Shown: piece after piece, positions 1-64,000 of the stretch | Layout: every line of letters begins with the position of its first letter | Numbering within the stretch: position 1 is the first letter of the stretch | NCBI RefSeq assembly: GCF_009014635.1 | Contig: NZ_BKCF01000004.1 | Coordinates: 248,001 to 312,000 of the forward strand | Length of the DNA: 64,000 bases | Direction of reading: 5' to 3' | From: Patiriisocius marinistellae | GTDB lineage: Bacteria; Bacteroidota; Bacteroidia; Flavobacteriales; Flavobacteriaceae | Position numbers and translations under genes: made by a program | Notes under the pieces: generated by a model | Database searches by the model: none | Seen by the model: only the letters and a program-made list of their open reading frames with translations | What the model was told of the DNA's origin: nothing

Positions 1-123
1 TTTAAAAAAAGAGGCTAAAATATTGATTATCAATAACTTTAAACAATGTTATCATTTTTTCAACCTAAGTTGCGTATTGACAAGGTGGTCACTTGATATG
101 TAAAGAAAGTAATGGTAATTTTT

Positions 124-159
124 CTTCGGAAATTTTAAATTGTTGTTATATTTCCGAAG
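124..159. repeat. Inverted pair of the CTTCGGAAAT motif at the pssA 3' end
   Basis: CTTCGGAAAT at 124-133 and its exact reverse complement at 150-159 form a perfect 10-bp stem with a 16-base loop spanning the pssA stop codon. There is no T-run after the stem on the minus strand, so it is not a classical intrinsic terminator, although an RNA hairpin would form in the pssA message. Confidence 0.8.
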
Positions 160-889
160 GTTTCCAAAAGATTGAAATAAGGATATACAAGGCGATGATA
201 ATTGGAATTGCAATAAACTTAAGCAATAAAATCAAAGCGAAACAAACTATTAAAAACACATACCGAATGCTGTTTTTCTTTACTCCCCATGTTTTAAATT
301 TTAAGGCAAAGAGTGGCAATTCTGCATTTAATAGAATGCAACTTACAAGGGTTAAAATTATTAATAACCATTTATTAAGTATGATTTCTTCAATTTGAAT
401 AGAATTTTGAAATGCAAGAACAAGTGGTAAACTTAAAATTAGCAATGTATTTGCAGGAGTAGGTAATCCTATAAAACTGGAAGTTTGCCTTGTGTCAACA
501 TTAAATTTTGCTAAACGATATGCAGAACCCACCGTGATTAGTAACCCAATAAATGGAATGTAACTTATGATTGAGGTGTTCCAGCCGTCTTCTGCAAAAA
601 CATTAATGATGTCTAATGTGTGTCCTGTGATTGCTTGACTTAGTAATTGTACCATTACAATCCCTGGTACTACACCACTTGTAACCATATCTGCCAATGA
701 GTCTAGCTGTAATCCTACATCACTATGCGCATTGAGTGCTCGCGCGGCAAGCCCATCAAAAAAATCAAAGAAAATTCCTGCAAATGCAAAAAATGCTGCT
801 GAAACTAAATCCCCAGACACTGCAAAAATCATCGCGACACACCCACATAAAAGATTGAGTGAAGTTATAATGTTAGGTATTTGTTTCAT
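146..889 (-). CDS. pssA: CDP-diacylglycerol--serine O-phosphatidyltransferase
   Basis: Membrane enzyme that joins serine to CDP-diacylglycerol to make phosphatidylserine, the precursor of phosphatidylethanolamine. The CDP-alcohol phosphotransferase signature is complete: D42, D45, G46, A49, R50, G59, D63 and D67, inside DFFDGLAAR and the following GLQLDSLAD. The rest of the 247 residues is mostly hydrophobic helices, as expected for the family. It starts at an ATG (889) and is divergent from the PorV2-like gene. The last codons and the sequence just past the stop contain an inverted pair of the dispersed CTTCGGAAAT motif. Family assignment is firm; serine as acceptor is inferred from length and overall resemblance to bacteroidal PssA. 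Confidence 0.93.
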   Translation of the reverse strand: MKQIPNIITSLNLLCGCVAMIFAVSGDLVSAAFFAFAGIFFDFFDGLAARALNAHSDVGLQLDSLADMVTSGVVPGIVMVQLLSQAITGHTLDIINVFAEDGWNTSIISYIPFIGLLITVGSAYRLAKFNVDTRQTSSFIGLPTPANTLLILSLPLVLAFQNSIQIEEIILNKWLLIILTLVSCILLNAELPLFALKFKTWGVKKNSIRYVFLIVCFALILLLKFIAIPIIIALYILISIFWKPSEI

Positions 890-1010
890 GTCTTTAAAAT
901 TTCAGAAATTACAAAAAATTATTAAAAAATTACACTTTGCAAATTTTAACAGATGGCTTTTGTAAAAATAGCAAAGTATTTTCGTCTAACTACTGCAGCG
1001 TACAATATGT

Positions 1011-2144
1011 ATGCAAAATAACAGTTTAATATCTTGTAAAATAGTAAGATATTTGCCAAAAATTACAAGCTTGAAGAAGACCTTATTTTTATTCCTTTCT
1101 ATCTCCATTTTTTCTCTGGTAGCATCTGCTCAAACCGTACGAAAATATTCTAACGAATTTTTAAATATTGGGGTTGATGCAGCAGCGTTTGGTATGGCAA
1201 ATTCTGTCGTTGCTTCAACGGGTGATGTAAATTCTGGATATTGGAATCCTGCAGGACTTGTTAATCTTGAAGATAAAGAACTTTCTTTGATGCACGCTTC
1301 ATATTTTGCAAATATTGCTAACTATGATTATGCGGCTTTTGCAATGCCACTTGATGACCAGAGTGCGGTTGCCTTATCTGTTATACGATTTGGTGTAGAT
1401 GATATTTTGAACACCACTCAATTAATAGATGACCAAGGTCAAATAAATTATGATCGTATTAGTCTTTTCTCAACGGCTGATTATGCATTTACTTTTTCGT
1501 ATGCAAAAAGATTACCGTTAGATGGCTTAAACATTGGTGTCAATGCCAAGGTAGTACGCCGCATTATTGGAGATTTTGCATCTTCTTGGGGATTTGGTCT
1601 AGATGCTGGATTACAATTTAAACGTGGTAATTGGAATTTTGGATTAATGGCGAGAGATATTACAACGACCTATAATGCATGGTCTATTGATGAAGAACAG
1701 TTTGCTGAAATACAAGGTGCTGTTGAAGGACAAAATCAAGATTTACCAGAAACTACTGAAATTACTATCCCAAAACTTCAAATAGGGATGTCTCGTAAAT
1801 TTGTACATCATTATGATTATTCTCTTCTTGCAGAAGTGGATATGAATGTAAGATTTGCACAAACTAATGATATTATTTCTAGCTCATCTGTAAGTGTTAC
1901 TCCTTCTCTGGGGCTACAGTTTGGTTACATCGATATGATTTACTTACGCGGTGGTGTTGGTAATTTTCAAAATATTGAGCAACTAGATGGTGAAGATTCT
2001 GTAGGATTCCAGCCCAACTTTGGCGTAGGTTTCAATTACAAAGGCATTCAAGTAGATTATGCTTTGACAGATATAGGTGACCAAAGTGCAGCATTATATT
2101 CTAATGTTTTTTCACTAAAAGTTGATTTGAGTATCTTTAGATAA
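1011..2144 (+). CDS. PorV2-like type IX secretion-associated outer-membrane protein
   Basis: A 377-residue PorV/PorQ-family beta-barrel protein, predicted in the outer membrane. The N-terminus has a signal peptide (hydrophobic stretch about 24-40, cleavage after VASA), then the family hallmark region with FLNIGVDAAAFGMA and GYWNPAGL near residues 50-80. Strand-like segments follow to a C-terminal aromatic/arginine end (SIFR). PorV proteins shuttle or anchor type IX secretion cargo; the PorV2 group is a conserved bacteroidal relative whose exact role is less clear. The ATG at 1011 leaves a long n-region; a TTG near 1071 just before KKTLFL could also serve. It is followed after 25 bases by a DUF4105 gene on the same strand. 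Confidence 0.8.
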   Translation: MQNNSLISCKIVRYLPKITSLKKTLFLFLSISIFSLVASAQTVRKYSNEFLNIGVDAAAFGMANSVVASTGDVNSGYWNPAGLVNLEDKELSLMHASYFANIANYDYAAFAMPLDDQSAVALSVIRFGVDDILNTTQLIDDQGQINYDRISLFSTADYAFTFSYAKRLPLDGLNIGVNAKVVRRIIGDFASSWGFGLDAGLQFKRGNWNFGLMARDITTTYNAWSIDEEQFAEIQGAVEGQNQDLPETTEITIPKLQIGMSRKFVHHYDYSLLAEVDMNVRFAQTNDIISSSSVSVTPSLGLQFGYIDMIYLRGGVGNFQNIEQLDGEDSVGFQPNFGVGFNYKGIQVDYALTDIGDQSAALYSNVFSLKVDLSIFR

Positions 2145-2169
2145 TCTAAACTTGCAACGTTATTACTTC

Positions 2170-3360
2170 ATGAAAAAGCTACTTTTTCTTTTATTTATAC
2201 TTTTTTTTTCTTTTGCATATTCGCAATCTGGTTTGATTGATAATAGCCCCCAGTTTAGTGTTATTACACTTGGACCTGGTGATAATTTGAATGACTCCTT
2301 TGGGCATAATGCATTTAGATTTACAGATGCTATAAATAATATTGATGTAGTTTATGACTATGGAAGGTTTGATTTTGACACCCCTAACTTTTATATAAAA
2401 TTTGCTAGAGGAAAACTGCCATACGCTTTAGGAAGAGCTCCTTATACTCCTTTTATAGAACATTATGAAAATCAAGAACGCACTATCAAAGAACAAGTTC
2501 TTGATTTAACGACTGAAGAGGCCATTACACTTTTTGAGTATTTAGAAAACAACTATTTACCAATGAATAGAAATTATAAATACGATTTCTTTTATGATAA
2601 TTGTGCCACTAAAATGCGAGATGTATTAGTTGAAGTATTAGGGAGTAAATTAAAGTTTAGTGACAGTTATGTTTTAGAGACTAAAACTTTTAGAACATTA
2701 ATTCAAGAACGCCTCAACACTAATACCTGGGGAAGCTTGGGTATTGATGTTGCGCTAGGAGCTGTAATTGATAGACAAGCAACGCCATGGGAACATCAAT
2801 TTTTACCAGCATTTGTTCATAAGGCAATTAGCGAAGCAAGCATTACTGAAAGTGGCGTTGAAAAGCCTTTAGTAAAAAAATCAATTACTATTTACAATGC
2901 TGTACCTAAAGAAAACACTAATTTCTTTTTTACGAGTCCGTTGTTTATTTTTTCACTGATTGCAATCTTTATTTGTTACATTACTTACAGAGATTTTAAT
3001 AAAAGCAATCGAACTCGTTGGTTAGACAGTGTGCTGTTTTTTGTGACTGGGCTTGTAGGGTTTTTACTTATTCCACTTTGGTTTGGCACAGACCACACTG
3101 CGACTGCAAACAATTATAATTTGCTTTGGGCAGTGCCACTCAACCTTTTATTTTTCACTCTTATAGGAAGCAAAACCCCTAAAAAATGGTTGCGCCGCTA
3201 TGTATTTTTCTTAATTTTAATGCTTATTCTAATGGGAGTTCATTGGGTAACAGGTGTCGAGGTTTTTGCAATTGGATTATTACCTTTACTTATTGCAATG
3301 ATGGTACGCTATATCTATTTACTCAAATATTTAGGAATTAAAAAAGAAGTTGAGGCCTAG
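2170..3360 (+). CDS. DUF4105 (Lnb-like N-terminal) membrane protein
   Basis: The ATG at 2170 begins MKKLLFLLFILFF, a clear signal peptide ending near YSQS; an upstream in-frame TTG at 2152 is less likely. The periplasmic N-terminal half matches DUF4105, with the conserved GPGDNLNDSFGHNAFRF, VVYDYGRFDFDTPNFY and YDFFYDNCATKMRD stretches (His and Cys suggest a papain-like or NlpC-like fold, which is inference). The C-terminal third holds about five hydrophobic segments (from roughly residue 255), so the domain is tethered to the inner membrane. It probably shares a transcript with the PorV2-like gene. Substrate unknown. Confidence 0.75.
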   Translation: MKKLLFLLFILFFSFAYSQSGLIDNSPQFSVITLGPGDNLNDSFGHNAFRFTDAINNIDVVYDYGRFDFDTPNFYIKFARGKLPYALGRAPYTPFIEHYENQERTIKEQVLDLTTEEAITLFEYLENNYLPMNRNYKYDFFYDNCATKMRDVLVEVLGSKLKFSDSYVLETKTFRTLIQERLNTNTWGSLGIDVALGAVIDRQATPWEHQFLPAFVHKAISEASITESGVEKPLVKKSITIYNAVPKENTNFFFTSPLFIFSLIAIFICYITYRDFNKSNRTRWLDSVLFFVTGLVGFLLIPLWFGTDHTATANNYNLLWAVPLNLLFFTLIGSKTPKKWLRRYVFFLILMLILMGVHWVTGVEVFAIGLLPLLIAMMVRYIYLLKYLGIKKEVEA

Positions 3361-3470
3361 AAGTTCTTCGGAAATATGACATGAATTTAATCTCTTAATT
3401 CTATTTTACCTTATCAAAAAATTATAATTATTGCTATTAAGAAACAAAATAGTAATCCCCAATTATAGTA

Positions 3471-4865
3471 TCACTGCCCACGGAAGAAAATAATTGTACT
3501 TAATGTTTTTACCACAATACTAATGTCTAAAAACATACTACGGTGTTTAATGTAATATAAGTCATATTGAAGTTTTTCAAGTGCATCCTCCTGTGTCATT
3601 CCATATTTAGCATTTACCTGTGCCCAACCTGTAACACCAGGTTTTACAATATGTCTTACTTCGTAAAAAGGTATCGTTTCAGAAAGGTTTTCTACAAATA
3701 TGGGACGTTCTGGGCGAGGTCCAATGACACTCATCTCACCTTTTATGACATTAATAAATTGAGGGATTTCATCAAAACGAGATTTTCTTAGAAAACGACC
3801 AAATTTTGTAACTCTACTGTCTCCCTCTTGCGCAAATTGTGCTCCGTGTTTTTCAGCATCGGTTACCATGCTTCTGAGTTTGTAGATTTTAAAATGTTTA
3901 CCATTCTTCCCTATTCGGGTTTGTGTGTAAAACATAGGTCCTTTATTGCCCAGCAAATTTCCGAAGATAATGATTGGAGAAATAAGTAATCCAAAGGCAA
4001 CTCCTAGAATTGAAAAAAAGATGTCCAATACACGATGGAAAAATAAATATAGTTTGTTTTGGTTACTTCGGCTAAATGGAAAATAACGGTAAAAATCTTT
4101 ATCTACATGTTGTACTGGAACCCTGTGAGTAATCTCTTCATATACCTGTGTATACTCTTTAATAGGTACCCCGCTTTCTAGTAACAATATGAGCTTATTA
4201 TATAAAGAAACTGTCATTCCCTCTGCTTGAGGTGTTGCTATGACGATTTCAGAAATGAACATATCAGAGATTGAATCTGCTGTATCATTTTGTTCTATTT
4301 TTCTTACGTGAGGACTAAGAAATGGATTTTCGATATCGTTTTTAGTGCTAACAAAACCAACTACCCTATAATTAGGGTCACTCTTTTGCAGAGAATCTAT
4401 TATGACGTTCACATCATTTTCATTCGCTATTAATAATACTCTTTTATGAAATCTGGGAGCAGAAATTAGTACAATATATGCATAACGCCAAATGAGTAAT
4501 GCAAGATTTATTGCTACATAGAAATAGACTATTTGCAATCTGTTTTCAGGAAGTTCTGGTGTGAAAAATGGTGTTAAAAGGTAAAATAATACCGTTAATG
4601 ACGAGGTTAAAACCACGTTTTGTACAACAACTTCAAACTTACTTGCTTTTTGAAGATTATATAATTCAAATATTGTCGCAAAAATTGACAGGTAAAATGC
4701 GAGAACAATTGACCAAACCCAGTGTATAGAATTGATTTTAAAATAATCAAAATTAAATGCTTGACCTATAAAATATAAAATAGCTAGAACGCTCACAATG
4801 TCTAGAATGCGCAACAAAACTTTACGCTCGGAGATATCAAAATGGATATTCGATTTTTTAGACAT
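3471..4865 (-). CDS. Polyprenyl glycosylphosphotransferase (WcaJ-like priming enzyme)
   Basis: Transfers a sugar-1-phosphate from a nucleotide sugar to undecaprenyl phosphate, the first step of repeat-unit assembly. About four N-terminal membrane helices precede a CoA-binding-like middle region. The C-terminal bacterial sugar transferase domain follows, with GPMFYTQTRIGKNGKHFKIY, the KLRSMVTDAE stretch, KSRFDEIPQFINV, GEMSVIGPRPER and KPGVTGWAQVNAKYG. I start at the ATG (4865, MSKKSNIHF); an in-frame TTG at 4886 adds seven residues. It is the last gene of the 30 kb polysaccharide locus and converges with the DUF4105 gene. Which sugar is transferred is not visible. Confidence 0.9.
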   Translation of the reverse strand: MSKKSNIHFDISERKVLLRILDIVSVLAILYFIGQAFNFDYFKINSIHWVWSIVLAFYLSIFATIFELYNLQKASKFEVVVQNVVLTSSLTVLFYLLTPFFTPELPENRLQIVYFYVAINLALLIWRYAYIVLISAPRFHKRVLLIANENDVNVIIDSLQKSDPNYRVVGFVSTKNDIENPFLSPHVRKIEQNDTADSISDMFISEIVIATPQAEGMTVSLYNKLILLLESGVPIKEYTQVYEEITHRVPVQHVDKDFYRYFPFSRSNQNKLYLFFHRVLDIFFSILGVAFGLLISPIIIFGNLLGNKGPMFYTQTRIGKNGKHFKIYKLRSMVTDAEKHGAQFAQEGDSRVTKFGRFLRKSRFDEIPQFINVIKGEMSVIGPRPERPIFVENLSETIPFYEVRHIVKPGVTGWAQVNAKYGMTQEDALEKLQYDLYYIKHRSMFLDISIVVKTLSTIIFFRGQ

Positions 4866-4895
4866 TGGGTAGTTTTGGAGGCTCAAAAATAACGA

Positions 4896-5912
4896 TTAAT
4901 CTTTTAGTATAGAGACCCATTTTTCCTTTACTTGTTGCCAATCAAATAGCTCGCTGTAGTTTCTCGCATTTATTGATAGTCTAACTGCTTTATCATTTTC
5001 ACTCATTAAATTTTTAATCGCTATTACAAAATCTGTTATGCTGTTGGGTTTTATTAAGATACCTGTTTCGTTGTTTTTTATAAGATGCGGTAATCCTCCC
5101 ACATTTGTTGAAACTACTGGAAGTCCTAATGCCATAGCCTCAATAACACTCACTGGCATATTGTCAAAATTTGTCGTATTGATAAAAATATCATGTTTTT
5201 TAGATTCTTCAATCCACTGATTTTTGGTTAATTTTCCAGTAAAATTAACCTTCAAATTATATTGTTCTGCATATTTTATACAATGATCTTGACTACCATC
5301 CTTCTCTGGCCCAACCATAGTTAAGCTTGCTTGCACACCTTCATAAACAAGCTGCTTCAAAACGTCTATTGCCAATTGAGGATTATAAATTTTTGAAAAA
5401 GAACGTACCCATAATAACTTTGCCGTTACAATTTCTCTCTGTAAGAACGGATAGTTTTCAATTTTAATGGTGTTAGGAATATACATTGTATTGTGATATC
5501 CTTCTGCTTTAAACGCTTCTAATAAGTATGAAGACGGAGCAACGTTAACTTTTGATTTCTGAAATAATTTTGTTGAAGCTTTCGGGCTTTTTTTTAGACG
5601 CTCTGGTAGGTTACCACCATGTAAAATAGGGATATATGGTATATTAAACTTTCGGCATAATGATGCTACTGCTACAGCATATTTAAAGTTGAGTGTACTG
5701 TATGTGTCTATTAATACAATATCTGTCTCATTTCGGTATTTATAGACAGTATTGAGCATATCAAGTAATCGCCATGCTTTATTTTTCTTTGATGACGTTG
5801 TTATTAGTTTAAATCCCTCAATTTTGAGTTGTTCACTCAAAGTATCTATAGTTGTTATTGTTGCATTACCAACACCGCTTTTATTACCTACGTAAAGTAT
5901 TCTTTTTTTCAT
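4896..5912 (-). CDS. Glycosyltransferase, GT-B (GT4-like)
   Basis: A 338-residue cytosolic glycosyltransferase that probably adds one sugar to the lipid-linked glycan. The GT-B layout is clear: a glycine-rich N-terminus (GNKSGVGNATIT), PILHGGNLPERL near residue 97 and a donor-binding C-terminal half with FDNMPVSVIEAMALGLPVV and the following NVGGLP. The E in VIEAM is the conserved acidic donor-ribose residue of GT4. Its first 29 bases overlap the upstream ligase-like gene, which points to translational coupling. Donor and acceptor cannot be read from sequence. Confidence 0.85.
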   Translation of the reverse strand: MKKRILYVGNKSGVGNATITTIDTLSEQLKIEGFKLITTSSKKNKAWRLLDMLNTVYKYRNETDIVLIDTYSTLNFKYAVAVASLCRKFNIPYIPILHGGNLPERLKKSPKASTKLFQKSKVNVAPSSYLLEAFKAEGYHNTMYIPNTIKIENYPFLQREIVTAKLLWVRSFSKIYNPQLAIDVLKQLVYEGVQASLTMVGPEKDGSQDHCIKYAEQYNLKVNFTGKLTKNQWIEESKKHDIFINTTNFDNMPVSVIEAMALGLPVVSTNVGGLPHLIKNNETGILIKPNSITDFVIAIKNLMSENDKAVRLSINARNYSELFDWQQVKEKWVSILKD

Positions 5913-7164
5913 GTAGTAATGTTATTAAACAGAGTCCATAGATAAATCCCGGAGCGGCAATACGCATTGAGGTATGGTTTATTGTAGCAAACCAAAAAAA
6001 CAAAAAAGGAATAAGATAGTAATTTGACCTATTTCTCAACCAAAGAAATATGGGTGTAAACATTAATATAAGTAATCCAACGATTCCAAAAATACCGTGT
6101 TCTGATAGCATTCTACTTACCTCGTTATGCGTTGCAGAAAGCTCCCCTGTGTTTAAATAGCGATATTCTTTTACTTTCCCCACTCCTATACCAATAATTG
6201 GATTTTCTACAAATGCTTCAAGTTCTGTGGTTATCAATTCTGACCTTCCCGTAGTAATATCATCCTTTAAAACTCCTGCAGCGTTTTGATTTGAGTAACG
6301 CTTATCAATAAGGCCTGATGTAGAAATTGATACAACAACCCAGACTGCAACAAACACTCCTAAAACAATCCCTACCCTAGGTATTAATTTTGATTTTTCT
6401 ACGCTAGGCGCTTTTCTAAAATAAAAATAAGTAAATAAAATTGCACAAATTATAGCTGTAATAACCCCTCCACGTGAAAATGTAGCAATAGCTCTATAAC
6501 TAACAGCAGCTAACAATACAATATCTATAACATTTAAGACATTACTCTTTATAATTAATAATCTTGAGTATAAAATAAACATTGCTAATCCTAACAAGGT
6601 GGCTACCTGATTGGGACCAAAACCACCAGAAGCTGCAAAATTTGATGCTGTTCCATTTATCGCATCTCTTAGATCTGGAGTAAAAACATAAAGATATGTT
6701 GTCATAGAAATAATTGGAAACAATACAGCTAATAATACTTCCTGAAAACGCTTTGTTGTTATTCTATTTTCGTAACAGTACAATGCACTAATCGCTAAAC
6801 ACGCTGGACCACTAAGATTAAAGCCTATTGCGTTACCCACTTTAGCACCATAACTAAGTGTTACTGATGCTACAAAAACACCTGGAATTAAGCACAGTAT
6901 AAAAATTACGTAAGGCCAAGATTTAAGTTTAAATCCTGTGTAGAACATTCCTAAACCTAAAAAAGCTATTACTGCATATTTTATAAACTCATAAGAAAAT
7001 GCACCACCCGTCATACGAGAAAACACTTCAAATCCCATCACATAAGCAGCACCTAAAAGTGCTTCATTTTTCCGGTTTGAATTTAAAAATATACGATATA
7101 AAAAATAGAGGATAGCTGCTAAAAGAAACACCTTTGCAGATTCCCTAACAAAAAACACAATCAA
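5884..7164 (-). CDS. O-antigen ligase/polymerase (Wzy/WaaL-like)
   Basis: About 426 residues with ten or more hydrophobic helices and the O-antigen ligase family loop near the C-terminus (PIIGIGVGKVKEYRYLN, then SATHNEVSRMLSEHGIFG), where the His is typical of periplasmic polymerase or ligase loops. It would polymerise or ligate lipid-linked repeat units in the periplasm. No ATG is available: the listed start is a TTG, but the frame stays open upstream to a stop at 7237-7239. The extra codons encode a membrane-like N-terminus (KKITYIQLLALHIAIG), so the true start may be a rare codon such as ATT near 7209. The 3' end overlaps the next glycosyltransferase. Confidence 0.82.
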   Translation of the reverse strand: MIVFFVRESAKVFLLAAILYFLYRIFLNSNRKNEALLGAAYVMGFEVFSRMTGGAFSYEFIKYAVIAFLGLGMFYTGFKLKSWPYVIFILCLIPGVFVASVTLSYGAKVGNAIGFNLSGPACLAISALYCYENRITTKRFQEVLLAVLFPIISMTTYLYVFTPDLRDAINGTASNFAASGGFGPNQVATLLGLAMFILYSRLLIIKSNVLNVIDIVLLAAVSYRAIATFSRGGVITAIICAILFTYFYFRKAPSVEKSKLIPRVGIVLGVFVAVWVVVSISTSGLIDKRYSNQNAAGVLKDDITTGRSELITTELEAFVENPIIGIGVGKVKEYRYLNTGELSATHNEVSRMLSEHGIFGIVGLLILMFTPIFLWLRNRSNYYLIPFLFFWFATINHTSMRIAAPGFIYGLCLITLLHEKKNTLRR

Positions 7165-7226
7165 CCCTATAGCAATGTGTAAGGCTAATAATTGAATGTA
7201 GGTTATTTTCTTAATTCGTTTGATAT

Positions 7227-8282
7227 CTAAATGCTTTTATAAAAAGTAAGTAGTTGTGGCACAACTGTTTTAAGTCCGTAATTTGCCAATATATGCTCTC
7301 TAAATAATTTTGAGTCATATTTGCACATCTCTAAATCGTTTATATATTCAATTAAAGCTTGCGCTAATTGATTACAATTATCATTTTCAACAATTTTTCC
7401 AAATGTACCTATAACTTTAGGACATTGCCCCACATTAGTACATACTACGGCAAGTCCAAAGGCACCATATTCTAATAACGCCATAGGAAGCCCCTCGTCA
7501 CTTGATGATAACACTCCAATAAGTGCAGTTTTAAGTTCTAAATTTACATTAGCAACAACCCCTTTGAAGGTTACGTTGTCCGTTAGCTTATTTAGTTTTA
7601 CAAAATCCTTCAAATTTTGAGAATATGTATCATTGAAATCTTTTCCAATCAATTTTAAATTCCAATAAGGGAATTGGGCATTCACAATTTTAAATGCTCT
7701 CAATAAATTAATATGGTTTTTAGGCTCTTTTAAGTTAGCTACACAAACTATACTTTGTTCTCTTCGTTTTTCTTCTTCGGAAATATTAGCGACTGAAACA
7801 AAATTAGGAATATATTCAACTTTAGAGTTAGACAGATATGTTAAACACCATTTTTTTAAAGGCTCATTAACTGTCAATATTCCCGAAAATAATTTTGAGC
7901 ATCCATAAAGCACTTTATTATTTATTCTTGAAGTGTGTACTCTATTACCTTGATGTTCGTGCCAAATGAGTTTTAATCTTGGCACTCTTAATTTTAATAA
8001 GGTTGCAAAGAAATAAGAAGTTGTATGTGCATGAACAATATCAACATTATTTTCCTTTACGTATTTCTTCAAACGACTAAGTGCTTTCAAATCAAATGTT
8101 CCTTTCTTTTTAATAAATAAATAAGGCACATTTTTATCAAGAGTATTATTTAAAATACCTTCTTTACGAGTTACTGCTATAGCACTAAAATCAATCTTGC
8201 TGTGTAATGTATTTGCAAAAGTAACAGCTACACGTTCTGCTCCTCCAGCATCAAGGTTATCTATTAATTGTAGCACTCTCAT
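7227..8282 (-). CDS. Glycosyltransferase family 4
   Basis: A 351-residue GT-B enzyme. The N-terminal acceptor domain starts with LQLIDNLDAGGAERVAV, whose GGAER loop is typical of GT4, followed by DIVHAHTTSYFF and HEHQGNR. The C-terminal donor domain has VCVANLKEPKNH and SSDEGLPMALLEYGAFGLAV with the conserved E-x7-E-type acidic pair. It starts at an ATG that overlaps the stop of the upstream gene by four bases, so the two are probably coupled. The sugar specificity is unknown. Confidence 0.87.
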   Translation of the reverse strand: MRVLQLIDNLDAGGAERVAVTFANTLHSKIDFSAIAVTRKEGILNNTLDKNVPYLFIKKKGTFDLKALSRLKKYVKENNVDIVHAHTTSYFFATLLKLRVPRLKLIWHEHQGNRVHTSRINNKVLYGCSKLFSGILTVNEPLKKWCLTYLSNSKVEYIPNFVSVANISEEEKRREQSIVCVANLKEPKNHINLLRAFKIVNAQFPYWNLKLIGKDFNDTYSQNLKDFVKLNKLTDNVTFKGVVANVNLELKTALIGVLSSSDEGLPMALLEYGAFGLAVVCTNVGQCPKVIGTFGKIVENDNCNQLAQALIEYINDLEMCKYDSKLFREHILANYGLKTVVPQLLTFYKSI

Positions 8283-9391
8283 TTTAAAAGCTTTTTTATT
8301 TCAGTTTCAAAAGTATCTAATGTATATTGTTGTGACCACTCTATCCCTTTTTTAGACATCAAAAGTAGTTTCTCTCTATTTGAAAGTAATTTAGAAATTG
8401 TCATTTTATCTTTTTCTAAATCCAAATTTAATAAAACTCCCCGCTCACCAAAATTTAACATCCAAGGGACACATGAAACAGGTGTTGCTATTGGAATTGC
8501 TCCCCAAAACATAGCTTCGGCTAATACTTTTGGCCAGCCTTCAGATTTTGAAGGAAGGATTGAGAAATCACTATTTTGATACGCTAATTTAAGCGAATCT
8601 GCATTTTGATTTCCCATAAAAAGTATACTTTCTTGTAGATTATTATTAACTACATAAGTTTCTAACTCTTCTCGTTTTATGCCATCTCCGTAAAATTTCA
8701 GTGAACAAAAAAAACCGTTTTTAATTAATTTTTCAATGAGTTTAATTGCATAGATTGGCCTTTTGCCATTTACTAAACTACCAACAAATAAAAAACTAAA
8801 TGGGGCATGGAACCTATTACTTTCAAATTGACAAATTTCCGAAGTTCTATAGGAAGCCGTGAAAAAGGATTTTATATTTTTTGATTGATTAAACCAGTCA
8901 CCATATACTAAAACTTGCATGTTTTTTGTCCAGAATGTATTTGACAACAACCATTTTTGAAATCGATAACTTAGCGGTTGTTCTGCTTTTGGATCCCAAT
9001 TTCCTGCATATTTTGCTGTTTTTTTAATTGATGGAAAAAAAACTTGTGTAAGACAACCTAAGAGACCAATATTGCCTGGGCATCTAAGATGAATATGATC
9101 TGCCTTTTTCATTTCTAGTATAAGACGAAATAAAATAAAAGGTATAAAAACAACGGATTTTAAGGCAAACCAAGGACTACTAAATTTTAAAAAAGGAATA
9201 CTTTTTACGGTAATATCATTTCGCTTAAAAGCATCGGTTAATAAAACTGGTTTATATTTTGTAGGAGATACAATTGTCACCTCACTTACATCTTCCATCC
9301 ATATGTTCATTTCTTTAACATATGGTGCGTAAGATTTAAAACCGTAGTCTGTTTTAAGAGTAGGCGCAAGTGTTACTACGAGTAATTTCAT
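8279..9391 (-). CDS. Glycosyltransferase family 4
   Basis: A 370-residue GT-B enzyme. The N-terminal half is less typical but holds ADHIHLRCPGNIGLLG. The C-terminal half is clearly GT4: FLFVGSLVNGKRPIYAIKLI, LKFYGDGIKREEL and SKSEGWPKVLAEAMFWGAIP with the conserved acidic residues, then VSCVPWML. It overlaps the downstream gene by four bases and the upstream acetyltransferase by one base, so it is in a tightly coupled part of the locus. Donor and acceptor unknown. Confidence 0.85.
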   Translation of the reverse strand: MKLLVVTLAPTLKTDYGFKSYAPYVKEMNIWMEDVSEVTIVSPTKYKPVLLTDAFKRNDITVKSIPFLKFSSPWFALKSVVFIPFILFRLILEMKKADHIHLRCPGNIGLLGCLTQVFFPSIKKTAKYAGNWDPKAEQPLSYRFQKWLLSNTFWTKNMQVLVYGDWFNQSKNIKSFFTASYRTSEICQFESNRFHAPFSFLFVGSLVNGKRPIYAIKLIEKLIKNGFFCSLKFYGDGIKREELETYVVNNNLQESILFMGNQNADSLKLAYQNSDFSILPSKSEGWPKVLAEAMFWGAIPIATPVSCVPWMLNFGERGVLLNLDLEKDKMTISKLLSNREKLLLMSKKGIEWSQQYTLDTFETEIKKLLK

Positions 9392-9939
9392 TATATATAA
9401 TTACTTGAATCGTTTGTGCTAATCATCTTTGCAGGCACTCCAACTACAGTTGTGCTTGGAGCTACATCCTTTACAACAAGAGAATTTGCTCCAATTACTG
9501 AATTATCATTAACAATTATGGATCCTGCAATTGTAGCTTGAGCACCTATATAAACATTGTTTTTAATTATTGGCACTCCACGCTTTCTTCCTCTACCACT
9601 TACCCCAATAGTAACTCCCTGCGAAATATTACAATTATCTCCAATGATTGCATTTGCATTTATAATAATATTCCCAAAATGCCCTATATATAATTCTCGT
9701 CCTATTTTTGTAGTGTATGGAATGGAAATTCCAGTGATAATCTCAATCCACTTTTGACTCATTACACAAAAGATTAAAAGTATTTTCTTCAAAGGCATTG
9801 GGATTTTTGAAGTGTAAATACTACTGTTCAATCTATAAACAAAAAGTGCCCATAAACCTTGCTGCGTAAGTAATAATACTATACTAGATTTACCAGAATA
9901 CCGCTTATATTTTTTCAGGTCTGAAATAAATAATTTCAT
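9391..9939 (-). CDS. Serine acetyltransferase-like hexapeptide-repeat O-acetyltransferase
   Basis: A 182-residue left-handed beta-helix acyltransferase. Hexapeptide repeats run from about residue 85 (GHFGNIIINANAIIGDNCNI) to the end, with the SQGVTIGVSGRGRKRG loop and the VVGVPAKMI ending typical of CysE-related sugar acetyltransferases. In this setting it probably O-acetylates a sugar of the surface polysaccharide from acetyl-CoA rather than serine: it sits between two glycosyltransferase genes with one- and four-base overlaps. A role in cysteine synthesis is possible but less likely. Confidence 0.83.
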   Translation of the reverse strand: MKLFISDLKKYKRYSGKSSIVLLLTQQGLWALFVYRLNSSIYTSKIPMPLKKILLIFCVMSQKWIEIITGISIPYTTKIGRELYIGHFGNIIINANAIIGDNCNISQGVTIGVSGRGRKRGVPIIKNNVYIGAQATIAGSIIVNDNSVIGANSLVVKDVAPSTTVVGVPAKMISTNDSSNYI

Positions 9940-11060
9940 AACGATTGATAAAATTTAATATTTTTAGCAAGTATCGTTTTCTTATCAAATTTTTTGAGAA
10001 CTGCCTTTCTTCCTTTCTTCCCCATTGATTGAGCAGCTGCTTGGTTATTAATACACCACAACATTTTTTCGGCAATGTCCTTCGGGTTTCGCACATCACT
10101 TAAAAGTCCTGTATGCATATGGTCTATTGTTTCAGGCCCTGGACCGTAGATTGAAAACACTACAGGTTTTTCCATTAGCATTGCCTCAAGCGTAACGAGC
10201 CCTTGTGTTTCCATATGTGAGGGAAATATACAAAATAACGAGGAAGCATATTCCTTGTAAAGTCTATCTCTAGGTATTGCGCCATGAAATGTAACTGCGC
10301 TCAATTGCTTTTCTGAAAAAGTTTCTGTCAGCATTTTGATATAAGAATTTCCAGTGGGATAAAACCAGTCACGTCCAAAAATTTCTAATTGTTTTGAAGG
10401 GTGCTTTTCTTTAACTAATTGAAATGCTTCAATTAGTTGAAATACCCCCTTTTTTTCGCACACAGTTCCTGCAAAAACAATTTTATCTGGATTGATTTTA
10501 ACTTCGGGAATTAAGATATCTGTATCTATAGGATAATTTATAATAGCAATTGGCTTTGTATGATAACTTAAAAATTTTGCCGTATGATCTTTCACATACT
10601 TAGAAACAGCAATAAAAGCATCTGCATTTGCAAATGATTTTTTTTCACGCCTTGCTTTAATTGGGTTGAAACCTCTTTGCTCACCTTCTGCAAAAAAATG
10701 GTGTCCTCCATGCAAACGAATTACTTTTTTAAAAGGTGTATTTTTAGGTAAATAGGCACAATCAAGCTCTGATGTTTCCACAATTGAGATTGCATGCTCT
10801 TTATGTATTTTATTTAATCTACTATTGATTCTAAGAGAGTTTTCAATATAAGTTGCTTTAGGGCTAATAGGCTTTCGTAATCTTATTAATAGTACCTCTT
10901 CATCTTTTAGTTGTTCTTCTGTTTTCTTATCACCTATACCAAGCACCGTTACTCTATGACCTACTTTTACAAGCTCTCTTGCAAAAGTTTGTATAAAGGT
11001 TCCTTTACCTCCAGGTGCCCATGTGGGATATTCATTTGAGATGAAAACAATATGCATCAT
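9936..11060 (-). CDS. Glycosyltransferase family 4
   Basis: A 374-residue GT-B enzyme with a textbook GT4 outline. The N-terminal glycine loop is PGGKGTFIQTFARELVKVGH (from about residue 16), followed by RLHGGHHFF. The hinge and donor domain show VFAGTVCEKKGVFQLIEAF, LEIFGRDW, TFHGAIPRDRL and ETQGLVTLEAMLMEKPVVF. Two consecutive ATG codons are available at the start. Its stop overlaps the acetyltransferase start. Substrates unknown. Confidence 0.87.
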   Translation of the reverse strand: MMHIVFISNEYPTWAPGGKGTFIQTFARELVKVGHRVTVLGIGDKKTEEQLKDEEVLLIRLRKPISPKATYIENSLRINSRLNKIHKEHAISIVETSELDCAYLPKNTPFKKVIRLHGGHHFFAEGEQRGFNPIKARREKKSFANADAFIAVSKYVKDHTAKFLSYHTKPIAIINYPIDTDILIPEVKINPDKIVFAGTVCEKKGVFQLIEAFQLVKEKHPSKQLEIFGRDWFYPTGNSYIKMLTETFSEKQLSAVTFHGAIPRDRLYKEYASSLFCIFPSHMETQGLVTLEAMLMEKPVVFSIYGPGPETIDHMHTGLLSDVRNPKDIAEKMLWCINNQAAAQSMGKKGRKAVLKKFDKKTILAKNIKFYQSL

Positions 11061-12418
11061 TAAATATTCTTTAAAATTTTTTCTGAAGCCATTGTAGCAT
11101 TATCTATAACGATTTTAAACCAAGCATCAATTTCAGTATTATTTTCAGCAATGGCACTCTCTAAAATGTTTAAAATTTCGGCTTTGCTATTAAACCAAAG
11201 TACTGCTTTTTTAGATGGCATACTCCTAAAATGCTGATAGTTGTAAATTGTTTTTACAGACCAATTGGGGTCAATTACATGATCATAATTGATATAAACA
11301 CAAGGTTTTTTAAACATTGCAAAATCAAATGCCATTGTAGAGCCTACATTTATAACTACGTCTGCATAATATGCTAATGAGACTAACAAACTCACATCAT
11401 CAATAGTAGGATAAACTGCAGTCCATTTATCACTGTTGTAATTCCATAGTGGCGGAATTTCAATTATTAGTTTTGGGAATTTTTTCACCACCCAATCGTA
11501 GCGTCCACTTACATCTACTGGGCATCTTCTAAAAACAATTTGATAGTCATTTTGTTTATTCCCCTTTGTAATTGCCGTTGCAATATCATCAAGGTAATGA
11601 GGATCGTAAGGAGATGTTTTTATGTCATCTCCAGAAAAACAAATTATTTTTTTATCAGGGTTTAATCTATTTTTAGAATAAAAATCTTGTTCTGGAATGA
11701 TGTATTTTTCTTCTTTATAAAATTCGAATTGAGGTGTCCCTGTAATTACAATTTGAGAGGTTTCAATTTCTGGATAAAAATTTTTTAGTTCATTTTTCAT
11801 AAAAGGAGACCAAACAAGATATTTGTCTGCTTTTAATGCTAAACGAGCTTTAGGAATGTTATCCCAAGAGTAAATTACTGTAGAAGTTTTAACACCCAGA
11901 TCTTGAGCAGCGGCAAAAATTATTGGTGCTTTAAGTGCTCGTTGATGGGTACAAAAAAGTGCGTCTGGCTTATTAGCTTTTAAAATTTCGTACACTTTTA
12001 CATAGAGTGGGTTTTTTCTTATAGCTTTTTGATAACGCTTTTCTAGCTTTAATATTTGCTCGTAGGAGTTAATTGTTTTTGAAGCAATTTCAACAGCACC
12101 ATAAAAAAGTTGTAGTTTTTTTGTAGCGTGTGTACGTTTATAAAATTTTAATATCGTGGGATTTTGCTGGGTGATTGCATTATGTTTTATCCTACATAAA
12201 TGGATAAGTTCTCTTAAAAATTTTTCGGTATAACTTTCTTTATATGCTGGAATTTGAATGTCTTCATCTAGCTTGATTTCTTCGGAAATATGTGCTAAAG
12301 TATCATGGTCAAAATTATGAAAGAGTGATAATTTTACATCTTTCTCTTTAAAAACGTTACTGTACAAGTAATTTTTAATACCTGTACCGTCTGGACAAAA
12401 AATGAGAGCTTTTTTCAA
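11060..12418 (-). CDS. Putative GT-B glycosyltransferase of unknown family (next to neuA)
   Basis: A 452-residue protein I cannot place in a named family. The C-terminal half resembles UDP-glycosyltransferase or CDP-glycerol/capsule transferase-like GT-B enzymes: YSWDNIPKARLALKADKYLV, VITGTPQFEFY, IICFSGDDIKTSPYDPHYLD, and VINVGSTMAFDFAMFKKP with the GSTMAFD loop where such enzymes bind the nucleotide. The start is a TTG with an in-frame stop two codons upstream, so it is fixed. A promoter-like TATATTTG lies just upstream in the 85-base gap to neuA. That position makes it one candidate for the transferase using CMP-activated sialic-type sugar; this is inference only. Confidence 0.6.
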   Translation of the reverse strand: MKKALIFCPDGTGIKNYLYSNVFKEKDVKLSLFHNFDHDTLAHISEEIKLDEDIQIPAYKESYTEKFLRELIHLCRIKHNAITQQNPTILKFYKRTHATKKLQLFYGAVEIASKTINSYEQILKLEKRYQKAIRKNPLYVKVYEILKANKPDALFCTHQRALKAPIIFAAAQDLGVKTSTVIYSWDNIPKARLALKADKYLVWSPFMKNELKNFYPEIETSQIVITGTPQFEFYKEEKYIIPEQDFYSKNRLNPDKKIICFSGDDIKTSPYDPHYLDDIATAITKGNKQNDYQIVFRRCPVDVSGRYDWVVKKFPKLIIEIPPLWNYNSDKWTAVYPTIDDVSLLVSLAYYADVVINVGSTMAFDFAMFKKPCVYINYDHVIDPNWSVKTIYNYQHFRSMPSKKAVLWFNSKAEILNILESAIAENNTEIDAWFKIVIDNATMASEKILKNI

Positions 12419-12440
12419 TGATTACAAAATGGTTGCGGTA

Positions 12441-12448
12441 CAAATATA
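12441..12448 (-). promoter_or_regulatory. Promoter -7 box (TATATTTG) in front of the 12418 gene
   Basis: The minus strand reads TATATTTG, a full match to the Bacteroidota TAnnTTTG box, 22 bases before the TTG start. No convincing -33 TTG at the usual spacing. It would let the lower part of the polysaccharide locus be transcribed independently of neuBCA. Confidence 0.45.
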
Positions 12449-12503
12449 CGTTTTGAATTTCAAAGTCATTTAGTGAATTCTTATCGAGTTAAGCAACGTA
12501 ACA

Positions 12504-13199
12504 TTATTTACTTAATTGTTTAATAATCATTTCAGCTTTTTTCCAATCTTCCATTGTATCTATATTTACATATGACGAAGCATCGGTTTCTATATATGTA
12601 GTACTATTTCCGAAGAAAGAATTTTCCTCCATCAAAGTTCTCGTCTTAGTAATATAAATTGCTCCATCTCTAATAAATGCATCTGGTAGCTCTTGACGAC
12701 GTTTGATAATTCTAGTCTCTCCAGTTGCTATTTTTAAATTTCCGTTCTTTTCTTCAAAAACCCAATGGGGATTAAATTGATGTGGTACTTTTTGTACTGA
12801 AATCAAACTGTCACAATTATTTTTTTTAAATTTTCTGATTGCTAAATCAATAGTTTCTGCTGTTCTAAAAGGTGTGGTCACTTGTAATAAACAAACGGCA
12901 TCAAAATAAATACCTTTCTCTTTATAAAAAGAAATAGCATGTTTTACAACCTCTAAAGACCCTGCTGCATCTGTAGCCAAATGAGCTGGTCTTTTAAAAG
13001 GCACTGATATGCCTTGTGACTTTGCTAAGGAAATTAGTATATCATCCTCAGAGGTGAAAATTACCTCATCAAGTAATTGAGATTCTTTGGCAGCAGTTGT
13101 TGTGTATTGCAATAATGGAATACCATTAAGTAACTTTCGATTTTTATTTGGAATTCCTTTACTACCCCCACGTGCTGGTATAATACCTAAAATTTTCAT
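12504..13199 (-). CDS. neuA: Acylneuraminate cytidylyltransferase (CMP-sialic-type sugar synthetase)
   Basis: Activates a nonulosonic acid with CTP to give the CMP-sugar donor. The 231-residue protein begins with the nucleotide-binding motif IIPARGGSKGIPNKNRK (residues 6-22), followed by FTSEDD, LLQVTTPFRT and a C-terminal RDGAIYITKT-type stretch, all typical of NeuA/LegF/PseF. It is the last of three adjacent genes (neuB, neuC, neuA), joined by a one-base overlap. Because the middle gene is a UDP-GlcNAc-type hydrolysing epimerase and no bacillosamine or legionaminic-acid enzymes are near, N-acetylneuraminate is the simplest substrate. Confidence 0.9.
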   Translation of the reverse strand: MKILGIIPARGGSKGIPNKNRKLLNGIPLLQYTTTAAKESQLLDEVIFTSEDDILISLAKSQGISVPFKRPAHLATDAAGSLEVVKHAISFYKEKGIYFDAVCLLQVTTPFRTAETIDLAIRKFKKNNCDSLISVQKVPHQFNPHWVFEEKNGNLKIATGETRIIKRRQELPDAFIRDGAIYITKTRTLMEENSFFGNSTTYIETDASSYVNIDTMEDWKKAEMIIKQLSK

Positions 13200-14359
13200 T
13201 AATACGTAATGGTTTTATGGAAACGGAGTTCTATAGTACTTAATATTTCAGCAATTCTTTTTCCACTATTTCCTTCACCATAGATGGTGGTTTTTTTATC
13301 TTTTGGGTCTTTAAGTTGTAATTGGATAGCATTCTTTATTTCGGTTTCAATATAATCTACATCAATAACATTTTTACCTCGTAATCTTCTATTTTGACGT
13401 GTACCTATATTTACAACTGGCACACCTAAAAAAGAACATTCTCTAATCCCCACGCTACTATTACCTATAAGACATTTGCTCTGTTTTAATAATTTTAAAA
13501 AATCCATAGGCTCCATATTTTTAAAGAACCTCACGTGTTGCGGATTGTGTTTTTCACGATAACTACGTATTCCATTTGAAGTTCCGTCTGCCCCAGCATC
13601 TACATTAGGCCAAAACCAAAAAGTAGGAATTTTTAAGTTATCAATAATTTTTAGTGTTTTTAATACATCTTCTTTTGCCTTGTCGTATTCTGTTGTAACG
13701 GGATGTTGCATTACCACTAAATATCCATTATTAATAGAAAATGTTCCCCCTACGCCACCATACTTTTTAAAAGGATCAAAATCCAATTTTTTTATTGATC
13801 CTACACTTGCCGCCAGGTCAATAGATGGACATCCAGTATTGAAAACATAACCTTCATCTTCACCCATTTTTATTACACGAGCACGAGCATCTTCACTTGT
13901 AACAAAATGTATGTCTGCTAGTTTAGTATTAGCGTGACGTACTTTTTCGTCAATATTTCCAGTAACTTCACCTCCTTGAAGGTGTATTAGAGGTATATTT
14001 TGATATGCAGCAGCTATCGAAGTGGCAATTGTTTCAAACCTATCTGCAATAGTTAAAACCGCATCTGGTTGCAAATTATAAAACACATTAGCAAGTTCCA
14101 TTACCCCCAAGCCCGTTGTCTTAGCCATAGCGGTTTTATTCTCTCCCTCAAGTACCATAAATACCTTTTCATTAATTGTAAAGCCATCTTTTTCAATAAA
14201 ATTAATGGCATTACCATAACGATCTAATAATGCAGAGCCTGCAATTACTAACTGCAACTCTAAATCTGGGTGGTCTTTTATGGCTAATAATGCAGTTTTT
14301 ACTCTGCTATAAGAGGGACGAGCTGTGATTACTGCACATATTTTTCTTTTGTTTGTCAT
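13199..14359 (-). CDS. neuC: UDP-N-acetylglucosamine 2-epimerase, hydrolysing
   Basis: Converts UDP-GlcNAc to ManNAc and UDP, the first step of sialic acid synthesis. The 386-residue sequence shows the epimerase-2 fold: ICAVITARPSYSRVKTALLA at the N-terminus, LQLVIAGSALLDRYGN, HLQGGEVTGNIDEKVRH with the catalytic-region HLQGGE, and IGNSSVGIRECSFLGVPVVN at the UDP site. Three bases separate it from neuB upstream and it overlaps neuA by one base. A role in legionaminate (LegG) synthesis cannot be excluded by sequence alone, but the partners LegB, LegC and LegH are not in the window. Confidence 0.9.
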   Translation of the reverse strand: MTNKRKICAVITARPSYSRVKTALLAIKDHPDLELQLVIAGSALLDRYGNAINFIEKDGFTINEKVFMVLEGENKTAMAKTTGLGVMELANVFYNLQPDAVLTIADRFETIATSIAAAYQNIPLIHLQGGEVTGNIDEKVRHANTKLADIHFVTSEDARARVIKMGEDEGYVFNTGCPSIDLAASVGSIKKLDFDPFKKYGGVGGTFSINNGYLVVMQHPVTTEYDKAKEDVLKTLKIIDNLKIPTFWFWPNVDAGADGTSNGIRSYREKHNPQHVRFFKNMEPMDFLKLLKQSKCLIGNSSVGIRECSFLGVPVVNIGTRQNRRLRGKNVIDVDYIETEIKNAIQLQLKDPKDKKTTIYGEGNSGKRIAEILSTIELRFHKTITY

Positions 14360-14361
14360 GC

Positions 14362-15357
14362 CTATTTAAAATCTTCTTCATTTAAAAACTCCCATTTTTC
14401 AATATCTCTTGTTACTTGTTTTCCTAATAATTGCTCATAATTTGCAGCGTCAATTCCATATCCTTTTGGTTTTTTTGCTTCAAGATCTTCAAATGTAATT
14501 GTATGCCCTTTGTTAACTTTTTTATTTATCGCCAATGATTTTTCAAAAATTGATTTTAAATCATCAAAATTTGAATTATCTGTTTTATCAATTGGAAATT
14601 TTAATGCTTCGGAAATTTCTTTCACTCCTTTCACTAACTGTGCTGTTTGGGTCATTGTTAAAGATGAAGAAACATCTGGACCAAATTGTGCCTTATCAAA
14701 AATTACGTGAAATTCTAGAATTTCGGCACCCAAAGCAACCGCCGCTATTCCAGCCGCAACTGTTGCAGAATGGTCTGAAAAACCAACCGTAACTCCGTAG
14801 CGTTTTTTTAATTGGGCTATTACATTTAAACCATATTGTTTAGGCTGCGTAGGGTAGCTTGTGGTACATTGTAAAATAGAATAGTTTGCGTTATGAGATT
14901 TTAGAAATTTGATAGTAGCATTTAATTCTTCAAAAGAGCTCATTCCGCTAGAAATAATGATGGGCTTTTTCGTTTCAATTACTTTTTTTAATAAAAGAAA
15001 GTTGTTTACTTCGCCACTACCTATTTTGTATTGTTCCACGCCAGCAGTTTCAAGTACATCAACAGCTTTATTACTAAAAGGGCTGCTCATAAAAATGAGT
15101 CCAACTTTTTTACAATGCTCTCCTATTTCTATCCACTGTTCCTGAGAAAATTCCATTCGTTTCCAGTAGTCAAAACGAGTTTTATCTTGTTTAGAAAATT
15201 TTACTCTAAAGGGTTCGTGTTTACTACTTTCTGCAGCAGCAATATGCGTTTGAAATTTAATCGCATCAACTCCAGTTTTTGCTACAGCATCTATATATGC
15301 ATGCAACATTCCTAAACTGCCATCGTGTGCTTGGCCTATTTCGGCAATGGTTAGCAT
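14362..15357 (-). CDS. neuB: N-acetylneuraminate synthase family protein
   Basis: Condenses N-acetylmannosamine (or a related 2,4-diacetamido sugar) with phosphoenolpyruvate to make a nonulosonic acid. The NeuB barrel runs from LTIAEIGQAHDGSLGMLHAY through DAIKFQTHIA, YKIGSGEVNNF, IIISSGMSS and VGFSDHS. A short antifreeze-like (SAF) domain occupies roughly residues 275-331 (VNKGHTITFEDLEAKKPKGY). The 331-residue length is normal. It is the first gene of the neuB-neuC-neuA set and overlaps the upstream glycosyltransferase gene by one base. Confidence 0.92.
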   Translation of the reverse strand: MLTIAEIGQAHDGSLGMLHAYIDAVAKTGVDAIKFQTHIAAAESSKHEPFRVKFSKQDKTRFDYWKRMEFSQEQWIEIGEHCKKVGLIFMSSPFSNKAVDVLETAGVEQYKIGSGEVNNFLLLKKVIETKKPIIISSGMSSFEELNATIKFLKSHNANYSILQCTTSYPTQPKQYGLNVIAQLKKRYGVTVGFSDHSATVAAGIAAVALGAEILEFHVIFDKAQFGPDVSSSLTMTQTAQLVKGVKEISEALKFPIDKTDNSNFDDLKSIFEKSLAINKKVNKGHTITFEDLEAKKPKGYGIDAANYEQLLGKQVTRDIEKWEFLNEEDFK

Positions 15358-16484
15358 TAATTTATATTTAATTTTGCTTCAGCAATTTTAGTATTCATTT
15401 TTTCTTGCCACACATTAATATCGTATAAAGATTCAAAATCTTCAGTGTAAAATGGATTTTCATATCCATTGTCGCTATACTCCTTTATACTTTCATTAAT
15501 TGTAATTACCCATTCATCAATAAAGTTAGGGTGTTCAATAATTTTACCATACTGTCCATGACCTAATACCTCAGGGATTCCTCCTTGATTTGAGGCAATA
15601 CAGTAACAACCACACTTAAGTGCTTCTGCAAGTACGATTCCAAATCCTTCTTTCCACAAGGAAGGAAAAAGATAAAAATCTGATACTTGATAAAATTGTG
15701 GTAAAATATGATTGGGCACTCTTCCTATTACTTTTACTCCTGGCAAATCTATTTCTTTTTCAACACCTACAATGAGTAATTGCATTTCAATTTCAGAAGT
15801 AAAAACACGCCTCCAAACATCCAGAATAAGATGTAATCCCTTTTTAGGTCTATCTTGTGAGCACCAAATAAAAACTAGTTTTGAGGTAATGTCTAGTTCA
15901 CTTTTCAACACATCTTTAGCGCTACTATTTAAACGATAAAATTGCTGTGAGTTTGTTGCATTATGCATTACTGCACAACGCATAGTAAATGCATCATAAT
16001 ACGATTTATAGTGTTCGTAAGATAAGGCTGTTAAAAAAAACATTTCATCAATACCTTTGATAAATGGTTGCGCGCGCTCGTCTTTATAAAGAATATCAAA
16101 TCCCTGATAATAATATTGAATGTAGAAATTTTTGCGATTGTAATTTTCAGTAAGATGTTCATTTAATGGAATAATAAACCCACTGTGATCTACTACTTGT
16201 ATTATATATTTCTCATCTTTTCCAATTACCTCATTAAGTGCATCAAAATACCCATTAAATCTGCTTTTATTGTCAAATTTATTTTTGATTTTATCGATAG
16301 TACCTACTTCAGAAATATAAAAGTATTCCACTCCTTTTACTTCCTCATCGCCTTTGGGGCAAACAATAATATCAAAAGGATGCTGTCCACTACGCAAGTA
16401 ATGATTGTACATCGTAGTCCAGCTCGCTATTTTATTATAAGGTAGCGGGTACTGGCAGATTAAAATTGTTTTTACGTCCTGCAT
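15357..16484 (-). CDS. Glycosyltransferase family 4
   Basis: A 375-residue GT-B enzyme. The N-terminal domain is divergent (ILICQYPLPYNKIASWTTMY, IIQVVDHSGFIIPLNEHL). The donor domain is clear: FIWCSQDRPKKGLHLILDV, MQLLIVGVEKEIDLPGVKVI, FPSLWKEGFGIVLAEALKCG and ASNQGGIPEVLG. It lies directly upstream of neuB and overlaps it by one base, so its sugar may neighbour the sialic-type residue in the glycan. Being immediately beside neuBCA, it is another candidate for the sialic-type transferase, though its motifs are ordinary GT4. Confidence 0.85.
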   Translation of the reverse strand: MQDVKTILICQYPLPYNKIASWTTMYNHYLRSGQHPFDIIVCPKGDEEVKGVEYFYISEVGTIDKIKNKFDNKSRFNGYFDALNEVIGKDEKYIIQVVDHSGFIIPLNEHLTENYNRKNFYIQYYYQGFDILYKDERAQPFIKGIDEMFFLTALSYEHYKSYYDAFTMRCAVMHNATNSQQFYRLNSSAKDVLKSELDITSKLVFIWCSQDRPKKGLHLILDVWRRVFTSEIEMQLLIVGVEKEIDLPGVKVIGRVPNHILPQFYQVSDFYLFPSLWKEGFGIVLAEALKCGCYCIASNQGGIPEVLGHGQYGKIIEHPNFIDEWVITINESIKEYSDNGYENPFYTEDFESLYDINVWQEKMNTKIAEAKLNIN

Positions 16485-16485
16485 A

Positions 16486-17508
16486 TTAAAATTCAGAGTT
16501 TTTCATTCCCTTGCTTCTGAAATATATTCGCCTTAAACTATTATTTCTGATAATTACTCTATAGAGCACTTTTCCTATAAATTGAGAAAATTTTGAAATG
16601 CCTTTACTATTAAAATTAATGGCTGCCTCATTTCCGAAGTTATCAGAAGTAGTCAAAGCATCAAACATGGGTTTCATCCATGCCTCTTCTTTATTCCCTA
16701 AATGTCTTGCATAACAATCCATCGTAGCTAGACGCAAATATCCTGCTTTATCATTAGGCTCATCAATATACCTCTTTAATGATTCTCCTCCAATTTTAAA
16801 TTTAGTAGGGCGAGATGGGGCTTTTTCAAATACTTGTGACCGCATTGTAACTACAAAGTGCCCACAACCCATTGCGGCTTTCTTCTTTTTTTTTTGTAGT
16901 ACTAGATATGATTTAAAATGAATATTCTTAAATAAATGTGTCCCTATACTCTCTTGAAATTGTTTTAGAGCATTTGGGTTTACTACGGTATCAAATTTAA
17001 ATAGTCTATTAAAAAAACCATAATAAAATGTGCTATTTACATAGCTACTTTTGTAAGCTACTGGTGCTGGCACTGGAGCAACCATACCAGCTTTTGGGAA
17101 GTCAACAAATACTTGCTCAACAGCTTCTTGCCAATTGTTTAAAAATAAAACATCTGCATCTGTGACTGTTATTAATGGCTCTATATTGCTTTTGACCGCA
17201 CTATATATTGCATTAATTTTCCCAAGGTTAATATCACTCTCTAATAACTGGTCAATGGCTTCATTTTCAAATTTTATTTTTTTTAAATACTCAGTAACTA
17301 AAGTACAACATCCATTATTAATAATTGAAATTCGAGTGTTTTTATGAATTGTTTTAAGTAGACTTTGAAGGGAATATTTTAATATAGGTAATGCCTCCTT
17401 AAAATAGTCTTCCTCTGTGTTAGGAATATATACTGGCACTACAACTCTATGATAGGAAGATATCACAAGTTCTTTATCTACTTTTGTGGGATTGCTGCCT
17501 ACGCGCAT
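16486..17508 (-). CDS. GT-A type glycosyltransferase (family 2-like)
   Basis: A 340-residue single-domain glycosyltransferase. The N-terminal half has the GT-A nucleotide fold: VVVPVYIPNTEEDYFKEALP, ISIINNGCC, SDINLGKINAIYSAV and the metal-binding DxD-like VTDADVLFLNNW near residue 118. The C-terminal part (CGHFVVTMRSQVFE, LKRYIDEPNDKAGYLRLATM) is not a standard GT2 tail. There is no transmembrane segment, so it acts at the cytosolic face. It starts at an ATG one base upstream of the next gene's reading region. Substrate unknown. Confidence 0.75.
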   Translation of the reverse strand: MRVGSNPTKVDKELVISSYHRVVVPVYIPNTEEDYFKEALPILKYSLQSLLKTIHKNTRISIINNGCCTLVTEYLKKIKFENEAIDQLLESDINLGKINAIYSAVKSNIEPLITVTDADVLFLNNWQEAVEQVFVDFPKAGMVAPVPAPVAYKSSYVNSTFYYGFFNRLFKFDTVVNPNALKQFQESIGTHLFKNIHFKSYLVLQKKKKKAAMGCGHFVVTMRSQVFEKAPSRPTKFKIGGESLKRYIDEPNDKAGYLRLATMDCYARHLGNKEEAWMKPMFDALTTSDNFGNEAAINFNSKGISKFSQFIGKVLYRVIIRNNSLRRIYFRSKGMKNSEF

Positions 17509-17538
17509 TTATTTTAAGTGAATGATGGTTGTTGCAAG

Positions 17539-18543
17539 TTAAAAACTTCTATGATCAAATTGTGGGAAATAGAAAAATTTATATCCTTTATTTAAACTTT
17601 GTAAGAGAAAATCACCAAGAAATAATTTATTTTTATAACTGGTCTCTAGGTGTGTTTGTCTTATCATTGAAATCAACTGAGGGAAATATTTTTTCCTAAA
17701 TACTTTTTTCTCTGCTTTTGAATCTAATGCAATCATAACATCGTAATAGTTGACAGCTTGACGATAAAACAAATACTCAAGCAACTTCTTTTTTGACTTG
17801 TTATTACTAGCATTTATTAAGTCAAACTGCTTTTCTCGCAATCTAAAAACAGATAATTTAGCATTAATACTTTTCTCTGCATTTGTTGAAATACTATCAT
17901 TATCACCGCGCTTAAAGAAAAGTGGTTTTTCTACATAACGTTTATAACTAAAACCTTTTACTAACATCCTAAAGTGAAAATCCTTTTCTTGAGACCTGTG
18001 CATTTCTTCATCAAATATCTCAGCATTTTTTATCAATATATCTTTACGCCACAATGGAGAGTTAGTATAAAAGCAAAAATCATGAAGAATATAATTTTCT
18101 ATTTCATTATCAGATTTATCATCTACTGGCTTCATATATGTATTTTCTCTAGCATCATCATAAAAACGTTCGCCATAACATGCCGCCATATCTATTTCTG
18201 GATGGTCTTCTAAAAGCTTTATTTTTTGTTCTAAAAATTGTGGTGCAGCAATATCATCACTATCAAACCAATTGATAAAAGCTCCACTACTTTGCTCAAA
18301 CCCATAATTACGGCATGCGTTTGCTCCTTTAGGTCTATTTTGAGGACGATTATATAATTTAAATCTATCATCCTTAATGGTATATGTTTTTATAACTTCT
18401 ACAGTGGTATCTGTTGAGCCATCATCTACAAGTAAACATTCCCAGTTCTCATAAGTCTGCGCAATGAAGCTGTCCAATGTTTCGTGCAACAAATCGGCTC
18501 GATTGAAAGTGGGAATTATAATAGAAACAAGGTTCGGTTTCAT
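17539..18543 (-). CDS. Glycosyltransferase family 2
   Basis: A GT-A enzyme with the canonical start VSIIIPTFNRADLLHETLDS, then CLLVDDGSTDTTVEVIKTY, a CRNYGF helix and the metal site NWFDSDDIAAP. The first 120 residues are close to those of the other GT2 at 22567-23514, so the two are local paralogues. The C-terminal 130 residues are lysine-rich and variable. I start at the ATG (18543, MKPNLVS); an in-frame GTG lies two codons upstream. It follows the 18551 glycosyltransferase within a few bases. Confidence 0.87.
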   Translation of the reverse strand: MKPNLVSIIIPTFNRADLLHETLDSFIAQTYENWECLLVDDGSTDTTVEVIKTYTIKDDRFKLYNRPQNRPKGANACRNYGFEQSSGAFINWFDSDDIAAPQFLEQKIKLLEDHPEIDMAACYGERFYDDARENTYMKPVDDKSDNEIENYILHDFCFYTNSPLWRKDILIKNAEIFDEEMHRSQEKDFHFRMLVKGFSYKRYVEKPLFFKRGDNDSISTNAEKSINAKLSVFRLREKQFDLINASNNKSKKKLLEYLFYRQAVNYYDVMIALDSKAEKKVFRKKYFPQLISMIRQTHLETSYKNKLFLGDFLLQSLNKGYKFFYFPQFDHRSF

Positions 18544-18550
18544 AATCACG

Positions 18551-19687
18551 TTAATTACAAATTTTTGATTCTAAATATTTATATTTTTCAACTACTTTTT
18601 CTTTGATAAGTTCGTATGCCAGCGTAGGCGCTACAATATCATGATTAAATTGCTGGACGTTTTCAAGGAATTCTTTATTTTGGAGTGCAGTTGTTATGTG
18701 TTTAGTTATTTCATTTATATCTTCTGGGTTTTCAATGAGAAATCCATTTTTTCCATGAATTAATATTTCGGCTGTTGCCCCACCAGGATTTGACTGTATA
18801 GGAAATGCTCCAGAGATTATCGCTTCGAGTAAGGTATTGGGTATTCCATCTGATATATTATTTCCAATATACATTATGCTATTTTTCATAACATTTAAAA
18901 TTTCTTGATGAGGAATTTTTTTTTGTGTTGAATTAATTACTATTTCAAAACCTTCTTTTCTTAATGTTTCTGCAAAATCAACAACAGATTGATGTGCACT
19001 AAAAATATACAGCTTGTATTTTTTAGTTACTTCGTCACATTTTTTTATTGCTTTTAAAATATTTAGAGCTCTGCCAAATTTATGTTCGTAGCCTTTTATT
19101 ATAATTGTATTTCTCTCTTTAACAGCCATGATTTTTTCTGGAATATTATATCCGCCACCTCCTGGGAATGTGCCTAGATATTTTCCTTTGAATCCTTTAG
19201 CCAATGCCAACTCAAAATCTCTTTTAGCATCAGTAAATAGAAAATCCAATCTTCCCAGCATTGCATCAACTTTTTGTTTTGCAATATCAAAGTTTTGATA
19301 GTAATAAATATCACTCCCCCAAGTATTACACATCCACGGTATATTAGGGTGTTTAATCATATAAGGAATAAGAGGATAGCTAATGTTCATATTAAATGAA
19401 TGAACAATATCTGGATTTATTTTTTTAAGTATTAGGTGAAAATTTTCTTCAAATGAAAAATTGAAATTTTTATTTGCATAACGTATCACCCTTGGTAAAC
19501 TTTTTGAAGTCGCCCACTTTCCTAATTTATTCTTTTCCCAATCATTAATAATTGTAAAACCTTTAAAGTAATCTGGGATTTTTCTATGAAGTATATTGAA
19601 AAAAAACAACTCATGTCCTTCCCCTTCTAACTGAGCACACCATCGATAGGTATGAATTGTAGGAATAGCAACAATGAGTATCTTCAT
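18551..19687 (-). CDS. Glycosyltransferase family 4
   Basis: A 378-residue GT-B protein. N-terminal features are ILIVAIPTIHTYRWCAQLEG, PDIVHSFNMNISYPL and NTWGSDIYYY, the last typical of GT4 enzymes with WGSD loops. The donor domain has TIIIKGYEHKFGRALNILKA, LYIFSAHQSV and NNISDGIPNTLLEAIISGAF with the acidic pair, then NPGGATAEIL. It lies in a run of minus-strand genes with gaps of 10 bases or fewer. Specificity unknown. Confidence 0.85.
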   Translation of the reverse strand: MKILIVAIPTIHTYRWCAQLEGEGHELFFFNILHRKIPDYFKGFTIINDWEKNKLGKWATSKSLPRVIRYANKNFNFSFEENFHLILKKINPDIVHSFNMNISYPLIPYMIKHPNIPWMCNTWGSDIYYYQNFDIAKQKVDAMLGRLDFLFTDAKRDFELALAKGFKGKYLGTFPGGGGYNIPEKIMAVKERNTIIIKGYEHKFGRALNILKAIKKCDEVTKKYKLYIFSAHQSVVDFAETLRKEGFEIVINSTQKKIPHQEILNVMKNSIMYIGNNISDGIPNTLLEAIISGAFPIQSNPGGATAEILIHGKNGFLIENPEDINEITKHITTALQNKEFLENVQQFNHDIVAPTLAYELIKEKVVEKYKYLESKICN

Positions 19688-19696
19688 AATATGTAA

Positions 19697-20620
19697 TTAT
19701 TTAATATAATGTGGGCCTTCTTTTCTATTATTGTCAATGCTCTTTAATGCCTTGGGAATAGTCATATTAAAATCTTTATATTCCTTATATGCCCCTTTGG
19801 CTAACTTAAATTTTAATGTTAAAAAATACGTTAGTGTTTTTTTTATTAATTGCTTTTTGTGATATTCCATTTTGGCTAATGGCTCGTTAATATTCACATC
19901 TGCATATTTAGCCTTGCTCCAGTAGTTATTATGATTAATATATTCTTTAGAGTATCGCACAATCTTTTTATTAACCCTCTCTTTTGTATCATGGTTCACA
20001 TAAGTATTGGGTATCACCCCTATTTTAATTTTGTGGAATAATAATCTTTGACATAGATTGACATCCTCCCCTAAATGAAAAAATAAAGGGTCGAATCCAC
20101 CCACTTTTAATAATGCTTTTTTAGAGAGCAACCAACAAGCAGCTGCAACCATAGGCACATCATAAACATCCTTCAAATGTTTACCCAAAACAAAATCTGA
20201 ATAGAAACTTGAATTATGTTTGTAAGCTACGTAGCGACTAAAGGAAGCTTCAAGAAATTCTCCGCTCCAGTCGAGATGAATAGGGCTCAACAAGCCATAT
20301 TGATTATTTTTTTTCTGAAATGAAACTAATCCAGATAATGAATTAGCATGCATTTTTGCATCTTGATTCAATAATAGAATATGTTCTGCTCCTTGTTCTA
20401 AAGCATATTTTATCCCCAAATTATTTCCTGCACCAAATCCTAAATTTTTTCCCTGCGGAAATAAACAAACAGCAGGATACTTGCTTTTAATATGTGAAAC
20501 TGTATTGTCTTTAGAGTTATTATCAATTACAATTATTAATGTCTCAACAACCGAAGCAAGACATGCATCAATCCATTGCATGGCATTGTAGGTAACGATA
20601 ACGGTTGCAGTTGCCTTCAA
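19697..20620 (-). CDS. Glycosyltransferase family 2 (rhamnosyltransferase-like)
   Basis: A 307-residue GT-A enzyme that begins ATVIVTYNAMQWIDACLASV and continues with VIDNNSKDNTVSHI, FGAGNNLGIKYALEQ, LLLNQDAKMHANSL (DxD position) and FFHLGEDVNLCQRLLFHKI, a layout common to WbbL-like rhamnosyl and related transferases. The start is a TTG; no ATG lies in frame nearby. It ends a few bases before the 18551 gene. The actual sugar is not shown by the sequence; no dTDP-rhamnose genes are in the window. Confidence 0.85.
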   Translation of the reverse strand: MKATATVIVTYNAMQWIDACLASVVETLIIVIDNNSKDNTVSHIKSKYPAVCLFPQGKNLGFGAGNNLGIKYALEQGAEHILLLNQDAKMHANSLSGLVSFQKKNNQYGLLSPIHLDWSGEFLEASFSRYVAYKHNSSFYSDFVLGKHLKDVYDVPMVAAACWLLSKKALLKVGGFDPLFFHLGEDVNLCQRLLFHKIKIGVIPNTYVNHDTKERVNKKIVRYSKEYINHNNYWSKAKYADVNINEPLAKMEYHKKQLIKKTLTYFLTLKFKLAKGAYKEYKDFNMTIPKALKSIDNNRKEGPHYIK

Positions 20621-20639
20621 AGTAATAATCTAACGGTTA

Positions 20640-21323
20640 TTATATTATTTTTTGATAAAAATAAAAATCTGCCATTGATGTATTATTTGGGTCTTTTTTA
20701 TCAAAAGGGTATTTGTTTTTTATAAAATCTACTTGTTTCCATTGGTCTGCAACATTAGTGTCAATCCATTTTGTAAACTCTCTACATTTAACGTGAGCTG
20801 CAAAATGGTCATCATAGTTACTAGAATAAATGACCACGTATTTTGTGGAAGCATTAAACAAATCTATCATATAATTTTTAAAAACTGTGTCTTCTACTAA
20901 GTGATATAAAACATCTAAGGACATCACTAACTCAGCTTTAATTGGAGCTATGTCAAACAAACTAGAATGTACAAATCTTTTTGTTTTATCATTTTTAAAT
21001 TTTTCTTCACAAATAGCAATTGCTTTTTTTGAAACGTCAACGCCAGTGTATTGGGGATATTCTGAAAGTGTGAGCTGGTTTCCATCTCCACTTCCAAATT
21101 CCAATATAGTTTTAATAGAATTATTCTTTACAAATGCATTTAATATTTCAGCTTTAAAGCTAGCTAACCTTCCATAACTACCAGAGCCAGAATCTCTATT
21201 TGTTACATATCTATTTTCCCAATATTCTTTTGACCCAACAAATTCTTTTTTTTGGGGCTTACCTTTGATTAAATTCCGCAGTGCCTTGTAGCCTTTTGTC
21301 TTTTTAATATTCATGGAGTGCAT
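20640..21323 (-). CDS. Class I SAM-dependent methyltransferase
   Basis: A 227-residue protein with the methyltransferase motif I ILEFGSGDGNQLTL, the acidic strand-2 end YTGVDVSKKAI, and strand-4 region LVMSLDVLYHLVED. In a polysaccharide locus it probably O-methylates a sugar or caps the chain end, using S-adenosylmethionine; this is inference from context. The ATG at 21323 overlaps the stop of the upstream gene by one base; a second ATG at 21314 is possible. The end is 19 bases before the next gene. Confidence 0.8.
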   Translation of the reverse strand: MHSMNIKKTKGYKALRNLIKGKPQKKEFVGSKEYWENRYVTNRDSGSGSYGRLASFKAEILNAFVKNNSIKTILEFGSGDGNQLTLSEYPQYTGVDVSKKAIAICEEKFKNDKTKRFVHSSLFDIAPIKAELVMSLDVLYHLVEDTVFKNYMIDLFNASTKYVVIYSSNYDDHFAAHVKCREFTKWIDTNVADQWKQVDFIKNKYPFDKKDPNNTSMADFYFYQKII

Positions 21324-22570
21324 TAATTAAATTGCTCGTACAAAGTAATCATTTTTTGTGCTAATATTATATTGTTAAAATTTGTTTTAACAAAGTCATT
21401 AGCTTTAATTCCCATTGCATTGCGAGTTGTCGTTTCTTTGATAAATAGTTCAACTTTATCTACCATTGATTGAATATCCTTTTCATTCACTAAAAACCCA
21501 GTCTCTCCATCAATAAGTGTATCTGCCACACCCCCAGAATTAAAAGCAACTACTGGTATTCCAGTTGCTTGAGCTTCTAAAGTAACTAGCCCTTGCGCTT
21601 CTGCCCTACCATCAATATCTGTAATAGATGTCATTAAAAATAGATCACTATCATACAGCAGTTTCTTTATTTCTCCTTGACTTTTTTCTAGTACTAAATG
21701 TACTGAGTTTTCAAGATCTAAATCTATAACAAGTTTCTTTAAATTTTCATATTCAGGACCGCTACCTATGATCGTATATTCTACGTCAAACCCTCTGTTG
21801 ATTAGTTGATTTATAACTTGAATACCATAAGAATGACCTTTTAAGGGGATCAACCTTCCAATTGAAATAATTGACAATTTTGGTTTTAAAATTCGCTTTT
21901 TATATTCAAAAAAGTTTGTATCAACACCCACGGGTATTGTATGGATTAATGATAGCGGACAACCCAATTCTAGTACTTTTTCTTTAAGATATGTTGTATT
22001 TACTGTCACAAATGCAGCGGTTTTAAAAACCGCTTTATATTTTTCTTTTAATAAGACAAATGTATTATCATCAACAGCATGTGCATCAAAACCGTGAAAA
22101 CTGACACCATAGGGTGCTTTTAAAACACCTAATTGTTTCATAGTAGCAAGATGAATTGCATTTATGCCAAAATGCGCATGATAGAAATCAAATTCAGGTA
22201 ATTTTTTAAATGCCTCAGCTAACATTATTTTTTTAAGCCAAATACTTCTTTTCATTGAAGATGCTCGAAGAAATTTAGAACCTTTTGTCCAAAGACTTTT
22301 GTTTCTTAATATTATAAGTGTGACATCTTTTAATTTCTCTATGTGAGAATTAGGAGACTCTGGTAGATACTGTAATGTTTTATCAATTAAATTATAGGAT
22401 TCAATTATATAAGGCTGACTTGCTTTTAAAATATCCTGTTTTTTTCTAGCTAAAATGGTCAAATTATACCCAGCATCTACTAATCCTGTAATATGGTTTA
22501 CAATAAATGTTTCAGAAATTGAGGGAAAATAACTAGTTAGTATGGCAATATGCTTTTTATTAAATTTCAT
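21323..22570 (-). CDS. Glycosyltransferase family 4 (WcaL-like)
   Basis: A 415-residue GT-B enzyme resembling colanic-acid WcaL/AmsK transferases. N-terminal features are IAILTSYFPSISETFIVNHI (the SETFI segment is typical), FDFYHAHFGINAIHLA and VSFHGFDAH. The C-terminal half has LSIISIGRLIPLKGHSYGIQ, YTIIGSGPEYENLKKLV and RAEAQGLVTLEAQATGIPVV with the E-x7-E pair, then NSGGVADTLIDGETGFLV. It overlaps the upstream GT2 gene by four bases and the methyltransferase gene by one, so the three are coupled. Confidence 0.88.
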   Translation of the reverse strand: MKFNKKHIAILTSYFPSISETFIVNHITGLVDAGYNLTILARKKQDILKASQPYIIESYNLIDKTLQYLPESPNSHIEKLKDVTLIILRNKSLWTKGSKFLRASSMKRSIWLKKIMLAEAFKKLPEFDFYHAHFGINAIHLATMKQLGVLKAPYGVSFHGFDAHAVDDNTFVLLKEKYKAVFKTAAFVTVNTTYLKEKVLELGCPLSLIHTIPVGVDTNFFEYKKRILKPKLSIISIGRLIPLKGHSYGIQVINQLINRGFDVEYTIIGSGPEYENLKKLVIDLDLENSVHLVLEKSQGEIKKLLYDSDLFLMTSITDIDGRAEAQGLVTLEAQATGIPVVAFNSGGVADTLIDGETGFLVNEKDIQSMVDKVELFIKETTTRNAMGIKANDFVKTNFNNIILAQKMITLYEQFN

Positions 22571-23514
22571 AAAAAATGACCGTTTACTACTTCATTATAT
22601 CTAGTCAACCCCTTACCTGTTAGTTTATAAAAGACTGATATTACATAAAGTTTAAGCTTAAACATCATGCTTAATTGATTATTTTTAAAAAGAACATTAT
22701 TAAACAGTTGAAATTGTTTGGCTTTTAATGCATTTTTTAAGGAGTTAAAGTATCGTTGGGTTGGGTATAATCTTAATCTTTTTTCTAGTTTCATTGCATC
22801 AAAGAAAATAGCTTCCCGCACTAAAATTTCCGAAGTTAAATCCTCTTTTTTTAAATTAGAGAATTGAGAAGTGATTGTATTTACATGCAACCTTACTAAA
22901 CAATGTGCCTTAGTCACTTGAGTTATATTAGCTTTTTTTTGTGAAATACACTTATAGACAAAATCTAAATCTTGCGCCCTAGTTAGTGTTTCAGAAAATT
23001 TTATGTTTTTTACAAATTCTCTTCTATACATCAATGAAGGAATATTAAATACTAAATCTCCTAACAAATAGGATTCTAAGATATCTTCAGTTTTCTTACA
23101 GTTGTATGTTGCTTTTATATTTTTTGATGTTTTTTCAAAAGTTTTAAATCCACTAAATACTGCATCAATTTTACTGTCTATCAACGCAATTTTTTCTTCA
23201 AGCGCATTTTTAACCATCAAATCATCACTATCAAACCATTGTACAAATTCACCCTTAATTTTAGTAAACCCAAAGTTACGACAACTGTTTCCACCTTTAA
23301 TTAATGTTATTGGTCTATAGTAAAATTGTATTCTACCATCATTTTGCATATATCGTTGCATGACTTGCGAAGTAGTATCTGTAGAGCCGTCATCAACAAC
23401 AATACATTCCCAATTTTCATAGGTTTGTTGTTGTATTGAATCCAATGTTTCTGCAATCAAAGAAGCTCTATTATAAGTTGGGATTATTATGGAGACTAAT
23501 GGCTGTGCATTCAT
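22567..23514 (-). CDS. Glycosyltransferase family 2
   Basis: A 315-residue GT-A enzyme: VSIIIPTYNRASLIAETLDS, CIVVDDGSTDTTSQVMQRY, CRNFGF and QWFDSDDLM at the metal site. It is closely similar to the GT2 at 17539-18543 over the first 120 residues and diverges after, which suggests an in-locus duplication followed by change of acceptor. It starts at an ATG and its stop overlaps the next gene by four bases. Substrate unknown. Confidence 0.87.
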   Translation of the reverse strand: MNAQPLVSIIIPTYNRASLIAETLDSIQQQTYENWECIVVDDGSTDTTSQVMQRYMQNDGRIQFYYRPITLIKGGNSCRNFGFTKIKGEFVQWFDSDDLMVKNALEEKIALIDSKIDAVFSGFKTFEKTSKNIKATYNCKKTEDILESYLLGDLVFNIPSLMYRREFVKNIKFSETLTRAQDLDFVYKCISQKKANITQVTKAHCLVRLHVNTITSQFSNLKKEDLTSEILVREAIFFDAMKLEKRLRLYPTQRYFNSLKNALKAKQFQLFNNVLFKNNQLSMMFKLKLYVISVFYKLTGKGLTRYNEVVNGHFL

Positions 23515-23569
23515 TATAGTAAAGATAATCGTTACTTATATACTAGGCGAATTTGCTAATTTTATAATC

Positions 23570-24565
23570 CTAGTTTTTTTCAAAAAGCCTTTTAATATTA
23601 GCTCTCAATTTTGGAGTAGTATGTTTTTTTAATAAAATAATCCAATAATTTTTTTTTCGTTCAACCATTGCTCTTTCAATTGATTTCCAATACTCTATAT
23701 AACGATCTACCATTATATCAATATTAAGCTCTTTCAATGCAAAGTTTTTAAAATACACTCCATCCTCTTGTTTATACTTTAACATTTCAGAAGCCAAAAG
23801 AGCTGGAGTATAAGTTGTTTTTGAATACCTACCCGAACAATTATTTTGAATACTCAAACCTAGAATATTGCGTATATAGCCATCTCCCATCGATTCAAAA
23901 TATGTACGATCGTCAAATACAATAACTGGTCTCCCACATGACATTGCTTCATAAGCACTCCTTCCTAAACCAACAACAATATCGGCTTCATTTATAACTT
24001 CTTCAACATTCCATGTTTTTTTTTTATGCATATTTGCTTCAACAAAATGAACACCAGAGATCTTACAGGCCTCTTTTATAACATTATTTGCCTCTTTGGT
24101 CTTACACAAGCTAAGTACATTTGTGAGCGTTTTATTAATAGGTTTTGCTGGATAAAAACGATTGATATTAATACCGTTTAAAACAATAAGACTATTAAAA
24201 CCTTTTTTTGCTAAATGTGATTGTACTTCTTGGGAAATTGAAATGTGAGCATTTGCTAATGGTGATGGTTGTTCTAAAACTGGGAAAATTCCATGGCAAA
24301 TTTGTATAGTAAACCCTTTTTTGTGAAGATATGGAATTGTAGTATTGTGGTTTGCAAATATGACATCATATTTGGGTTTTGTCATATATGAAACTCCTAA
24401 TACTTCCTCAATGTTTTTTGAGACTATACCTTTATGCAACGTAAAATACTCAACATGTATATTACTTCGTTTTATTAAAGCCTCAATTAAAGTATATACA
24501 AATGTTTCTGACCCCCCTAGTGCATTGAGGTGATTAGTTGCGACAAGTACATTTGTAATTTGCAT
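23570..24565 (-). CDS. Glycosyltransferase, GT-B (C-terminal GT4-like)
   Basis: A 331-residue protein. The N-terminus has the acceptor-domain loop NHLNALGGSETFVYTLIEAL, with GGSE in place of the usual GGAE, and VIFANHNTTIPYLHKKGF. The C-terminal half carries VNVLSLCKTKEANNVIKEA-type and ADIVVGLGRSAYEAMSCGRP stretches followed by VIVFDDRTYFES, a donor-site pattern seen in GT4 enzymes from capsule loci. A promoter-like box sits upstream of its start. Specificity unknown. Confidence 0.75.
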   Translation of the reverse strand: MQITNVLVATNHLNALGGSETFVYTLIEALIKRSNIHVEYFTLHKGIVSKNIEEVLGVSYMTKPKYDVIFANHNTTIPYLHKKGFTIQICHGIFPVLEQPSPLANAHISISQEVQSHLAKKGFNSLIVLNGININRFYPAKPINKTLTNVLSLCKTKEANNVIKEACKISGVHFVEANMHKKKTWNVEEVINEADIVVGLGRSAYEAMSCGRPVIVFDDRTYFESMGDGYIRNILGLSIQNNCSGRYSKTTYTPALLASEMLKYKQEDGVYFKNFALKELNIDIMVDRYIEYWKSIERAMVERKKNYWIILLKKHTTPKLRANIKRLFEKN

Positions 24566-24617
24566 AAACTTTTTAATTATCTGTCATCTCCTAAAAAACC
24601 ATTAAAACTAATTTTTA

Positions 24618-24625
24618 CAAAATTA
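24618..24625 (-). promoter_or_regulatory. Promoter -7 box (TAATTTTG) in the sulfotransferase-GT gap
   Basis: The minus strand carries TAATTTTG, matching TAnnTTTG, 52 bases before the ATG of the 23570-24565 gene. A TTG lies 15 bases further upstream, slightly closer than usual. It lies in a 74-base gap, one of the few real gaps in the locus, so an internal promoter is plausible. Confidence 0.45.
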
Positions 24626-24639
24626 GGCGAAGCACAACT

Positions 24640-25374
24640 TCAATTTTTAGCACTAAATTTAGTATAAAAAGCAATCTCAGTACTCAATTCTTGTTTTAAT
24701 TGCTTTACAATTTCGTGGGGCATTTCAGAAATAAAACTATTTTTTTGACCACTTCTAAATACTCCCTTTATATTAATTTTTGAGGTTTTGTCATTTTGTA
24801 ATATTATAGACCCTATATCTGAGGTTTCTATATTCAATTGCTTAAAAACTTTTAGAAGTTCCATTTCAGTATCTGCTAATAGATCTTCATAACGCACCAA
24901 AACAGCTTTCTTTAATTCTGAAAGTTCTATTAATTTAGCATAATACTCTTTTACTAATACGACGGCAGAAACTACATCATGAGAAGCAAAAGCCTTCATT
25001 TCAGACTTTAAAATTGAATTAACAATTGCAAGTGGATATCTTAAGATTATCAGTGGTGTACTATTAGGAAAATCATTTAAAATAGCCTCATACTGTAGCG
25101 TATGCATAGGAGTTTTTTCAATGACAGTCTTGTTTGGGTGTTGTTTTAAAAACAACTTTATCTTCTTTTTAGCCTTCTTCGGAAATTTTATATAAACACC
25201 AGATTCGCTTGTTGGATAAGAACCGTCCATGTTTTTTTTTACACCATCAATAAACGGAATCACCTCACTACTTGATTCCAACAAAGACCATAGCCATGTA
25301 GTCCCTCCACGTGGGGCTCCAAATATAAAAACAAGCTTTGCTGTCTTTTTATTGAAAAAGTTTTCAAAAATCAT
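24640..25374 (-). CDS. Sulfotransferase family protein
   Basis: A 244-residue PAPS-dependent sulfotransferase fold. The 5'-phosphosulfate-binding loop is FGAPRGGTTWLWSLLESS (residues 18-35), and the 3'-phosphate side shows PLIILRYPLAIVNSILKSEM with the conserved R-x-P-x-x-x-x-x-S pattern. The remainder (LVRYEDLLADTEMELLKVF) is typical. In this locus it probably adds sulfate esters to the polysaccharide. No PAPS-making genes are in the window, so the donor would come from elsewhere. It follows the wzt gene on the same strand after 44 bases. Confidence 0.85.
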   Translation of the reverse strand: MIFENFFNKKTAKLVFIFGAPRGGTTWLWSLLESSSEVIPFIDGVKKNMDGSYPTSESGVYIKFPKKAKKKIKLFLKQHPNKTVIEKTPMHTLQYEAILNDFPNSTPLIILRYPLAIVNSILKSEMKAFASHDVVSAVVLVKEYYAKLIELSELKKAVLVRYEDLLADTEMELLKVFKQLNIETSDIGSIILQNDKTSKINIKGVFRSGQKNSFISEMPHEIVKQLKQELSTEIAFYTKFSAKN

Positions 25375-25418
25375 TTATGTTTAATTCAAGTGTCTAAAAT
25401 TATAAATACAAATTGAGT

Positions 25419-26708
25419 TTACAATTCTTTAAATTGATTTACCATTAAAAAACTATTCTCAACAAGGACACCCTGTTTAGAGACTTGTTCTTTTCCAGTT
25501 CCAAAAAAATCACCACCCACCACATTAAAAATTAATACATTTTCAATATCATCAAGTGTACCTCCACTAGTTAAACATGTTAATTGCAAACTATACTCAC
25601 CATTTGGCAGCGGTAATTTGGGGATGGTACATGAAACATTACCCTTATGTGTTTCATGCAAACTATATAAAGTATCTGTAAAAGCATTATTACACAAAAA
25701 ACGCATAACACCTTGATTATCAATAAACTTTAACCGTATCGCAATATTGTCTTTTGCGTGTTTTAATGAAAACCTAACATCAAATGTATAGTGTTCACCT
25801 GACAGTAAATTTGTTTGCTCAACGCCTTTTTTGTCTTTTATTGAAATATCACTAAATCTAAAGTCTTTACCACCTCTTCTATCCTCACGGTTGTTCAAAT
25901 CAACATGCGCTTCATTTTTATTATTAATTAAATAAAAGTCAACCGCATCATCTGTATTTCCCTTAAAAACTATACTACCGTTTTCGATTACAAAAGCTCT
26001 TGTACACAAACTTTTAACCGCAGCCATATTATGACTCACAAAAAGTACTGTACGCCCATCAGTCTTACTAATATCCTGCATTTTACCAATTGCTTTTTTC
26101 TGAAATTCTGCATCTCCCACAGCAAGTACTTCATCAATTACAAGAATATCTGGCTCTAAATGTGCCGCGACCGCAAAAGCAAGTCGTACTCGCATACCGC
26201 TACTATACCTTTTAACAGGAGTGTCAATAAACATTTCACACCCAGAAAAAGATATTATTTCCTCCAGTTTTGATGAAATTTCGGCTTTGGTCATTCCTAA
26301 AATTGCACCATTCAAAAAAATATTTTCTCTTCCAGTTAATTCGGGATGAAAACCAGTTCCTACTTCTAATAGCGAAGCAATTCTACCTTTTGTTTTAATC
26401 TCTCCCGTTGACGGCGTAGTCACCCGAGATAATATTTTAAGCAACGTTGATTTACCAGCACCATTTTTTCCTATGATACCTAAAACCTCTCCTTTCTCAA
26501 CTTCAAAATTAATATTTTTCAGTGCCCACACATAATTCTCAGTCGCCTTGGCACTTCTATCATTAACAGCTCCCACTTTTAAAAATGGATTTTCTTTTCC
26601 GCGTATGCGAAACCACCATCTTTTTAAATCATGATTGAGCGTACCCGTACCAACCAATCCTAAACGGTATTGTTTTGAAATATTTGATGCGGTTAAAATA
26701 ATGCTCAT
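25419..26708 (-). CDS. wzt: Polysaccharide ABC exporter, ATP-binding subunit
   Basis: A 429-residue ABC ATPase that energises export of a lipid-linked glycan. Residues about 1-250 are the nucleotide-binding domain: Walker A GIIGKNGAGKSTLLKIL, signature YSSGMRVRLAFAVAAHL, Walker B DILVIDEVLAVGD and the switch His in VLFVSHNMA. Residues from about 280 to the end form the extra Wzt C-terminal beta-sandwich (FRFSDISIKDKKG, LPLPNGEYSLQLTC), which in this family recognises the finished, end-capped chain. It lies 29 bases downstream of wzm; a CTTCGGAAAT motif copy sits in that gap. Confidence 0.93.
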   Translation of the reverse strand: MSIILTASNISKQYRLGLVGTGTLNHDLKRWWFRIRGKENPFLKVGAVNDRSAKATENYVWALKNINFEVEKGEVLGIIGKNGAGKSTLLKILSRVTTPSTGEIKTKGRIASLLEVGTGFHPELTGRENIFLNGAILGMTKAEISSKLEEIISFSGCEMFIDTPVKRYSSGMRVRLAFAVAAHLEPDILVIDEVLAVGDAEFQKKAIGKMQDISKTDGRTVLFVSHNMAAVKSLCTRAFVIENGSIVFKGNTDDAVDFYLINNKNEAHVDLNNREDRRGGKDFRFSDISIKDKKGVEQTNLLSGEHYTFDVRFSLKHAKDNIAIRLKFIDNQGVMRFLCNNAFTDTLYSLHETHKGNVSCTIPKLPLPNGEYSLQLTCLTSGGTLDDIENVLIFNVVGGDFFGTGKEQVSKQGVLVENSFLMVNQFKEL

Positions 26709-26737
26709 TTTTTCTTCGGAAATATTAAATAATTGAC

Positions 26738-27601
26738 CTATACAGTATCGATAAAATTTTTCTCAGTTCGATTAAAAACTATTAATCCAAAAAAGAACAA
26801 AATACACGAAACACCAAGTGTATATAAAAATCCCCACCATGTAAAATAGCCAGAATCCATTGTTATATGCCTAAAACCTTCAACAATTTGTGCTAGTGGA
26901 TTAAACTCTAAAAGCCACGAATATTCAGGCTTTTTTTCAATAATTTCACTCATAGGAAAAGGTACTGCAGAGATGTACATTAATAGTTGGACTGCAAAAC
27001 TAACAACTACATTTAAATCCTTGTATTTTGTAGTCCAAGATGAAATGAGCATTCCAGCTCCAAGCCCAAGCATTGCCATCATTAATACATATATAGGAAA
27101 TAATACTAATTTACTATTTGGGGTTAAATCATAGCCTCCCCATGTAATGAAATAAAAATAGAAAATGATAAAAATAAAGAGCTGGATGCCAAACTTCAAT
27201 AAATTAGAAAATGTTACCGAGATAGGCATTATTGCTCTGGGGAAATACACTTTTCCAAAAATATTTTGATTCTTTGTAAAAGTACTCGAAGTTTCGGTCA
27301 AACATACCTTGAAATAATTCCATGCTGTTATTCCTGCGAGGTTAAAAAGAAATGGCGGAATTCCCCCGGTTTTAATATTTCCGAGGTTATTGAAAACTAA
27401 AGTAAATATTACAGAAGTAAAAAGAGGTTGAATGAGATACCAAAGTGGACCTAAAATAGTTTGTTTATAGACTGTAACAATATCTCGTTTAACAAATAAA
27501 AAAAGCAAATCTCTATACTGCCACAGCTCTTTTAAATTGAGGTCAATCAATTTTTTCTTAGCCGAAATCTCGTATAACCACTCGTCTTTTTCTACACTCA
27601 T
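26738..27601 (-). CDS. wzm: Polysaccharide ABC exporter, permease subunit
   Basis: A 287-residue ABC-2 type permease with six hydrophobic segments. Its N-terminal motif LWQYRDLLFLFVKRDIVTVY and LGPLWYLIQPLF are hallmarks of Wzm/TagG proteins, and NPLAQIVEGFRHI near the end is also conserved. It forms the inner-membrane channel for the Wzt ATPase encoded immediately downstream. It begins one base after the epimerase gene ends, so it is in the same operon. Confidence 0.93.
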   Translation of the reverse strand: MSVEKDEWLYEISAKKKLIDLNLKELWQYRDLLFLFVKRDIVTVYKQTILGPLWYLIQPLFTSVIFTLVFNNLGNIKTGGIPPFLFNLAGITAWNYFKVCLTETSSTFTKNQNIFGKVYFPRAIMPISVTFSNLLKFGIQLFIFIIFYFYFITWGGYDLTPNSKLVLFPIYVLMMAMLGLGAGMLISSWTTKYKDLNVVVSFAVQLLMYISAVPFPMSEIIEKKPEYSWLLEFNPLAQIVEGFRHITMDSGYFTWWGFLYTLGVSCILFFFGLIVFNRTEKNFIDTV

Positions 27602-28579
27602 TTATTTAAAATTGTCCCAGGTAATCTTCAAACCATCTGCGACAGAAAATAATGGATTATAACCTAACAAATTTCTCCCTTTTGATATGTTTGCTAACGA
27701 ATCCTTAACATCCCCTTTTCTATCTGGTCCATAATGGGCAGTGAGTTTTTTATCTGAAACGGTATTTAATTCATCCCAAAGATTATTTAAACTAATTCGC
27801 TCTCCATAAGCTACATTAAACACCTCATTAACGGCTTCTTTAGGTGCAAAAAAAGCACGAATATTTGCTTGAACCGCATTCTCTACATATGTAAAATCAC
27901 GCGTTTGCTCACCGTCACCATTGATTGTAGGAGCTTTATCATCAACAAGCGCTTGCATAAATAATGGAATTACAGCTGCGTAAGCACCATCTGGACTTTG
28001 TTTGGGACCAAATACATTAAAATACCTTAATCCAATGGTAGGCGTGTTGTAGGTTTTATGAAATACATCTGCATAGATTTCATTTACTAATTTTGTCACT
28101 GCATATGGGGAAATTGGTTTTCCAATATTCTCCTCTACTTTAGGTAATATTTTACTATCTCCATAAGTAGAGCTTGAAGCAGCATAGACCAATCTCTTTA
28201 CAGTTGCACTATCATTTTGCGCCACAAGCATATTTAAAAAACCTCCTACATTTACTTCATTTGATGTAATTGGGTCATTGATAGATCTTGGTACTGATCC
28301 TAAAGCTGCTTGATGTGTTACATAATCAATATTATCCATAGCTTTTTTGCACGTCTCTAAATCACGAATATCGCCCTCTATAAATTCAAAATCTGGATGA
28401 TTTTCAAATTCTTTGATATTCTTATAGTGACCATTGGAGAGGTTATCTAACACTCTTACTTTCTTAGCATTATATTTCAATAAATAAGCAACTATATTAC
28501 TACCTATGAAACCTGCTCCTCCTGTTACTAAAAAACTAAGCGTTGATAAATCTTGAGTATGATATGGATTATTGAACAT
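27602..28579 (-). CDS. UDP-N-acetylglucosamine/-uronate 4-epimerase (WbpP/TviC-like)
   Basis: A 325-residue extended short-chain dehydrogenase. The NAD-binding loop VTGGAGFIGSNIVAYLL is at about residue 18, catalytic S...Y-x3-K at ASSSTYG and ISPYAVTKLVNEIYAD, and the WbpP/TviC-type substrate loop GSVPRSINDPITSNEVN. These enzymes interconvert UDP-GlcNAc/UDP-GalNAc or their uronates. Together with the dehydrogenase immediately upstream it would supply UDP-GalNAcA, as in Vi antigen synthesis. The two genes overlap by one base. Confidence 0.9.
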   Translation of the reverse strand: MFNNPYHTQDLSTLSFLVTGGAGFIGSNIVAYLLKYNAKKVRVLDNLSNGHYKNIKEFENHPDFEFIEGDIRDLETCKKAMDNIDYVTHQAALGSVPRSINDPITSNEVNVGGFLNMLVAQNDSATVKRLVYAASSSTYGDSKILPKVEENIGKPISPYAVTKLVNEIYADVFHKTYNTPTIGLRYFNVFGPKQSPDGAYAAVIPLFMQALVDDKAPTINGDGEQTRDFTYVENAVQANIRAFFAPKEAVNEVFNVAYGERISLNNLWDELNTVSDKKLTAHYGPDRKGDVKDSLANISKGRNLLGYNPLFSVADGLKITWDNFK

Positions 28580-29865
28580 TATAGTCTACCGTCTGTTTTG
28601 TCTATTGGAAAAAATGATTTAACGTCAAACACAACATTTTTTGCTGCAGTGTGCTCTTTTAAATCAAAAGTTTTAAATTCATTATGAGAGACTGCTAATA
28701 CTATAGCGTCATAATCTGAATTTAAATCTTCTTCATTTGTTATTAAAGGTAGAGAAAATTCTCTATCTACTTCTGCTGAGTTTGCCCAAGGGTCAAAAAC
28801 ATCAACATTTAAATTAAATTTCTTTAACTCATCAATAACATCAATTACTTTACTGTTTCGTATATCTGGGCAATTTTCTTTGAAAGTAACTCCCATAACA
28901 AGTACGTTTCCGTTTTTAACCTTAGCGTCTTTTTTAATCATGAGTTTGATAACCTCCGAAGCTACATAAGCTCCCATACCATCATTCATTCTTCGTCCTG
29001 CAAGGATTATCTCTGGATTGTAACCTTCTTCAATTGCCTTTTGAGCTAAATAATAAGGGTCTACTCCTATACAATGTCCACCTACAAGACCTGGTGAAAA
29101 TTTAATAAAATTCCATTTTGTTCCAGCTGCTTCCAATACATCTTGAGTATTAATATCAAGTAATCTAAATATTTTGGAAAGTTCATTAACAAAAGCAATA
29201 TTGATATCTCGTTGCGAATTTTCAATGACTTTTGCTGCTTCAGCAACTTTAATGGTAGGAGCTAAATGTGTTCCAGCAGTAATTACTTCTTTATATAATT
29301 CATCAACATAAGTTGCTATTTCAGGAGTTGAACCAGATGTTACTTTCAATATTTTAGTCACAGTATGAGTTTTATCACCTGGATTGATACGCTCTGGCGA
29401 GTAACCTGCGAAGAAATCTTCATTGAATTTCATACCTGAAACCTCTTCTAAAATAGGAACACATACGTCTTCGGTAACCCCAGGATATACTGTAGACTCA
29501 TAAATAACAACATCATTCTTTTTAAGTACTGCACCCACGGTTTCGCTTGCTTTAACTAATGGTGTTAATACAGGCTGATTATATTTATTTGTAGGTGTAG
29601 GAACTGTAACAATAAAAACAGTAGCTTCATCTATTTCAGATGGAGTATCAGTAACAATAAGTCCTTTTCCTTCTGAAACTTTCATGGATGCTTGTAGTTC
29701 GGCATCACTTATTTCTAAGGTTTTATCTGTACCAGATTTAAGCTCTGCTATTCTAGTCTTATTAATATCAAGACCAATTACTCTAAATTTTGAAGCAAAA
29801 GCTACAGCTAAAGGAAGGCCTACATATCCTAGACCTATAATAGCTATCGTTGGTTTTTTATTCAT
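28579..29865 (-). CDS. Nucleotide sugar dehydrogenase (WbpO/TviB-like)
   Basis: Oxidises UDP-GlcNAc or UDP-GalNAc at C6 to the uronic acid, using NAD. The 428-residue protein has the N-terminal Rossmann motif IIGLGYVGLPLAVAFA, TVPTPTNKYNQP, YESTVYPGVTEDVC, GYSPERINPGD, the active-site region FSPGLVGGHCIGVDPYYLA with the catalytic Cys, and GVTFKENCPDIRNSKV. GYSPERINPGD and GGHCIGVDPYYLA are typical of the HexNAc branch. A promoter-like box is upstream in a 139-base gap after wzc. Confidence 0.92.
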   Translation of the reverse strand: MNKKPTIAIIGLGYVGLPLAVAFASKFRVIGLDINKTRIAELKSGTDKTLEISDAELQASMKVSEGKGLIVTDTPSEIDEATVFIVTVPTPTNKYNQPVLTPLVKASETVGAVLKKNDVVIYESTVYPGVTEDVCVPILEEVSGMKFNEDFFAGYSPERINPGDKTHTVTKILKVTSGSTPEIATYVDELYKEVITAGTHLAPTIKVAEAAKVIENSQRDINIAFVNELSKIFRLLDINTQDVLEAAGTKWNFIKFSPGLVGGHCIGVDPYYLAQKAIEEGYNPEIILAGRRMNDGMGAYVASEVIKLMIKKDAKVKNGNVLVMGVTFKENCPDIRNSKVIDVIDELKKFNLNVDVFDPWANSAEVDREFSLPLITNEEDLNSDYDAIVLAVSHNEFKTFDLKEHTAAKNVVFDVKSFFPIDKTDGRL

Positions 29866-29911
29866 AATATTGATAATTCTTGGCTATAAAATATGCCATC
29901 TTATTTTTCGG

Positions 29912-29919
29912 CAAAACTA
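29912..29919 (-). promoter_or_regulatory. Promoter -7 box (TAGTTTTG) ahead of the UDP-sugar dehydrogenase
   Basis: The minus strand reads TAGTTTTG, a TAnnTTTG match, 47 bases before the ATG at 29865. It lies in the 139-base gap between wzc and the dehydrogenase gene, the largest gap in the polysaccharide locus. No clear -33 TTG is present, so support is moderate. Confidence 0.45.
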
Positions 29920-30004
29920 CTTTTTTAAAATTAAATAACGGTCTTAAAATATGGATATTGACGTTTCCTACTATATAATAACCAAAAAAAGTAATAATGT
30001 ATTT

Positions 30005-32452
30005 CTATTTTTTGATTTTAAAGATCTTTTTTATTCGGTTTAGTAATGAAATTTTCATCTCTTTTTCATGGTATCCATTTCCATAGGCACCATACCCATA
30101 ACCGTAGCCATAACCATAGCCATATTTAGTTTTATCTTCAAAGAAGTTAAGTACAAAACTTAAATTTTTTACTTCTCCTTTTTTATATTTTTCATTAATT
30201 AATGCCAACATTCCTTTTTTGGTGTAGTTTTGACGTAATATGTAGATAGTAGCATCCGCGAATTTTAACAATTCTAAAGAATCTGCTACTAGCCCTAACG
30301 GCGGTGTATCTAGAACAATATAATCATATTTCTCCTTTAATTCCTCTATTAGGTTTTCCATTCTGTCTCCCATCAAAAGTTCTGAAGGATTAGGGGGGAT
30401 TGGGCCTGATAAAATAATATCTAAGTTAGGTACTTGAGTTCTTTGAGTTATTTCATCAACATTTGCGTCATTTATTAAATAATTAACAACACCTATTGTA
30501 TTTGTAATTTCAAAATCATCAAAAATCTTAGGCTTTCGTAAATCGAGTCCTACTAATACTGTTTTCTTTTCACTCAAAGCAAAAACTGAAGATACATTAA
30601 TAGATGTAAATGTTTTTCCTTCACCACTTACTGATGAAGTTACAAGGACTGTTTTTGTACCTTCAACACCTTGTTTTTTATAAATAAAATGTAAACTTGA
30701 CCTAATTGCTCTAAAAGATTCTGCGATGGCAGATTTTGGTTTAGTTAAGACTGCAAGATTATTTACCAATCTACTTTTACCAACCGCTCCTAAAATGGGT
30801 ATTTTTGATAAGCGCTCAATATCCTTTACACTAGTAATTTTATTATTAAAAAAAGATCGTAAAAAAACATAAATAAATGGAAGTAAAAACCCAAACAAAA
30901 GCGCCATCATATAATTAAGCTGTGTATTAGGACCTATCTTACCACCTCCTGTATCTTTTGCGATATCAATAATCTGGACATCACTTACATTTGCTGCTTT
31001 TACTAGACCTGCCTCACTTCGCTTTGCAAGAAAAATATCATATGTACCTTGACTTAAATTATATCTGCGCTCAATTTTCATAAGCTCTTGCTGTTCTTTA
31101 GGAAGTTTTCGCATTTGGAATTCCAATTGTCCTATTTCCTTATTTAATCTTGCCTGTTCTTGTTGCATTAAACTCTTTGAGGAGGCTATATTTTCGAGTA
31201 GAACAGTTTTTACGGCATTAATTTGCCTGTCAATATTTGCAAAAACGGGTGCACCGTCTTTGTATGAGTATTGTAATTTGTTTCGATCTTGAGCTAAATC
31301 AATAATTTGAGAAACTCCCGAAACGATACTAGACTCATTAATACCTGCTACTGAAGGAGCAGGTACATCTCTATAATCGGTTCTATTCCTTAAATATGTT
31401 TCAAGAATATCAAAATAGTTTAGTTGTCTATCTGAGCTTTCTTTTTGTATATCTAGCTCATTTAACTTTAATGTAATTTCCCCACCTTTTCCTTCAATGT
31501 CAAAAATTTCATTTCTATTTTTAAAAACATTTAATTCCTTTTCAACATCTTTAAGCTCCAATGATTTTGCACTTAAACTACTATCAATGAATGCAATAGT
31601 TTTTGTTGCAAATAAATTTTTGCGTTCCAACATATCCTCACTCAATACTGCTACAGATGTATTTAGATAATCTACAAGTTTAGCCTTATTCTGTCCATTC
31701 ATTGACATTCGTAAAACCGAGGATCCTTTTGAATCTGGTCTAATGTTCACATTTACTCCCTTAACACTAGCATCAAAATTTGAAAAATATAAAAAATATT
31801 CAACCCCTGAGACCACATCTATTTCTGGATTAGGCATAAACAATCCGTTAAAAAAGGGTTCCTCAATACGTTGCCCTATCTTATAATCCCTACTATAGCT
31901 CTGTGCTTCAACAAAAATTTGCTTTTTTTCCTTAGATGCATAATTTTGAACTGTAACATTGCCACCAGAAAAACTAGACGACAAATTAAATGTTACCGAA
32001 TCTTTAAACACTACCTTAAACTTTCTCCCCAACGCTTGCCATTTATTTGACTCTACATCAACAAAAAAAGGTGTTTGTTTATAAGCATCCACTAATTGAT
32101 ACTCTCCATTTTTTTTATAGTTCAAAAAATATTGTAAACGCTCTACAACTTTTTCATTATGGGATCGAGACTTGAGTGTAATTACTGCAGTATTAACTTT
32201 ATCTGTAGTACCACCCCAATTAAATGTTAGGCTTGTAGTGGTAGTGAAAAATGGATTTTGGTCATCTTTTATTGTTATCAAATTACCCATAGAATAAACA
32301 GGTAATTTTCGCACATTAACATAATGGGCAACTGCAAACGCAATAGCTATAACTATAACAAAAAGGTACCAATGGGAAAGCAACTTAAACAAAAACCCTT
32401 TAAAGTCAAACGTACTGTGCGCTTCATTCTGTATGTCAAATTCTTCACTCAT
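30005..32452 (-). CDS. wzc: Capsule/exopolysaccharide tyrosine autokinase (Wzc)
   Basis: An 815-residue polysaccharide co-polymerase with a fused BY-kinase. A first membrane helix (LFKLLSHWYLFVIVIAIAFAV, about residues 17-40) precedes the Wzz-like periplasmic domain with coiled-coil segments (residues 280-480). A second helix follows near 520 (LNYMMALLFGFLLPFIYVFL). The cytosolic kinase has Walker A VTSSVSGEGKTFTSIN, A' VLVGLDLRKPK and B IVLDTPPLGLVADS. The tail contains six YG dipeptides in a row and two further Tyr, the expected autophosphorylation cluster. It overlaps wza by one base, as in many capsule operons. Confidence 0.93.
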   Translation of the reverse strand: MSEEFDIQNEAHSTFDFKGFLFKLLSHWYLFVIVIAIAFAVAHYVNVRKLPVYSMGNLITIKDDQNPFFTTTTSLTFNWGGTTDKVNTAVITLKSRSHNEKVVERLQYFLNYKKNGEYQLVDAYKQTPFFVDVESNKWQALGRKFKVVFKDSVTFNLSSSFSGGNVTVQNYASKEKKQIFVEAQSYSRDYKIGQRIEEPFFNGLFMPNPEIDVVSGVEYFLYFSNFDASVKGVNVNIRPDSKGSSVLRMSMNGQNKAKLVDYLNTSVAVLSEDMLERKNLFATKTIAFIDSSLSAKSLELKDVEKELNVFKNRNEIFDIEGKGGEITLKLNELDIQKESSDRQLNYFDILETYLRNRTDYRDVPAPSVAGINESSIVSGVSQIIDLAQDRNKLQYSYKDGAPVFANIDRQINAVKTVLLENIASSKSLMQQEQARLNKEIGQLEFQMRKLPKEQQELMKIERRYNLSQGTYDIFLAKRSEAGLVKAANVSDVQIIDIAKDTGGGKIGPNTQLNYMMALLFGFLLPFIYVFLRSFFNNKITSVKDIERLSKIPILGAVGKSRLVNNLAVLTKPKSAIAESFRAIRSSLHFIYKKQGVEGTKTVLVTSSVSGEGKTFTSINVSSVFALSEKKTVLVGLDLRKPKIFDDFEITNTIGVVNYLINDANVDEITQRTQVPNLDIILSGPIPPNPSELLMGDRMENLIEELKEKYDYIVLDTPPLGLVADSLELLKFADATIYILRQNYTKKGMLALINEKYKKGEVKNLSFVLNFFEDKTKYGYGYGYGYGYGAYGNGYHEKEMKISLLNRIKKIFKIKK
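30089..30124 (-). repeat. Short in-frame repeat encoding (YG)6 in the Wzc tail
   Basis: Six consecutive Tyr-Gly codon pairs (TAT/TAC GGN) near the wzc 3' end. The 6-base unit, and partly a 12-base unit, is repeated with third-position changes. The tract could expand or contract by slippage in 6-base steps without frameshift, changing the number of phosphorylatable tyrosines. Confidence 0.8.
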
Positions 32453-33246
32453 TAAAATCTAATAAATAATAGTACTACTGTTGTCAATGCAGTAAAAACT
32501 GATAATATTGTAGTAAAAGATTGAAGTCCTGTTGTACCTGCTCCAATAGATTTTTGAGGCAGTGGATTTACTAAAATTAAATCGTTGGGTTTCACATAAT
32601 AATACGGAGAATTCATCGCATTAATATCCGTCAAATCAATATGGTGCACCTTTTGCCCTAATGGGTATTGACGTATAATCACTACATTTTTCCTGTCTCC
32701 TGTTATGGTAATATCGCCATTATTAGCAATCGCTTCCATAATAGTTAACTCATCACGATATATAATAGTAGAGCCTGGATTAGTAATCTCGCCATTAATG
32801 GTATATCGAATTCCAGATAACTTAACAGTAATAAACAAATTTGCTTCTGGTTTAAAATATTGTTCAGATAAACGTCTTGTAAGTTCTGTTTGAACCTCCT
32901 CGACAGTATACCCTAATACAGGAACATCACCTATCATTGGCATGCGAATATTACCATGTAAATCCACAACAAAACCATCATAGTAAAGGCGTTGTTCTCC
33001 AGTGGCATTAGGATTTAAAGAAGAGACTGGATTAAAAAGCCCTATCATTTCTTCGTCCACGGCCTTAAGCCTAATACTAAGCAAATCATTAACTTGTAAT
33101 CTATAGGGTTCTTTTACTTTACGAATGGAGACCAAACTGTCTGTAACCTTTTCGCTTTCTTGTAAGTAAGTTAATTGTTCTGTAGAAATACACGAAGTAG
33201 CACTTAATATTACAAGAAACAGTAATAATAAATAAGTAGCTCTCAT
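32452..33246 (-). CDS. wza: Polysaccharide export outer-membrane lipoprotein (Wza family)
   Basis: A 264-residue outer-membrane export channel component. The signal peptide MRATYLLLLFLVILSATSC ends in a lipobox with Cys19. The Poly_export domain follows (YRLQVNDLLSIRL, GNIRMPMIGDVPVLGYTVEE), then a SLBB-like segment (INGEITNPGSTIIYRDELTI, NPLPQKSIG). It ends with a hydrophobic segment (SFTTILSVFTALTTVVLLFI), a bacteroidal variation on the Wza C-terminal helix. It is the first gene of the locus, with a consensus -7 box 21 bases upstream, and is divergent from the ABC-F gene. Confidence 0.92.
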   Translation of the reverse strand: MRATYLLLLFLVILSATSCISTEQLTYLQESEKVTDSLVSIRKVKEPYRLQVNDLLSIRLKAVDEEMIGLFNPVSSLNPNATGEQRLYYDGFVVDLHGNIRMPMIGDVPVLGYTVEEVQTELTRRLSEQYFKPEANLFITVKLSGIRYTINGEITNPGSTIIYRDELTIMEAIANNGDITITGDRKNVVIIRQYPLGQKVHHIDLTDINAMNSPYYYVKPNDLILVNPLPQKSIGAGTTGLQSFTTILSVFTALTTVVLLFIRF

Positions 33247-33266
33247 AGAAAAGGGATTGTTTGCGA

Positions 33267-33274
33267 CAAATATA
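33267..33274 (-). promoter_or_regulatory. Promoter -7 box (TATATTTG) of the polysaccharide locus
   Basis: The minus strand reads TATATTTG, a full match to the Bacteroidota TAnnTTTG box, 21 bases before the wza ATG. It is the best candidate for the main promoter of the 30 kb locus. A -33 TTG at ideal distance is not obvious, though TTG triplets lie 10 and 13 bases upstream. Confidence 0.6.
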
Positions 33275-33351
33275 ACGCAAGGGGCAACAATATTAAAACA
33301 TTATTTATTTTTAGTAGTTAAAAACCATTTAATTTGCAGAAAAAGAAAACC

Positions 33352-35223
33352 GTGAACTTCCTATCTGTAGAAAATATTGCAAAGTCTTATGGAGAACGTA
33401 TTCTGTTTAAGGATATTTCCTTCGGAATTAATCAAGGACAAAAAATAGGTTTTGTTGCTAAAAACGGAACCGGAAAAACCTCACTTTTAAACATGCTCTC
33501 GGGCGATGATAATCCAGACGAAGGACGCATCGTTTACAGAAAGGATTTAAAAGTAGCTTTCCTCTCACAAGAACCCAATCTAGACCCAGATCGTACCATC
33601 GAAGAAACTATTTTTATAGGCGACAATCCTATTTTAAAAGTTATCGAAACGTATGAAAAAGCAATCCTCAACCCAGAGGATACTGAGGCTTACCAAAAAG
33701 CATTTGACGGCATGGACGCCCATAATGCATGGGATTTTGAAACACGCTATAAGCAAATTCTTTCAAAACTAAAACTTGACAATCTTGACCAACTTATCAA
33801 GAATCTAAGCGGAGGACAGAAAAAAAGATTAGCCTTAGCCAAGGCTCTACTCACCCAACCAGATTTATTGGTCATGGATGAACCCACCAACCACCTTGAC
33901 CTCGAAATGATTGAGTGGCTGGAAGCGCTTTTTGCAAAAGAAAATTTCACACTTTTTATGGTAACTCACGACCGTTACTTTTTAGAACGCGTATGTAATG
34001 AAATTGTTGAATTAGACGAAGGAAATCTGTATAGTTACAAAGGAAACTATAGTTACTATCTTGAAAAAAGAGAGGCAAGAATAGAAACAGAAGCGACCGA
34101 AACTGGCAAAGCAAAACAACTCTACAAAAAAGAACTAGACTGGATGCGTCGCCAACCAAAAGCACGTACTACAAAAAGCAAGTCTCGCATTGATGACTTT
34201 AGCGATATCAAAGCTAGAGCACATAAACGTAGAAACGACCACGAAATGGAACTAGAACTCAATATGGAGCGTATGGGAACAAAAGTCGTGGAGATTCATA
34301 AAATATCAAAAGCCTACGACGACAAAGAACTATTTACCAAATTTGAATACAATTTTATTCGTGGAGAACGTGTTGGGATTATTGGTAAAAACGGAACTGG
34401 AAAATCAACATTTCTAAATATAATGACTGGTAAACTACAACCAGACGCAGGTAAAGTAGTAATAGGTGAAACCGTAAAATTTGGGTATTATACTCAAAAA
34501 GGAATCACAATAAAAGAAGGACAAAAGGTAATTGAAGTCATTAGAGAGTTTGGAGATTACATTCCATTAAAAAAAGGGCGTCAAATTTCGGCACAACAGC
34601 TATTGGAGCGTTTTATGTTTGACCGCAAAAAACAATATGACTTTGTTGAAAAACTAAGTGGTGGTGAACGTAAACGATTATACCTGTGTACAGTTTTAAT
34701 TCAAAATCCTAACTTTTTAATACTTGATGAGCCTACAAACGACCTAGACATTGTTACCCTTAATGTACTGGAAAGCTTTTTACTTGACTTCCCTGGTTGC
34801 CTTATCGTAGTAAGTCACGACCGTTATTTTATGGATAAAATCGTGGACCACCTATTTGTATTTAAAGGTGCAGGACAAATTCAAGATTTCCCAGGAAATT
34901 ATAGTGATTATAGAACATACGAAGACAGTAAAGTTATAGAGCAAAGAGGTGCAACCGCTGAGGCTACTACGGAAAAGAAAAATTGGAAAGAAGAAACTAC
35001 CGGAGTAAAATTAAGTTATCAAGAACAAAAAGAATTGAGCCGTCTTGAAAAAGATATTGCCAGAGAAGAGAAAAAAAGGGAAGAGTTACAAAATAAGTTT
35101 GCTACCGAAAATTGGGACGGAGACGAAATTGACAAGCAATCTATAAAACTTCAAGAAATTATAGATAGTATCGACGAGAAAACCGAACGTTATTTTGAGT
35201 TAATGGAGAAACAAGAAAATTAA
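33352..35223 (+). CDS. ABC-F family ATP-binding protein
   Basis: A soluble twin-ATPase protein of the ABC-F type; relatives act on the ribosome. Two nucleotide-binding domains are present: Walker A GFVAKNGTGKTSLLNML with signature NLSGGQKKRLALAKALL, and Walker A GIIGKNGTGKSTFLNIM with signature KLSGGERKRLYLCTVLI. They are joined by the charged linker RRQPKARTTKSKSRIDDF. A Uup-like C-terminal coiled coil (LSRLEKDIAREEKKREELQN) ends the protein, as in the Uup subgroup. I start at GTG 33352 (NFLSVENIAKSYGER); an in-frame TTG at 33334 would add six residues. Target (translation or DNA repair) cannot be decided from sequence. Confidence 0.9.
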   Translation: MNFLSVENIAKSYGERILFKDISFGINQGQKIGFVAKNGTGKTSLLNMLSGDDNPDEGRIVYRKDLKVAFLSQEPNLDPDRTIEETIFIGDNPILKVIETYEKAILNPEDTEAYQKAFDGMDAHNAWDFETRYKQILSKLKLDNLDQLIKNLSGGQKKRLALAKALLTQPDLLVMDEPTNHLDLEMIEWLEALFAKENFTLFMVTHDRYFLERVCNEIVELDEGNLYSYKGNYSYYLEKREARIETEATETGKAKQLYKKELDWMRRQPKARTTKSKSRIDDFSDIKARAHKRRNDHEMELELNMERMGTKVVEIHKISKAYDDKELFTKFEYNFIRGERVGIIGKNGTGKSTFLNIMTGKLQPDAGKVVIGETVKFGYYTQKGITIKEGQKVIEVIREFGDYIPLKKGRQISAQQLLERFMFDRKKQYDFVEKLSGGERKRLYLCTVLIQNPNFLILDEPTNDLDIVTLNVLESFLLDFPGCLIVVSHDRYFMDKIVDHLFVFKGAGQIQDFPGNYSDYRTYEDSKVIEQRGATAEATTEKKNWKEETTGVKLSYQEQKELSRLEKDIAREEKKREELQNKFATENWDGDEIDKQSIKLQEIIDSIDEKTERYFELMEKQEN

Positions 35224-35241
35224 TCAATAAATTGCTAATGC

Positions 35242-35262
35242 CTGGTTGAGCACTTCGACAAA
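35242..35262. repeat. Degenerate dispersed intergenic repeat fragment
   Basis: The gap after the ABC-F gene holds a TGGTTGAGCACTTCGACAAA-like stretch. It resembles the short GAGC...GTCGA repeats often found between genes in flavobacterial genomes; a second degenerate version lies at 48228-48252. Recognition is from memory and the match is imperfect. Confidence 0.3.
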
Positions 35263-35288
35263 CTTAAAATTAACTGAATTCAAAATCT

Positions 35289-36068
35289 TTGTATTATCAA
35301 ATAAAGTCATATCTCAAATTCCTTAAAAAATCCAGAAATCAACACGGGGTCCACTCCCCGTTTGTGTATAATTTTTTAACTAAGTGTGCTTACAAAAAAG
35401 TTGATAACGCTTCCGCGGAAATTTTAAACAAGTATAGACTAACGTTACTTAAAGACACATCCTCTATTTCGATAAAAGATTTTGGCGCTGGCTCACGAGT
35501 ATTTAATACAAATAACCGTAACATAAATGCCATTGCAAAAAACGCAGGAATTACTAAAAAGAGACAACGCCTGCTTTTAAAAATAACCAGCTACTTCCAA
35601 TCTTCAAAAATTTTAGAACTAGGCACTTCTTTAGGATTAGCAACAGCAGCACTATCAAAAGGCAACCCAAATGCACTAATCAAAACAGTCGAAGGTTGTC
35701 CTGCTACAGCTTTGGTTGCAGAGAAATATTTTAAACAATTTAGCTTTAATAATATTGATTTAATCAACGCGAGGTTTGAAGATTTCTTTATTTCCGAAGC
35801 GTTTAAAAACAATAACTTTGACTTAGTTTATGTTGATGGAAATCACAACAAAGAACACACGCTAGATTATTTTGAGAAGCTACTTCCACATGTTCATAAT
35901 GATAGCGTTATAATTTTTGACGATATTTACTGGAGCAAATCCATGACACAAGCTTGGCAGCAAATTATTACACATCCACAAATTACCGTTAGCATTGATA
36001 GTTTTTATTGGGGGTTGGTTTTTTTTAGAAAAGAACAAAATAAAGAACATTTTACATTACGATTGTAA
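35289..36068 (+). CDS. Class I SAM-dependent methyltransferase (O-methyltransferase-like)
   Basis: A 259-residue protein with the conserved leader LKFLKKSRNQHGVHSPFVYN, then motif I ILELGTSLGLATAALSKG, strand-2 IKTVEGCPATA and the motif LVYVDGNHNKEHTLDYFEKL with VIIFDDIYWS, a pattern of metal-dependent O-methyltransferases. The start is a TTG and no ATG is suitably placed. One CTTCGGAAAT motif copy lies inside the gene (35790). Substrate unknown; it is not obviously part of a pathway with its neighbours. Confidence 0.78.
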   Translation: MYYQIKSYLKFLKKSRNQHGVHSPFVYNFLTKCAYKKVDNASAEILNKYRLTLLKDTSSISIKDFGAGSRVFNTNNRNINAIAKNAGITKKRQRLLLKITSYFQSSKILELGTSLGLATAALSKGNPNALIKTVEGCPATALVAEKYFKQFSFNNIDLINARFEDFFISEAFKNNNFDLVYVDGNHNKEHTLDYFEKLLPHVHNDSVIIFDDIYWSKSMTQAWQQIITHPQITVSIDSFYWGLVFFRKEQNKEHFTLRL

Positions 36069-36126
36069 CATTCTTTGACAAGGAGAGTCAAACAACAGTT
36101 AGCAAATAAACATTGTACTAAAAATT

Positions 36127-36813
36127 ATGAGCTTAGTAATTAATATTAACGGTATTCGCAGAGATTTTCCATTGGGACAAGAAATTGTCAAAGTATTAAA
36201 AGGTATTGACCTTGAAATTGAAACTGGTGAATACGTTGCCTTAATGGGACCTTCTGGTTCTGGTAAATCTACGTTGATGAATTTACTAGGGTGTCTAGAC
36301 ACACCTACCGCAGGGTCATATTTTCTTAACGGTCAAGATGTAAGCAACATGACACAAGATGAGCTTGCCGAAATTAGAAACAAAGAAATAGGCTTTGTAT
36401 TTCAAACTTTCAACTTGCTCCCAAGAACTACCGCATTAGACAATGTTGCATTACCTATGGTATATGCAGGAGCTTCAAAAGCCGAACGTACAAAAAGAGC
36501 AGAAGAAGTATTAACAGATGTTGGACTTGCAGATCGTATGGACCATCGCCCTAACCAACTTTCTGGAGGGCAGCGGCAACGTGTAGCTGTAGGAAGAGCG
36601 TTAGTAAACAAACCTTCTATTATACTCGCTGATGAGCCTACAGGAAATCTAGACTCAAAAACTAGTGTTGAAATAATGGCGCTTTTTGACGAAATCCACG
36701 CACAAGGAAACACCGTAATTCTAGTAACTCATGAAGAAGACATCGCAGCACATGCTCACAGAGTTATTAGACTAAGAGATGGACTTGTAGAGAGCGACAT
36801 ACGCAACAGGTAG
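36127..36813 (+). CDS. ABC transporter ATP-binding protein (LolD/MacB type)
   Basis: A 228-residue stand-alone ATPase. Walker [19 protein letters not shown], the LolD/MacB/FtsE-type [19 protein letters not shown], signature [17 protein letters not shown], Walker [13 protein letters not shown] and switch TVILVTHEE are all present. Members of this group power lipoprotein release or MacB-type efflux with a FtsX-fold permease. No such permease gene is adjacent, so its partner must be elsewhere. A small TTTGAC/GTCAAA hairpin without a T-run lies upstream. Confidence 0.88.
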
Positions 36814-36976
36814 TCAGCAGTTAAAAATATAGTTCATAATTTTATTCTTTTACCTTTCTTCTTTTAATAAGCAAAGCAAACCGCGTTTCTTTACTCAAAG
36901 CAACAATCCGTTTCCTATTCTCTATTTTCTACTTTCAGTTCTTGCAATTCTTCGCTGACCTAACTATCTTCGAGTT

Positions 36977-37147
36977 ATGGAATATTTTGACGGCATTCAC
37001 CCAGCAATTTTAATTTTAGGCGGTATGGCTTTGCTTGCTGGCCTCTATTTTTGGAATAAAAAAAATACACAAACTAATAGTGACCGCAGAAAGCGTAGTT
37101 TTAAAGAGCGCTATAATGAGAGAAAGAGAGAAAATGAAAAAAGGTGA
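36977..37147 (+). CDS. Small single-helix membrane protein, 56 residues
   Basis: ATG at 36977 to TGA at 37145-37147. It begins MEYFDGIHPAILILGGMALL with one hydrophobic helix (about residues 8-26) and continues into a very basic, charged cytosolic tail (SDRRKRSFKERYNERKRENE). The composition is that of a real small membrane protein rather than chance translation. It lies between the LolD-type ATPase and the cobalamin adenosyltransferase on the same strand. Function unknown. Confidence 0.6.
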   Translation: MEYFDGIHPAILILGGMALLAGLYFWNKKNTQTNSDRRKRSFKERYNERKRENEKR

Positions 37148-37247
37148 GTATAATTATAGCATTACTCATTGGAAACTTATTTGTTCTTCGACAAAACAAT
37201 AACATTAAAAAATAAGCTTGCTACGTATTTAAAAGAAGATAACTGAA

Positions 37248-37820
37248 ATGAAAGTATATACAAAAACAGGAGATAAAGGAACAACGGCACTCTTTGGCGG
37301 AACAAGAGTTCCTAAGCATCACATTCGTATTGAGAGTTACGGGACGGTGGACGAGTTAAACTCATTTATCGGCTTGATTCGGGATCAAGAGATTGATCCT
37401 CGCTCAAAAGAAATTTTAATTCACATTCAAAACAAACTTTTTACTGTGGGTGCTATTTTAGCAACACCTCCTGAGAAAGAAACACTTAAAAATGGAAAGG
37501 ATAGGTTGAATATTTCTAAAATTTCAGAAGAAGAAATTGAGCTTTTAGAAAAAGAAATGGATGTAATGAATGAGCACCTTCCCCCTATGACCCATTTTGT
37601 GTTGCCTGGTGGACATCCCACGGTGTCACATTGTCACGTAGCGCGTTGTGTATGTCGTCGTGCTGAGCGTCTTGCTACCCATTTAAATGAGTTAGAAACG
37701 ATAGACCAGCGTGTAATTATGTACCTCAACCGTCTAAGCGACTATCTCTTTGTATTGGCACGAAAATTGTCCAAAGATTTGCAAGCTGAAGAGGTCAAGT
37801 GGGTGCCAGAAAAGTATTAA
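37248..37820 (+). CDS. Cob(I)alamin adenosyltransferase (PduO type)
   Basis: A 190-residue ATP:corrinoid adenosyltransferase that makes adenosylcobalamin for enzymes such as methylmalonyl-CoA mutase. The N-terminal ATP-binding motif is YTKTGDKGTTALFGGTRVPK, followed by YGTVDELNSFIG and the helical C-terminal signature HCHVARCVCRRAERLATHL with YLNRLSDYLFVLAR. Start is an ATG. MeaB, the mutase-associated GTPase, is encoded 9 kb away, consistent with a B12-dependent propionate route. Confidence 0.92.
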   Translation: MKVYTKTGDKGTTALFGGTRVPKHHIRIESYGTVDELNSFIGLIRDQEIDPRSKEILIHIQNKLFTVGAILATPPEKETLKNGKDRLNISKISEEEIELLEKEMDVMNEHLPPMTHFVLPGGHPTVSHCHVARCVCRRAERLATHLNELETIDQRVIMYLNRLSDYLFVLARKLSKDLQAEEVKWVPEKY

Positions 37821-37863
37821 AAAGTATCTTAGCAAATAATTAAATAGCATAGCCGAAATATAT

Positions 37864-37884
37864 AACACCCAGTTAAAAGGTGTT
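37864..37884 (+). terminator. Weak intrinsic terminator after the adenosyltransferase gene
   Basis: AACACC (37864-37869) and GGTGTT (37879-37884) form a 6-bp stem with a 9-base loop, followed by the T-rich TATTTG, 43 bases past the stop codon. Plausible but short. Confidence 0.45.
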
Positions 37885-38017
37885 TATTTGAAACTATTTA
37901 GTGATTGTTAACAAAAAAATAACAGATGTAACCCGTTAATTTTTAGAAGCTTAAAAACGCTCTTGTAAATATTGCAGAAATAATGAGTGAATTGCTTGAC
38001 AATGTCAGCTAAAAAAT

Positions 38018-38025
38018 TATTTTTG
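38018..38025 (+). promoter_or_regulatory. Promoter -7 box (TATTTTTG) with -33 TTG for the DUF2795 gene
   Basis: TATTTTTG at 38018-38025 matches TAnnTTTG, and a TTG at 37996-37998 lies 19 bases upstream, the spacing expected for Bacteroidota housekeeping promoters. The box is 24 bases before the ATG at 38050. This is the best-formed promoter in the window. Confidence 0.65.
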
Positions 38026-38049
38026 CAGAAAATTAAAAACATATATAAT

Positions 38050-38271
38050 ATGTACTGGACTTTAGAATTAGCATCTTATTTAAGTGATGCACCTTGGCCG
38101 GCAACAAAAGATGAGTTGATTGACTACGCGATTAGAACTGGCGCACCGCTAGAAGTAGTAGAAAATCTACAAGCAATTGAGGACGAAGGAGATTCGTATG
38201 ACTCAATCGAAGAAATCTGGCCGGACTATCCCACAGATGATGATTATTTGTGGAACGAAGACGAATATTAA
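38050..38271 (+). CDS. DUF2795 family small acidic protein
   Basis: A 73-residue protein: MYWTLELASYLSDAPWPATK, then DELIDYAIRTGAPLEVVENL and a very acidic C-terminus rich in D, E and W. The first half matches DUF2795 (a small helical domain with unclear function, WPATKDELI-type core). I choose the ATG at 38050 because the promoter box ends 24 bases upstream; the frame is open further 5' but would run across that box. A strong terminator follows. Confidence 0.8.
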   Translation: MYWTLELASYLSDAPWPATKDELIDYAIRTGAPLEVVENLQAIEDEGDSYDSIEEIWPDYPTDDDYLWNEDEY

Positions 38272-38320
38272 TTACCGATGTTCATAGTAACCTCGCAACA
38301 ATATAAAGTTATCAAATAAT

Positions 38321-38348
38321 AAAAGTCTCTGTATTTGCAGGGACTTTT
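38321..38348 (+). terminator. Intrinsic terminator after the DUF2795 gene
   Basis: AAAAGTCTCTG (38321-38331) pairs with CAGGGACTTTT (38338-38348) with one G-T wobble around a 6-base loop, followed by a T-rich stretch. It closes the single-gene DUF2795 transcript. Confidence 0.8.
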
Positions 38349-38521
38349 ATTGTTTATTACCAAAAAAATATGATTGAATTTTTGGCTTATAAATATATCT
38401 ATACTATTATATTTTAGTTGAAAAATCTTGCCATTACTAATTAAAAAATTTTTCCGCTTAGAGGGAAATCACACTAAAATTGCTGTTTATTTACAATTGA
38501 GACAGCAGTAAGTTATTAATA

Positions 38522-38890
38522 ATGAGAAACGCATCTACTTGCACATTATTCTTTTTATTAACCTTCATTTCTACAATGGAGGCAAAAAACTATGAATTAC
38601 TTTCAGATTCAAAAAACAACAAATACCACCAAACATACGTAGTTGATGATGAAAAAGGTGAATGGAAAAAAATTGATTTTGATAGTTCCAGACTATCAGA
38701 AAATAAAATTACAAAACCTGAACTTTTAAAATATGAGCAAGAGTTTAAAAAAATGAAGCAATACCAAGAAAAATTAATTGCTCTTGGATATAATTTGAAA
38801 GTAACTGGTACTGCTGATGATGAGACCATAAAGTCATACCACAAACACGTATCGCTTACCGAAATCAGCCCTAAAAAAAAAGTAAAATGA
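38522..38890 (+). CDS. Small secreted protein with peptidoglycan-binding-like helices
   Basis: A 122-residue protein with a signal peptide (CTLFFLLTFISTMEA, cleavage near residue 21). The C-terminal half, KMKQYQEKLIALGYNLKVTG then TADDETIKSYHKHVSL, has the LGY...VTG...D..T pattern of the peptidoglycan-binding (PG_binding_1) fold. It may sit in the periplasm and bind the wall; this is inference from a short, divergent match. It is a single gene just upstream of secA. Confidence 0.55.
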   Translation: MRNASTCTLFFLLTFISTMEAKNYELLSDSKNNKYHQTYVVDDEKGEWKKIDFDSSRLSENKITKPELLKYEQEFKKMKQYQEKLIALGYNLKVTGTADDETIKSYHKHVSLTEISPKKKVK

Positions 38891-39030
38891 TTATTCTTTA
38901 ATCATTACTACACCTACCACACTTCTTAACGTGGTAAAAGAAAACAAATAAATTAGTGCTTTAATACTAAACAATTTTAGCACTGTATATAATAATATCG
39001 CACTGTTCAAGAGCGCAATCAAAAAAAAAA

Positions 39031-42000
39031 ATGGGATTTTTAGATAATGTATTAAAGGTATTTGTAGGAGACAAGTCCAAAAAAGATATTGGCGATATCC
39101 AGCCATTAGTAAACGAAGTAAAAAAACACGAAGCGTCACTTGAAAAATTATCACTTGATGAATTACGTGCTAAAAGTGATGCTTTTAGAGCTTTGATTAA
39201 AGAAGATCAAAAAGTAATTCAAGATAAAATTGATAGTTTACAAAAAGATGCAGATGTTGAAGAGGATATCGATAAGAAAGAGGATATCTATAATCAAATA
39301 GATAAGTTAAAAGATGAGCGTTATGAAGTAGAAAAAGAAACTCTACTTAAAATTCTTCCTGAAGCTTTTGCCGTTGTAAAAGAAACAGCAAAGCGATTTA
39401 AGGATAATGAAAATCTAGTAGTTACAGCATCTGCTTATGACCGTGAACTTTCTGGAGAGAAAGATTATGTTACACTAGACGGTGATGAAGCAACTTGGAA
39501 AAACTCATGGGATGCTGCAGGAAAAGAAATTACCTGGGATATGGTACATTATGATGTACAACTTATAGGTGGTGTTGCACTACATGAAGGTAAAGTAGCA
39601 GAGATGCAAACAGGTGAAGGTAAAACACTAGTAGCTACATTACCAGTATACTTAAATGCACTTGCTGGTAATGGAGTACACCTAGTAACTGTAAACGATT
39701 ATTTAGCAAAACGTGATAGTGCATGGATGGCTCCTATTTTCCAGTTTCATGGTATGAGCGTTGACTGTATTGATTACCATCAACCTAACAGTCCTGCGCG
39801 TAGAAAAGCATATAACGCAGATATAACTTACGGAACAAATAATGAATTTGGATTCGACTACTTACGTGATAATATGGCACATAAACCAGAAGATTTAGTG
39901 CAGCGTCCACATCATTACGCTATTGTCGATGAGGTAGATAGTGTATTAATTGATGATGCACGTACACCATTGATTATATCTGGACAAGTACCTAATGGAG
40001 ACCGTCATGAATTTAATGAATTAAAGCCTAAAATTGCAGATATCGTTGCTGTTCAGCAAAAATATTTAACAGGTGTTTTAGCCGAAGCTAAGAAATTGAT
40101 CAAAGAAGGAGATACCAAAGAAGGAGGTTTTCAATTGCTTAGAGTATACAGAGGTATGCCTAAAAATAAAGCCTTGATTAAATTTTTATCTGAAGAAGGC
40201 GTAAAGCAAATTCTACAGAAAACCGAAAATACATACATGGCAGACAACAACCGCGAAATGCCAAAGGTAGATGCGGAGCTGTATTATGTAATTGAAGAAA
40301 AAAACAATCAGATTGAATTATCTGATAAAGGTGTTGATTACCTTTCTGGAGAAGACAATCCAGATTTCTTTGTAATGCCAGAGATAGGAACAGAAATTTC
40401 AAAAATTGAAGCAAAACAACTTTCTAAAGAAGATGAAGCTGCTGCAAAAGAAGATTTGTTTAGAGACTTTGGAGTCAAGAGTGAACGTATTCACACCTTA
40501 AATCAATTATTAAAAGCATATTCTTTATTCGTAAAAGACACTCAATATGTTGTGATGGACAATAAAGTAATGATTGTCGATGAACAAACGGGACGTATCA
40601 TGGATGGTCGCCGTTATAGTGATGGTTTACATCAAGCAATTGAGGCTAAAGAAAATGTGAAAATTGAAGCTTTAACTCAAACTTTTGCGACAGTTACTTT
40701 ACAAAATTATTTTAGAATGTACCGCAAATTAAGTGGTATGACTGGTACTGCAGTTACTGAGGCTGGAGAACTTTGGGAAATCTACAAACTTGATGTTGTT
40801 GAGATTCCAACAAACAGACCAATTGCACGTCATGACAAAGAAGATAAAATTTACAAAACGAAACGAGAAAAATACAATGCAGTAATTGATGAAGTTACAG
40901 AATTGTCTAAAGCAGGACGCCCTGTATTAATTGGTACAACATCTGTTGAAATTTCAGAGCTGTTAAGTAGAATGTTAGGCATGCGAGGTATTGAACACAA
41001 TACTCTTAATGCAAAAATGCACAAACGCGAAGCAGATATTGTTGCCGAAGCGGGTAACCCCGGTGTTGTTACAATTGCAACAAATATGGCAGGTCGTGGT
41101 ACCGATATTAAATTAAGTGATGCTGTAAAAAAAGCAGGGGGTCTTGCTATTATTGGTACAGAACGTCATGATTCTCGTCGTGTTGACAGACAATTGCGTG
41201 GTCGTGCAGGTCGTCAAGGAGATCCAGGAAGCTCACAGTTTTATGTATCGTTAGAAGATAACTTGATGCGCCTTTTTGGTAGTGAGCGTATTGCCAAAAT
41301 GATGGATAGAATGGGATTAAAAGAAGGTGAGGTAATTCAACATTCTATGATATCAAAATCAATTGAACGAGCTCAGAAAAAGGTTGAGGAGAATAACTTT
41401 GGAGTTCGTAAACGTCTTTTAGAGTATGATGACGTAATGAATGCCCAACGTGAGGTTGTTTACAAGCGTCGTTATAATGCATTGTTTGGAGAACGATTAC
41501 GTGTTGATATTGCAAACATGATTTATGACACTGCCGAAGTAATCGGAGAAGGAAACAAATTAGCGCAAGATTACAAAAATTTTGAGTTTGAATTAATACG
41601 CTATTTCTCTATGAGCTCACCAATTGAGCAAAAAGAGTTTGAAAAATTAGGTGTTCAAGAAATTGCTGGTAAATCTTACAAGGCAGCATATAAGCATTAT
41701 CAAGAAAAAATGGCTCGTAATGCAGAAATGGCGTTTCCGGTTATCTCTAATGTTTATGAAAATCACAAAGATCAATACAAACGTATTTTAGTACCATTTA
41801 CAGATGGAGTAAAAACTTTAAACGTTGCCACAGATCTTGAAAAAGCTTACGAAACTCAAGGTACTGAGCTTGTAAAAGATTTTGAGAAAAATATTTCGTT
41901 AGCAATTATAGATGATGCTTGGAAAACACATTTACGTAAAATGGATGAGTTAAAGCAATCTGTTCAATTAGCTGTTCACGAACAAAAAGATCCACTGCTT

Positions 42001-42393
42001 ATATATAAGTTTGAGGCTTTTGAATTGTTCAAAGGTATGATTGAAAAAGTAAATAAAGATGTACTATCATTCTTATTCAAAGGAGAACTTCCGCAGGAAA
42101 ACCAACAACAAATTCAAGAAGCGCGTGAAGTAAAATCTAAAGAAAAACTAAACGAACAGAAAGACGAAATCCAAAACATGGATGAACGCGCTGCAGAGTC
42201 AAGAGCCGCTGGTCAAACTCAACCGCAACGCCAAGCAGTTACCGAAACTATAACACGTGAGATGCCTAAAATAGGTCGTAATGACAAGGTTACCATCAAG
42301 CATGTTATGAGTGGCGAAAGTAAAGAAGTGAAATACAAACAAGCCATTCCTTTAATTACAAAAGGAGAATGGGTATTGATAAATCAAAACTAA
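39031..42393 (+). CDS. secA: Preprotein translocase ATPase SecA
   Basis: The 1120-residue motor that drives unfolded precursors through SecYEG. Walker A MQTGEGKTLVATLP lies at about residue 192, DEVDSVLIDDARTPLI (DEAD-type Walker B) near 300, TNMAGRGTDIKL near 690 and the SSQFYVSLEDNLMRLFGSER segment near 745. The protein is longer than the proteobacterial form because of inserts, as usual in Bacteroidota. The C-terminus keeps GRND but lacks the Cys-rich zinc site and instead ends in KVTIKHVMSGESKEVKY and a GEWVLI tail. It is a single transcription unit closed by a strong terminator. Confidence 0.97.
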   Translation: MGFLDNVLKVFVGDKSKKDIGDIQPLVNEVKKHEASLEKLSLDELRAKSDAFRALIKEDQKVIQDKIDSLQKDADVEEDIDKKEDIYNQIDKLKDERYEVEKETLLKILPEAFAVVKETAKRFKDNENLVVTASAYDRELSGEKDYVTLDGDEATWKNSWDAAGKEITWDMVHYDVQLIGGVALHEGKVAEMQTGEGKTLVATLPVYLNALAGNGVHLVTVNDYLAKRDSAWMAPIFQFHGMSVDCIDYHQPNSPARRKAYNADITYGTNNEFGFDYLRDNMAHKPEDLVQRPHHYAIVDEVDSVLIDDARTPLIISGQVPNGDRHEFNELKPKIADIVAVQQKYLTGVLAEAKKLIKEGDTKEGGFQLLRVYRGMPKNKALIKFLSEEGVKQILQKTENTYMADNNREMPKVDAELYYVIEEKNNQIELSDKGVDYLSGEDNPDFFVMPEIGTEISKIEAKQLSKEDEAAAKEDLFRDFGVKSERIHTLNQLLKAYSLFVKDTQYVVMDNKVMIVDEQTGRIMDGRRYSDGLHQAIEAKENVKIEALTQTFATVTLQNYFRMYRKLSGMTGTAVTEAGELWEIYKLDVVEIPTNRPIARHDKEDKIYKTKREKYNAVIDEVTELSKAGRPVLIGTTSVEISELLSRMLGMRGIEHNTLNAKMHKREADIVAEAGNPGVVTIATNMAGRGTDIKLSDAVKKAGGLAIIGTERHDSRRVDRQLRGRAGRQGDPGSSQFYVSLEDNLMRLFGSERIAKMMDRMGLKEGEVIQHSMISKSIERAQKKVEENNFGVRKRLLEYDDVMNAQREVVYKRRYNALFGERLRVDIANMIYDTAEVIGEGNKLAQDYKNFEFELIRYFSMSSPIEQKEFEKLGVQEIAGKSYKAAYKHYQEKMARNAEMAFPVISNVYENHKDQYKRILVPFTDGVKTLNVATDLEKAYETQGTELVKDFEKNISLAIIDDAWKTHLRKMDELKQSVQLAVHEQKDPLLIYKFEAFELFKGMIEKVNKDVLSFLFKGELPQENQQQIQEAREVKSKEKLNEQKDEIQNMDERAAESRAAGQTQPQRQAVTETITREMPKIGRNDKVTIKHVMSGESKEVKYKQAIPLITKGEWVLINQN

Positions 42394-42413
42394 AAAAAAT
42401 AATTTTAAAAATC

Positions 42414-42445
42414 AAAATCCCAAAGTCTACTGGCTTTGGGATTTT
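42414..42445 (+). terminator. Intrinsic terminator after secA
   Basis: A perfect 12-bp stem: AAAATCCCAAAG (42414-42425) and CTTTGGGATTTT (42434-42445), 8-base loop, followed by ATTTG. It begins 20 bases after the secA stop. Confidence 0.88.
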
Positions 42446-42516
42446 ATTTGTTATTAAATATTTAAAGAAAAAAACTCATATTTATTTATCTTCGGAAATA
42501 TTAAACAACCACTACA

Positions 42517-42996
42517 ATGTTAAAAGGATTTAAGATTGAAATTAAATGGGCTATAATTATCACAATTATGTCCCTAGTATGGATGCTATTAGAAAAAACT
42601 CTAGGTTGGCATGACGAAAATATAGCAAACCATTATTGGCTCACTTTATTGTTTTTACCTTTTATAGCCTTAATGTATGTATTGGTTATGCGTGAGAAAA
42701 GAAGACGTGTACACCATAGAAGAATGACATGGTTACAAGGATTCTTAACAGGTCTCGTTGTAGCTATCATAGTTGCTCTACTTTCCCCATTAGCACAATA
42801 TATAACACACAACTATATAACACCCCAGTATTTTGAGAACGTAAAAAATTACAGTGTCACCAATGAATTAATGGCAATTAAAGAAGCAAATGAATATTTT
42901 AATATAAATAATTATATGTGGCAGGCTGCCATAGGAGGTCTTGTTGGTGGGGCTGTAGTAAGTGCCGTTGTGGCAATATTTTTAAGAAGATCGTAA
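42517..42996 (+). CDS. DUF4199 family membrane protein
   Basis: A 159-residue protein with four hydrophobic helices (about 8-28, 38-58, 73-98 and 133-155) and a cytosolic basic loop MREKRRRVHHRRM between helices two and three. The loop before the last helix (ITHNYITPQYFENVKNYSV, then EANEYFNINNYMW) is typical of DUF4199. Function unknown; common in Bacteroidota. A CTTCGGAAAT copy ending in ATTAAA lies 18 bases upstream of the ATG. Confidence 0.75.
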   Translation: MLKGFKIEIKWAIIITIMSLVWMLLEKTLGWHDENIANHYWLTLLFLPFIALMYVLVMREKRRRVHHRRMTWLQGFLTGLVVAIIVALLSPLAQYITHNYITPQYFENVKNYSVTNELMAIKEANEYFNINNYMWQAAIGGLVGGAVVSAVVAIFLRRS

Positions 42997-43059
42997 GGTT
43001 ATCAATTTTACAAAATGTATCGTATTAGTAACTAGGTTGGTTAGCTAAACAATTATAAA

Positions 43060-44502
43060 TTACTGTAAAATTAAATTACTGTATTCGGCATTAATTCTAA
43101 AATTTTTACTCTTATCTGCAACGCTATTAAATCCTTTTACTAAAACTCTTTCGTTTTGCTTTTCAGAAGTTAATTGTAATGATTTAGGGTATTTTAATGT
43201 TGATCTTTTACCATTAAATAGAAAAGAAAAAGAAGTGTTTGGTAATGAGACTGCTGCATCTGTATTACGTAATACAATTTCTAACGTCTTAAAATCATTT
43301 GAAATTTTTCCAATAACTAATGCACCAAACGAACCTGTTAAAAAAGCCTCTTTATTAATAGCGGTAATTTTAACATCACTAGAATTTGCATTTAATTGAA
43401 TACTCTCCACATTTCCTATATCACATTTTTCTACAAATTTCACGTATAAGGTTCCAAATTTCCAATCTTTCACAATAACAGGTGCATAAGCAGCATTGAT
43501 GAGGGTTTTACCCCCATCAATTCGTTCTGCTGTAAATGGTGTGTGATTCAATGTGGCTTTTACATTAAATGCATCAGCCATTTTGATTTCGCCGTGGCGT
43601 ACATCAATAACTGTCTTTGTATTTTTTGGCATTCTAATAATTATCGTGCGTTTTACTTTAGGGATGTAATTTTCATCGTTCCTAATTATCGTTGTATTAG
43701 AATTTCCTCCATTCATTCCTCGTTCAATTGACTTCTCAAGCTCTTTCATACTCTCTTCCATGTTTTCTCCAAAACTTTCACCAAACTGCTCTCCCCACTT
43801 CTCCATCTCTTTACCAAACTGTTCTCCCCATTGCTCCATGTCTTTCCCAAATTTATTTCCCCATTCTTCCATCTTAGCTTCCCATTCTGGACCAAAACGT
43901 TCTTGATACTCCTGCTCCATCTTTTTTCCCCATTTCTCCATGTCACGCTCAAAATCTTTTCCAAAGTTTTTATCCATTTTAGCTTCAAACTTTTTCATAT
44001 AGCCTTCTTCATCTTTCTTATATTCTTCATAATTGAAGTCTATATTACTTACACTACGCATAATAGTTTCGGTAAACTCTGGTGAGCTCACACCATTGAT
44101 AACAGGCGTTAATGCATTTTCAATCAAAGGGCCTAAAAACTCTAAGTTTCCTAAAGATTCTAAAGAAGATAATGAACTTATTCCTTCCCAATTACTATTT
44201 TTTCCATTAGACGTAATTACTACGTTTTTAGAATTTCCGAGGACATTAAACTTCCAGTCATCAAACAATTGCTGCTTTTCTGCTTTTGTTAAACTCTCTC
44301 CTTCAATAAAGGCCTCCACCTCTACTTTGTCTTTATTCCACGTTTCAAAAATGACATTGGTATGCGATGTATTTACCGTCACCACCATCTCATCTGAAGC
44401 GCCATAAGACTCCACAAATTTTTCCTGAGAAAAACCCGCAGCAACTACCACTAGCGCTAGCATTGTGGTAAGTTTATGCTTCAATACTACTAATTTGTTC
44501 AT
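43060..44502 (-). CDS. Exported protein with 11-residue amphipathic repeats, ECF operon effector
   Basis: A 480-residue protein with a signal peptide (MLALVVVAAGFSQ, cleavage near residue 25). Residues about 25-150 and 285-480 are beta-rich, similar in feel to DUF4097-type adhesin domains, which is a weak match. The middle (about 168-262) is a long charged helix built of 11-residue units such as DMEQWGEQFGK and EMEKWGEQFGE. It overlaps the anti-sigma gene by 29 bases and is third in a sigma/anti-sigma/effector operon, so it is probably an envelope protein sensed or controlled by that pair. Function unknown. Confidence 0.7.
   Translation of the reverse strand: MNKLVVLKHKLTTMLALVVVAAGFSQEKFVESYGASDEMVVTVNTSHTNVIFETWNKDKVEVEAFIEGESLTKAEKQQLFDDWKFNVLGNSKNVVITSNGKNSNWEGISSLSSLESLGNLEFLGPLIENALTPVINGVSSPEFTETIMRSVSNIDFNYEEYKKDEEGYMKKFEAKMDKNFGKDFERDMEKWGKKMEQEYQERFGPEWEAKMEEWGNKFGKDMEQWGEQFGKEMEKWGEQFGESFGENMEESMKELEKSIERGMNGGNSNTTIIRNDENYIPKVKRTIIIRMPKNTKTVIDVRHGEIKMADAFNVKATLNHTPFTAERIDGGKTLINAAYAPVIVKDWKFGTLYVKFVEKCDIGNVESIQLNANSSDVKITAINKEAFLTGSFGALVIGKISNDFKTLEIVLRNTDAAVSLPNTSFSFLFNGKRSTLKYPKSLQLTSEKQNERVLVKGFNSVADKSKNFRINAEYSNLILQ
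43717..44001 (-). repeat. 11-residue (33-base) protein repeats in the ECF-operon effector
   Basis: Consecutive units KMEEWGNKFGK, DMEQWGEQFGK and EMEKWGEQFGE show an exact 11-residue period, with degenerate units on both sides (DMEKWGKKMEQ upstream, SFGENMEESMK downstream). The period and the conserved Met, Trp and Phe on one face fit an extended amphipathic helix. The DNA has diverged, so the repeat is old. Confidence 0.75.
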
Positions 44503-45103
44503 TGTTTTGATTTTTTAGTTCTTTTAGTTTATTATTTAACTTTAAGACAAGTTCTAATTGCATTTTTAAATTGTCAAAAAGTGCAGTGATGGTTTCTTCG
44601 TTAGGACCTACTTCATTGAGCTCTAAATTAAGCTGCTCATATTCATCTTTAAGTGCGTCCAGTTGTTTCATATAACCGTCAATTACATCTTTATTGTCAT
44701 CTGTAATTTCAAGTGATTTCAATTGTATATTAATCCCTGCTGTTAGAAGACTTTCTGCTCTTTTAATCTCTGGCGATATATCTCCCAAGCGAATCATCTT
44801 TTCTTGTTTTTGAGTTCCATCTTCATTTAAGAGTCCCTCAATAGTTGGATTGTTTTCTACAATTGTATTATCTCCATTACTCTCTGTCAACGCATTGTAG
44901 CCAAAAAAACTAACAGCCACAAAGGCAATAGCTACAGCTGCAACTTGCATCCAGAAAATCATAGGTTTCTTAGTTCCCGAGGTTTGTTTCTCATCACCAA
45001 AAGCAGCTTGCAAACGGGCTTCAAAGCGTGCTTCGTGTCCTAGTGGTAATGATGGCTCATTTGATGGTTTCCCTTTCATAAGCTCTCTAATATCCTGTGC
45101 CAT
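44474..45103 (-). CDS. Anti-sigma factor-like membrane protein
   Basis: A 209-residue protein. The cytosolic N-terminus (about 1-45) carries PSLPLGHEARFEARLQAAFG. One membrane helix follows (PMIFWMQVAAVAIAFVAVSF, about 46-66), then a periplasmic coiled coil (KEEYEQLNLELNEV-like, up to the end). This single-helix architecture and the overlap of its start with the sigma factor gene identify it as a regulator of that sigma factor; no zinc-binding H-x3-C-x2-C motif is present, so it is not a ZAS-type anti-sigma. It also overlaps the downstream effector gene. Confidence 0.75.
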   Translation of the reverse strand: MAQDIRELMKGKPSNEPSLPLGHEARFEARLQAAFGDEKQTSGTKKPMIFWMQVAAVAIAFVAVSFFGYNALTESNGDNTIVENNPTIEGLLNEDGTQKQEKMIRLGDISPEIKRAESLLTAGINIQLKSLEITDDNKDVIDGYMKQLDALKDEYEQLNLELNEVGPNEETITALFDNLKMQLELVLKLNNKLKELKNQNNEQISSIEA

Positions 45104-45665
45104 ATTGTAAATGTTTTAATTGTTGTTGTAATTGGATTTTTCCGCGATGTAAGTTAGTTCTAGATGCGCTCTCTGTTATTCCTAACACCTCAGCTATCTC
45201 TTGGTGGTCGTACCCTTCGATTAAAAATAATTGCACTACATTTTTATAATTGGGTGATAGTTTTTCAATAGCTTGGTTGATTGCGGTCATTGTTGTGCCG
45301 TCATCAGTTTCCCAGCCCACATCTTCATCATCCTCAATATGTAATGTTTGTTCGTTAATTTCCTCTTTATAAATCTTTTTCTTCTTCAACTCATCAAGGC
45401 ACGTATTAATAACAATACGTTTTAACCAAGCTCCGAAGGTAACGTCACCACTAAACTGTTCAATCTTTTTAAACGCTTTGATAAATGCCTCTTGCATGGC
45501 ATCTTCTGCAGCAGCAGTATCTTTTAAATATCTACTCGCTACAATAAACATCCCGTCACAATATTGCTTGTACAAGGCAAGTTGCGCTTTAGGATTGTTA
45601 TCCCGGCATTGTTCAACAAGTAATGAATTTGACACTAATTGATGGGTTTTTTCGTTGGTGTTCAC
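45087..45665 (-). CDS. ECF-type RNA polymerase sigma factor
   Basis: A 192-residue sigma-70 family group 4 factor. Region 2 has VASRYLKDTAAAEDAMQEAF and TFGAWLKRIVINTCLDELKK; region 4 has VVQLFLIEGYDHQEIAEVLG and ITESASRTNLHRGKIQLQQQ, the helix-turn-helix contacting the -35 element. The start is a GTG. Its stop codon overlaps the start of the anti-sigma gene (17 bases). It faces the DUF2911 gene across a 224-base gap that probably carries its own promoter. Confidence 0.93.
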   Translation of the reverse strand: MNTNEKTHQLVSNSLLVEQCRDNNPKAQLALYKQYCDGMFIVASRYLKDTAAAEDAMQEAFIKAFKKIEQFSGDVTFGAWLKRIVINTCLDELKKKKIYKEEINEQTLHIEDDEDVGWETDDGTTMTAINQAIEKLSPNYKNVVQLFLIEGYDHQEIAEVLGITESASRTNLHRGKIQLQQQLKHLQYGTGY

Positions 45666-45889
45666 GGTAAAGACGATTTTTTTTTAGGTGTGTTGCAACG
45701 TGTTATTATTTTCTTCTGAAATTTTAATTTCATGATAAAGATAGCTATAAATGAAAGTGAATTTAATCTTGAAAATAAACTGATTATAACGAAATGTAAT
45801 TTACCGTATTATAACTGGCGAAAGTTCTTTAATAGTAAATAGACTAAAGTCAATTTTTCCTACCTTGCTTTAAACAAAACAACCCTATT

Positions 45890-46450
45890 ATGAAAATACT
45901 AATTTGGCTTCTCGCCATAATCTGCATTCTTACACTATTGTTGTATTTTGTAGTGGGGCCTATCATGAAAAATGTAACAAAAAAACACAGTCCAGAACAA
46001 ACTGTGGAATATAGAACTAACAACCTAACATTAAGTACAACATATAGCAGTCCCTCAAAGAAAGGCAGAATTATTTTTGGAAAGCTCGTCCCTTATAATC
46101 AAGTATGGCGTACAGGCGCAAATGAAGCTACCACTTTTTCAACTAATAAAAACCTACTAATAGATGGTGAGTTATTGCCTGCTGGAGTTTATACGTTATG
46201 GACAATTCCTGGAGAAAAAACTTGGAAGGTCATTTTTAATAAAAAACAATACGAATGGGGAGTAACTATTGTAGGTCAAAAACCATCTAGAAAACCAGAA
46301 CATGACGCACTAATAACCGAAGTGACTACTGTACAAAACTTTGCTCCTGCAGAGAACTTTACCATCAAATTTGTGGAGACGCAACTTGGAGTGACAATGA
46401 TTTTTTCTTGGGACAAAGTTGCTGTGCCAGTTAGTATTACAGTTATATAA
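45890..46450 (+). CDS. DUF2911 family protein
   Basis: A 186-residue protein with an N-terminal membrane anchor (ILIWLLAIICILTLLLYFVV, about 3-22). The DUF2911 domain follows: YRTNNLTLSTTYSSPSKKGR, IFGKLVPYNQVWRTGANEA, LPAGVYTLWTIPGEKTWKVI and FSWDKVAVPVSITV. The domain is a beta-sandwich of unknown role, common in Bacteroidota. It is divergent from the ECF sigma operon and converges with the Ohr gene at a two-way terminator. Confidence 0.85.
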   Translation: MKILIWLLAIICILTLLLYFVVGPIMKNVTKKHSPEQTVEYRTNNLTLSTTYSSPSKKGRIIFGKLVPYNQVWRTGANEATTFSTNKNLLIDGELLPAGVYTLWTIPGEKTWKVIFNKKQYEWGVTIVGQKPSRKPEHDALITEVTTVQNFAPAENFTIKFVETQLGVTMIFSWDKVAVPVSITVI

Positions 46451-46556
46451 TAAATTTTCAGTATAGACCTGTCATAATGCAATTTGAGCAGGTATCATTA
46501 ACAAGTAATTTAATTTTATTGGCATTTTTTAAAAATACGAGACTAGCAAAAAAAGT

Positions 46557-46587
46557 AAAAGCCTGCAATATTTAATTGCAGGCTTTT
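46557..46587. terminator. Bidirectional intrinsic terminator (DUF2911 / Ohr genes)
   Basis: A perfect 12-bp stem: AAAAGCCTGCAA (46557-46568) and TTGCAGGCTTTT (46576-46587), 7-base loop. It is followed by T-rich sequence on both strands (TTTTGC on plus, ACTTTTTTTG on minus) and lies between two convergent genes. Confidence 0.88.
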
Positions 46588-46608
46588 GCATTCAATAAAA
46601 TGGTAATA

Positions 46609-47037
46609 CTATTCTAATACCATCAAATTAAGTGTTACGTCAATATTATCACGAGTTGCTCTTGAAAATGGACATACTTCATGTGCTTCATTAATCAACT
46701 CCTCTCCCTTTTCTGTATCTACACCAGGCAAAACACAATCAAGAACTGCTGCTAATTGCAAGTTTCCTTTATCTGTTTTATGAATACTAATAGTTGCAGA
46801 AACTTCAATATCACCATCTAACTTTACATCATGTTTTGAAGCAATTAATCCTAATGCTCCGCCAAAACAAGCAGCATACGCACTACCAAAAAGTTGCTCA
46901 GGATTTGTCCCATCACCACCGTCTCCACCCATTCCTTTAGGAACAGATAAGTTTAAATCTATAGGCCCGTCTTCACTCTTTACATGGCCTTTTCTCCCAC
47001 CTACTGCTGTTGAAGTAGCTTCATATAATTTTTTCAT
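46609..47037 (-). CDS. ohr: Ohr/OsmC family peroxiredoxin
   Basis: A 142-residue thiol peroxidase that reduces organic hydroperoxides. The two catalytic cysteines are C57 (in SAYAACFGGALG) and C122 (in EAHEVCPFSRATRDN), as in Ohr. The N-terminus LYEATSTAVGGRKGHVKSED and the segment GDGTNPEQLF are family hallmarks. It starts at an ATG and is divergent from meaB. Peroxide regulation by a MarR-type OhrR is common, but no such regulator is nearby. Confidence 0.93.
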   Translation of the reverse strand: MKKLYEATSTAVGGRKGHVKSEDGPIDLNLSVPKGMGGDGGDGTNPEQLFGSAYAACFGGALGLIASKHDVKLDGDIEVSATISIHKTDKGNLQLAAVLDCVLPGVDTEKGEELINEAHEVCPFSRATRDNIDVTLNLMVLE

Positions 47038-47129
47038 CTTTTTGTTTTTTAATATTTAGTGACAACAAGATACTAAGCAAACTACGTTTTTTAAAACCTA
47101 GATTCATAAAATATTCATAAATTCGAATT

Positions 47130-48209
47130 GTGAGCAAAAAAGAGAAAAATACAAGTGCGTTGAATGAAAAACAAGGTGTAGAGCAACCCGCAACCTTAAG
47201 TAAAACAGCCGCCGAAAAGTTAAAAAACCAACGTAAAAAAAAGCAATCGGTTGATGAGCTAGTTAATGGTATTATTAATGGAGATAAAACGGCACTTAGC
47301 CGAGCTATCACAATGATTGAAAGCACTGCACAAAAACATCAACAGCAAGCAAAAGCGCTTATAAAACATTGTCTTCCCTATGCAAACAACGCTGTTCGCA
47401 TAGGGATTACAGGTGTTCCAGGCGTTGGAAAAAGCACTTTTATTGAGCAATTTGGCATATCACTAACACAGAGTGGAAAAAAAGTAGCCGTACTCGCCGT
47501 TGACCCAAGTAGCTCTGTAAGTAAAGGAAGCATCCTAGGCGATAAAACCCGAATGGAATCTTTAGTTAAAGACGCAAACGCTTTTATTAGACCTTCCTCA
47601 AGCGGTGACTCTCTTGGAGGTGTTGCCCGTAAAACTAGAGAAGCTATTATTTTATGCGAAGCTGCTGGCTACACGCACATAATTATTGAAACTGTAGGCG
47701 TAGGCCAAAGTGAAACCGTCGTACATTCCATGACCGACTTTTTTTTACTTCTGAAATTAGCTGGAGCTGGAGATGAATTGCAAGGAATAAAACGCGGAAT
47801 TATAGAAATGGCAGATGCCATTGTAATCAATAAAGCCGATGGCGAAAACGTTAAAGCCGCAAAACTAGCAAAAACCGAATTTAACCGAGCACTCCACCTC
47901 TACCCTCCTAAAACGAATGGATGGACTGCAAAAACATTAACGTGCAGTGCTCTCAACAATAATGGTATTACCGAAGTTTCAAGAATGATTTCTGATTTTA
48001 TTTCTGAAATGAAAAAAGCTGGGCACTTTCAAAAGAAACGGATTGAGCAACATAAATTTTGGTTACTTCAAACTGTAGAGAGTAGATTAAAAAGTGATTT
48101 TTACAACAATACTACAATTAAGAAGGAATTAAAATTTCAGCTAGAAAAAATAGAAGCGAATGAAACTACGCCATTTGAAGCTGCTGATGTTTTATTAGAG
48201 ATGCTTTAA
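47130..48209 (+). CDS. meaB: Methylmalonyl-CoA mutase-associated GTPase MeaB
   Basis: A 359-residue G3E-family GTPase that protects and reloads adenosylcobalamin-dependent methylmalonyl-CoA mutase. Walker A is GVPGVGKS (residues 95-102), with VAVLAVDPSSSVSKGSILGD, MIIETVGVGQSE-type switch and AIVINKADGEN (the NKxD base motif). The C-terminal dimerisation helices follow. The first 40 residues are lysine-rich and low complexity. The start is a GTG. No mutase subunit gene is in the window. Confidence 0.92.
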   Translation: MSKKEKNTSALNEKQGVEQPATLSKTAAEKLKNQRKKKQSVDELVNGIINGDKTALSRAITMIESTAQKHQQQAKALIKHCLPYANNAVRIGITGVPGVGKSTFIEQFGISLTQSGKKVAVLAVDPSSSVSKGSILGDKTRMESLVKDANAFIRPSSSGDSLGGVARKTREAIILCEAAGYTHIIIETVGVGQSETVVHSMTDFFLLLKLAGAGDELQGIKRGIIEMADAIVINKADGENVKAAKLAKTEFNRALHLYPPKTNGWTAKTLTCSALNNNGITEVSRMISDFISEMKKAGHFQKKRIEQHKFWLLQTVESRLKSDFYNNTTIKKELKFQLEKIEANETTPFEAADVLLEML

Positions 48210-48227
48210 TCTTCTAAAATCTTTTAA

Positions 48228-48252
48228 GTTTGTCCGTTTGAGCGTAGTTGAG
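48228..48252. repeat. Degenerate dispersed intergenic repeat fragment
   Basis: The gap between meaB and the epimerase gene contains GTCCGTTTGAGCGTAGTTGA, a degenerate form of the short GAGCGTAGTCGA-type repeats common between flavobacterial genes. A related fragment lies at 35242-35262. Identification is from memory. Confidence 0.35.
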
Positions 48253-48272
48253 AATTATGTATTTTTTTTAAA

Positions 48273-49208
48273 TCACAAATCTTTAAACCAATCAATCTGC
48301 GCTTGCAACCCCTCTTCCATTGAAGTATTAGGATTATAATTCAGCAACTTTCTTGCTTTATCTATATTTGCTTTTGTACGTGATTGGTCACCAGGACGAG
48401 CTGGTTTTTTATCAATTGCTATTTTAGTATTAAGTAGTTGTTCTACAATTTCAATTCCTGTAGCTGTAGTATTTTCTTCTTCTGTACCGAGGTTGAATAT
48501 TTCTCCGTTTGTTACTTTTTCTTTGCCAATAACACTTACAATTCCATCCACAATATCTTGCACGTAAGTAAAACTGCGCAGGTGTTTTTCACTCCCTTCA
48601 AATAATGGAAATACTTTATTATTAAGGCCACAATCAATCAATCTTGTGTACAATTTATCTGGGCGTTCGCGTGGACCGTATACAGAATATAATCGTAATG
48701 AACATCCTGAGACTAAACCACGACGAGCATAAGCAAGTATTAATTGCTCAGCTGCTAACTTTGTGACCCCATACCAAGAAACTGGCAGTGGAGCTTCATT
48801 TTCGGTAAGTGTTGCTTCTAATCCATAAATGGAAGATGTAGCAATATTTACGATAAATGGTGGGTTTTCTAAATTTTCAATCGCATCCATCACACGCTGG
48901 GTTGCAATTACATTATTACTCAAATAATCATCGAACGAACTGGTTGCTGAAATTCCAGGGTGGGCTGCAAAATGAAAAATATAATCTAAATCTTTAGGAA
49001 ATAAAGTCTCTAAATGCTCTATCCTCAAATCTCCTTCAATAAAAGTAACGCCTGCCTTTTGAATGCTTTGAGTATTTTTCTTTTTAAGATTGATATCGTA
49101 ATACACTGAAAAATTATCAATTCCATAAACGGTATGCCCCAGCTTCGCTAATCTTTCGGAAGTGTGGGAGCCTATAAATCCAGCAGCACCTGTTACTAAT
49201 ATTCTCAT
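48273..49208 (-). CDS. NAD-dependent epimerase/dehydratase (UDP-glucuronate 4-epimerase-like)
   Basis: A 311-residue extended short-chain dehydrogenase. NAD loop VTGAAGFIGSHTSERLAKLG, the segment GIDNFSVYYDINLKKKN close to that of UDP-glucuronate epimerases, FHFAAHPGIS, the catalytic pattern ATSSIYG ... VSWYGVTKLAAEQLIL (Y-x3-K), and GPRERPDKLYTRLID. It stands alone, divergent from the GT2/LAB_N/ArnT-like cassette, and may provide a nucleotide sugar for it or for the capsule. The specific substrate is uncertain. Confidence 0.8.
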   Translation of the reverse strand: MRILVTGAAGFIGSHTSERLAKLGHTVYGIDNFSVYYDINLKKKNTQSIQKAGVTFIEGDLRIEHLETLFPKDLDYIFHFAAHPGISATSSFDDYLSNNVIATQRVMDAIENLENPPFIVNIATSSIYGLEATLTENEAPLPVSWYGVTKLAAEQLILAYARRGLVSGCSLRLYSVYGPRERPDKLYTRLIDCGLNNKVFPLFEGSEKHLRSFTYVQDIVDGIVSVIGKEKVTNGEIFNLGTEEENTTATGIEIVEQLLNTKIAIDKKPARPGDQSRTKANIDKARKLLNYNPNTSMEEGLQAQIDWFKDL

Positions 49209-49310
49209 TTACTAAAGGGGTTGAATGATTAAAATTTTCGCGTAAGCTGTAAAAATAACATCTTTTTTATCCGCAAGCTTTTAAATTAGCCGCATTATTT
49301 AAAAAAGGAA

Positions 49311-49318
49311 TACTTTTG
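49311..49318 (+). promoter_or_regulatory. Promoter -7 box (TACTTTTG) for the GT2/LAB_N/ArnT-like operon
   Basis: TACTTTTG matches TAnnTTTG and ends 22 bases before the ATG at 49341, the usual distance. A -33 TTG is not evident. Confidence 0.55.
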
Positions 49319-49340
49319 CAAAAATAACCGCACCTATTTT

Positions 49341-50051
49341 ATGTATCAATTTACAATTATTGTTCCCGTTTATAATGAAGAAGATAATCTTGAACGTGTT
49401 GAAAAAGAATTATTAGCTTACACTAAAATTGCCACAAAAAAGACTAAAATCTTATTTGTAAATGACGGCTCAAAAGATAAAAGCCAAACGATGATAGAAG
49501 CTATTTGCGCACGCAATGAAGCTTTCAGTTTCTTAAATTTTAGAGAAAACAGAGGTTTAAGTGCAGCGATTAAAGCTGGCTTTGACGCAGTTGACACAGA
49601 ATTATTGGGATATATTGATAGTGATTTACAAACTGCGCCAGAGGATTTTAATTTATTACTTGCGCAAAGTAATACGTACGATTTAGTAACAGGAGTTCGA
49701 TCGAACCGCAAGGATTCTTTTGTAAAAAATATGTCTTCCACAATTGCAAATGGAATTCGTCGTGCATTTACTGATGATGGAATGGACGACACTGGGTGTC
49801 CATTAAAAGTTATAAAAACAGAATATGCGAAACGCATACCTATGTTTGAAGGGTTGCACCGTTTTTTACCTGCAATGATCTTATTACAAAATGGTAAGGT
49901 TTTACAGGTACCCGTACAGCATTTTCCACGTGTTGCAGGTACGGCAAAATTTGGAGTGTGGAATCGCCTCTTAGGCCCTTTGATGGATTGTTTTGCTTAT
50001 TTATGGATGAAGAAAAAATATATCAACTATACTATTGAAAGTAAAGGATGA
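49341..50051 (+). CDS. Glycosyltransferase family 2, polyprenyl-phosphate type (ArnC/DPM1-like)
   Basis: A 236-residue GT-A enzyme with the DPM1/ArnC start FTIIVPVYNEEDNLERVEKE, ILFVNDGSKDKSQTMIEA, NRGLSAAIKAGFDAV, and the DxD loop GYIDSDLQTAPEDF. A conserved VTGVRSNRKDSFVKNMSS segment follows. It lacks the two C-terminal membrane helices of ArnC, and so resembles DPM1. It would charge a sugar onto undecaprenyl phosphate for use by the ArnT-like enzyme two genes downstream. Its stop overlaps the LAB_N gene by four bases. Confidence 0.88.
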   Translation: MYQFTIIVPVYNEEDNLERVEKELLAYTKIATKKTKILFVNDGSKDKSQTMIEAICARNEAFSFLNFRENRGLSAAIKAGFDAVDTELLGYIDSDLQTAPEDFNLLLAQSNTYDLVTGVRSNRKDSFVKNMSSTIANGIRRAFTDDGMDDTGCPLKVIKTEYAKRIPMFEGLHRFLPAMILLQNGKVLQVPVQHFPRVAGTAKFGVWNRLLGPLMDCFAYLWMKKKYINYTIESKG

Positions 50052-50689
50052 GTAGTTGGCTTATTTACAGCATAGGTTTTATTGCGCAATTACTCTTCTC
50101 TGGGAGGTTATTGTTACAGTGGCTTTTATCTGAAAAAAGCAAAAAAGTTGTTACGCCTTCTGTTTTTTGGAAACTTAGCTTACTCGCCTCTTTTTTACTC
50201 TTTGTATATGGTTATTTAAGAGATGACTTTGCTATAATGCTAGGTCAAGCACTTACTTATTATATATATATACGCAATTTACAATTGCAGGGAGAATGGC
50301 AAAAAGCAAATAAAATTGTACAGATTTTCTTGCTTATTTTCCCCATTATTATTGTGATTTATGGTTATAATAATGGAGAATATGATGTAGAAAAGTTATT
50401 TAAAAATGATGCCATACCATTATGGTTACTCGTCTTAGGGATTGTTGCCCAAATTATTTTTACTCTGCGTTTTATTTACCAATGGTTATATAGCGAAAAA
50501 AACAAATCATCTGAGTTGCCTGTTGGATTTTGGCGCATGAGTGTTGTAGGTGCTGCTTTAATTTTAACCTATGCCATATTACGTGAAGATCCTGTATTAT
50601 TTGTAGGACATTGTGCAGGGTTAATAATTTACATTCGTAATATTTTTATCTGGAAAAGACAACTTGATGGAGCAAATAAAGAAAAATAA
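50048..50689 (+). CDS. Tandem lipid-A-biosynthesis N-terminal (LAB_N) membrane protein
   Basis: A 213-residue membrane protein composed of two LAB_N domains. The first has IGFIAQLLFSGRLLLQWLLS, then YGYLRDDFAIMLGQALTYYI. The second has GIVAQIIFTLRFIYQWLYSE, then YAILREDPVLFVGHCAGLII; the parallel order (AQ..F..R...QW..SEK, F W ..S, R.D, G.., YIRN) shows an internal duplication. Each copy has about three membrane helices. LAB_N proteins accompany ArnC/ArnT-type glycosyltransferases and may flip the polyprenyl-linked sugar. It overlaps both neighbours, so it is in one translated cluster. Confidence 0.85.
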   Translation: MSSWLIYSIGFIAQLLFSGRLLLQWLLSEKSKKVVTPSVFWKLSLLASFLLFVYGYLRDDFAIMLGQALTYYIYIRNLQLQGEWQKANKIVQIFLLIFPIIIVIYGYNNGEYDVEKLFKNDAIPLWLLVLGIVAQIIFTLRFIYQWLYSEKNKSSELPVGFWRMSVVGAALILTYAILREDPVLFVGHCAGLIIYIRNIFIWKRQLDGANKEK

Positions 50690-52331
50690 TATACTGTTAT
50701 TAGTAATCGCATGCATTGCTATCTTTTTTATAAATCTAGATGCAATCTGGGTAAATATCATGGAAGCTCGCAATTTTGCAACAGCGCGCGAAATGTTACA
50801 AGATAACAATTGGTTGCTAACAACACTAAACGGAGAACCACGCTATCAAAAACCACCTTTACCTACTTGGCTTACTGCAATTTCTGCGGGAATATTTGGA
50901 TTAAAAAGCTTATTTGCTATGCGACTTCCAGCGGCATTGATCACCCTTGTTCTCGTATTAACCTCCTATAAATTAGCATTAAAATATACCGCACATAAAA
51001 CATACTCCTTTATTAGTGCACTCATTTTAGCGACATCATTTTACATAGTTTTCTCAGGCCGAAATGGGCAGTGGGATATTTTTACACATGGATTTATGAT
51101 GGTGTGTATTTACCAAATGTATTTATTTTTCACTTCGGAAAAGAGGAAATATATGCACATTATTATTGCTGCACTATTTTTTGGTTGTTCCTTTATGAGT
51201 AAAGGTCCTGTGTCACTTTATGCATTATTACTACCATTTTTAATCGCGTATGGTTTTACGTACAAATACCAAAACTTTAAATCGCGCATAATTCCAATAG
51301 TTTTGTTTTTAGTTATCGCTTTAGTGCTCTCCGGTTGGTGGCATTATTATACTTATATCAAAGACCCAGAAACAGTACTTGCCATAACAAACAAAGAAAC
51401 TGGGAACTGGACAAGTTATAACGTACGCCCATTTTATTATTACTGGAGCTTCTTTACGCAAAGTGGAATTTGGACAATCCCCGCATTTATTAGTTTGCTG
51501 TATCCCTATTTAAAAAACAGAGTATTTAATAAAAAAGCGTATTTATTTACCTTTTTATGGACAATGGCTTCGGTTGTGTTATTATCAATTATTCCTGAAA
51601 AAAAATCTAGATACCTTCTTCCAGTTTTAATTCCTTTGGCATTGAATTGCGGGTTTTATATTGAATATCTCTTTAGACGTTTTTCTGAAATTCGTAACAA
51701 AAGAGAAACGGTACCAGTGTATTTTAATTTTGGTTTGATTGGGCTTATTGGAGTAGTTTTTCCAATAATAGGTTTTGTGTTTTTAAAAGATGCTAACCTT
51801 GGTGCTAAGTGGATTTGGTTTGCATTATTATCGATAACTTTGTTCACTTTAGGTCTTTTGATTTTCAAAAACTTGAAATTAAAAAAAATACGTCCCGTTT
51901 TCTTTTTAACCATTGCTTTTATTGCGAGTATTACGTGTTTTGGGCTTCCTTTAGCAAAATCAACACAGGTGAATCCTGACTATAAAGCAATGAGTGAATT
52001 AAGGGAATGGCAGGTTGAAAATGACAATCTTCCAATTTATGATTTGACATTTTTTACTCCTGAAATGATTTGGGATTTTGGTGATACTATTCCGTTATTT
52101 TTTGATGACGAAGTGAATATCATTAAAAACAATAAAAAGTTTGGAATTCTTGTTGCCGAACATGACGAGGAGTTATTTAAAGAAACGTTTGTTGATGGTG
52201 GAAATTTCAGAATAGAGAAAATTACTCGCTACGATATGAACCCGCAACCTGTTGGTAATAGACAACATAAGACTAGATTATGGCGGGATTTCTTTGTGGT
52301 TACTGTTACTTCAAAGGAGATACAAGAATAA
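50667..52331 (+). CDS. ArnT-like glycosyltransferase (GT39/GT83 family)
   Basis: A 554-residue GT-C integral membrane glycosyltransferase that moves a polyprenyl-phosphate-linked sugar to a periplasmic acceptor, in this family often lipid A. The first loop has the conserved acidic pattern NIMEARNFATAREMLQDNNW followed by NGEPRYQKPPLPTWLTAI, both hallmarks of ArnT. About eleven hydrophobic helices precede a hydrophilic C-terminal domain (from about residue 440). Start ATG 50667; it overlaps the LAB_N gene by 23 bases. Transferred sugar and acceptor unknown. Confidence 0.88.
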   Translation: MEQIKKNNILLLVIACIAIFFINLDAIWVNIMEARNFATAREMLQDNNWLLTTLNGEPRYQKPPLPTWLTAISAGIFGLKSLFAMRLPAALITLVLVLTSYKLALKYTAHKTYSFISALILATSFYIVFSGRNGQWDIFTHGFMMVCIYQMYLFFTSEKRKYMHIIIAALFFGCSFMSKGPVSLYALLLPFLIAYGFTYKYQNFKSRIIPIVLFLVIALVLSGWWHYYTYIKDPETVLAITNKETGNWTSYNVRPFYYYWSFFTQSGIWTIPAFISLLYPYLKNRVFNKKAYLFTFLWTMASVVLLSIIPEKKSRYLLPVLIPLALNCGFYIEYLFRRFSEIRNKRETVPVYFNFGLIGLIGVVFPIIGFVFLKDANLGAKWIWFALLSITLFTLGLLIFKNLKLKKIRPVFFLTIAFIASITCFGLPLAKSTQVNPDYKAMSELREWQVENDNLPIYDLTFFTPEMIWDFGDTIPLFFDDEVNIIKNNKKFGILVAEHDEELFKETFVDGGNFRIEKITRYDMNPQPVGNRQHKTRLWRDFFVVTVTSKEIQE

Positions 52332-52399
52332 TTTTATTTAAAAACCCTCCTTAGACATCTCTTCTTTGTGGGATGATAAATTGTTCTTGTCTTTTATTG

Positions 52400-52966
52400 T
52401 TATTGAAATTTAATCTGTGCCCATTTGTTTAAACGGAAGATTCCATACCCAATCCATGCGCCAAAAAACATGCCTGTAATGATATCTAACGGATAATGTA
52501 CGCCTAAATAAATACGACTATACGCTACAACCGCTGCCCAAAAAAGTAAAATAAAGGGAAGGTATTTGTAATATGGCTTTAAAAGTAATCCTAAAAATAC
52601 AGCTGCTGCCATGGTACTCGCGGCGTGTGCTGAGAAATACCCGTAACGACCACAGCCATCTGCTACAAAACGCATGTGCTCTTGTATAGCCTCAACTCTA
52701 CAAGGTCTTGGGCGTTTAAATAAAATATATTTAAAGAGGCTCGCTAATTGATCACTTGCAGTCACCATTAATGCGGCACAAACCATTATTATAAGTGTAG
52801 AACGTAAGCCAAATTGCTTGAATACTAAATATAACAAGAACGCATACAATGGGATTGAAGACCATTTTTCGGTTACGATTTTCCAAAAACCATCCCAACT
52901 CGTATTCCCCAAGTTATTGAGAAATAAGAATAGTTGCTCGTCATATTGCAGTAGTGTTTCAATCAT
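52400..52966 (-). CDS. PAP2 family phosphatase
   Basis: A 188-residue membrane phosphatase with the PAP2 catalytic motifs: K-x6-RP (LFKYILFKRPRPCR), PSGH-like SAH (FSAHAASTMAAAVFLG) and SRxxxGxHxxxD (YSRIYLGVHYPLDI). About six hydrophobic helices. Such enzymes recycle undecaprenyl pyrophosphate or remove lipid phosphates. I use the ATG at 52966 (MIETLLQYDEQ); an in-frame TTG at 52981 is possible. The start overlaps the stop of the small acidic gene upstream by 8 bases. Confidence 0.9.
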   Translation of the reverse strand: MIETLLQYDEQLFLFLNNLGNTSWDGFWKIVTEKWSSIPLYAFLLYLVFKQFGLRSTLIIMVCAALMVTASDQLASLFKYILFKRPRPCRVEAIQEHMRFVADGCGRYGYFSAHAASTMAAAVFLGLLLKPYYKYLPFILLFWAAVVAYSRIYLGVHYPLDIITGMFFGAWIGYGIFRLNKWAQIKFQ

Positions 52967-53189
52967 CCTCGTAACGGTCAATTTCTCTATCGTAAAATGC
53001 GGTAGCTTCTTTAATGTAATTTTCGGTTTCTGCTTCTAGTTCTTTTTGGTCATGCTGGTCAAACTCTTCTAGCCATTCCACCTCATCGTTTTCAAGGTTG
53101 ATGATAAAGCGTGGGAACTCTGTATGAATTATAAATATTGCTGTGGGATAATCGCTGTTATCGCCTAAAAGGTATTTTGGGAATTCCAT
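52959..53189 (-). CDS. Small acidic protein of unknown function, 76 residues
   Basis: Starts at an ATG (MEFPKYLLGDNSDYPTAIFI) and is acidic throughout, rich in E and D, with the C-terminal stretch HDQKELEAETENYIKEATAF. No signal peptide or membrane helix. Its stop lies 8 bases inside the PAP2 start, so the two are co-translated. I do not recognise the family; the coding composition and the overlap support a real gene. Confidence 0.65.
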   Translation of the reverse strand: MEFPKYLLGDNSDYPTAIFIIHTEFPRFIINLENDEVEWLEEFDQHDQKELEAETENYIKEATAFYDREIDRYEDD

Positions 53190-53219
53190 TTGAATGATTT
53201 GTAATTTATGGTTTATAGT

Positions 53220-54599
53220 TTATTTGCTTTGACTAAGAATTAATCTTTTTGAAAGATAATTAAATCTTATAAATAAGAGGATCCCTGAAACTGTCAATCC
53301 AGCCAGTAATCCTAACCAAATTCCAGTGCTGCCATAATCTGTAAACAATCCTAGATAATACATAATTGGAAATCCAATTGCCCAATAAGCAATAAATGTT
53401 ATGATTGTTGGGATTTTTACATCTTGCATCCCACGTAAAGTTCCTAGCGCTACGACCTGAATAGTATCGGTTATTTGGAATATCGCAGAGACTAATAATA
53501 GTTGGGCTGCAATAGAGACTACCTCAGCATTATTTTTAAATTCTAAAGGATTATCATAATCTAAATACATTTTAGGAAATGCTGTGTTAAATATTAAAAA
53601 CATTAATGCAAATACTACAGCACATAAAAATGATAATAAGAAAATTGAAAATGCAATGCGTCGTAAATCTTCAAATCGTTTTAATCCTTTTTGATTTCCC
53701 ACACGTATCATTGCAACAACACTAAAGCCCATTGCAACCATAAAGGTCATAGAGGATAAATTAAGTGCAATCTGGTTTGCAGCTTGTGGATTCTTCCCTA
53801 ATATACCAGACAACCATATTGCCGCAGTAAAAATTGCCACCTCAAAAAACATTTGGAGTGCTGAGGGAAACCCTAAATTGACAACTTTTTTCAACATTAC
53901 TTTTGACAATGTGAATAGTTTTATACCAATTACAAATGGTCTTGACTTCTCTTTTTTATATAACAAGTACCATAAATAAAGTACCATTATCACTCGTGAA
54001 ACAAGTGTACCAATAGCGGCTCCTACAACACCTAATTCTGGTGCACCCCATTTTCCAAAAATGAACATATAGTTAAGCAACACATTAACCAAGTTTGCTA
54101 AAACAGTAGCGTACATTGGGTATCTTGTTAAAGACATTCCATCACTAAACTGTTTGAAAGCTTGAAAAATTATTAAAGGAATTAATGAAACAGTAACCAG
54201 CGTTAAGTAAGGCATTGCCAGTTCTACAACCTCTGGAGGTTGTTTCATTGTATACATTACTGGCTTTGCAATAAAAACGGTTGCTGCAAGCAAAACGCTT
54301 AAAACTATACATAAAAACAAACCATGCTTAAAAGATGATTTCCCTTTTTCGAAGTTTCCTTCTGCATCAGCTTCTGCAACTAATGGAGTTATAGCTGTTG
54401 AAAACCCAATCCCTAAAGACATGGCAACAAACATAAAACTATTCCCTAAGGAGACCGCAGCAAGCTCCGCCGTTCCCAACTGCCCCACCATGATATTATC
54501 CACAAGAGCAACCACCGTATGCCCTAACATACCCAAGATTACTGGCATTGCCAGCTTTGTATTATATGAAAACTCTTTAGTGTATTGACTTATGTTCAA
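53220..54599 (-). CDS. MATE family efflux transporter
   Basis: A 459-residue multidrug/sodium antiporter of the NorM/DinF type. Twelve hydrophobic helices occur in two homologous halves; the first begins AMPVILGMLGHTVVALVDNIMVGQLGTAELAAVSLG, shown here in part as VDNIMVGQLG. It starts at a TTG, with TACATTTG as promoter box 18 bases upstream; no ATG is suitably placed. It is not a Wzx flippase: the NorM-type N-terminal motif and 459-residue length fit MATE pumps. Confidence 0.9.
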   Translation of the reverse strand: MNISQYTKEFSYNTKLAMPVILGMLGHTVVALVDNIMVGQLGTAELAAVSLGNSFMFVAMSLGIGFSTAITPLVAEADAEGNFEKGKSSFKHGLFLCIVLSVLLAATVFIAKPVMYTMKQPPEVVELAMPYLTLVTVSLIPLIIFQAFKQFSDGMSLTRYPMYATVLANLVNVLLNYMFIFGKWGAPELGVVGAAIGTLVSRVIMVLYLWYLLYKKEKSRPFVIGIKLFTLSKVMLKKVVNLGFPSALQMFFEVAIFTAAIWLSGILGKNPQAANQIALNLSSMTFMVAMGFSVVAMIRVGNQKGLKRFEDLRRIAFSIFLLSFLCAVVFALMFLIFNTAFPKMYLDYDNPLEFKNNAEVVSIAAQLLLVSAIFQITDTIQVVALGTLRGMQDVKIPTIITFIAYWAIGFPIMYYLGLFTDYGSTGIWLGLLAGLTVSGILLFIRFNYLSKRLILSQSK

Positions 54600-54616
54600 C
54601 GTAAATAAATTTTACG

Positions 54617-54624
54617 CAAATGTA
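54617..54624 (-). promoter_or_regulatory. Promoter -7 box (TACATTTG) of the MATE gene
   Basis: The minus strand reads TACATTTG, matching TAnnTTTG, 18 bases before the TTG start. This supports that start. No clear -33 TTG. Confidence 0.55.
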
Positions 54625-54826
54625 GGAAATGTGGGAGTTACTTTTTGATTTAAACTTTTGTTATTTCATGGAAATTTGGTTTAAAAAAGAAATAGATATT
54701 TAAACATAAATATATTTATTTTTATGCATTAATCTATAAATGTTTCTGAAGATAGCCTCCCTTATATATTACAATTTTACTACATTGAAATCTTATCAAA
54801 ATTATATATTATTACATCAAAAAAAT

Positions 54827-55282
54827 ATGCAATCTAAAGCCACAACCCCAGAACAGTATCTAGCAGAACTTCCCGAAGAACGCAAAAATATAGTCTCAAA
54901 ACTTAGAAATATTATTCTCAAAAATCTTCCAGATGGTTTTGAAGAATGCATGAATTATGGCATGTTGGGTTACGTTGTCCCCCATTCAATTTATCCTAAT
55001 GGCTACCATTGTGACACCACTCAACCATTACCATTTATGAACCTAGCTTCACAAAAAAACAGTGTTAATTTATATCATTCTGGTATTTATAGTGATCCTG
55101 AGCTTTTAAAGTGGTTTACCGAAGAACACAGCAAAGTCATTAAAACAAAGCTAGATATGGGAAAAAGCTGTATTCGATTTAAAAATGAAAGCCGCATTCC
55201 ATTTGACCTCATTGGTCAATTAGCAAGTAAAACAACTGTTAATGAATGGATTGCCACCTATGAAAGTGTTATAAAAAAATGA
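54827..55282 (+). CDS. DUF1801 domain protein
   Basis: A 151-residue protein: TTPEQYLAELPEERKNIVSK, the DUF1801 core NLPDGFEECMNYGMLGYVV, CDTTQPLPFMNLASQKNSVN and MGKSCIRFKNESRIPFDLIG. The domain is the YdhG-like fold of unknown biochemical role. I start at the ATG at 54827 (MQSKATTPEQYL); the frame is open 29 codons upstream, but that stretch is AT-rich and reads as non-conserved. The stop TGA overlaps the ATG of the DUF1853 gene, so the two are coupled. Confidence 0.85.
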   Translation: MQSKATTPEQYLAELPEERKNIVSKLRNIILKNLPDGFEECMNYGMLGYVVPHSIYPNGYHCDTTQPLPFMNLASQKNSVNLYHSGIYSDPELLKWFTEEHSKVIKTKLDMGKSCIRFKNESRIPFDLIGQLASKTTVNEWIATYESVIKK

Positions 55283-56124
55283 GAGGTTCTAAAAGTTCTT
55301 CGGAAATGAATAACATCGTAGCTCATTTTCTTAATATTCCAGTAGTTGATTTATTTTCTAAAAAATTTCCATATCAACCATTTATATTTCCAGAAGAGAA
55401 GATTGATAAAATTACTTCGGAAATTTCTGGCGTTCAACTACCTAATATTATTCTAGGAAAGCAAGCTGAATTTCTTTTTGAATTGTTACTAAAAAATTCT
55501 AAAACAATTGAATTACTTGCTGCTAACATCCAGATTAATGCTAAAAAACAGACTATTGGCGAACTTGATTATTTAATTAAAAATAAACTTAGCAACCAGA
55601 TCATTCACATAGAACTAGCCTGCAAATTCTATCTTTTTGACGAGTCTAGTAGTACAACTTTTGAAGAAAAATGGATTGGACCCAACCGAAAAGATACACT
55701 GTTTGACAAAGTAGTAAAATTTAAAAAAAAACAATTTCCGCTACTTTTTAACCCATTTGCTACTCCCTCATTAGAAGCGGCAAAAATTAATACTGAAAAA
55801 ATATTTCAGCAATATTACTTAACCTCATCTTTTTATGTTCCTAAAAGGTTTGATGTTCAAAAGCTTCCTACAGCATACCAACAATGTATTGTAGGCACTT
55901 GGGTTTATTTTGAAGATTTAATTTTTGAAGATGACTGTAAATATGCTATGCCTTCAAAAAGAGAGTGGTTATTACCATCTTCTAAAATTGTAGAATGGTT
56001 TAACCCATATGAAATTAAGGCTAAAATTTCCGAAGAAATAAAAAATAAAAGAGCGCCGCAGGTTTATAAAAAACAGGGCGCTCAAATTTCAAAATTCTTT
56101 GTTGTTTGGTGGAATACTCAATAA
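55279..56124 (+). CDS. DUF1853 family protein (possible nuclease-like fold)
   Basis: A 281-residue protein matching DUF1853, with IGELDYLIKNKLSNQIIHIE and the following LACKFYLF core and KWIGPNRKDTLFDKV. E95, D97, E112 and K116 could form a PD-(D/E)xK-like site, but the E-x3-K spacing is unusual, so this is tentative. The ATG at 55279 overlaps the DUF1801 stop; a second ATG at 55306 is possible. Three CTTCGGAAAT motif copies (55298, 55415, 56026) lie inside this one gene, and its 3' end also contains the terminator of the convergent peptidase gene. Confidence 0.75.
   Translation: MRGSKSSSEMNNIVAHFLNIPVVDLFSKKFPYQPFIFPEEKIDKITSEISGVQLPNIILGKQAEFLFELLLKNSKTIELLAANIQINAKKQTIGELDYLIKNKLSNQIIHIELACKFYLFDESSSTTFEEKWIGPNRKDTLFDKVVKFKKKQFPLLFNPFATPSLEAAKINTEKIFQQYYLTSSFYVPKRFDVQKLPTAYQQCIVGTWVYFEDLIFEDDCKYAMPSKREWLLPSSKIVEWFNPYEIKAKISEEIKNKRAPQVYKKQGAQISKFFVVWWNTQ
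56051..56083 (-). terminator. Terminator for the M28 peptidase, inside the DUF1853 coding end
   Basis: GAGCGCC (56051-56057) and GGCGCTC (56077-56083) form a perfect 7-bp GC-rich stem with a 19-base loop. On the minus strand it is followed by TTTTATTTTTT, so it is a good intrinsic terminator 46 bases past the peptidase stop. It overlaps the last codons of the opposing gene. Confidence 0.7.
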
Positions 56125-56128
56125 CACA

Positions 56129-57544
56129 TTAATTTTTAATTTGTGCTGCTGAGTTTTTAACACCATATTTATCCATTAAATAGATAAGACTTGTCATTGT
56201 GGCAGCTCCAAGTTCTAATTCTCTTTTATTGACTGCATCAAACGTGTCACTTTCTGCATGATGGTAATCAAAATAACGCTGAGAATCTGGACGTAATCCA
56301 GCTAAAACTATCCCGTCCTTTTTTAATGGACCAATATCTGCTCCACTACCTCCCTTTTCAAAATAATGAATTAGGTAGGGCTTAAATAATTGCTCCCAAC
56401 TCTGGATTTGAGCAAAATTTGCATCGTCGCAATCAAAAGAAAATCCTCGTGGGGTAAATCCTCCACTATCACTTTCTAAAGCAAAAACATGATTTTCTTT
56501 TTTAAGGTTAGCTTGAGTAGCATACTCACGACCTCCTCGTAATCCGTTTTCTTCATTCATAAAAAGTACCACTCTAATGCTATGCTCTGGCTTATAACCA
56601 GTTTTTTTCAATAAACGCAACACATCCATTGATTGTACTACTCCTGCCCCATCATCATGCGAGCCATCACCTAAATCCCAAGAATCCAAGTGTCCACCAA
56701 CAATCATATATTTATTAGGGTATTTACTCCCTGTGATTTCTCCAATAACGTTGTGTGACTGTACATCTGGAAATACTTTACAATTTTGTTTAAAATAGAA
56801 ATTTAAATTTGGGATTAATTTTAAGGTATTACTCAATTTGTCTGCGCCGTTGGTACTAATTGCACAGGCAGGAATTCTCTGGCTTTCTGGCAAATCACCG
56901 TAACTCATAGCTCCTGTGTGTGGAAAATCATCTTGACGAAGATTCATACTACGTACTACAATCCCTACTGCGCCATATTTTGCAGCTTCGGCAGCGCCGC
57001 TATACCGCTGATCTACACAACCACCGTAGGCTTCAAAAGTATGAATCAAATCTGCCTGCATTGGTCGATTATAGAACACTATCTTTCCTTGAATCTTTTC
57101 TTTTCCTAAAACGGCTAATTCTTCTAAACTTTTTACTTCAATAACTCCCGCTTTTAAACCAGCATTAGGAGTTGCAACCGAACCTCCTAAAGCACAAATA
57201 TCCATTATACTTGTAATTCCGGGACCTGTTTCCATAAAAGAATACTCTTTTAATCCTCTCACCCATTTAGGAACCATAACTGGTTGCAACCACACTTTAT
57301 CTAACCCTAATTTATCAAGTTCTGCTTGCGTATATTTTACGGCTTTTTCTGCATTTGCTGATCCAGAAAGACGTCCTCCTATTTTATTTGAAAGATGGTC
57401 CAACCAATCATAACTTTTACCGTCAAGTAATGATGCATTATAAATTTTACGTAGTTGTATAGAGTCTTCTTTATTTACTTTTTGAGCAAACAACACAGTA
57501 GTTGTTAATAGTAGGATGGTGAAAATAGAAATTTGTTTTTTCAT
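56129..57544 (-). CDS. M28 family metallopeptidase with PA-like insert
   Basis: A 471-residue exported zinc peptidase with a signal peptide (FTILLLTTTVLFAQ, about residues 7-20). The di-zinc site residues are visible: H and D in VGGHLDSWDLGDG, the DD in SHDDGAGVVQS, the EE in LFMNEENGLRGG, D in ALESDSGGF and the last His in FDYHHAESD. Residues about 120-260 form the PA-like insert domain. The layout resembles plasma glutamate carboxypeptidase. It acts in the periplasm or outside the cell; substrate unknown. Confidence 0.9.
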   Translation of the reverse strand: MKKQISIFTILLLTTTVLFAQKVNKEDSIQLRKIYNASLLDGKSYDWLDHLSNKIGGRLSGSANAEKAVKYTQAELDKLGLDKVWLQPVMVPKWVRGLKEYSFMETGPGITSIMDICALGGSVATPNAGLKAGVIEVKSLEELAVLGKEKIQGKIVFYNRPMQADLIHTFEAYGGCVDQRYSGAAEAAKYGAVGIVVRSMNLRQDDFPHTGAMSYGDLPESQRIPACAISTNGADKLSNTLKLIPNLNFYFKQNCKVFPDVQSHNVIGEITGSKYPNKYMIVGGHLDSWDLGDGSHDDGAGVVQSMDVLRLLKKTGYKPEHSIRVVLFMNEENGLRGGREYATQANLKKENHVFALESDSGGFTPRGFSFDCDDANFAQIQSWEQLFKPYLIHYFEKGGSGADIGPLKKDGIVLAGLRPDSQRYFDYHHAESDTFDAVNKRELELGAATMTSLIYLMDKYGVKNSAAQIKN

Positions 57545-57607
57545 TCTAAAATATTAATTAGTGTAGTATCTCGTTAAAACGACTATAGTTTCATTGATTC
57601 TTTAAAT

Positions 57608-58486
57608 TTATTCCCCTTCAAGTCTAGCAATAAACTCATCTATTCTTGCCTTTGTTTTATCATCAAGTTCTGGCTCTTTTATATCATTGTATTTTTGAAG
57701 CTCTTGCAACATTATACTCGCAACGGTAAGCCTGGCAGATGGTTTATCGTCTGACGGGATAACATACCATGGAGCGTGTTCTTTTGAAGTACGGTTTAAA
57801 ATATCTTCATAACAACGCATATAATCACTCCATAAATCACGCTCATCCAAATCACCCGCAGAAAATTTCCAATTTTTATTTGTCTTTCTTAATCTACGTA
57901 ACTGTCTATTTTTTTGTTCTTCCTTTGAAAGGTTTAAAAAGAATTTAAAAATAATTGTTCCATTTTCTGCAATGGTTTTCTCAAAGTTATTAATTTGTTC
58001 AAAACGCTTGTCCCAAAATTTTTCGTCAATATCTTCTACGCTATCAACATGAGGCAAATTTTCACCCATAATATACTCAGGGTGAACTCTTGTAACTAAT
58101 ACGTTTTCATAATGTGTTCTATTAAAAACACCAAACTTTCCTCGAGCGGGCAAAGCAATATAGTGCCTCCACAAAAAGTCGTGTTTCTTCTCAAGTTCAG
58201 TAGGTACTTTAAAACTATGCACAACAACTCCTCTTGCATTAAAATCTTTAAAAACCTCGCGTATCAAACTATCCTTACCTGCTGCATCCATACCTTGCAA
58301 ACAAACTAATACTGCATATTTACCATGTGCATACAAGGTGTCTTGCAACTCTCCTAATCGCTCTCGTGTGTCTTCAAGTTCATCCTCAATATCGTCTTTT
58401 GAAGCTTTTAAATCGATAAATGTTTTAGTGTCTTCTATCGTTACTTTAGTTGTTACTTTATATTCTGAAATGTTAATGGATTTCAT
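57608..58486 (-). CDS. Polyphosphate kinase 2 family protein
   Basis: A 292-residue PPK2-type kinase. Walker A is GMDAAGKDS (residues 65-73), the lid/Walker B part is GKFGVFNRTHYENVLVTRVH, and FFLNLSKEEQKNRQLRRL and WYVIPSDDKPSARL are family motifs. It transfers phosphate between polyphosphate and nucleotides (often ADP/GDP or AMP) in the cytosol. The ending E-rich tail is normal. It stands alone; its coupling to the peptidase gene downstream is only by direction. Confidence 0.9.
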   Translation of the reverse strand: MKSINISEYKVTTKVTIEDTKTFIDLKASKDDIEDELEDTRERLGELQDTLYAHGKYAVLVCLQGMDAAGKDSLIREVFKDFNARGVVVHSFKVPTELEKKHDFLWRHYIALPARGKFGVFNRTHYENVLVTRVHPEYIMGENLPHVDSVEDIDEKFWDKRFEQINNFEKTIAENGTIIFKFFLNLSKEEQKNRQLRRLRKTNKNWKFSAGDLDERDLWSDYMRCYEDILNRTSKEHAPWYVIPSDDKPSARLTVASIMLQELQKYNDIKEPELDDKTKARIDEFIARLEGE

Positions 58487-58611
58487 AAATTGCTATTGTT
58501 TTATGTTACGTAAAATACGGAAAAAGATTCTAAAACTATCAAGTAGTTAATAGACGATAGTCGATGATTTTATATTACAAAATTTTTTAAAATTACTTCT
58601 AAAATTAAAAA

Positions 58612-58644
58612 ACCTGTAACAATCTTTAATGGATTATCACAGGT
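58612..58644 (-). terminator. Intrinsic terminator after the sigma-54 activator gene
   Basis: On the minus strand ACCTGT and ACAGGT pair with a further imperfect inner stem, followed by TTTTTAATTTT. It lies 41 bases past the stop of the 58685 gene. Confidence 0.7.
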
Positions 58645-58684
58645 ATTAAATCTTTAAAATTTTCGCGGAAGCTAAAATATAGTT

Positions 58685-59848
58685 TTATTTAGTAGCAAAA
58701 AGTTTTACATCGTTTTCACTTACTTCCTCTCCACCTAAAATTATAAGACGCTCAATTACATTACGAAGTTCACGAATGTTTCCAGTCCAGTCGTACTCTT
58801 GAAGTAATTTAATAGCTTTTTCAGAGAATTTTTTCTGAGATGTTCCATGTTCATTAGCTATACGCTTTGTAAAATATTCAATCAATAATGGAATATCTTC
58901 TCTACGCTCATTCAATGCTGGCACTTTTATCAAAATCACTGCAAGACGATGGTATAAATCCTCTCTAAAGTTCCCTTCGGCAATTTCCTTTTTTAAATCT
59001 TTATTAGTTGCAGCAACTACACGTACATCTACTTTAATATCCCTATCACTCCCTACACGTTGCACTTTATTTTCTTGTAATGCTCTAAGTACTTTTGCTT
59101 GAGCAGAAAGGCTCATGTCACCAATTTCATCTAAAAAAATTGTTCCTTTATTTGCAGCTTCAAATTTTCCTGCACGATCTTTATTTGCTGAAGTAAACGC
59201 TCCTTTTACATGACCAAATAACTCACTTTCAATAAGCTCGCTAGGTATCGCAGCACAATTTACTTCAATCATTGGGCCTTTGTGGCGATCACTTTTTTGA
59301 TGAATCCAGTGCGCTACTAATTCTTTTCCAGTACCATTAGGCCCCGTAATAAATACCCTTGCTTCGGTTTGAGCAACTTTTTCAATCATCTCTTTGATAT
59401 TGACAATGGCATCACTCTCACCAATCATTTCATAATTTTTACTCACCTTTTTCTTAAGACGCGTGTTTTCTACGACAAGCTCTTTTCTATCTAATGCAAT
59501 ACGAACAGTATTTAAGAGACGATTTAAGTCTGGTGGTTTTGAAATGTAATCAAAGGCTCCTAAACGCATTGTATTAACCGCAGTATCTAAGTCGCCGTGG
59601 CCACTAATCATTACCATTGGTGTTTCTGGTTTGATCTTTTTTACGGCTTCTAAAACCTCAACACCATCCATTTTAGGCATTTTGATATCGCAAAGTACTA
59701 AGTCATAATCATTATCTTTTATGAGCTCTACTCCTGCAAGACCATCTTCGGCTTCAGTAACTTGATATGTGTCATTTTCCTCGCTTAAAATTTTAACGAG
59801 TACACGACGTATTGCCGCTTCATCTTCGATGATTAATATTTTAGGCAT
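58685..59848 (-). CDS. Sigma-54-type response regulator (NtrC-like) lacking a DNA-binding domain
   Basis: A 387-residue response regulator. The receiver domain (1-120) has phospho-acceptor D54 in LVLCDIKMPKMDG. The AAA+ domain has Walker A GPNGTGKE (169-176), the sigma-54 loop as GAFTSA instead of GAFTGA (216-221) and Walker B GTIFLDEIGD (235-244), then NIRELRNVIERL. It stops at residue 387, right after the AAA+ domain, with no Fis-type helix-turn-helix. Activators without a DNA-binding domain can act from solution. The outer-membrane barrel gene is 10 bases upstream; no histidine kinase gene is adjacent. Confidence 0.9.
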   Translation of the reverse strand: MPKILIIEDEAAIRRVLVKILSEENDTYQVTEAEDGLAGVELIKDNDYDLVLCDIKMPKMDGVEVLEAVKKIKPETPMVMISGHGDLDTAVNTMRLGAFDYISKPPDLNRLLNTVRIALDRKELVVENTRLKKKVSKNYEMIGESDAIVNIKEMIEKVAQTEARVFITGPNGTGKELVAHWIHQKSDRHKGPMIEVNCAAIPSELIESELFGHVKGAFTSANKDRAGKFEAANKGTIFLDEIGDMSLSAQAKVLRALQENKVQRVGSDRDIKVDVRVVAATNKDLKKEIAEGNFREDLYHRLAVILIKVPALNERREDIPLLIEYFTKRIANEHGTSQKKFSEKAIKLLQEYDWTGNIRELRNVIERLIILGGEEVSENDVKLFATK

Positions 59849-59858
59849 ATTTAATTAT

Positions 59859-60770
59859 TTAAATTTTTATTTTGATACCTCCACGGGTATAAAAACTTCC
59901 TGTGTCATTGATAGTAAATACATCATCATCATTTGCATCCCTTAATCTTACGTCATTGATTATAGTATGACCTCCATATACGTAGAACAAAACATGATCA
60001 ACAAACTCCCATTCATATCCTAAACCACCTAATAATGTTGTAAAACCTACATTTGAAGCTATTTTTTTTTCATTATTAGCTAATGTAACAACAGTATCAT
60101 CTTGGATATTTGCAAAAAAACCATCGAGCGTTACAAATCCTTGAAGCTCCATATCTTTTACAAATTCCCATTTTACATTAGATTTAGGAACTCCAAGACC
60201 AAAACTCCATTTTGGAGCGAACTCTCTATAATAATTTATAAATGGCAATGGAAATGGACGACCTGCTGTAGTAGAGTAATTTAGTCCTAATACTAACCTC
60301 CATGGTTTACGATAATTATCTTTTTCATCATCTCCAGTTTTATCCCAAATTAAATAACCGCTTCCACCAAAAATAATATCTTCCCCTGTCAAACTAGTAT
60401 TAAAATTTGATGCAGCCTTAACTTCTCCTTGTAGCGCCCATCTTAAATCACTGTTTTTAAATTTGTCTGTATACCCAAGGCTAAATGTAAAAGATTGATA
60501 ATGCTCTAAGTCTGTTTTATTTATCGCAGCAAGTGTTGCGGGATCTTCTAACTTTAAGAAGAAGTTACGATACTCAAATCCAGTAACAATATAACCATCT
60601 TCTCTCACTTGAAATGGAACATTGACAAAAGCCCGAAAACGTTTAAAAGAGTTTTCAGAATTTCCCTGAGGAAAATAAGTATATTCAACCCTACCTAAAT
60701 CTGTAAGTTGCGCATAACAAAACGGTGCTACCCCCAAGAGGAGAATAGCAATTAAAAAACTTCTCTTCAT
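59859..60770 (-). CDS. DUF6268-type outer-membrane beta-barrel protein
   Basis: A 303-residue exported protein with a signal peptide (FLIAILLLGVAPFCYAQ, residues 4-20) and strand-rich sequence from RVEYTYFPQGNSENSFKRFR through alternate aromatic/hydrophobic strands to a C-terminal GGIKIKI. The pattern fits the DUF6268 family of outer-membrane barrels in Bacteroidota; confidence in the family name is moderate. It lies between the MscS gene and the sigma-54 activator on the same strand with short gaps, so the group may share regulation. Confidence 0.7.
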   Translation of the reverse strand: MKRSFLIAILLLGVAPFCYAQLTDLGRVEYTYFPQGNSENSFKRFRAFVNVPFQVREDGYIVTGFEYRNFFLKLEDPATLAAINKTDLEHYQSFTFSLGYTDKFKNSDLRWALQGEVKAASNFNTSLTGEDIIFGGSGYLIWDKTGDDEKDNYRKPWRLVLGLNYSTTAGRPFPLPFINYYREFAPKWSFGLGVPKSNVKWEFVKDMELQGFVTLDGFFANIQDDTVVTLANNEKKIASNVGFTTLLGGLGYEWEFVDHVLFYVYGGHTIINDVRLRDANDDDVFTINDTGSFYTRGGIKIKI

Positions 60771-60794
60771 AAATTGAATGATATTATTTAAGGC

Positions 60795-61730
60795 TCAATC
60801 TACAGATAAGTTGTCTGAATTTTGATTATTTGAATCTAAAGTATTGTTAAAAATATGTACATCTCTTTGTGGGAAAGGAATACTTATTTTATTCTCCCTG
60901 AACAAGTTATCAATTCTGAAACGAATTTCACTTTTTATTCTTGGGTCTGCAAAACTATCATTTAAAAAAAATAAAACGCTAAAAACCAATGCAGAGTCAC
61001 CAAAATCTTCAAAAAGAACAAAAGGTTTTGGACTTTTTAAAACACCTCTTTGCTCATGTACGCTTTGTATTAATAATTTTTCAACAAGTTTTGTATCGCT
61101 TCCGTATGCAACTCCAACACGCACAAGTTCTCTAGTTGTACGGTGATTTTGGGTATAGTTGTAAATTGTCTCGGTAATAAATTTGTGATTGGGGATTATA
61201 ATAATTTTATCATCTCTTGTAATTGCTCTTGTAGTTCTAAGCTTTATATCAATGATACGACCTACTTTGCCATCTACCTCAATAATATCACCCACTAATA
61301 GAGACTTATCAATTATAATAAAAACACCTCCTATTACGTCTTGAAACAATTCTTGCAGCGCAAGACCAAGTCCAACTAATAATGCTGCTGAAGCTGCTAA
61401 GAAAGGAGTAATATTTATACCAGAGACACTAAGCACTACAAATATTACTACTACATAAGTAATATATTTGATAAATTTAAAAACACTAATAAACTTATTA
61501 GTATCCTGCGTGTCCATTTTTCGGGTAAAGAATACTCTAATCCATTTCAACACAAAAGTTGCTAATAAAAAAGCTAAAACGACAGCAATAATAGCCCAAG
61601 GAGTAATTTTTACTAAATGTTCTTTGTCACCAAATTCAATAATTTCATAACTCAAAAAATCTTGAATGGTTCCCCAAACATCTTCCTCAACAACCTCTTT
61701 TATTTTATCAGCAACTTTTTCTTCTTGCAC
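60795..61730 (-). CDS. Small-conductance mechanosensitive channel (MscS family)
   Basis: A 311-residue channel. Three membrane helices are present (about 43-62, 85-105 and 112-140); the last is the pore helix LAASAALLVGLGLALQELFQDVI with the small-residue Gly/Ala pattern that packs the pore. The cytosolic MscS beta domain follows (LVGDIIEVDGKVGRIIDIK, and IIIIPNHKFITETIYNYTQ), then the alpha/beta C-terminal domain ending in RENKISIPFPQRDVHIF. The start is a GTG. It releases solutes on hypo-osmotic shock. Six bases separate it from the ABC permease stop. Confidence 0.92.
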   Translation of the reverse strand: MQEEKVADKIKEVVEEDVWGTIQDFLSYEIIEFGDKEHLVKITPWAIIAVVLAFLLATFVLKWIRVFFTRKMDTQDTNKFISVFKFIKYITYVVVIFVVLSVSGINITPFLAASAALLVGLGLALQELFQDVIGGVFIIIDKSLLVGDIIEVDGKVGRIIDIKLRTTRAITRDDKIIIIPNHKFITETIYNYTQNHRTTRELVRVGVAYGSDTKLVEKLLIQSVHEQRGVLKSPKPFVLFEDFGDSALVFSVLFFLNDSFADPRIKSEIRFRIDNLFRENKISIPFPQRDVHIFNNTLDSNNQNSDNLSVD

Positions 61731-61736
61731 GTGTTT

Positions 61737-63044
61737 CTAGTATTTAAGCCATTTAATTAACTCCTTATATGTTGGTTTTTTTCCGTACATTAATATTCCT
61801 ACACGATATATTTTTGCAGCAAACCAAACAATCCCCATAAAAGTAGCAAATAAAATGACTACTGAAATTATTTGTTGCCAAATAGGAACTCCAAAAGGAA
61901 TTCTCATCAACATTACCACTGGTGAAGTAAATGGAATATAGCTAAAAATTTGTGCCACAATACCGTGTGGATTTTCAATAACAGTAAAGAAACCTACATA
62001 TACAGCAAGAATTAACGGCATTAAAATAGGTAACATAAACTGCTGTGTATCTGTCTCACTATCTACTGCTGCACCAATTGCCGCATATAAAGAAGCATAT
62101 AATAAATAACCACCTATAAAGAATAGCAAAAACATTATAATTAAATTAATAAGTGGTAAACTCTCATAAGCGCTATAAATTTTCATAGCCATATCTGGAG
62201 AGCCTGTTGCGCCTTGTGCTATCATTTCTTGTTGTTGTGCCTGCATCGCTGCGGGATCAATTCCAAAAATTAATGTAACAACAGTACTCAATATTGTTAT
62301 CAAAACTACCCAAGCTACAAATTGAGTTACTCCCGCTAGAGACGTTCCTATAATTTTACCTAGTAGTAACTTAATAGGCTTTACTGAAGAAATAATTATT
62401 TCAACAATTCTACTTGTCTTTTCTTCAATAACACTACGCATAATCATATTACCATAAATAATGATAAACATAAAAAGCAAGTAACCTGCTGCCCCACCAA
62501 AAATTAACTTTGCAAATGAACCTTCTTTTGAGGTTTCTTCTCCCTTAAATGATTCCTGTCTAGTCTCCACAATAACGCGTAATTCTTCAATGCGAGAAGC
62601 ATCAATATTATTTTCTTTTAAAATAGCGCCATTAACCTTATCCTCAATATTATTTTCAATTTTAGAAATAACACTTAGTGAAGGTGATTCTTCTGAATAA
62701 AATGTGGTTTGTTTCGCTAAATCTGTAATGTGGAGGGTCTTTGGAATATGTAATAATCCATAATTTCCTGAATCCTCATTGAGTTTTTTGGCTTCTTCTA
62801 GCGTAATACCCGAAAGAATATTAAATTTTTGAGTATCTGTATCTTCAAAATCACTAGCAAACATGCCACTTTCATCTAAGACCGAAATTGTACGAACTTT
62901 GTCATTATTAACACTTGACAAATAACCTACTAATGCAAAAATACCCACAAATATTAACGGACTCAAAAAGGTCATTATTATAAAAGACTTGTTGCGTACT
63001 TTATTAATATATTCTCTCTTAATAATTAAAGGAAGGTGATTCAT
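61737..63044 (-). CDS. ABC-2 type transporter permease (NatB-like)
   Basis: A 435-residue permease with one N-terminal helix (IIMTFLSPLIFVGIFALVGYL, about 22-43), a large extracytoplasmic loop (45-180) and five C-terminal helices. Motifs such as MRSVIEEKTSRIVEIIISSV and KIIGTSLAGVTQFVAWV identify it as the NatB/YhaP type of ABC-2 permease. It pairs with the ATPase encoded seven bases upstream. In this family the exported substrate is sodium or a drug; here unknown. An MscS channel gene follows at once. Confidence 0.9.
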   Translation of the reverse strand: MNHLPLIIKREYINKVRNKSFIIMTFLSPLIFVGIFALVGYLSSVNNDKVRTISVLDESGMFASDFEDTDTQKFNILSGITLEEAKKLNEDSGNYGLLHIPKTLHITDLAKQTTFYSEESPSLSVISKIENNIEDKVNGAILKENNIDASRIEELRVIVETRQESFKGEETSKEGSFAKLIFGGAAGYLLFMFIIIYGNMIMRSVIEEKTSRIVEIIISSVKPIKLLLGKIIGTSLAGVTQFVAWVVLITILSTVVTLIFGIDPAAMQAQQQEMIAQGATGSPDMAMKIYSAYESLPLINLIIMFLLFFIGGYLLYASLYAAIGAAVDSETDTQQFMLPILMPLILAVYVGFFTVIENPHGIVAQIFSYIPFTSPVVMLMRIPFGVPIWQQIISVVILFATFMGIVWFAAKIYRVGILMYGKKPTYKELIKWLKY

Positions 63045-63050
63045 AACTGT

Positions 63051-63977
63051 TTAGTTTTTTTGTACGGTTTCAATAAAAATATCATTTGCGCTCGGAATCA
63101 CTTCAACAAAATGGTTTAGTTGCCCTTTAGATGTTAAAAAGCTTACTAACTCATTTGGCGCTACATTTTGAGGGATTTTTATTTTATACTGTAACTCATC
63201 ATTAATACTTTTAAATGATGCTGGTTGCAAATCAAATCTTTCTTTTAATGCAGTCGTTACTGCGGTTTTATCATCTGTAAGCAAACCTACCTCAAAAGTA
63301 TTTGATTGATATGCTCTTTTAATATCAATTAATTTACCATCTAAAATTTTATTAGATTTATTGATTAAAGCAATATGATCGCACATTTCTTCTACACTTT
63401 CCATGCGGTGTGTAGAAAAAATTATTGTAGCACCGTCATCTCTGAGTTTTAAAATTTCATCTTTAATAAGATTTGCATTAATTGGATCAAAACCACTAAA
63501 TGGCTCATCAAAAATGAGCAATTTTGGCTCATGTAGTACGGTAACAACAAATTGGATTTTTTGAGCCATACCCTTACTCAATTCTTGGATTTTTTTATTC
63601 CACCAATCTCCAATTTCTAAACGCTCAAACCAGTATTTTAATCTTTTTTTTGCTTCTACCTTACTGAGGCCTTTTAACTGAGCTAAATAAACACATTGCT
63701 CTCCCACTTTCATTGATTTATACAACCCTCTTTCTTCGGGAAGGTATCCTATGTTTTGTATATGATGTGGTTGTAATGTTTCTCCATCTAAAAAAACTTT
63801 CCCACTATCTGGCATCGTAATTTGATTAATTATACGAATAAGTGTTGTTTTCCCTGCACCGTTAGGACCTAAAAGTCCAAATATACTTCCTTTGGGGACT
63901 TCAATAGTCACATTGTTTAATGCAGTAAAATTTCCGTAGGATTTGGAAACATTTTCAGCTTTCAGTAGATATTCCAT
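63051..63977 (-). CDS. ABC transporter ATP-binding protein (NatA-like)
   Basis: A 308-residue ATPase partner of the ABC-2 permease downstream. Walker A LLGPNGAGKTTLIRIINQI, signature ELSKGMAQKIQFVVTVLHE, Walker B LLIFDEPFSGFDPIN and switch IIFSTHRMESV. After the core it has the C-terminal regulatory extension seen in NatA (about residues 215-308). I start at the ATG (63977, MEYLLKAENVSKSYG); an in-frame TTG at 63998 would add seven residues. The gene lies close to the window edge, so upstream partners are not visible. Confidence 0.92.
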   Translation of the reverse strand: MEYLLKAENVSKSYGNFTALNNVTIEVPKGSIFGLLGPNGAGKTTLIRIINQITMPDSGKVFLDGETLQPHHIQNIGYLPEERGLYKSMKVGEQCVYLAQLKGLSKVEAKKRLKYWFERLEIGDWWNKKIQELSKGMAQKIQFVVTVLHEPKLLIFDEPFSGFDPINANLIKDEILKLRDDGATIIFSTHRMESVEEMCDHIALINKSNKILDGKLIDIKRAYQSNTFEVGLLTDDKTAVTTALKERFDLQPASFKSINDELQYKIKIPQNVAPNELVSFLTSKGQLNHFVEVIPSANDIFIETVQKN

Positions 63978-64000
63978 AGTAAGATTTATAGTTGGCAAAT

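What the first reader, a model, noticed from the sequence alone, without database searches (positions are those of the whole stretch)
124..56035. A conserved 10-mer, CTTCGGAAAT, dispersed 18 times across the window on both strands
Seen directly: 10 copies forward and 8 reverse, in 14 coding and 4 intergenic positions, across unrelated genes (pssA, neuB, wzt leader, DUF1853, methyltransferase, secA-DUF4199 gap) and in several reading frames. One-mismatch relatives are few, so the exact core is preserved. By hand, taking G+C at about 34%, a 10-mer of this composition is expected roughly 0.1-0.2 times on both strands of 64 kb. Strand balance argues against Chi or KOPS-type polar signals; core plus an A/T base after it resembles the DNA uptake sequences of Haemophilus and Neisseria, which this lineage is not known to have. 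Alternatives are a nucleoid-protein, methyltransferase or regulator site.
Basis: partly seen in the sequence, partly recalled or inferred. Interest (0 to 1): 0.8.

Follow-up and report, generated by a model that had tools for sequence, protein, structure and literature searches.

The report
Genome-wide DNA watermark in flavobacteria
A ten-letter DNA word is scattered about 830 times through this bacterium's genome and looks like the "self" labels that some other bacteria use to recognise their own DNA during uptake, a kind of label that my searches did not find described in this phylum.

Summary
CTTCGGAAAT occurs 18 times in the window (0.13 expected) and 833 times in the 3.34-Mb genome (reversed control 16). 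Protein constraint does not explain it: a partial genome sample has 77 coding copies against 3.6 in synonymous-codon shuffles. The motif has no polarity, prefers intergenic DNA, forms head-to-head pairs, and extends beyond the core. Those are hallmarks of Haemophilus/Neisseria uptake sequences. The core CTTCGGAA is at least 3x its reversed control in 32 of 397 Flavobacteriaceae genomes, with endings that differ between genera; outside this genus the intergenic preference is missing. Six small-genome members of the same genus lack the motif. The genome has ComEC, DprA and a barrel/DUF5689 pair of the type that Riemerella needs for transformation, but no hit to the type IV pilus/T2SS ATPase family. 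I read it as a DNA-uptake (self-recognition) sequence used by a machine without type IV pili. The uptake function and the receptor are inferred, not shown. Competence genes also occur in motif-poor relatives, so co-occurrence does not settle the matter. No such motif in Bacteroidota turned up in my searches of the held library.

The parts
124..133 (+). exact copy, intergenic; left arm of a head-to-head pair with 150-159
   Evidence: the pair folds as a stem of 10-11 bp
150..159 (-). exact copy at the 3' end of a CDP-alcohol phosphatidyltransferase ORF (146-889, -); right arm of the pair
3366..3375 (+). exact copy, intergenic, 5 bases after an Lnb-domain ORF (2152-3360, +)
3957..3966 (-). exact copy in a bacterial sugar transferase ORF (3471-4886, -)
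7775..7784 (+). exact copy in a glycosyltransferase ORF (7227-8282, -)
8835..8844 (-). exact copy in a glycosyltransferase ORF (8279-9391, -)
12280..12289 (+). exact copy in an ORF without Pfam match (11060-12418, -)
12606..12615 (-). exact copy in a cytidylyltransferase ORF (12504-13199, -)
14607..14616 (+). exact copy in a NeuB-family ORF (14362-15357, -)
16630..16639 (-). exact copy in an ORF without Pfam match (16486-17508, -)
22826..22835 (-). exact copy in a family-2 glycosyltransferase ORF (22567-23514, -)
25177..25186 (+). exact copy in a sulfotransferase ORF (24640-25374, -)
26714..26723 (+). exact copy, intergenic between a Wzt-type ABC ATPase ORF (25419-26708, -) and an ABC-2 permease ORF (26738-27601, -)
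35790..35799 (-). exact copy in a methyltransferase ORF (35289-36068, +), at a poorly conserved stretch of the protein
42490..42499 (+). exact copy, intergenic between secA (39031-42393, +) and a DUF4199 ORF (42517-42996, +)
55298..55307 (+). exact copy in a DUF1853 ORF (55279-56124, +)
55415..55424 (+). second exact copy in the DUF1853 ORF
56026..56035 (-). third exact copy in the DUF1853 ORF, opposite strand

Best explanation
CTTCGGAAAT is the core of a DNA-uptake (self-recognition) sequence of naturally transformable flavobacteria. Proposed working: (1) a surface receptor binds double-stranded DNA carrying the core plus flank positions T-5, T-2, T12, A14 and A23, preferring it over other DNA; (2) bound DNA crosses the outer membrane without a type IV pilus, most likely through the TonB-receptor-like barrel with its DUF5689 lipoprotein and, I suggest, the adjacent nuclease; (3) ComEC, DprA and RecA finish uptake and recombination; (4) because fragments carrying the motif are taken up more often, motif-bearing alleles replace motif-less ones by recombination, so the motif builds up genome-wide wherever sequence is permissive. 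Shown here: the excess, its double-strand and frame-independent character, the extended site, the core's spread in the family with variant endings, and the presence of the ComEC, DprA and barrel/lipoprotein/nuclease genes (RecA was not searched). Inferred: that the motif promotes uptake, that this strain is competent, which protein reads the motif, and the drive.
For: Copy number: 833 in 3.34 Mb, reversed control 16. Same genus: G006 605, G005 474, G007 345, G009 239 (59% complete). Not protein or codon use: coding 77 vs 3.62 +/- 1.71, maximum 8 of 200 synonymous shuffles. The 8-mer core is about 10- to 15-fold over shuffles in all six strand/frame classes in G000 and above the shuffle mean in all six in G353, G435, G342, G022 and G102, and in 5 of 6 in G006, G358, G406 and G348 (counts small in several). 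No polarity: 63:64 in 464 kb, 120:107 in 864 kb against GC skew. Intergenic preference: 83 of 227 sites in 9.2% of bases, p 3e-29. Pairs: 14 of 17 neighbours within 100 bp are head-to-head, p 1e-6. Extended site after removing copies with a near neighbour: T-2, T12, A14 in 55 isolated intergenic sites; T-5, T-2, T12, A14, C19, A23 in 129 isolated coding sites, all past Bonferroni 0.01. Family: CTTCGGAA at >=3x reversed control in 32 of 397 genomes, up to 2678 copies; first de novo 8-mer in 7 of 11 sampled genomes with a raised count, not listed in two low-count controls. Genes: ComEC 27 of 29, DprA 28 of 29, DUF5689 26 of 29, barrel 27 of 29 chosen genomes, all four in G000. In Riemerella anatipestifer a DUF5689 gene and its operon partner are essential for transformation (PMC8459023, abstract and second part of Results read). 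R. columbina prefers its own DNA (PMC7965970, that section read).
Against: No uptake or binding experiment exists for this organism in anything I saw. ComEC and DprA are present in 6 of 6, and DUF5689 in 5 of 6, of the motif-poor members of the same genus, and in motif-poor genera such as G024. On the barrel tree the label is clustered (3 changes vs 8.8 shuffled) but not one clade, and that may be phylogeny alone; the lipoprotein tree, with many weak branches, splits the genus, so that gene does not track the motif's form. Outside the genus the intergenic preference is absent in all 8 other-genus samples, and G353 shows a deficit (9 of 232 sites in 9.7% of bases, p 0.001; G435 3 of 90, p 0.05). 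Against intergenic composition the core is still about 5- to 20-fold raised in five of six other-genus samples, with 1 to 9 copies each, and absent in A. lipolytica (0 vs 0.28). Of the extended site, only T at -2/-1 is seen there, in 6 of 8 samples. Whether mobile elements lack the motif was not tested.
Confidence: 0.74

Rival explanations
1. Binding site of a sequence-specific nucleoid or chromosome-organising protein; the A/T flank positions would reflect DNA bending.
For: Hundreds of sites on both strands, roughly random spacing (CV 0.99), an extended A/T-flanked site.
Against: Within one genus five genomes carry hundreds of copies and six are at background, and endings differ between genera; an architectural protein would be expected to be more stable. 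The exact core outnumbers the excess of single mismatches (127 vs about 107), tighter than usual for such proteins (general knowledge).
Confidence: 0.09
2. Chi-like signal for AddAB/RecBCD or another polar recombination or segregation signal.
For: Over-represented oligomer in coding and non-coding DNA.
Against: No polarity against GC skew (63:64; 120:107); head-to-head pairing and conserved flank positions up to 13 bp past the core are not features of Chi or KOPS sites as I recall them.
Confidence: 0.05
3. Site of a DNA methyltransferase, or a mutational or repair bias that creates the word.
For: DNA-level and frame-independent; patchy between species.
Against: Restriction sites tend to be avoided, not gained (general knowledge). 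A mutational bias does not predict flank positions at -5, 12, 14 and 23 nor the intergenic excess in this genome; the lack of intergenic preference in other genera does leave some room for it there.
Confidence: 0.05
4. Transcription terminator, regulator site or small-repeat family.
For: Head-to-head pairs fold as stem-loops (z -2.3 to -7.1 in five strands from four pairs); intergenic sites lie close to 3' ends (median 32 bp, against 77 bp to 5' ends).
Against: 144 of 227 sites are inside ORFs; densities are equal in convergent, divergent and tandem gaps (1.05, 0.92, 1.03 per kb); no flank column beyond +23 passes the test within 45 bp on either side, so there is no longer copied element. Terminator use may be secondary, as reported for USS/DUS (PMC13020248, passages).
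Confidence: 0.04

Closest known systems
Uptake signal sequence (USS) of Pasteurellaceae
   Same: Strong 9-bp core with two A/T-rich segments on its 3' side spaced by about a helical turn, no orientation bias, non-coding preference, oppositely oriented close pairs, two core types in one family (PMC1626085, abstract and passages read).
   Different: Different core and phylum; about 1 copy per 4 kb here instead of about 1 per kb; no hit to the PilB/PilT-type ATPase family in this genome; function untested here.
DNA uptake sequence (DUS) dialects of Neisseriaceae
   Same: Word of about 10 bp; dialects around a shared core; inverted pairs (PMC3630211, passages read).
   Different: Different word; the Neisseria receptor ComP is a minor type IV pilin (PMC4906244, search listing), whereas the T4P/T2SS ATPase family was not found in G000; Neisseria DUS is described without flanking motifs (PMC1626085, passages).
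Riemerella natural transformation
   Same: R. anatipestifer needs ComEC, DprA, ComF, RecA and a DUF5689 gene with its operon partner, types of which ComEC, DprA and the pair are present here; R. columbina prefers its own DNA (PMC8459023, PMC7965970, sections read). The R. columbina abstract calls R. anatipestifer a member of Flavobacteriaceae.
   Different: The k-mer count for R. columbina, R. anatipestifer and F. johnsoniae lists only A/T-dominated words among the most frequent (PMC7965970, Table 3). I did not search a Riemerella genome for this core.

Membership tests
USS/DUS-type uptake sequence | hundreds to thousands of copies genome-wide, far above composition and codon expectation | tested here: met
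USS/DUS-type uptake sequence | no orientation bias | tested here: met
   63:64 in 464 kb; 120:107 in 864 kb
USS/DUS-type uptake sequence | present in coding DNA but preferring non-coding DNA | tested here: met
   met in this genome (83 of 227) and weakly in G006 of the same genus (6 of 21, p 0.01); NOT met in any of 8 other-genus samples
USS/DUS-type uptake sequence | closely spaced oppositely oriented pairs | tested here: met
   14 of 17 pairs within 100 bp head-to-head, p 1e-6
USS/DUS-type uptake sequence | shared by related species, with dialects | tested here: met
USS/DUS-type uptake sequence | increases DNA uptake or transformation by the same species | not testable with these tools
   needs uptake and competition assays
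USS/DUS-type uptake sequence | competence genes in the genome | tested here: met
   ComEC, DprA, DUF5689 and barrel in G000, but also in motif-poor relatives
type IV pilus-based uptake (as in Neisseria and Haemophilus) | PilB/PilT-type (T2SSE) ATPase | tested here: not met
   0 matches in G000 at E <= 0.001; 19 of 29 genomes have some match, 4 over the family cut-off and 3 strong (G075, G358, G342; E<1e-120). No other pilus family was searched
Chi / KOPS-type polar signal | strand bias along the replichore | tested here: not met
   by GC skew of 20-kb stretches and the window; whole replichores not read

The most novel reading that the evidence does not exclude
A section of the Flavobacteriaceae (18 genera in this sample) marks its genomes with a TTnCTTCGGAA-type watermark in genus-specific dialects. 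The watermark is read at the outer membrane by a pilus-independent DNA importer made of a TonB-like barrel, a DUF5689 lipoprotein and a nuclease. That would be a third, independently evolved self-DNA recognition system, and the first not built on type IV pilins.
Probability: 0.45. Interest if true: 0.93.

Novelty: new variant of a known kind. Interest (0 to 1): 0.83.

Why it matters
The uptake sequences that I found described come from two proteobacterial families whose uptake runs on type IV pili. An independent origin in Bacteroidota, in a genome with no hit to the pilus ATPase family, would show that self-DNA marking is a convergent outcome of transformation rather than a quirk of type IV pilins. 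It might explain why R. columbina prefers its own DNA, point to a receptor in the Riemerella-type machinery, and give a practical tag for transforming flavobacteria in the laboratory. A genus with five motif-rich and six motif-poor members is a natural experiment on gain and loss.

Tried and rejected
Codon or protein constraint: rejected by synonymous shuffles and by the six-class test; at 35790 the protein is poorly conserved among relatives. One duplicated region: rejected. Polar signals: no bias. Terminator as primary function: equal density in all gap types. Presence or absence of competence genes as the reason for patchiness: not supported. DUF5689 lipoprotein as the determinant of the motif's form: its tree splits the genus in several places. 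EM motif searches seeded with other words in A. lipolytica and G067 gave loose or codon-periodic motifs. Solved-structure search: one chance-level hit for the barrel (E 0.11) and weak hits for the lipoprotein (best E 0.0026, a DUF4955 protein, residues 353-453). Tracing site origin by aligning orthologous DNA at two window sites gave too little alignment to use. The 10-mer in the paper library: 92 papers hold either strand; the 20 listed looked by title and abstract start like unrelated or primer matches, the other 72 were not seen. Structure prediction was not run: its stated rule does not list stretches taken from genomes as allowed sources.
Full report
WHAT WAS CHECKED. The 18 exact copies of CTTCGGAAAT are at the given positions, 10 forward and 8 reverse, with 0.13 expected in dinucleotide shuffles. 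Fourteen lie inside ORFs and four between them, setting aside one short overlapping ORF at 93-398. One-mismatch copies in the window number 17, with about 4.8 expected. The window lies in G000:C4, a 3,338,299-base genome of 30 contigs, 99.95% complete. The whole genome has 428 + 405 = 833 exact copies; the same word read backwards has 16.

NOT CODONS, NOT PROTEINS. Besides the window I sampled 40 stretches of 20 kb of contig C1, in all about a quarter of the genome. In the first 464 kb, 77 coding copies compare with a mean of 3.62 (sd 1.71, maximum 8 of 200) when synonymous codons are shuffled inside each gene, and the reversed word has none. The 8-mer core CTTCGGAA is about 10- to 15-fold over such shuffles in all six combinations of strand and frame in G000. 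That is a property of double-stranded DNA, not of the message.

ANATOMY OF THE SITE. In 864 kb there are 227 exact sites: 83 outside ORFs of at least 90 codons although such DNA is only 9.2% of bases (p 3e-29). Strand against GC skew is 120:107 (63:64 in the first 464 kb). Convergent, divergent and tandem gaps hold 1.05, 0.92 and 1.03 sites per kb. Of 17 neighbouring pairs within 100 bp, 14 are head-to-head; 7 of the 17 have offsets of 24-27 bp (p 1e-6 for head-to-head). Five strands from four such pairs (one in the window) fold into a stem of the two cores (z -2.3 to -7.1). Leaving out every copy with a neighbour within 120 bp, flank columns that pass a Bonferroni threshold of 0.01 are T-2, T12 (49 of 55) and A14 in intergenic sites, and T-5, T-2, T12 (92 of 129), A14, C19 and A23 in coding sites (+1 is the first core base and 0 the base before it). 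So the recognised site spans about 29 bp rather than 10, with A/T positions just past the core and again about a helical turn on. Among one-mismatch forms CTTCTGAAAT stands out (37 vs 2.4).

WHO HAS IT. In the genus, 5 of 11 genomes are rich (833, 605, 474, 345 and 239 copies) and 6 are at background (6-34 copies). The six are 1.7-2.1 Mb and 77-90% complete; four of them match named MAGs by identical counts. In 397 genomes of the family, 20 hold at least 100 copies of the 10-mer, each at least 3x its control (counted by eye). The 8-mer core is at least 3x its reversed control in 32 of 397 genomes; 30 of these have 499 or more copies and fall in 18 genera, up to 2678 copies in G353; two have low counts (G334, G441) (counted by eye). 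Most of the others look at or below control. Named carriers are Aequorivita lipolytica 914 (control 191), A. vitellina 886 (195), A. viscosa 503 (216, only 2.3x) and three MAGs with 583, 917 and 1555.

DIALECTS. De novo 8-mer ranking against codon shuffles in 13 genome samples put CTTCGGAA first in 7 (G000, G006, G358, G342, G353, G022, A. lipolytica), second in G348 behind TTCTGAAA and third in G067. In G406 and G155 it is not among the seven listed; TTCTGAAA and TTCAGCAA lead there. The full word differs: CTTCGGAAAT in this genus, CTTCGGAAAG and CTTCGGAAG in G353. The two low-count controls, one of the same genus (G010), list no such word.

WHERE THE PATTERN IS WEAKER. Outside the genus the core shows no intergenic preference in any of 8 samples: G353 9 of 232 sites (a deficit, p 0.001), G435 3 of 90 (p 0.05), G358 3 of 47, G342 1 of 25, G022 3 of 61, A. 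lipolytica 0 of 23, G406 1 of 13, G348 1 of 26. Against intergenic composition it is about 12-, 5-, 20-, 8- and 13-fold raised in G353, G435, G358, G342 and G022, on 1 to 9 copies each, and absent in A. lipolytica (0 vs 0.28). Of the extended site only T at -2/-1 is seen, in 6 of 8. These genera may use a shorter site, or their excess may have another cause. Samples there are 97-300 kb.

THE LIKELY MACHINE. G000 carries ComEC and DprA. On contig C1 it has a locus of a 952-residue barrel-type protein with a CarbopepD_reg_2 domain, a DUF5689 protein directly after it, and a divergent Exo_endo_phos_3 nuclease. 'Barrel' and 'lipoprotein' are my readings of these sequences; Pfam found no barrel domain in the 952-residue protein. 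The DUF5689 gene and its neighbour correspond in type to two genes that are essential for transformation in R. anatipestifer (PMC8459023, abstract and second part of Results read); this is a match of domain type and arrangement, not a sequence comparison. The barrel has a relative in 27 of 29 chosen genomes; the DUF5689 gene lies beside it in 25 of 27 loci, the other two being short; the nuclease in 26 of 27. The T2SS/type IV pilus ATPase family has no match in G000; 19 of 29 genomes have some match, but only G075, G358 and G342 a strong one. Uptake here is therefore probably not pilus-driven. I tested only this one pilus family.

WHAT DOES NOT FIT NEATLY. The six motif-poor members of the genus keep DprA and ComEC (6 of 6) and DUF5689 (5 of 6), so loss of competence genes is not the simple cause. 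On the barrel tree the 14 motif-rich genomes fall in one part (support 87/75), with the six and G020 inside it; the label needs 3 changes against 8.8 in shuffles, but near relatives cluster anyway. The genus is not one group in either the barrel or the lipoprotein tree; in the latter only 9 of 22 inner branches are well supported. Between G000 and G007 the nuclease is 89% identical, the barrel 70% and the lipoprotein 49%. That suggests exchange or fast change at the surface proteins, but phage or other pressure would do the same.

PRIOR WORK. 'Uptake sequences' + Bacteroidota + 'natural transformation' gave 0 papers. The related searches mostly show capped lists; in the titles and abstract starts shown I saw no flavobacterial uptake sequence beyond the R. 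columbina paper's open question. A 2026 survey of terminators reports USS/DUS in Pasteurellaceae and Neisseriaceae (PMC13020248, passages read). The R. columbina paper reports preference for own DNA, but its k-mer tables list only A/T-dominated words (PMC7965970, section read). Most subscription journals and preprints were not searched, so 'not in print' is limited to this library.

VERDICT. A genuine genome-wide, double-strand DNA signal with the main sequence hallmarks of an uptake sequence, in a phylum where my searches found none. Function is inferred; I put it at about three in four.

Noticed in passing
G020, G317, G460 (one genus, g11): CTTCGGAA is strongly avoided (7, 5 and 10 copies against 54, 60 and 98 of the reversed control), perhaps a restriction site overlapping the word.
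   Followed up: no
G441: The reversed control word AAGGCTTC is nearly absent (5 copies; genus mate G283 has 140), suggesting avoidance of some word inside it.
   Followed up: no
G348 L151-L155, G358 L141-L145, G155 L146-L150: Unidentified repeated 10-mers (CTACCAACTA, ACTCACAACT, CTCTCGCTCA types) with almost no expectation, perhaps dispersed or tandem repeats.
   Followed up: no
L096:4784-10277 and L184-L210: Conserved barrel / DUF5689 lipoprotein / divergent nuclease locus; between G000 and G007 the two surface proteins differ far more than the adjacent nuclease.
   Followed up: partly
G005, G006, G155, G358: The DUF5689 protein is a longer form (open frames of 729-756 residues) with two DUF5689 matches, shared across two genera.
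   Followed up: partly
window 55279-56124: A DUF1853 ORF holds three motif copies within 740 bp.
   Followed up: no
window 3471-28579: Surface-polysaccharide cluster (glycosyltransferases, NeuB, cytidylyltransferase, sulfotransferase, Wzt-type ABC exporter) holding 10 of the 18 copies, so no sign of depletion there.
   Followed up: no
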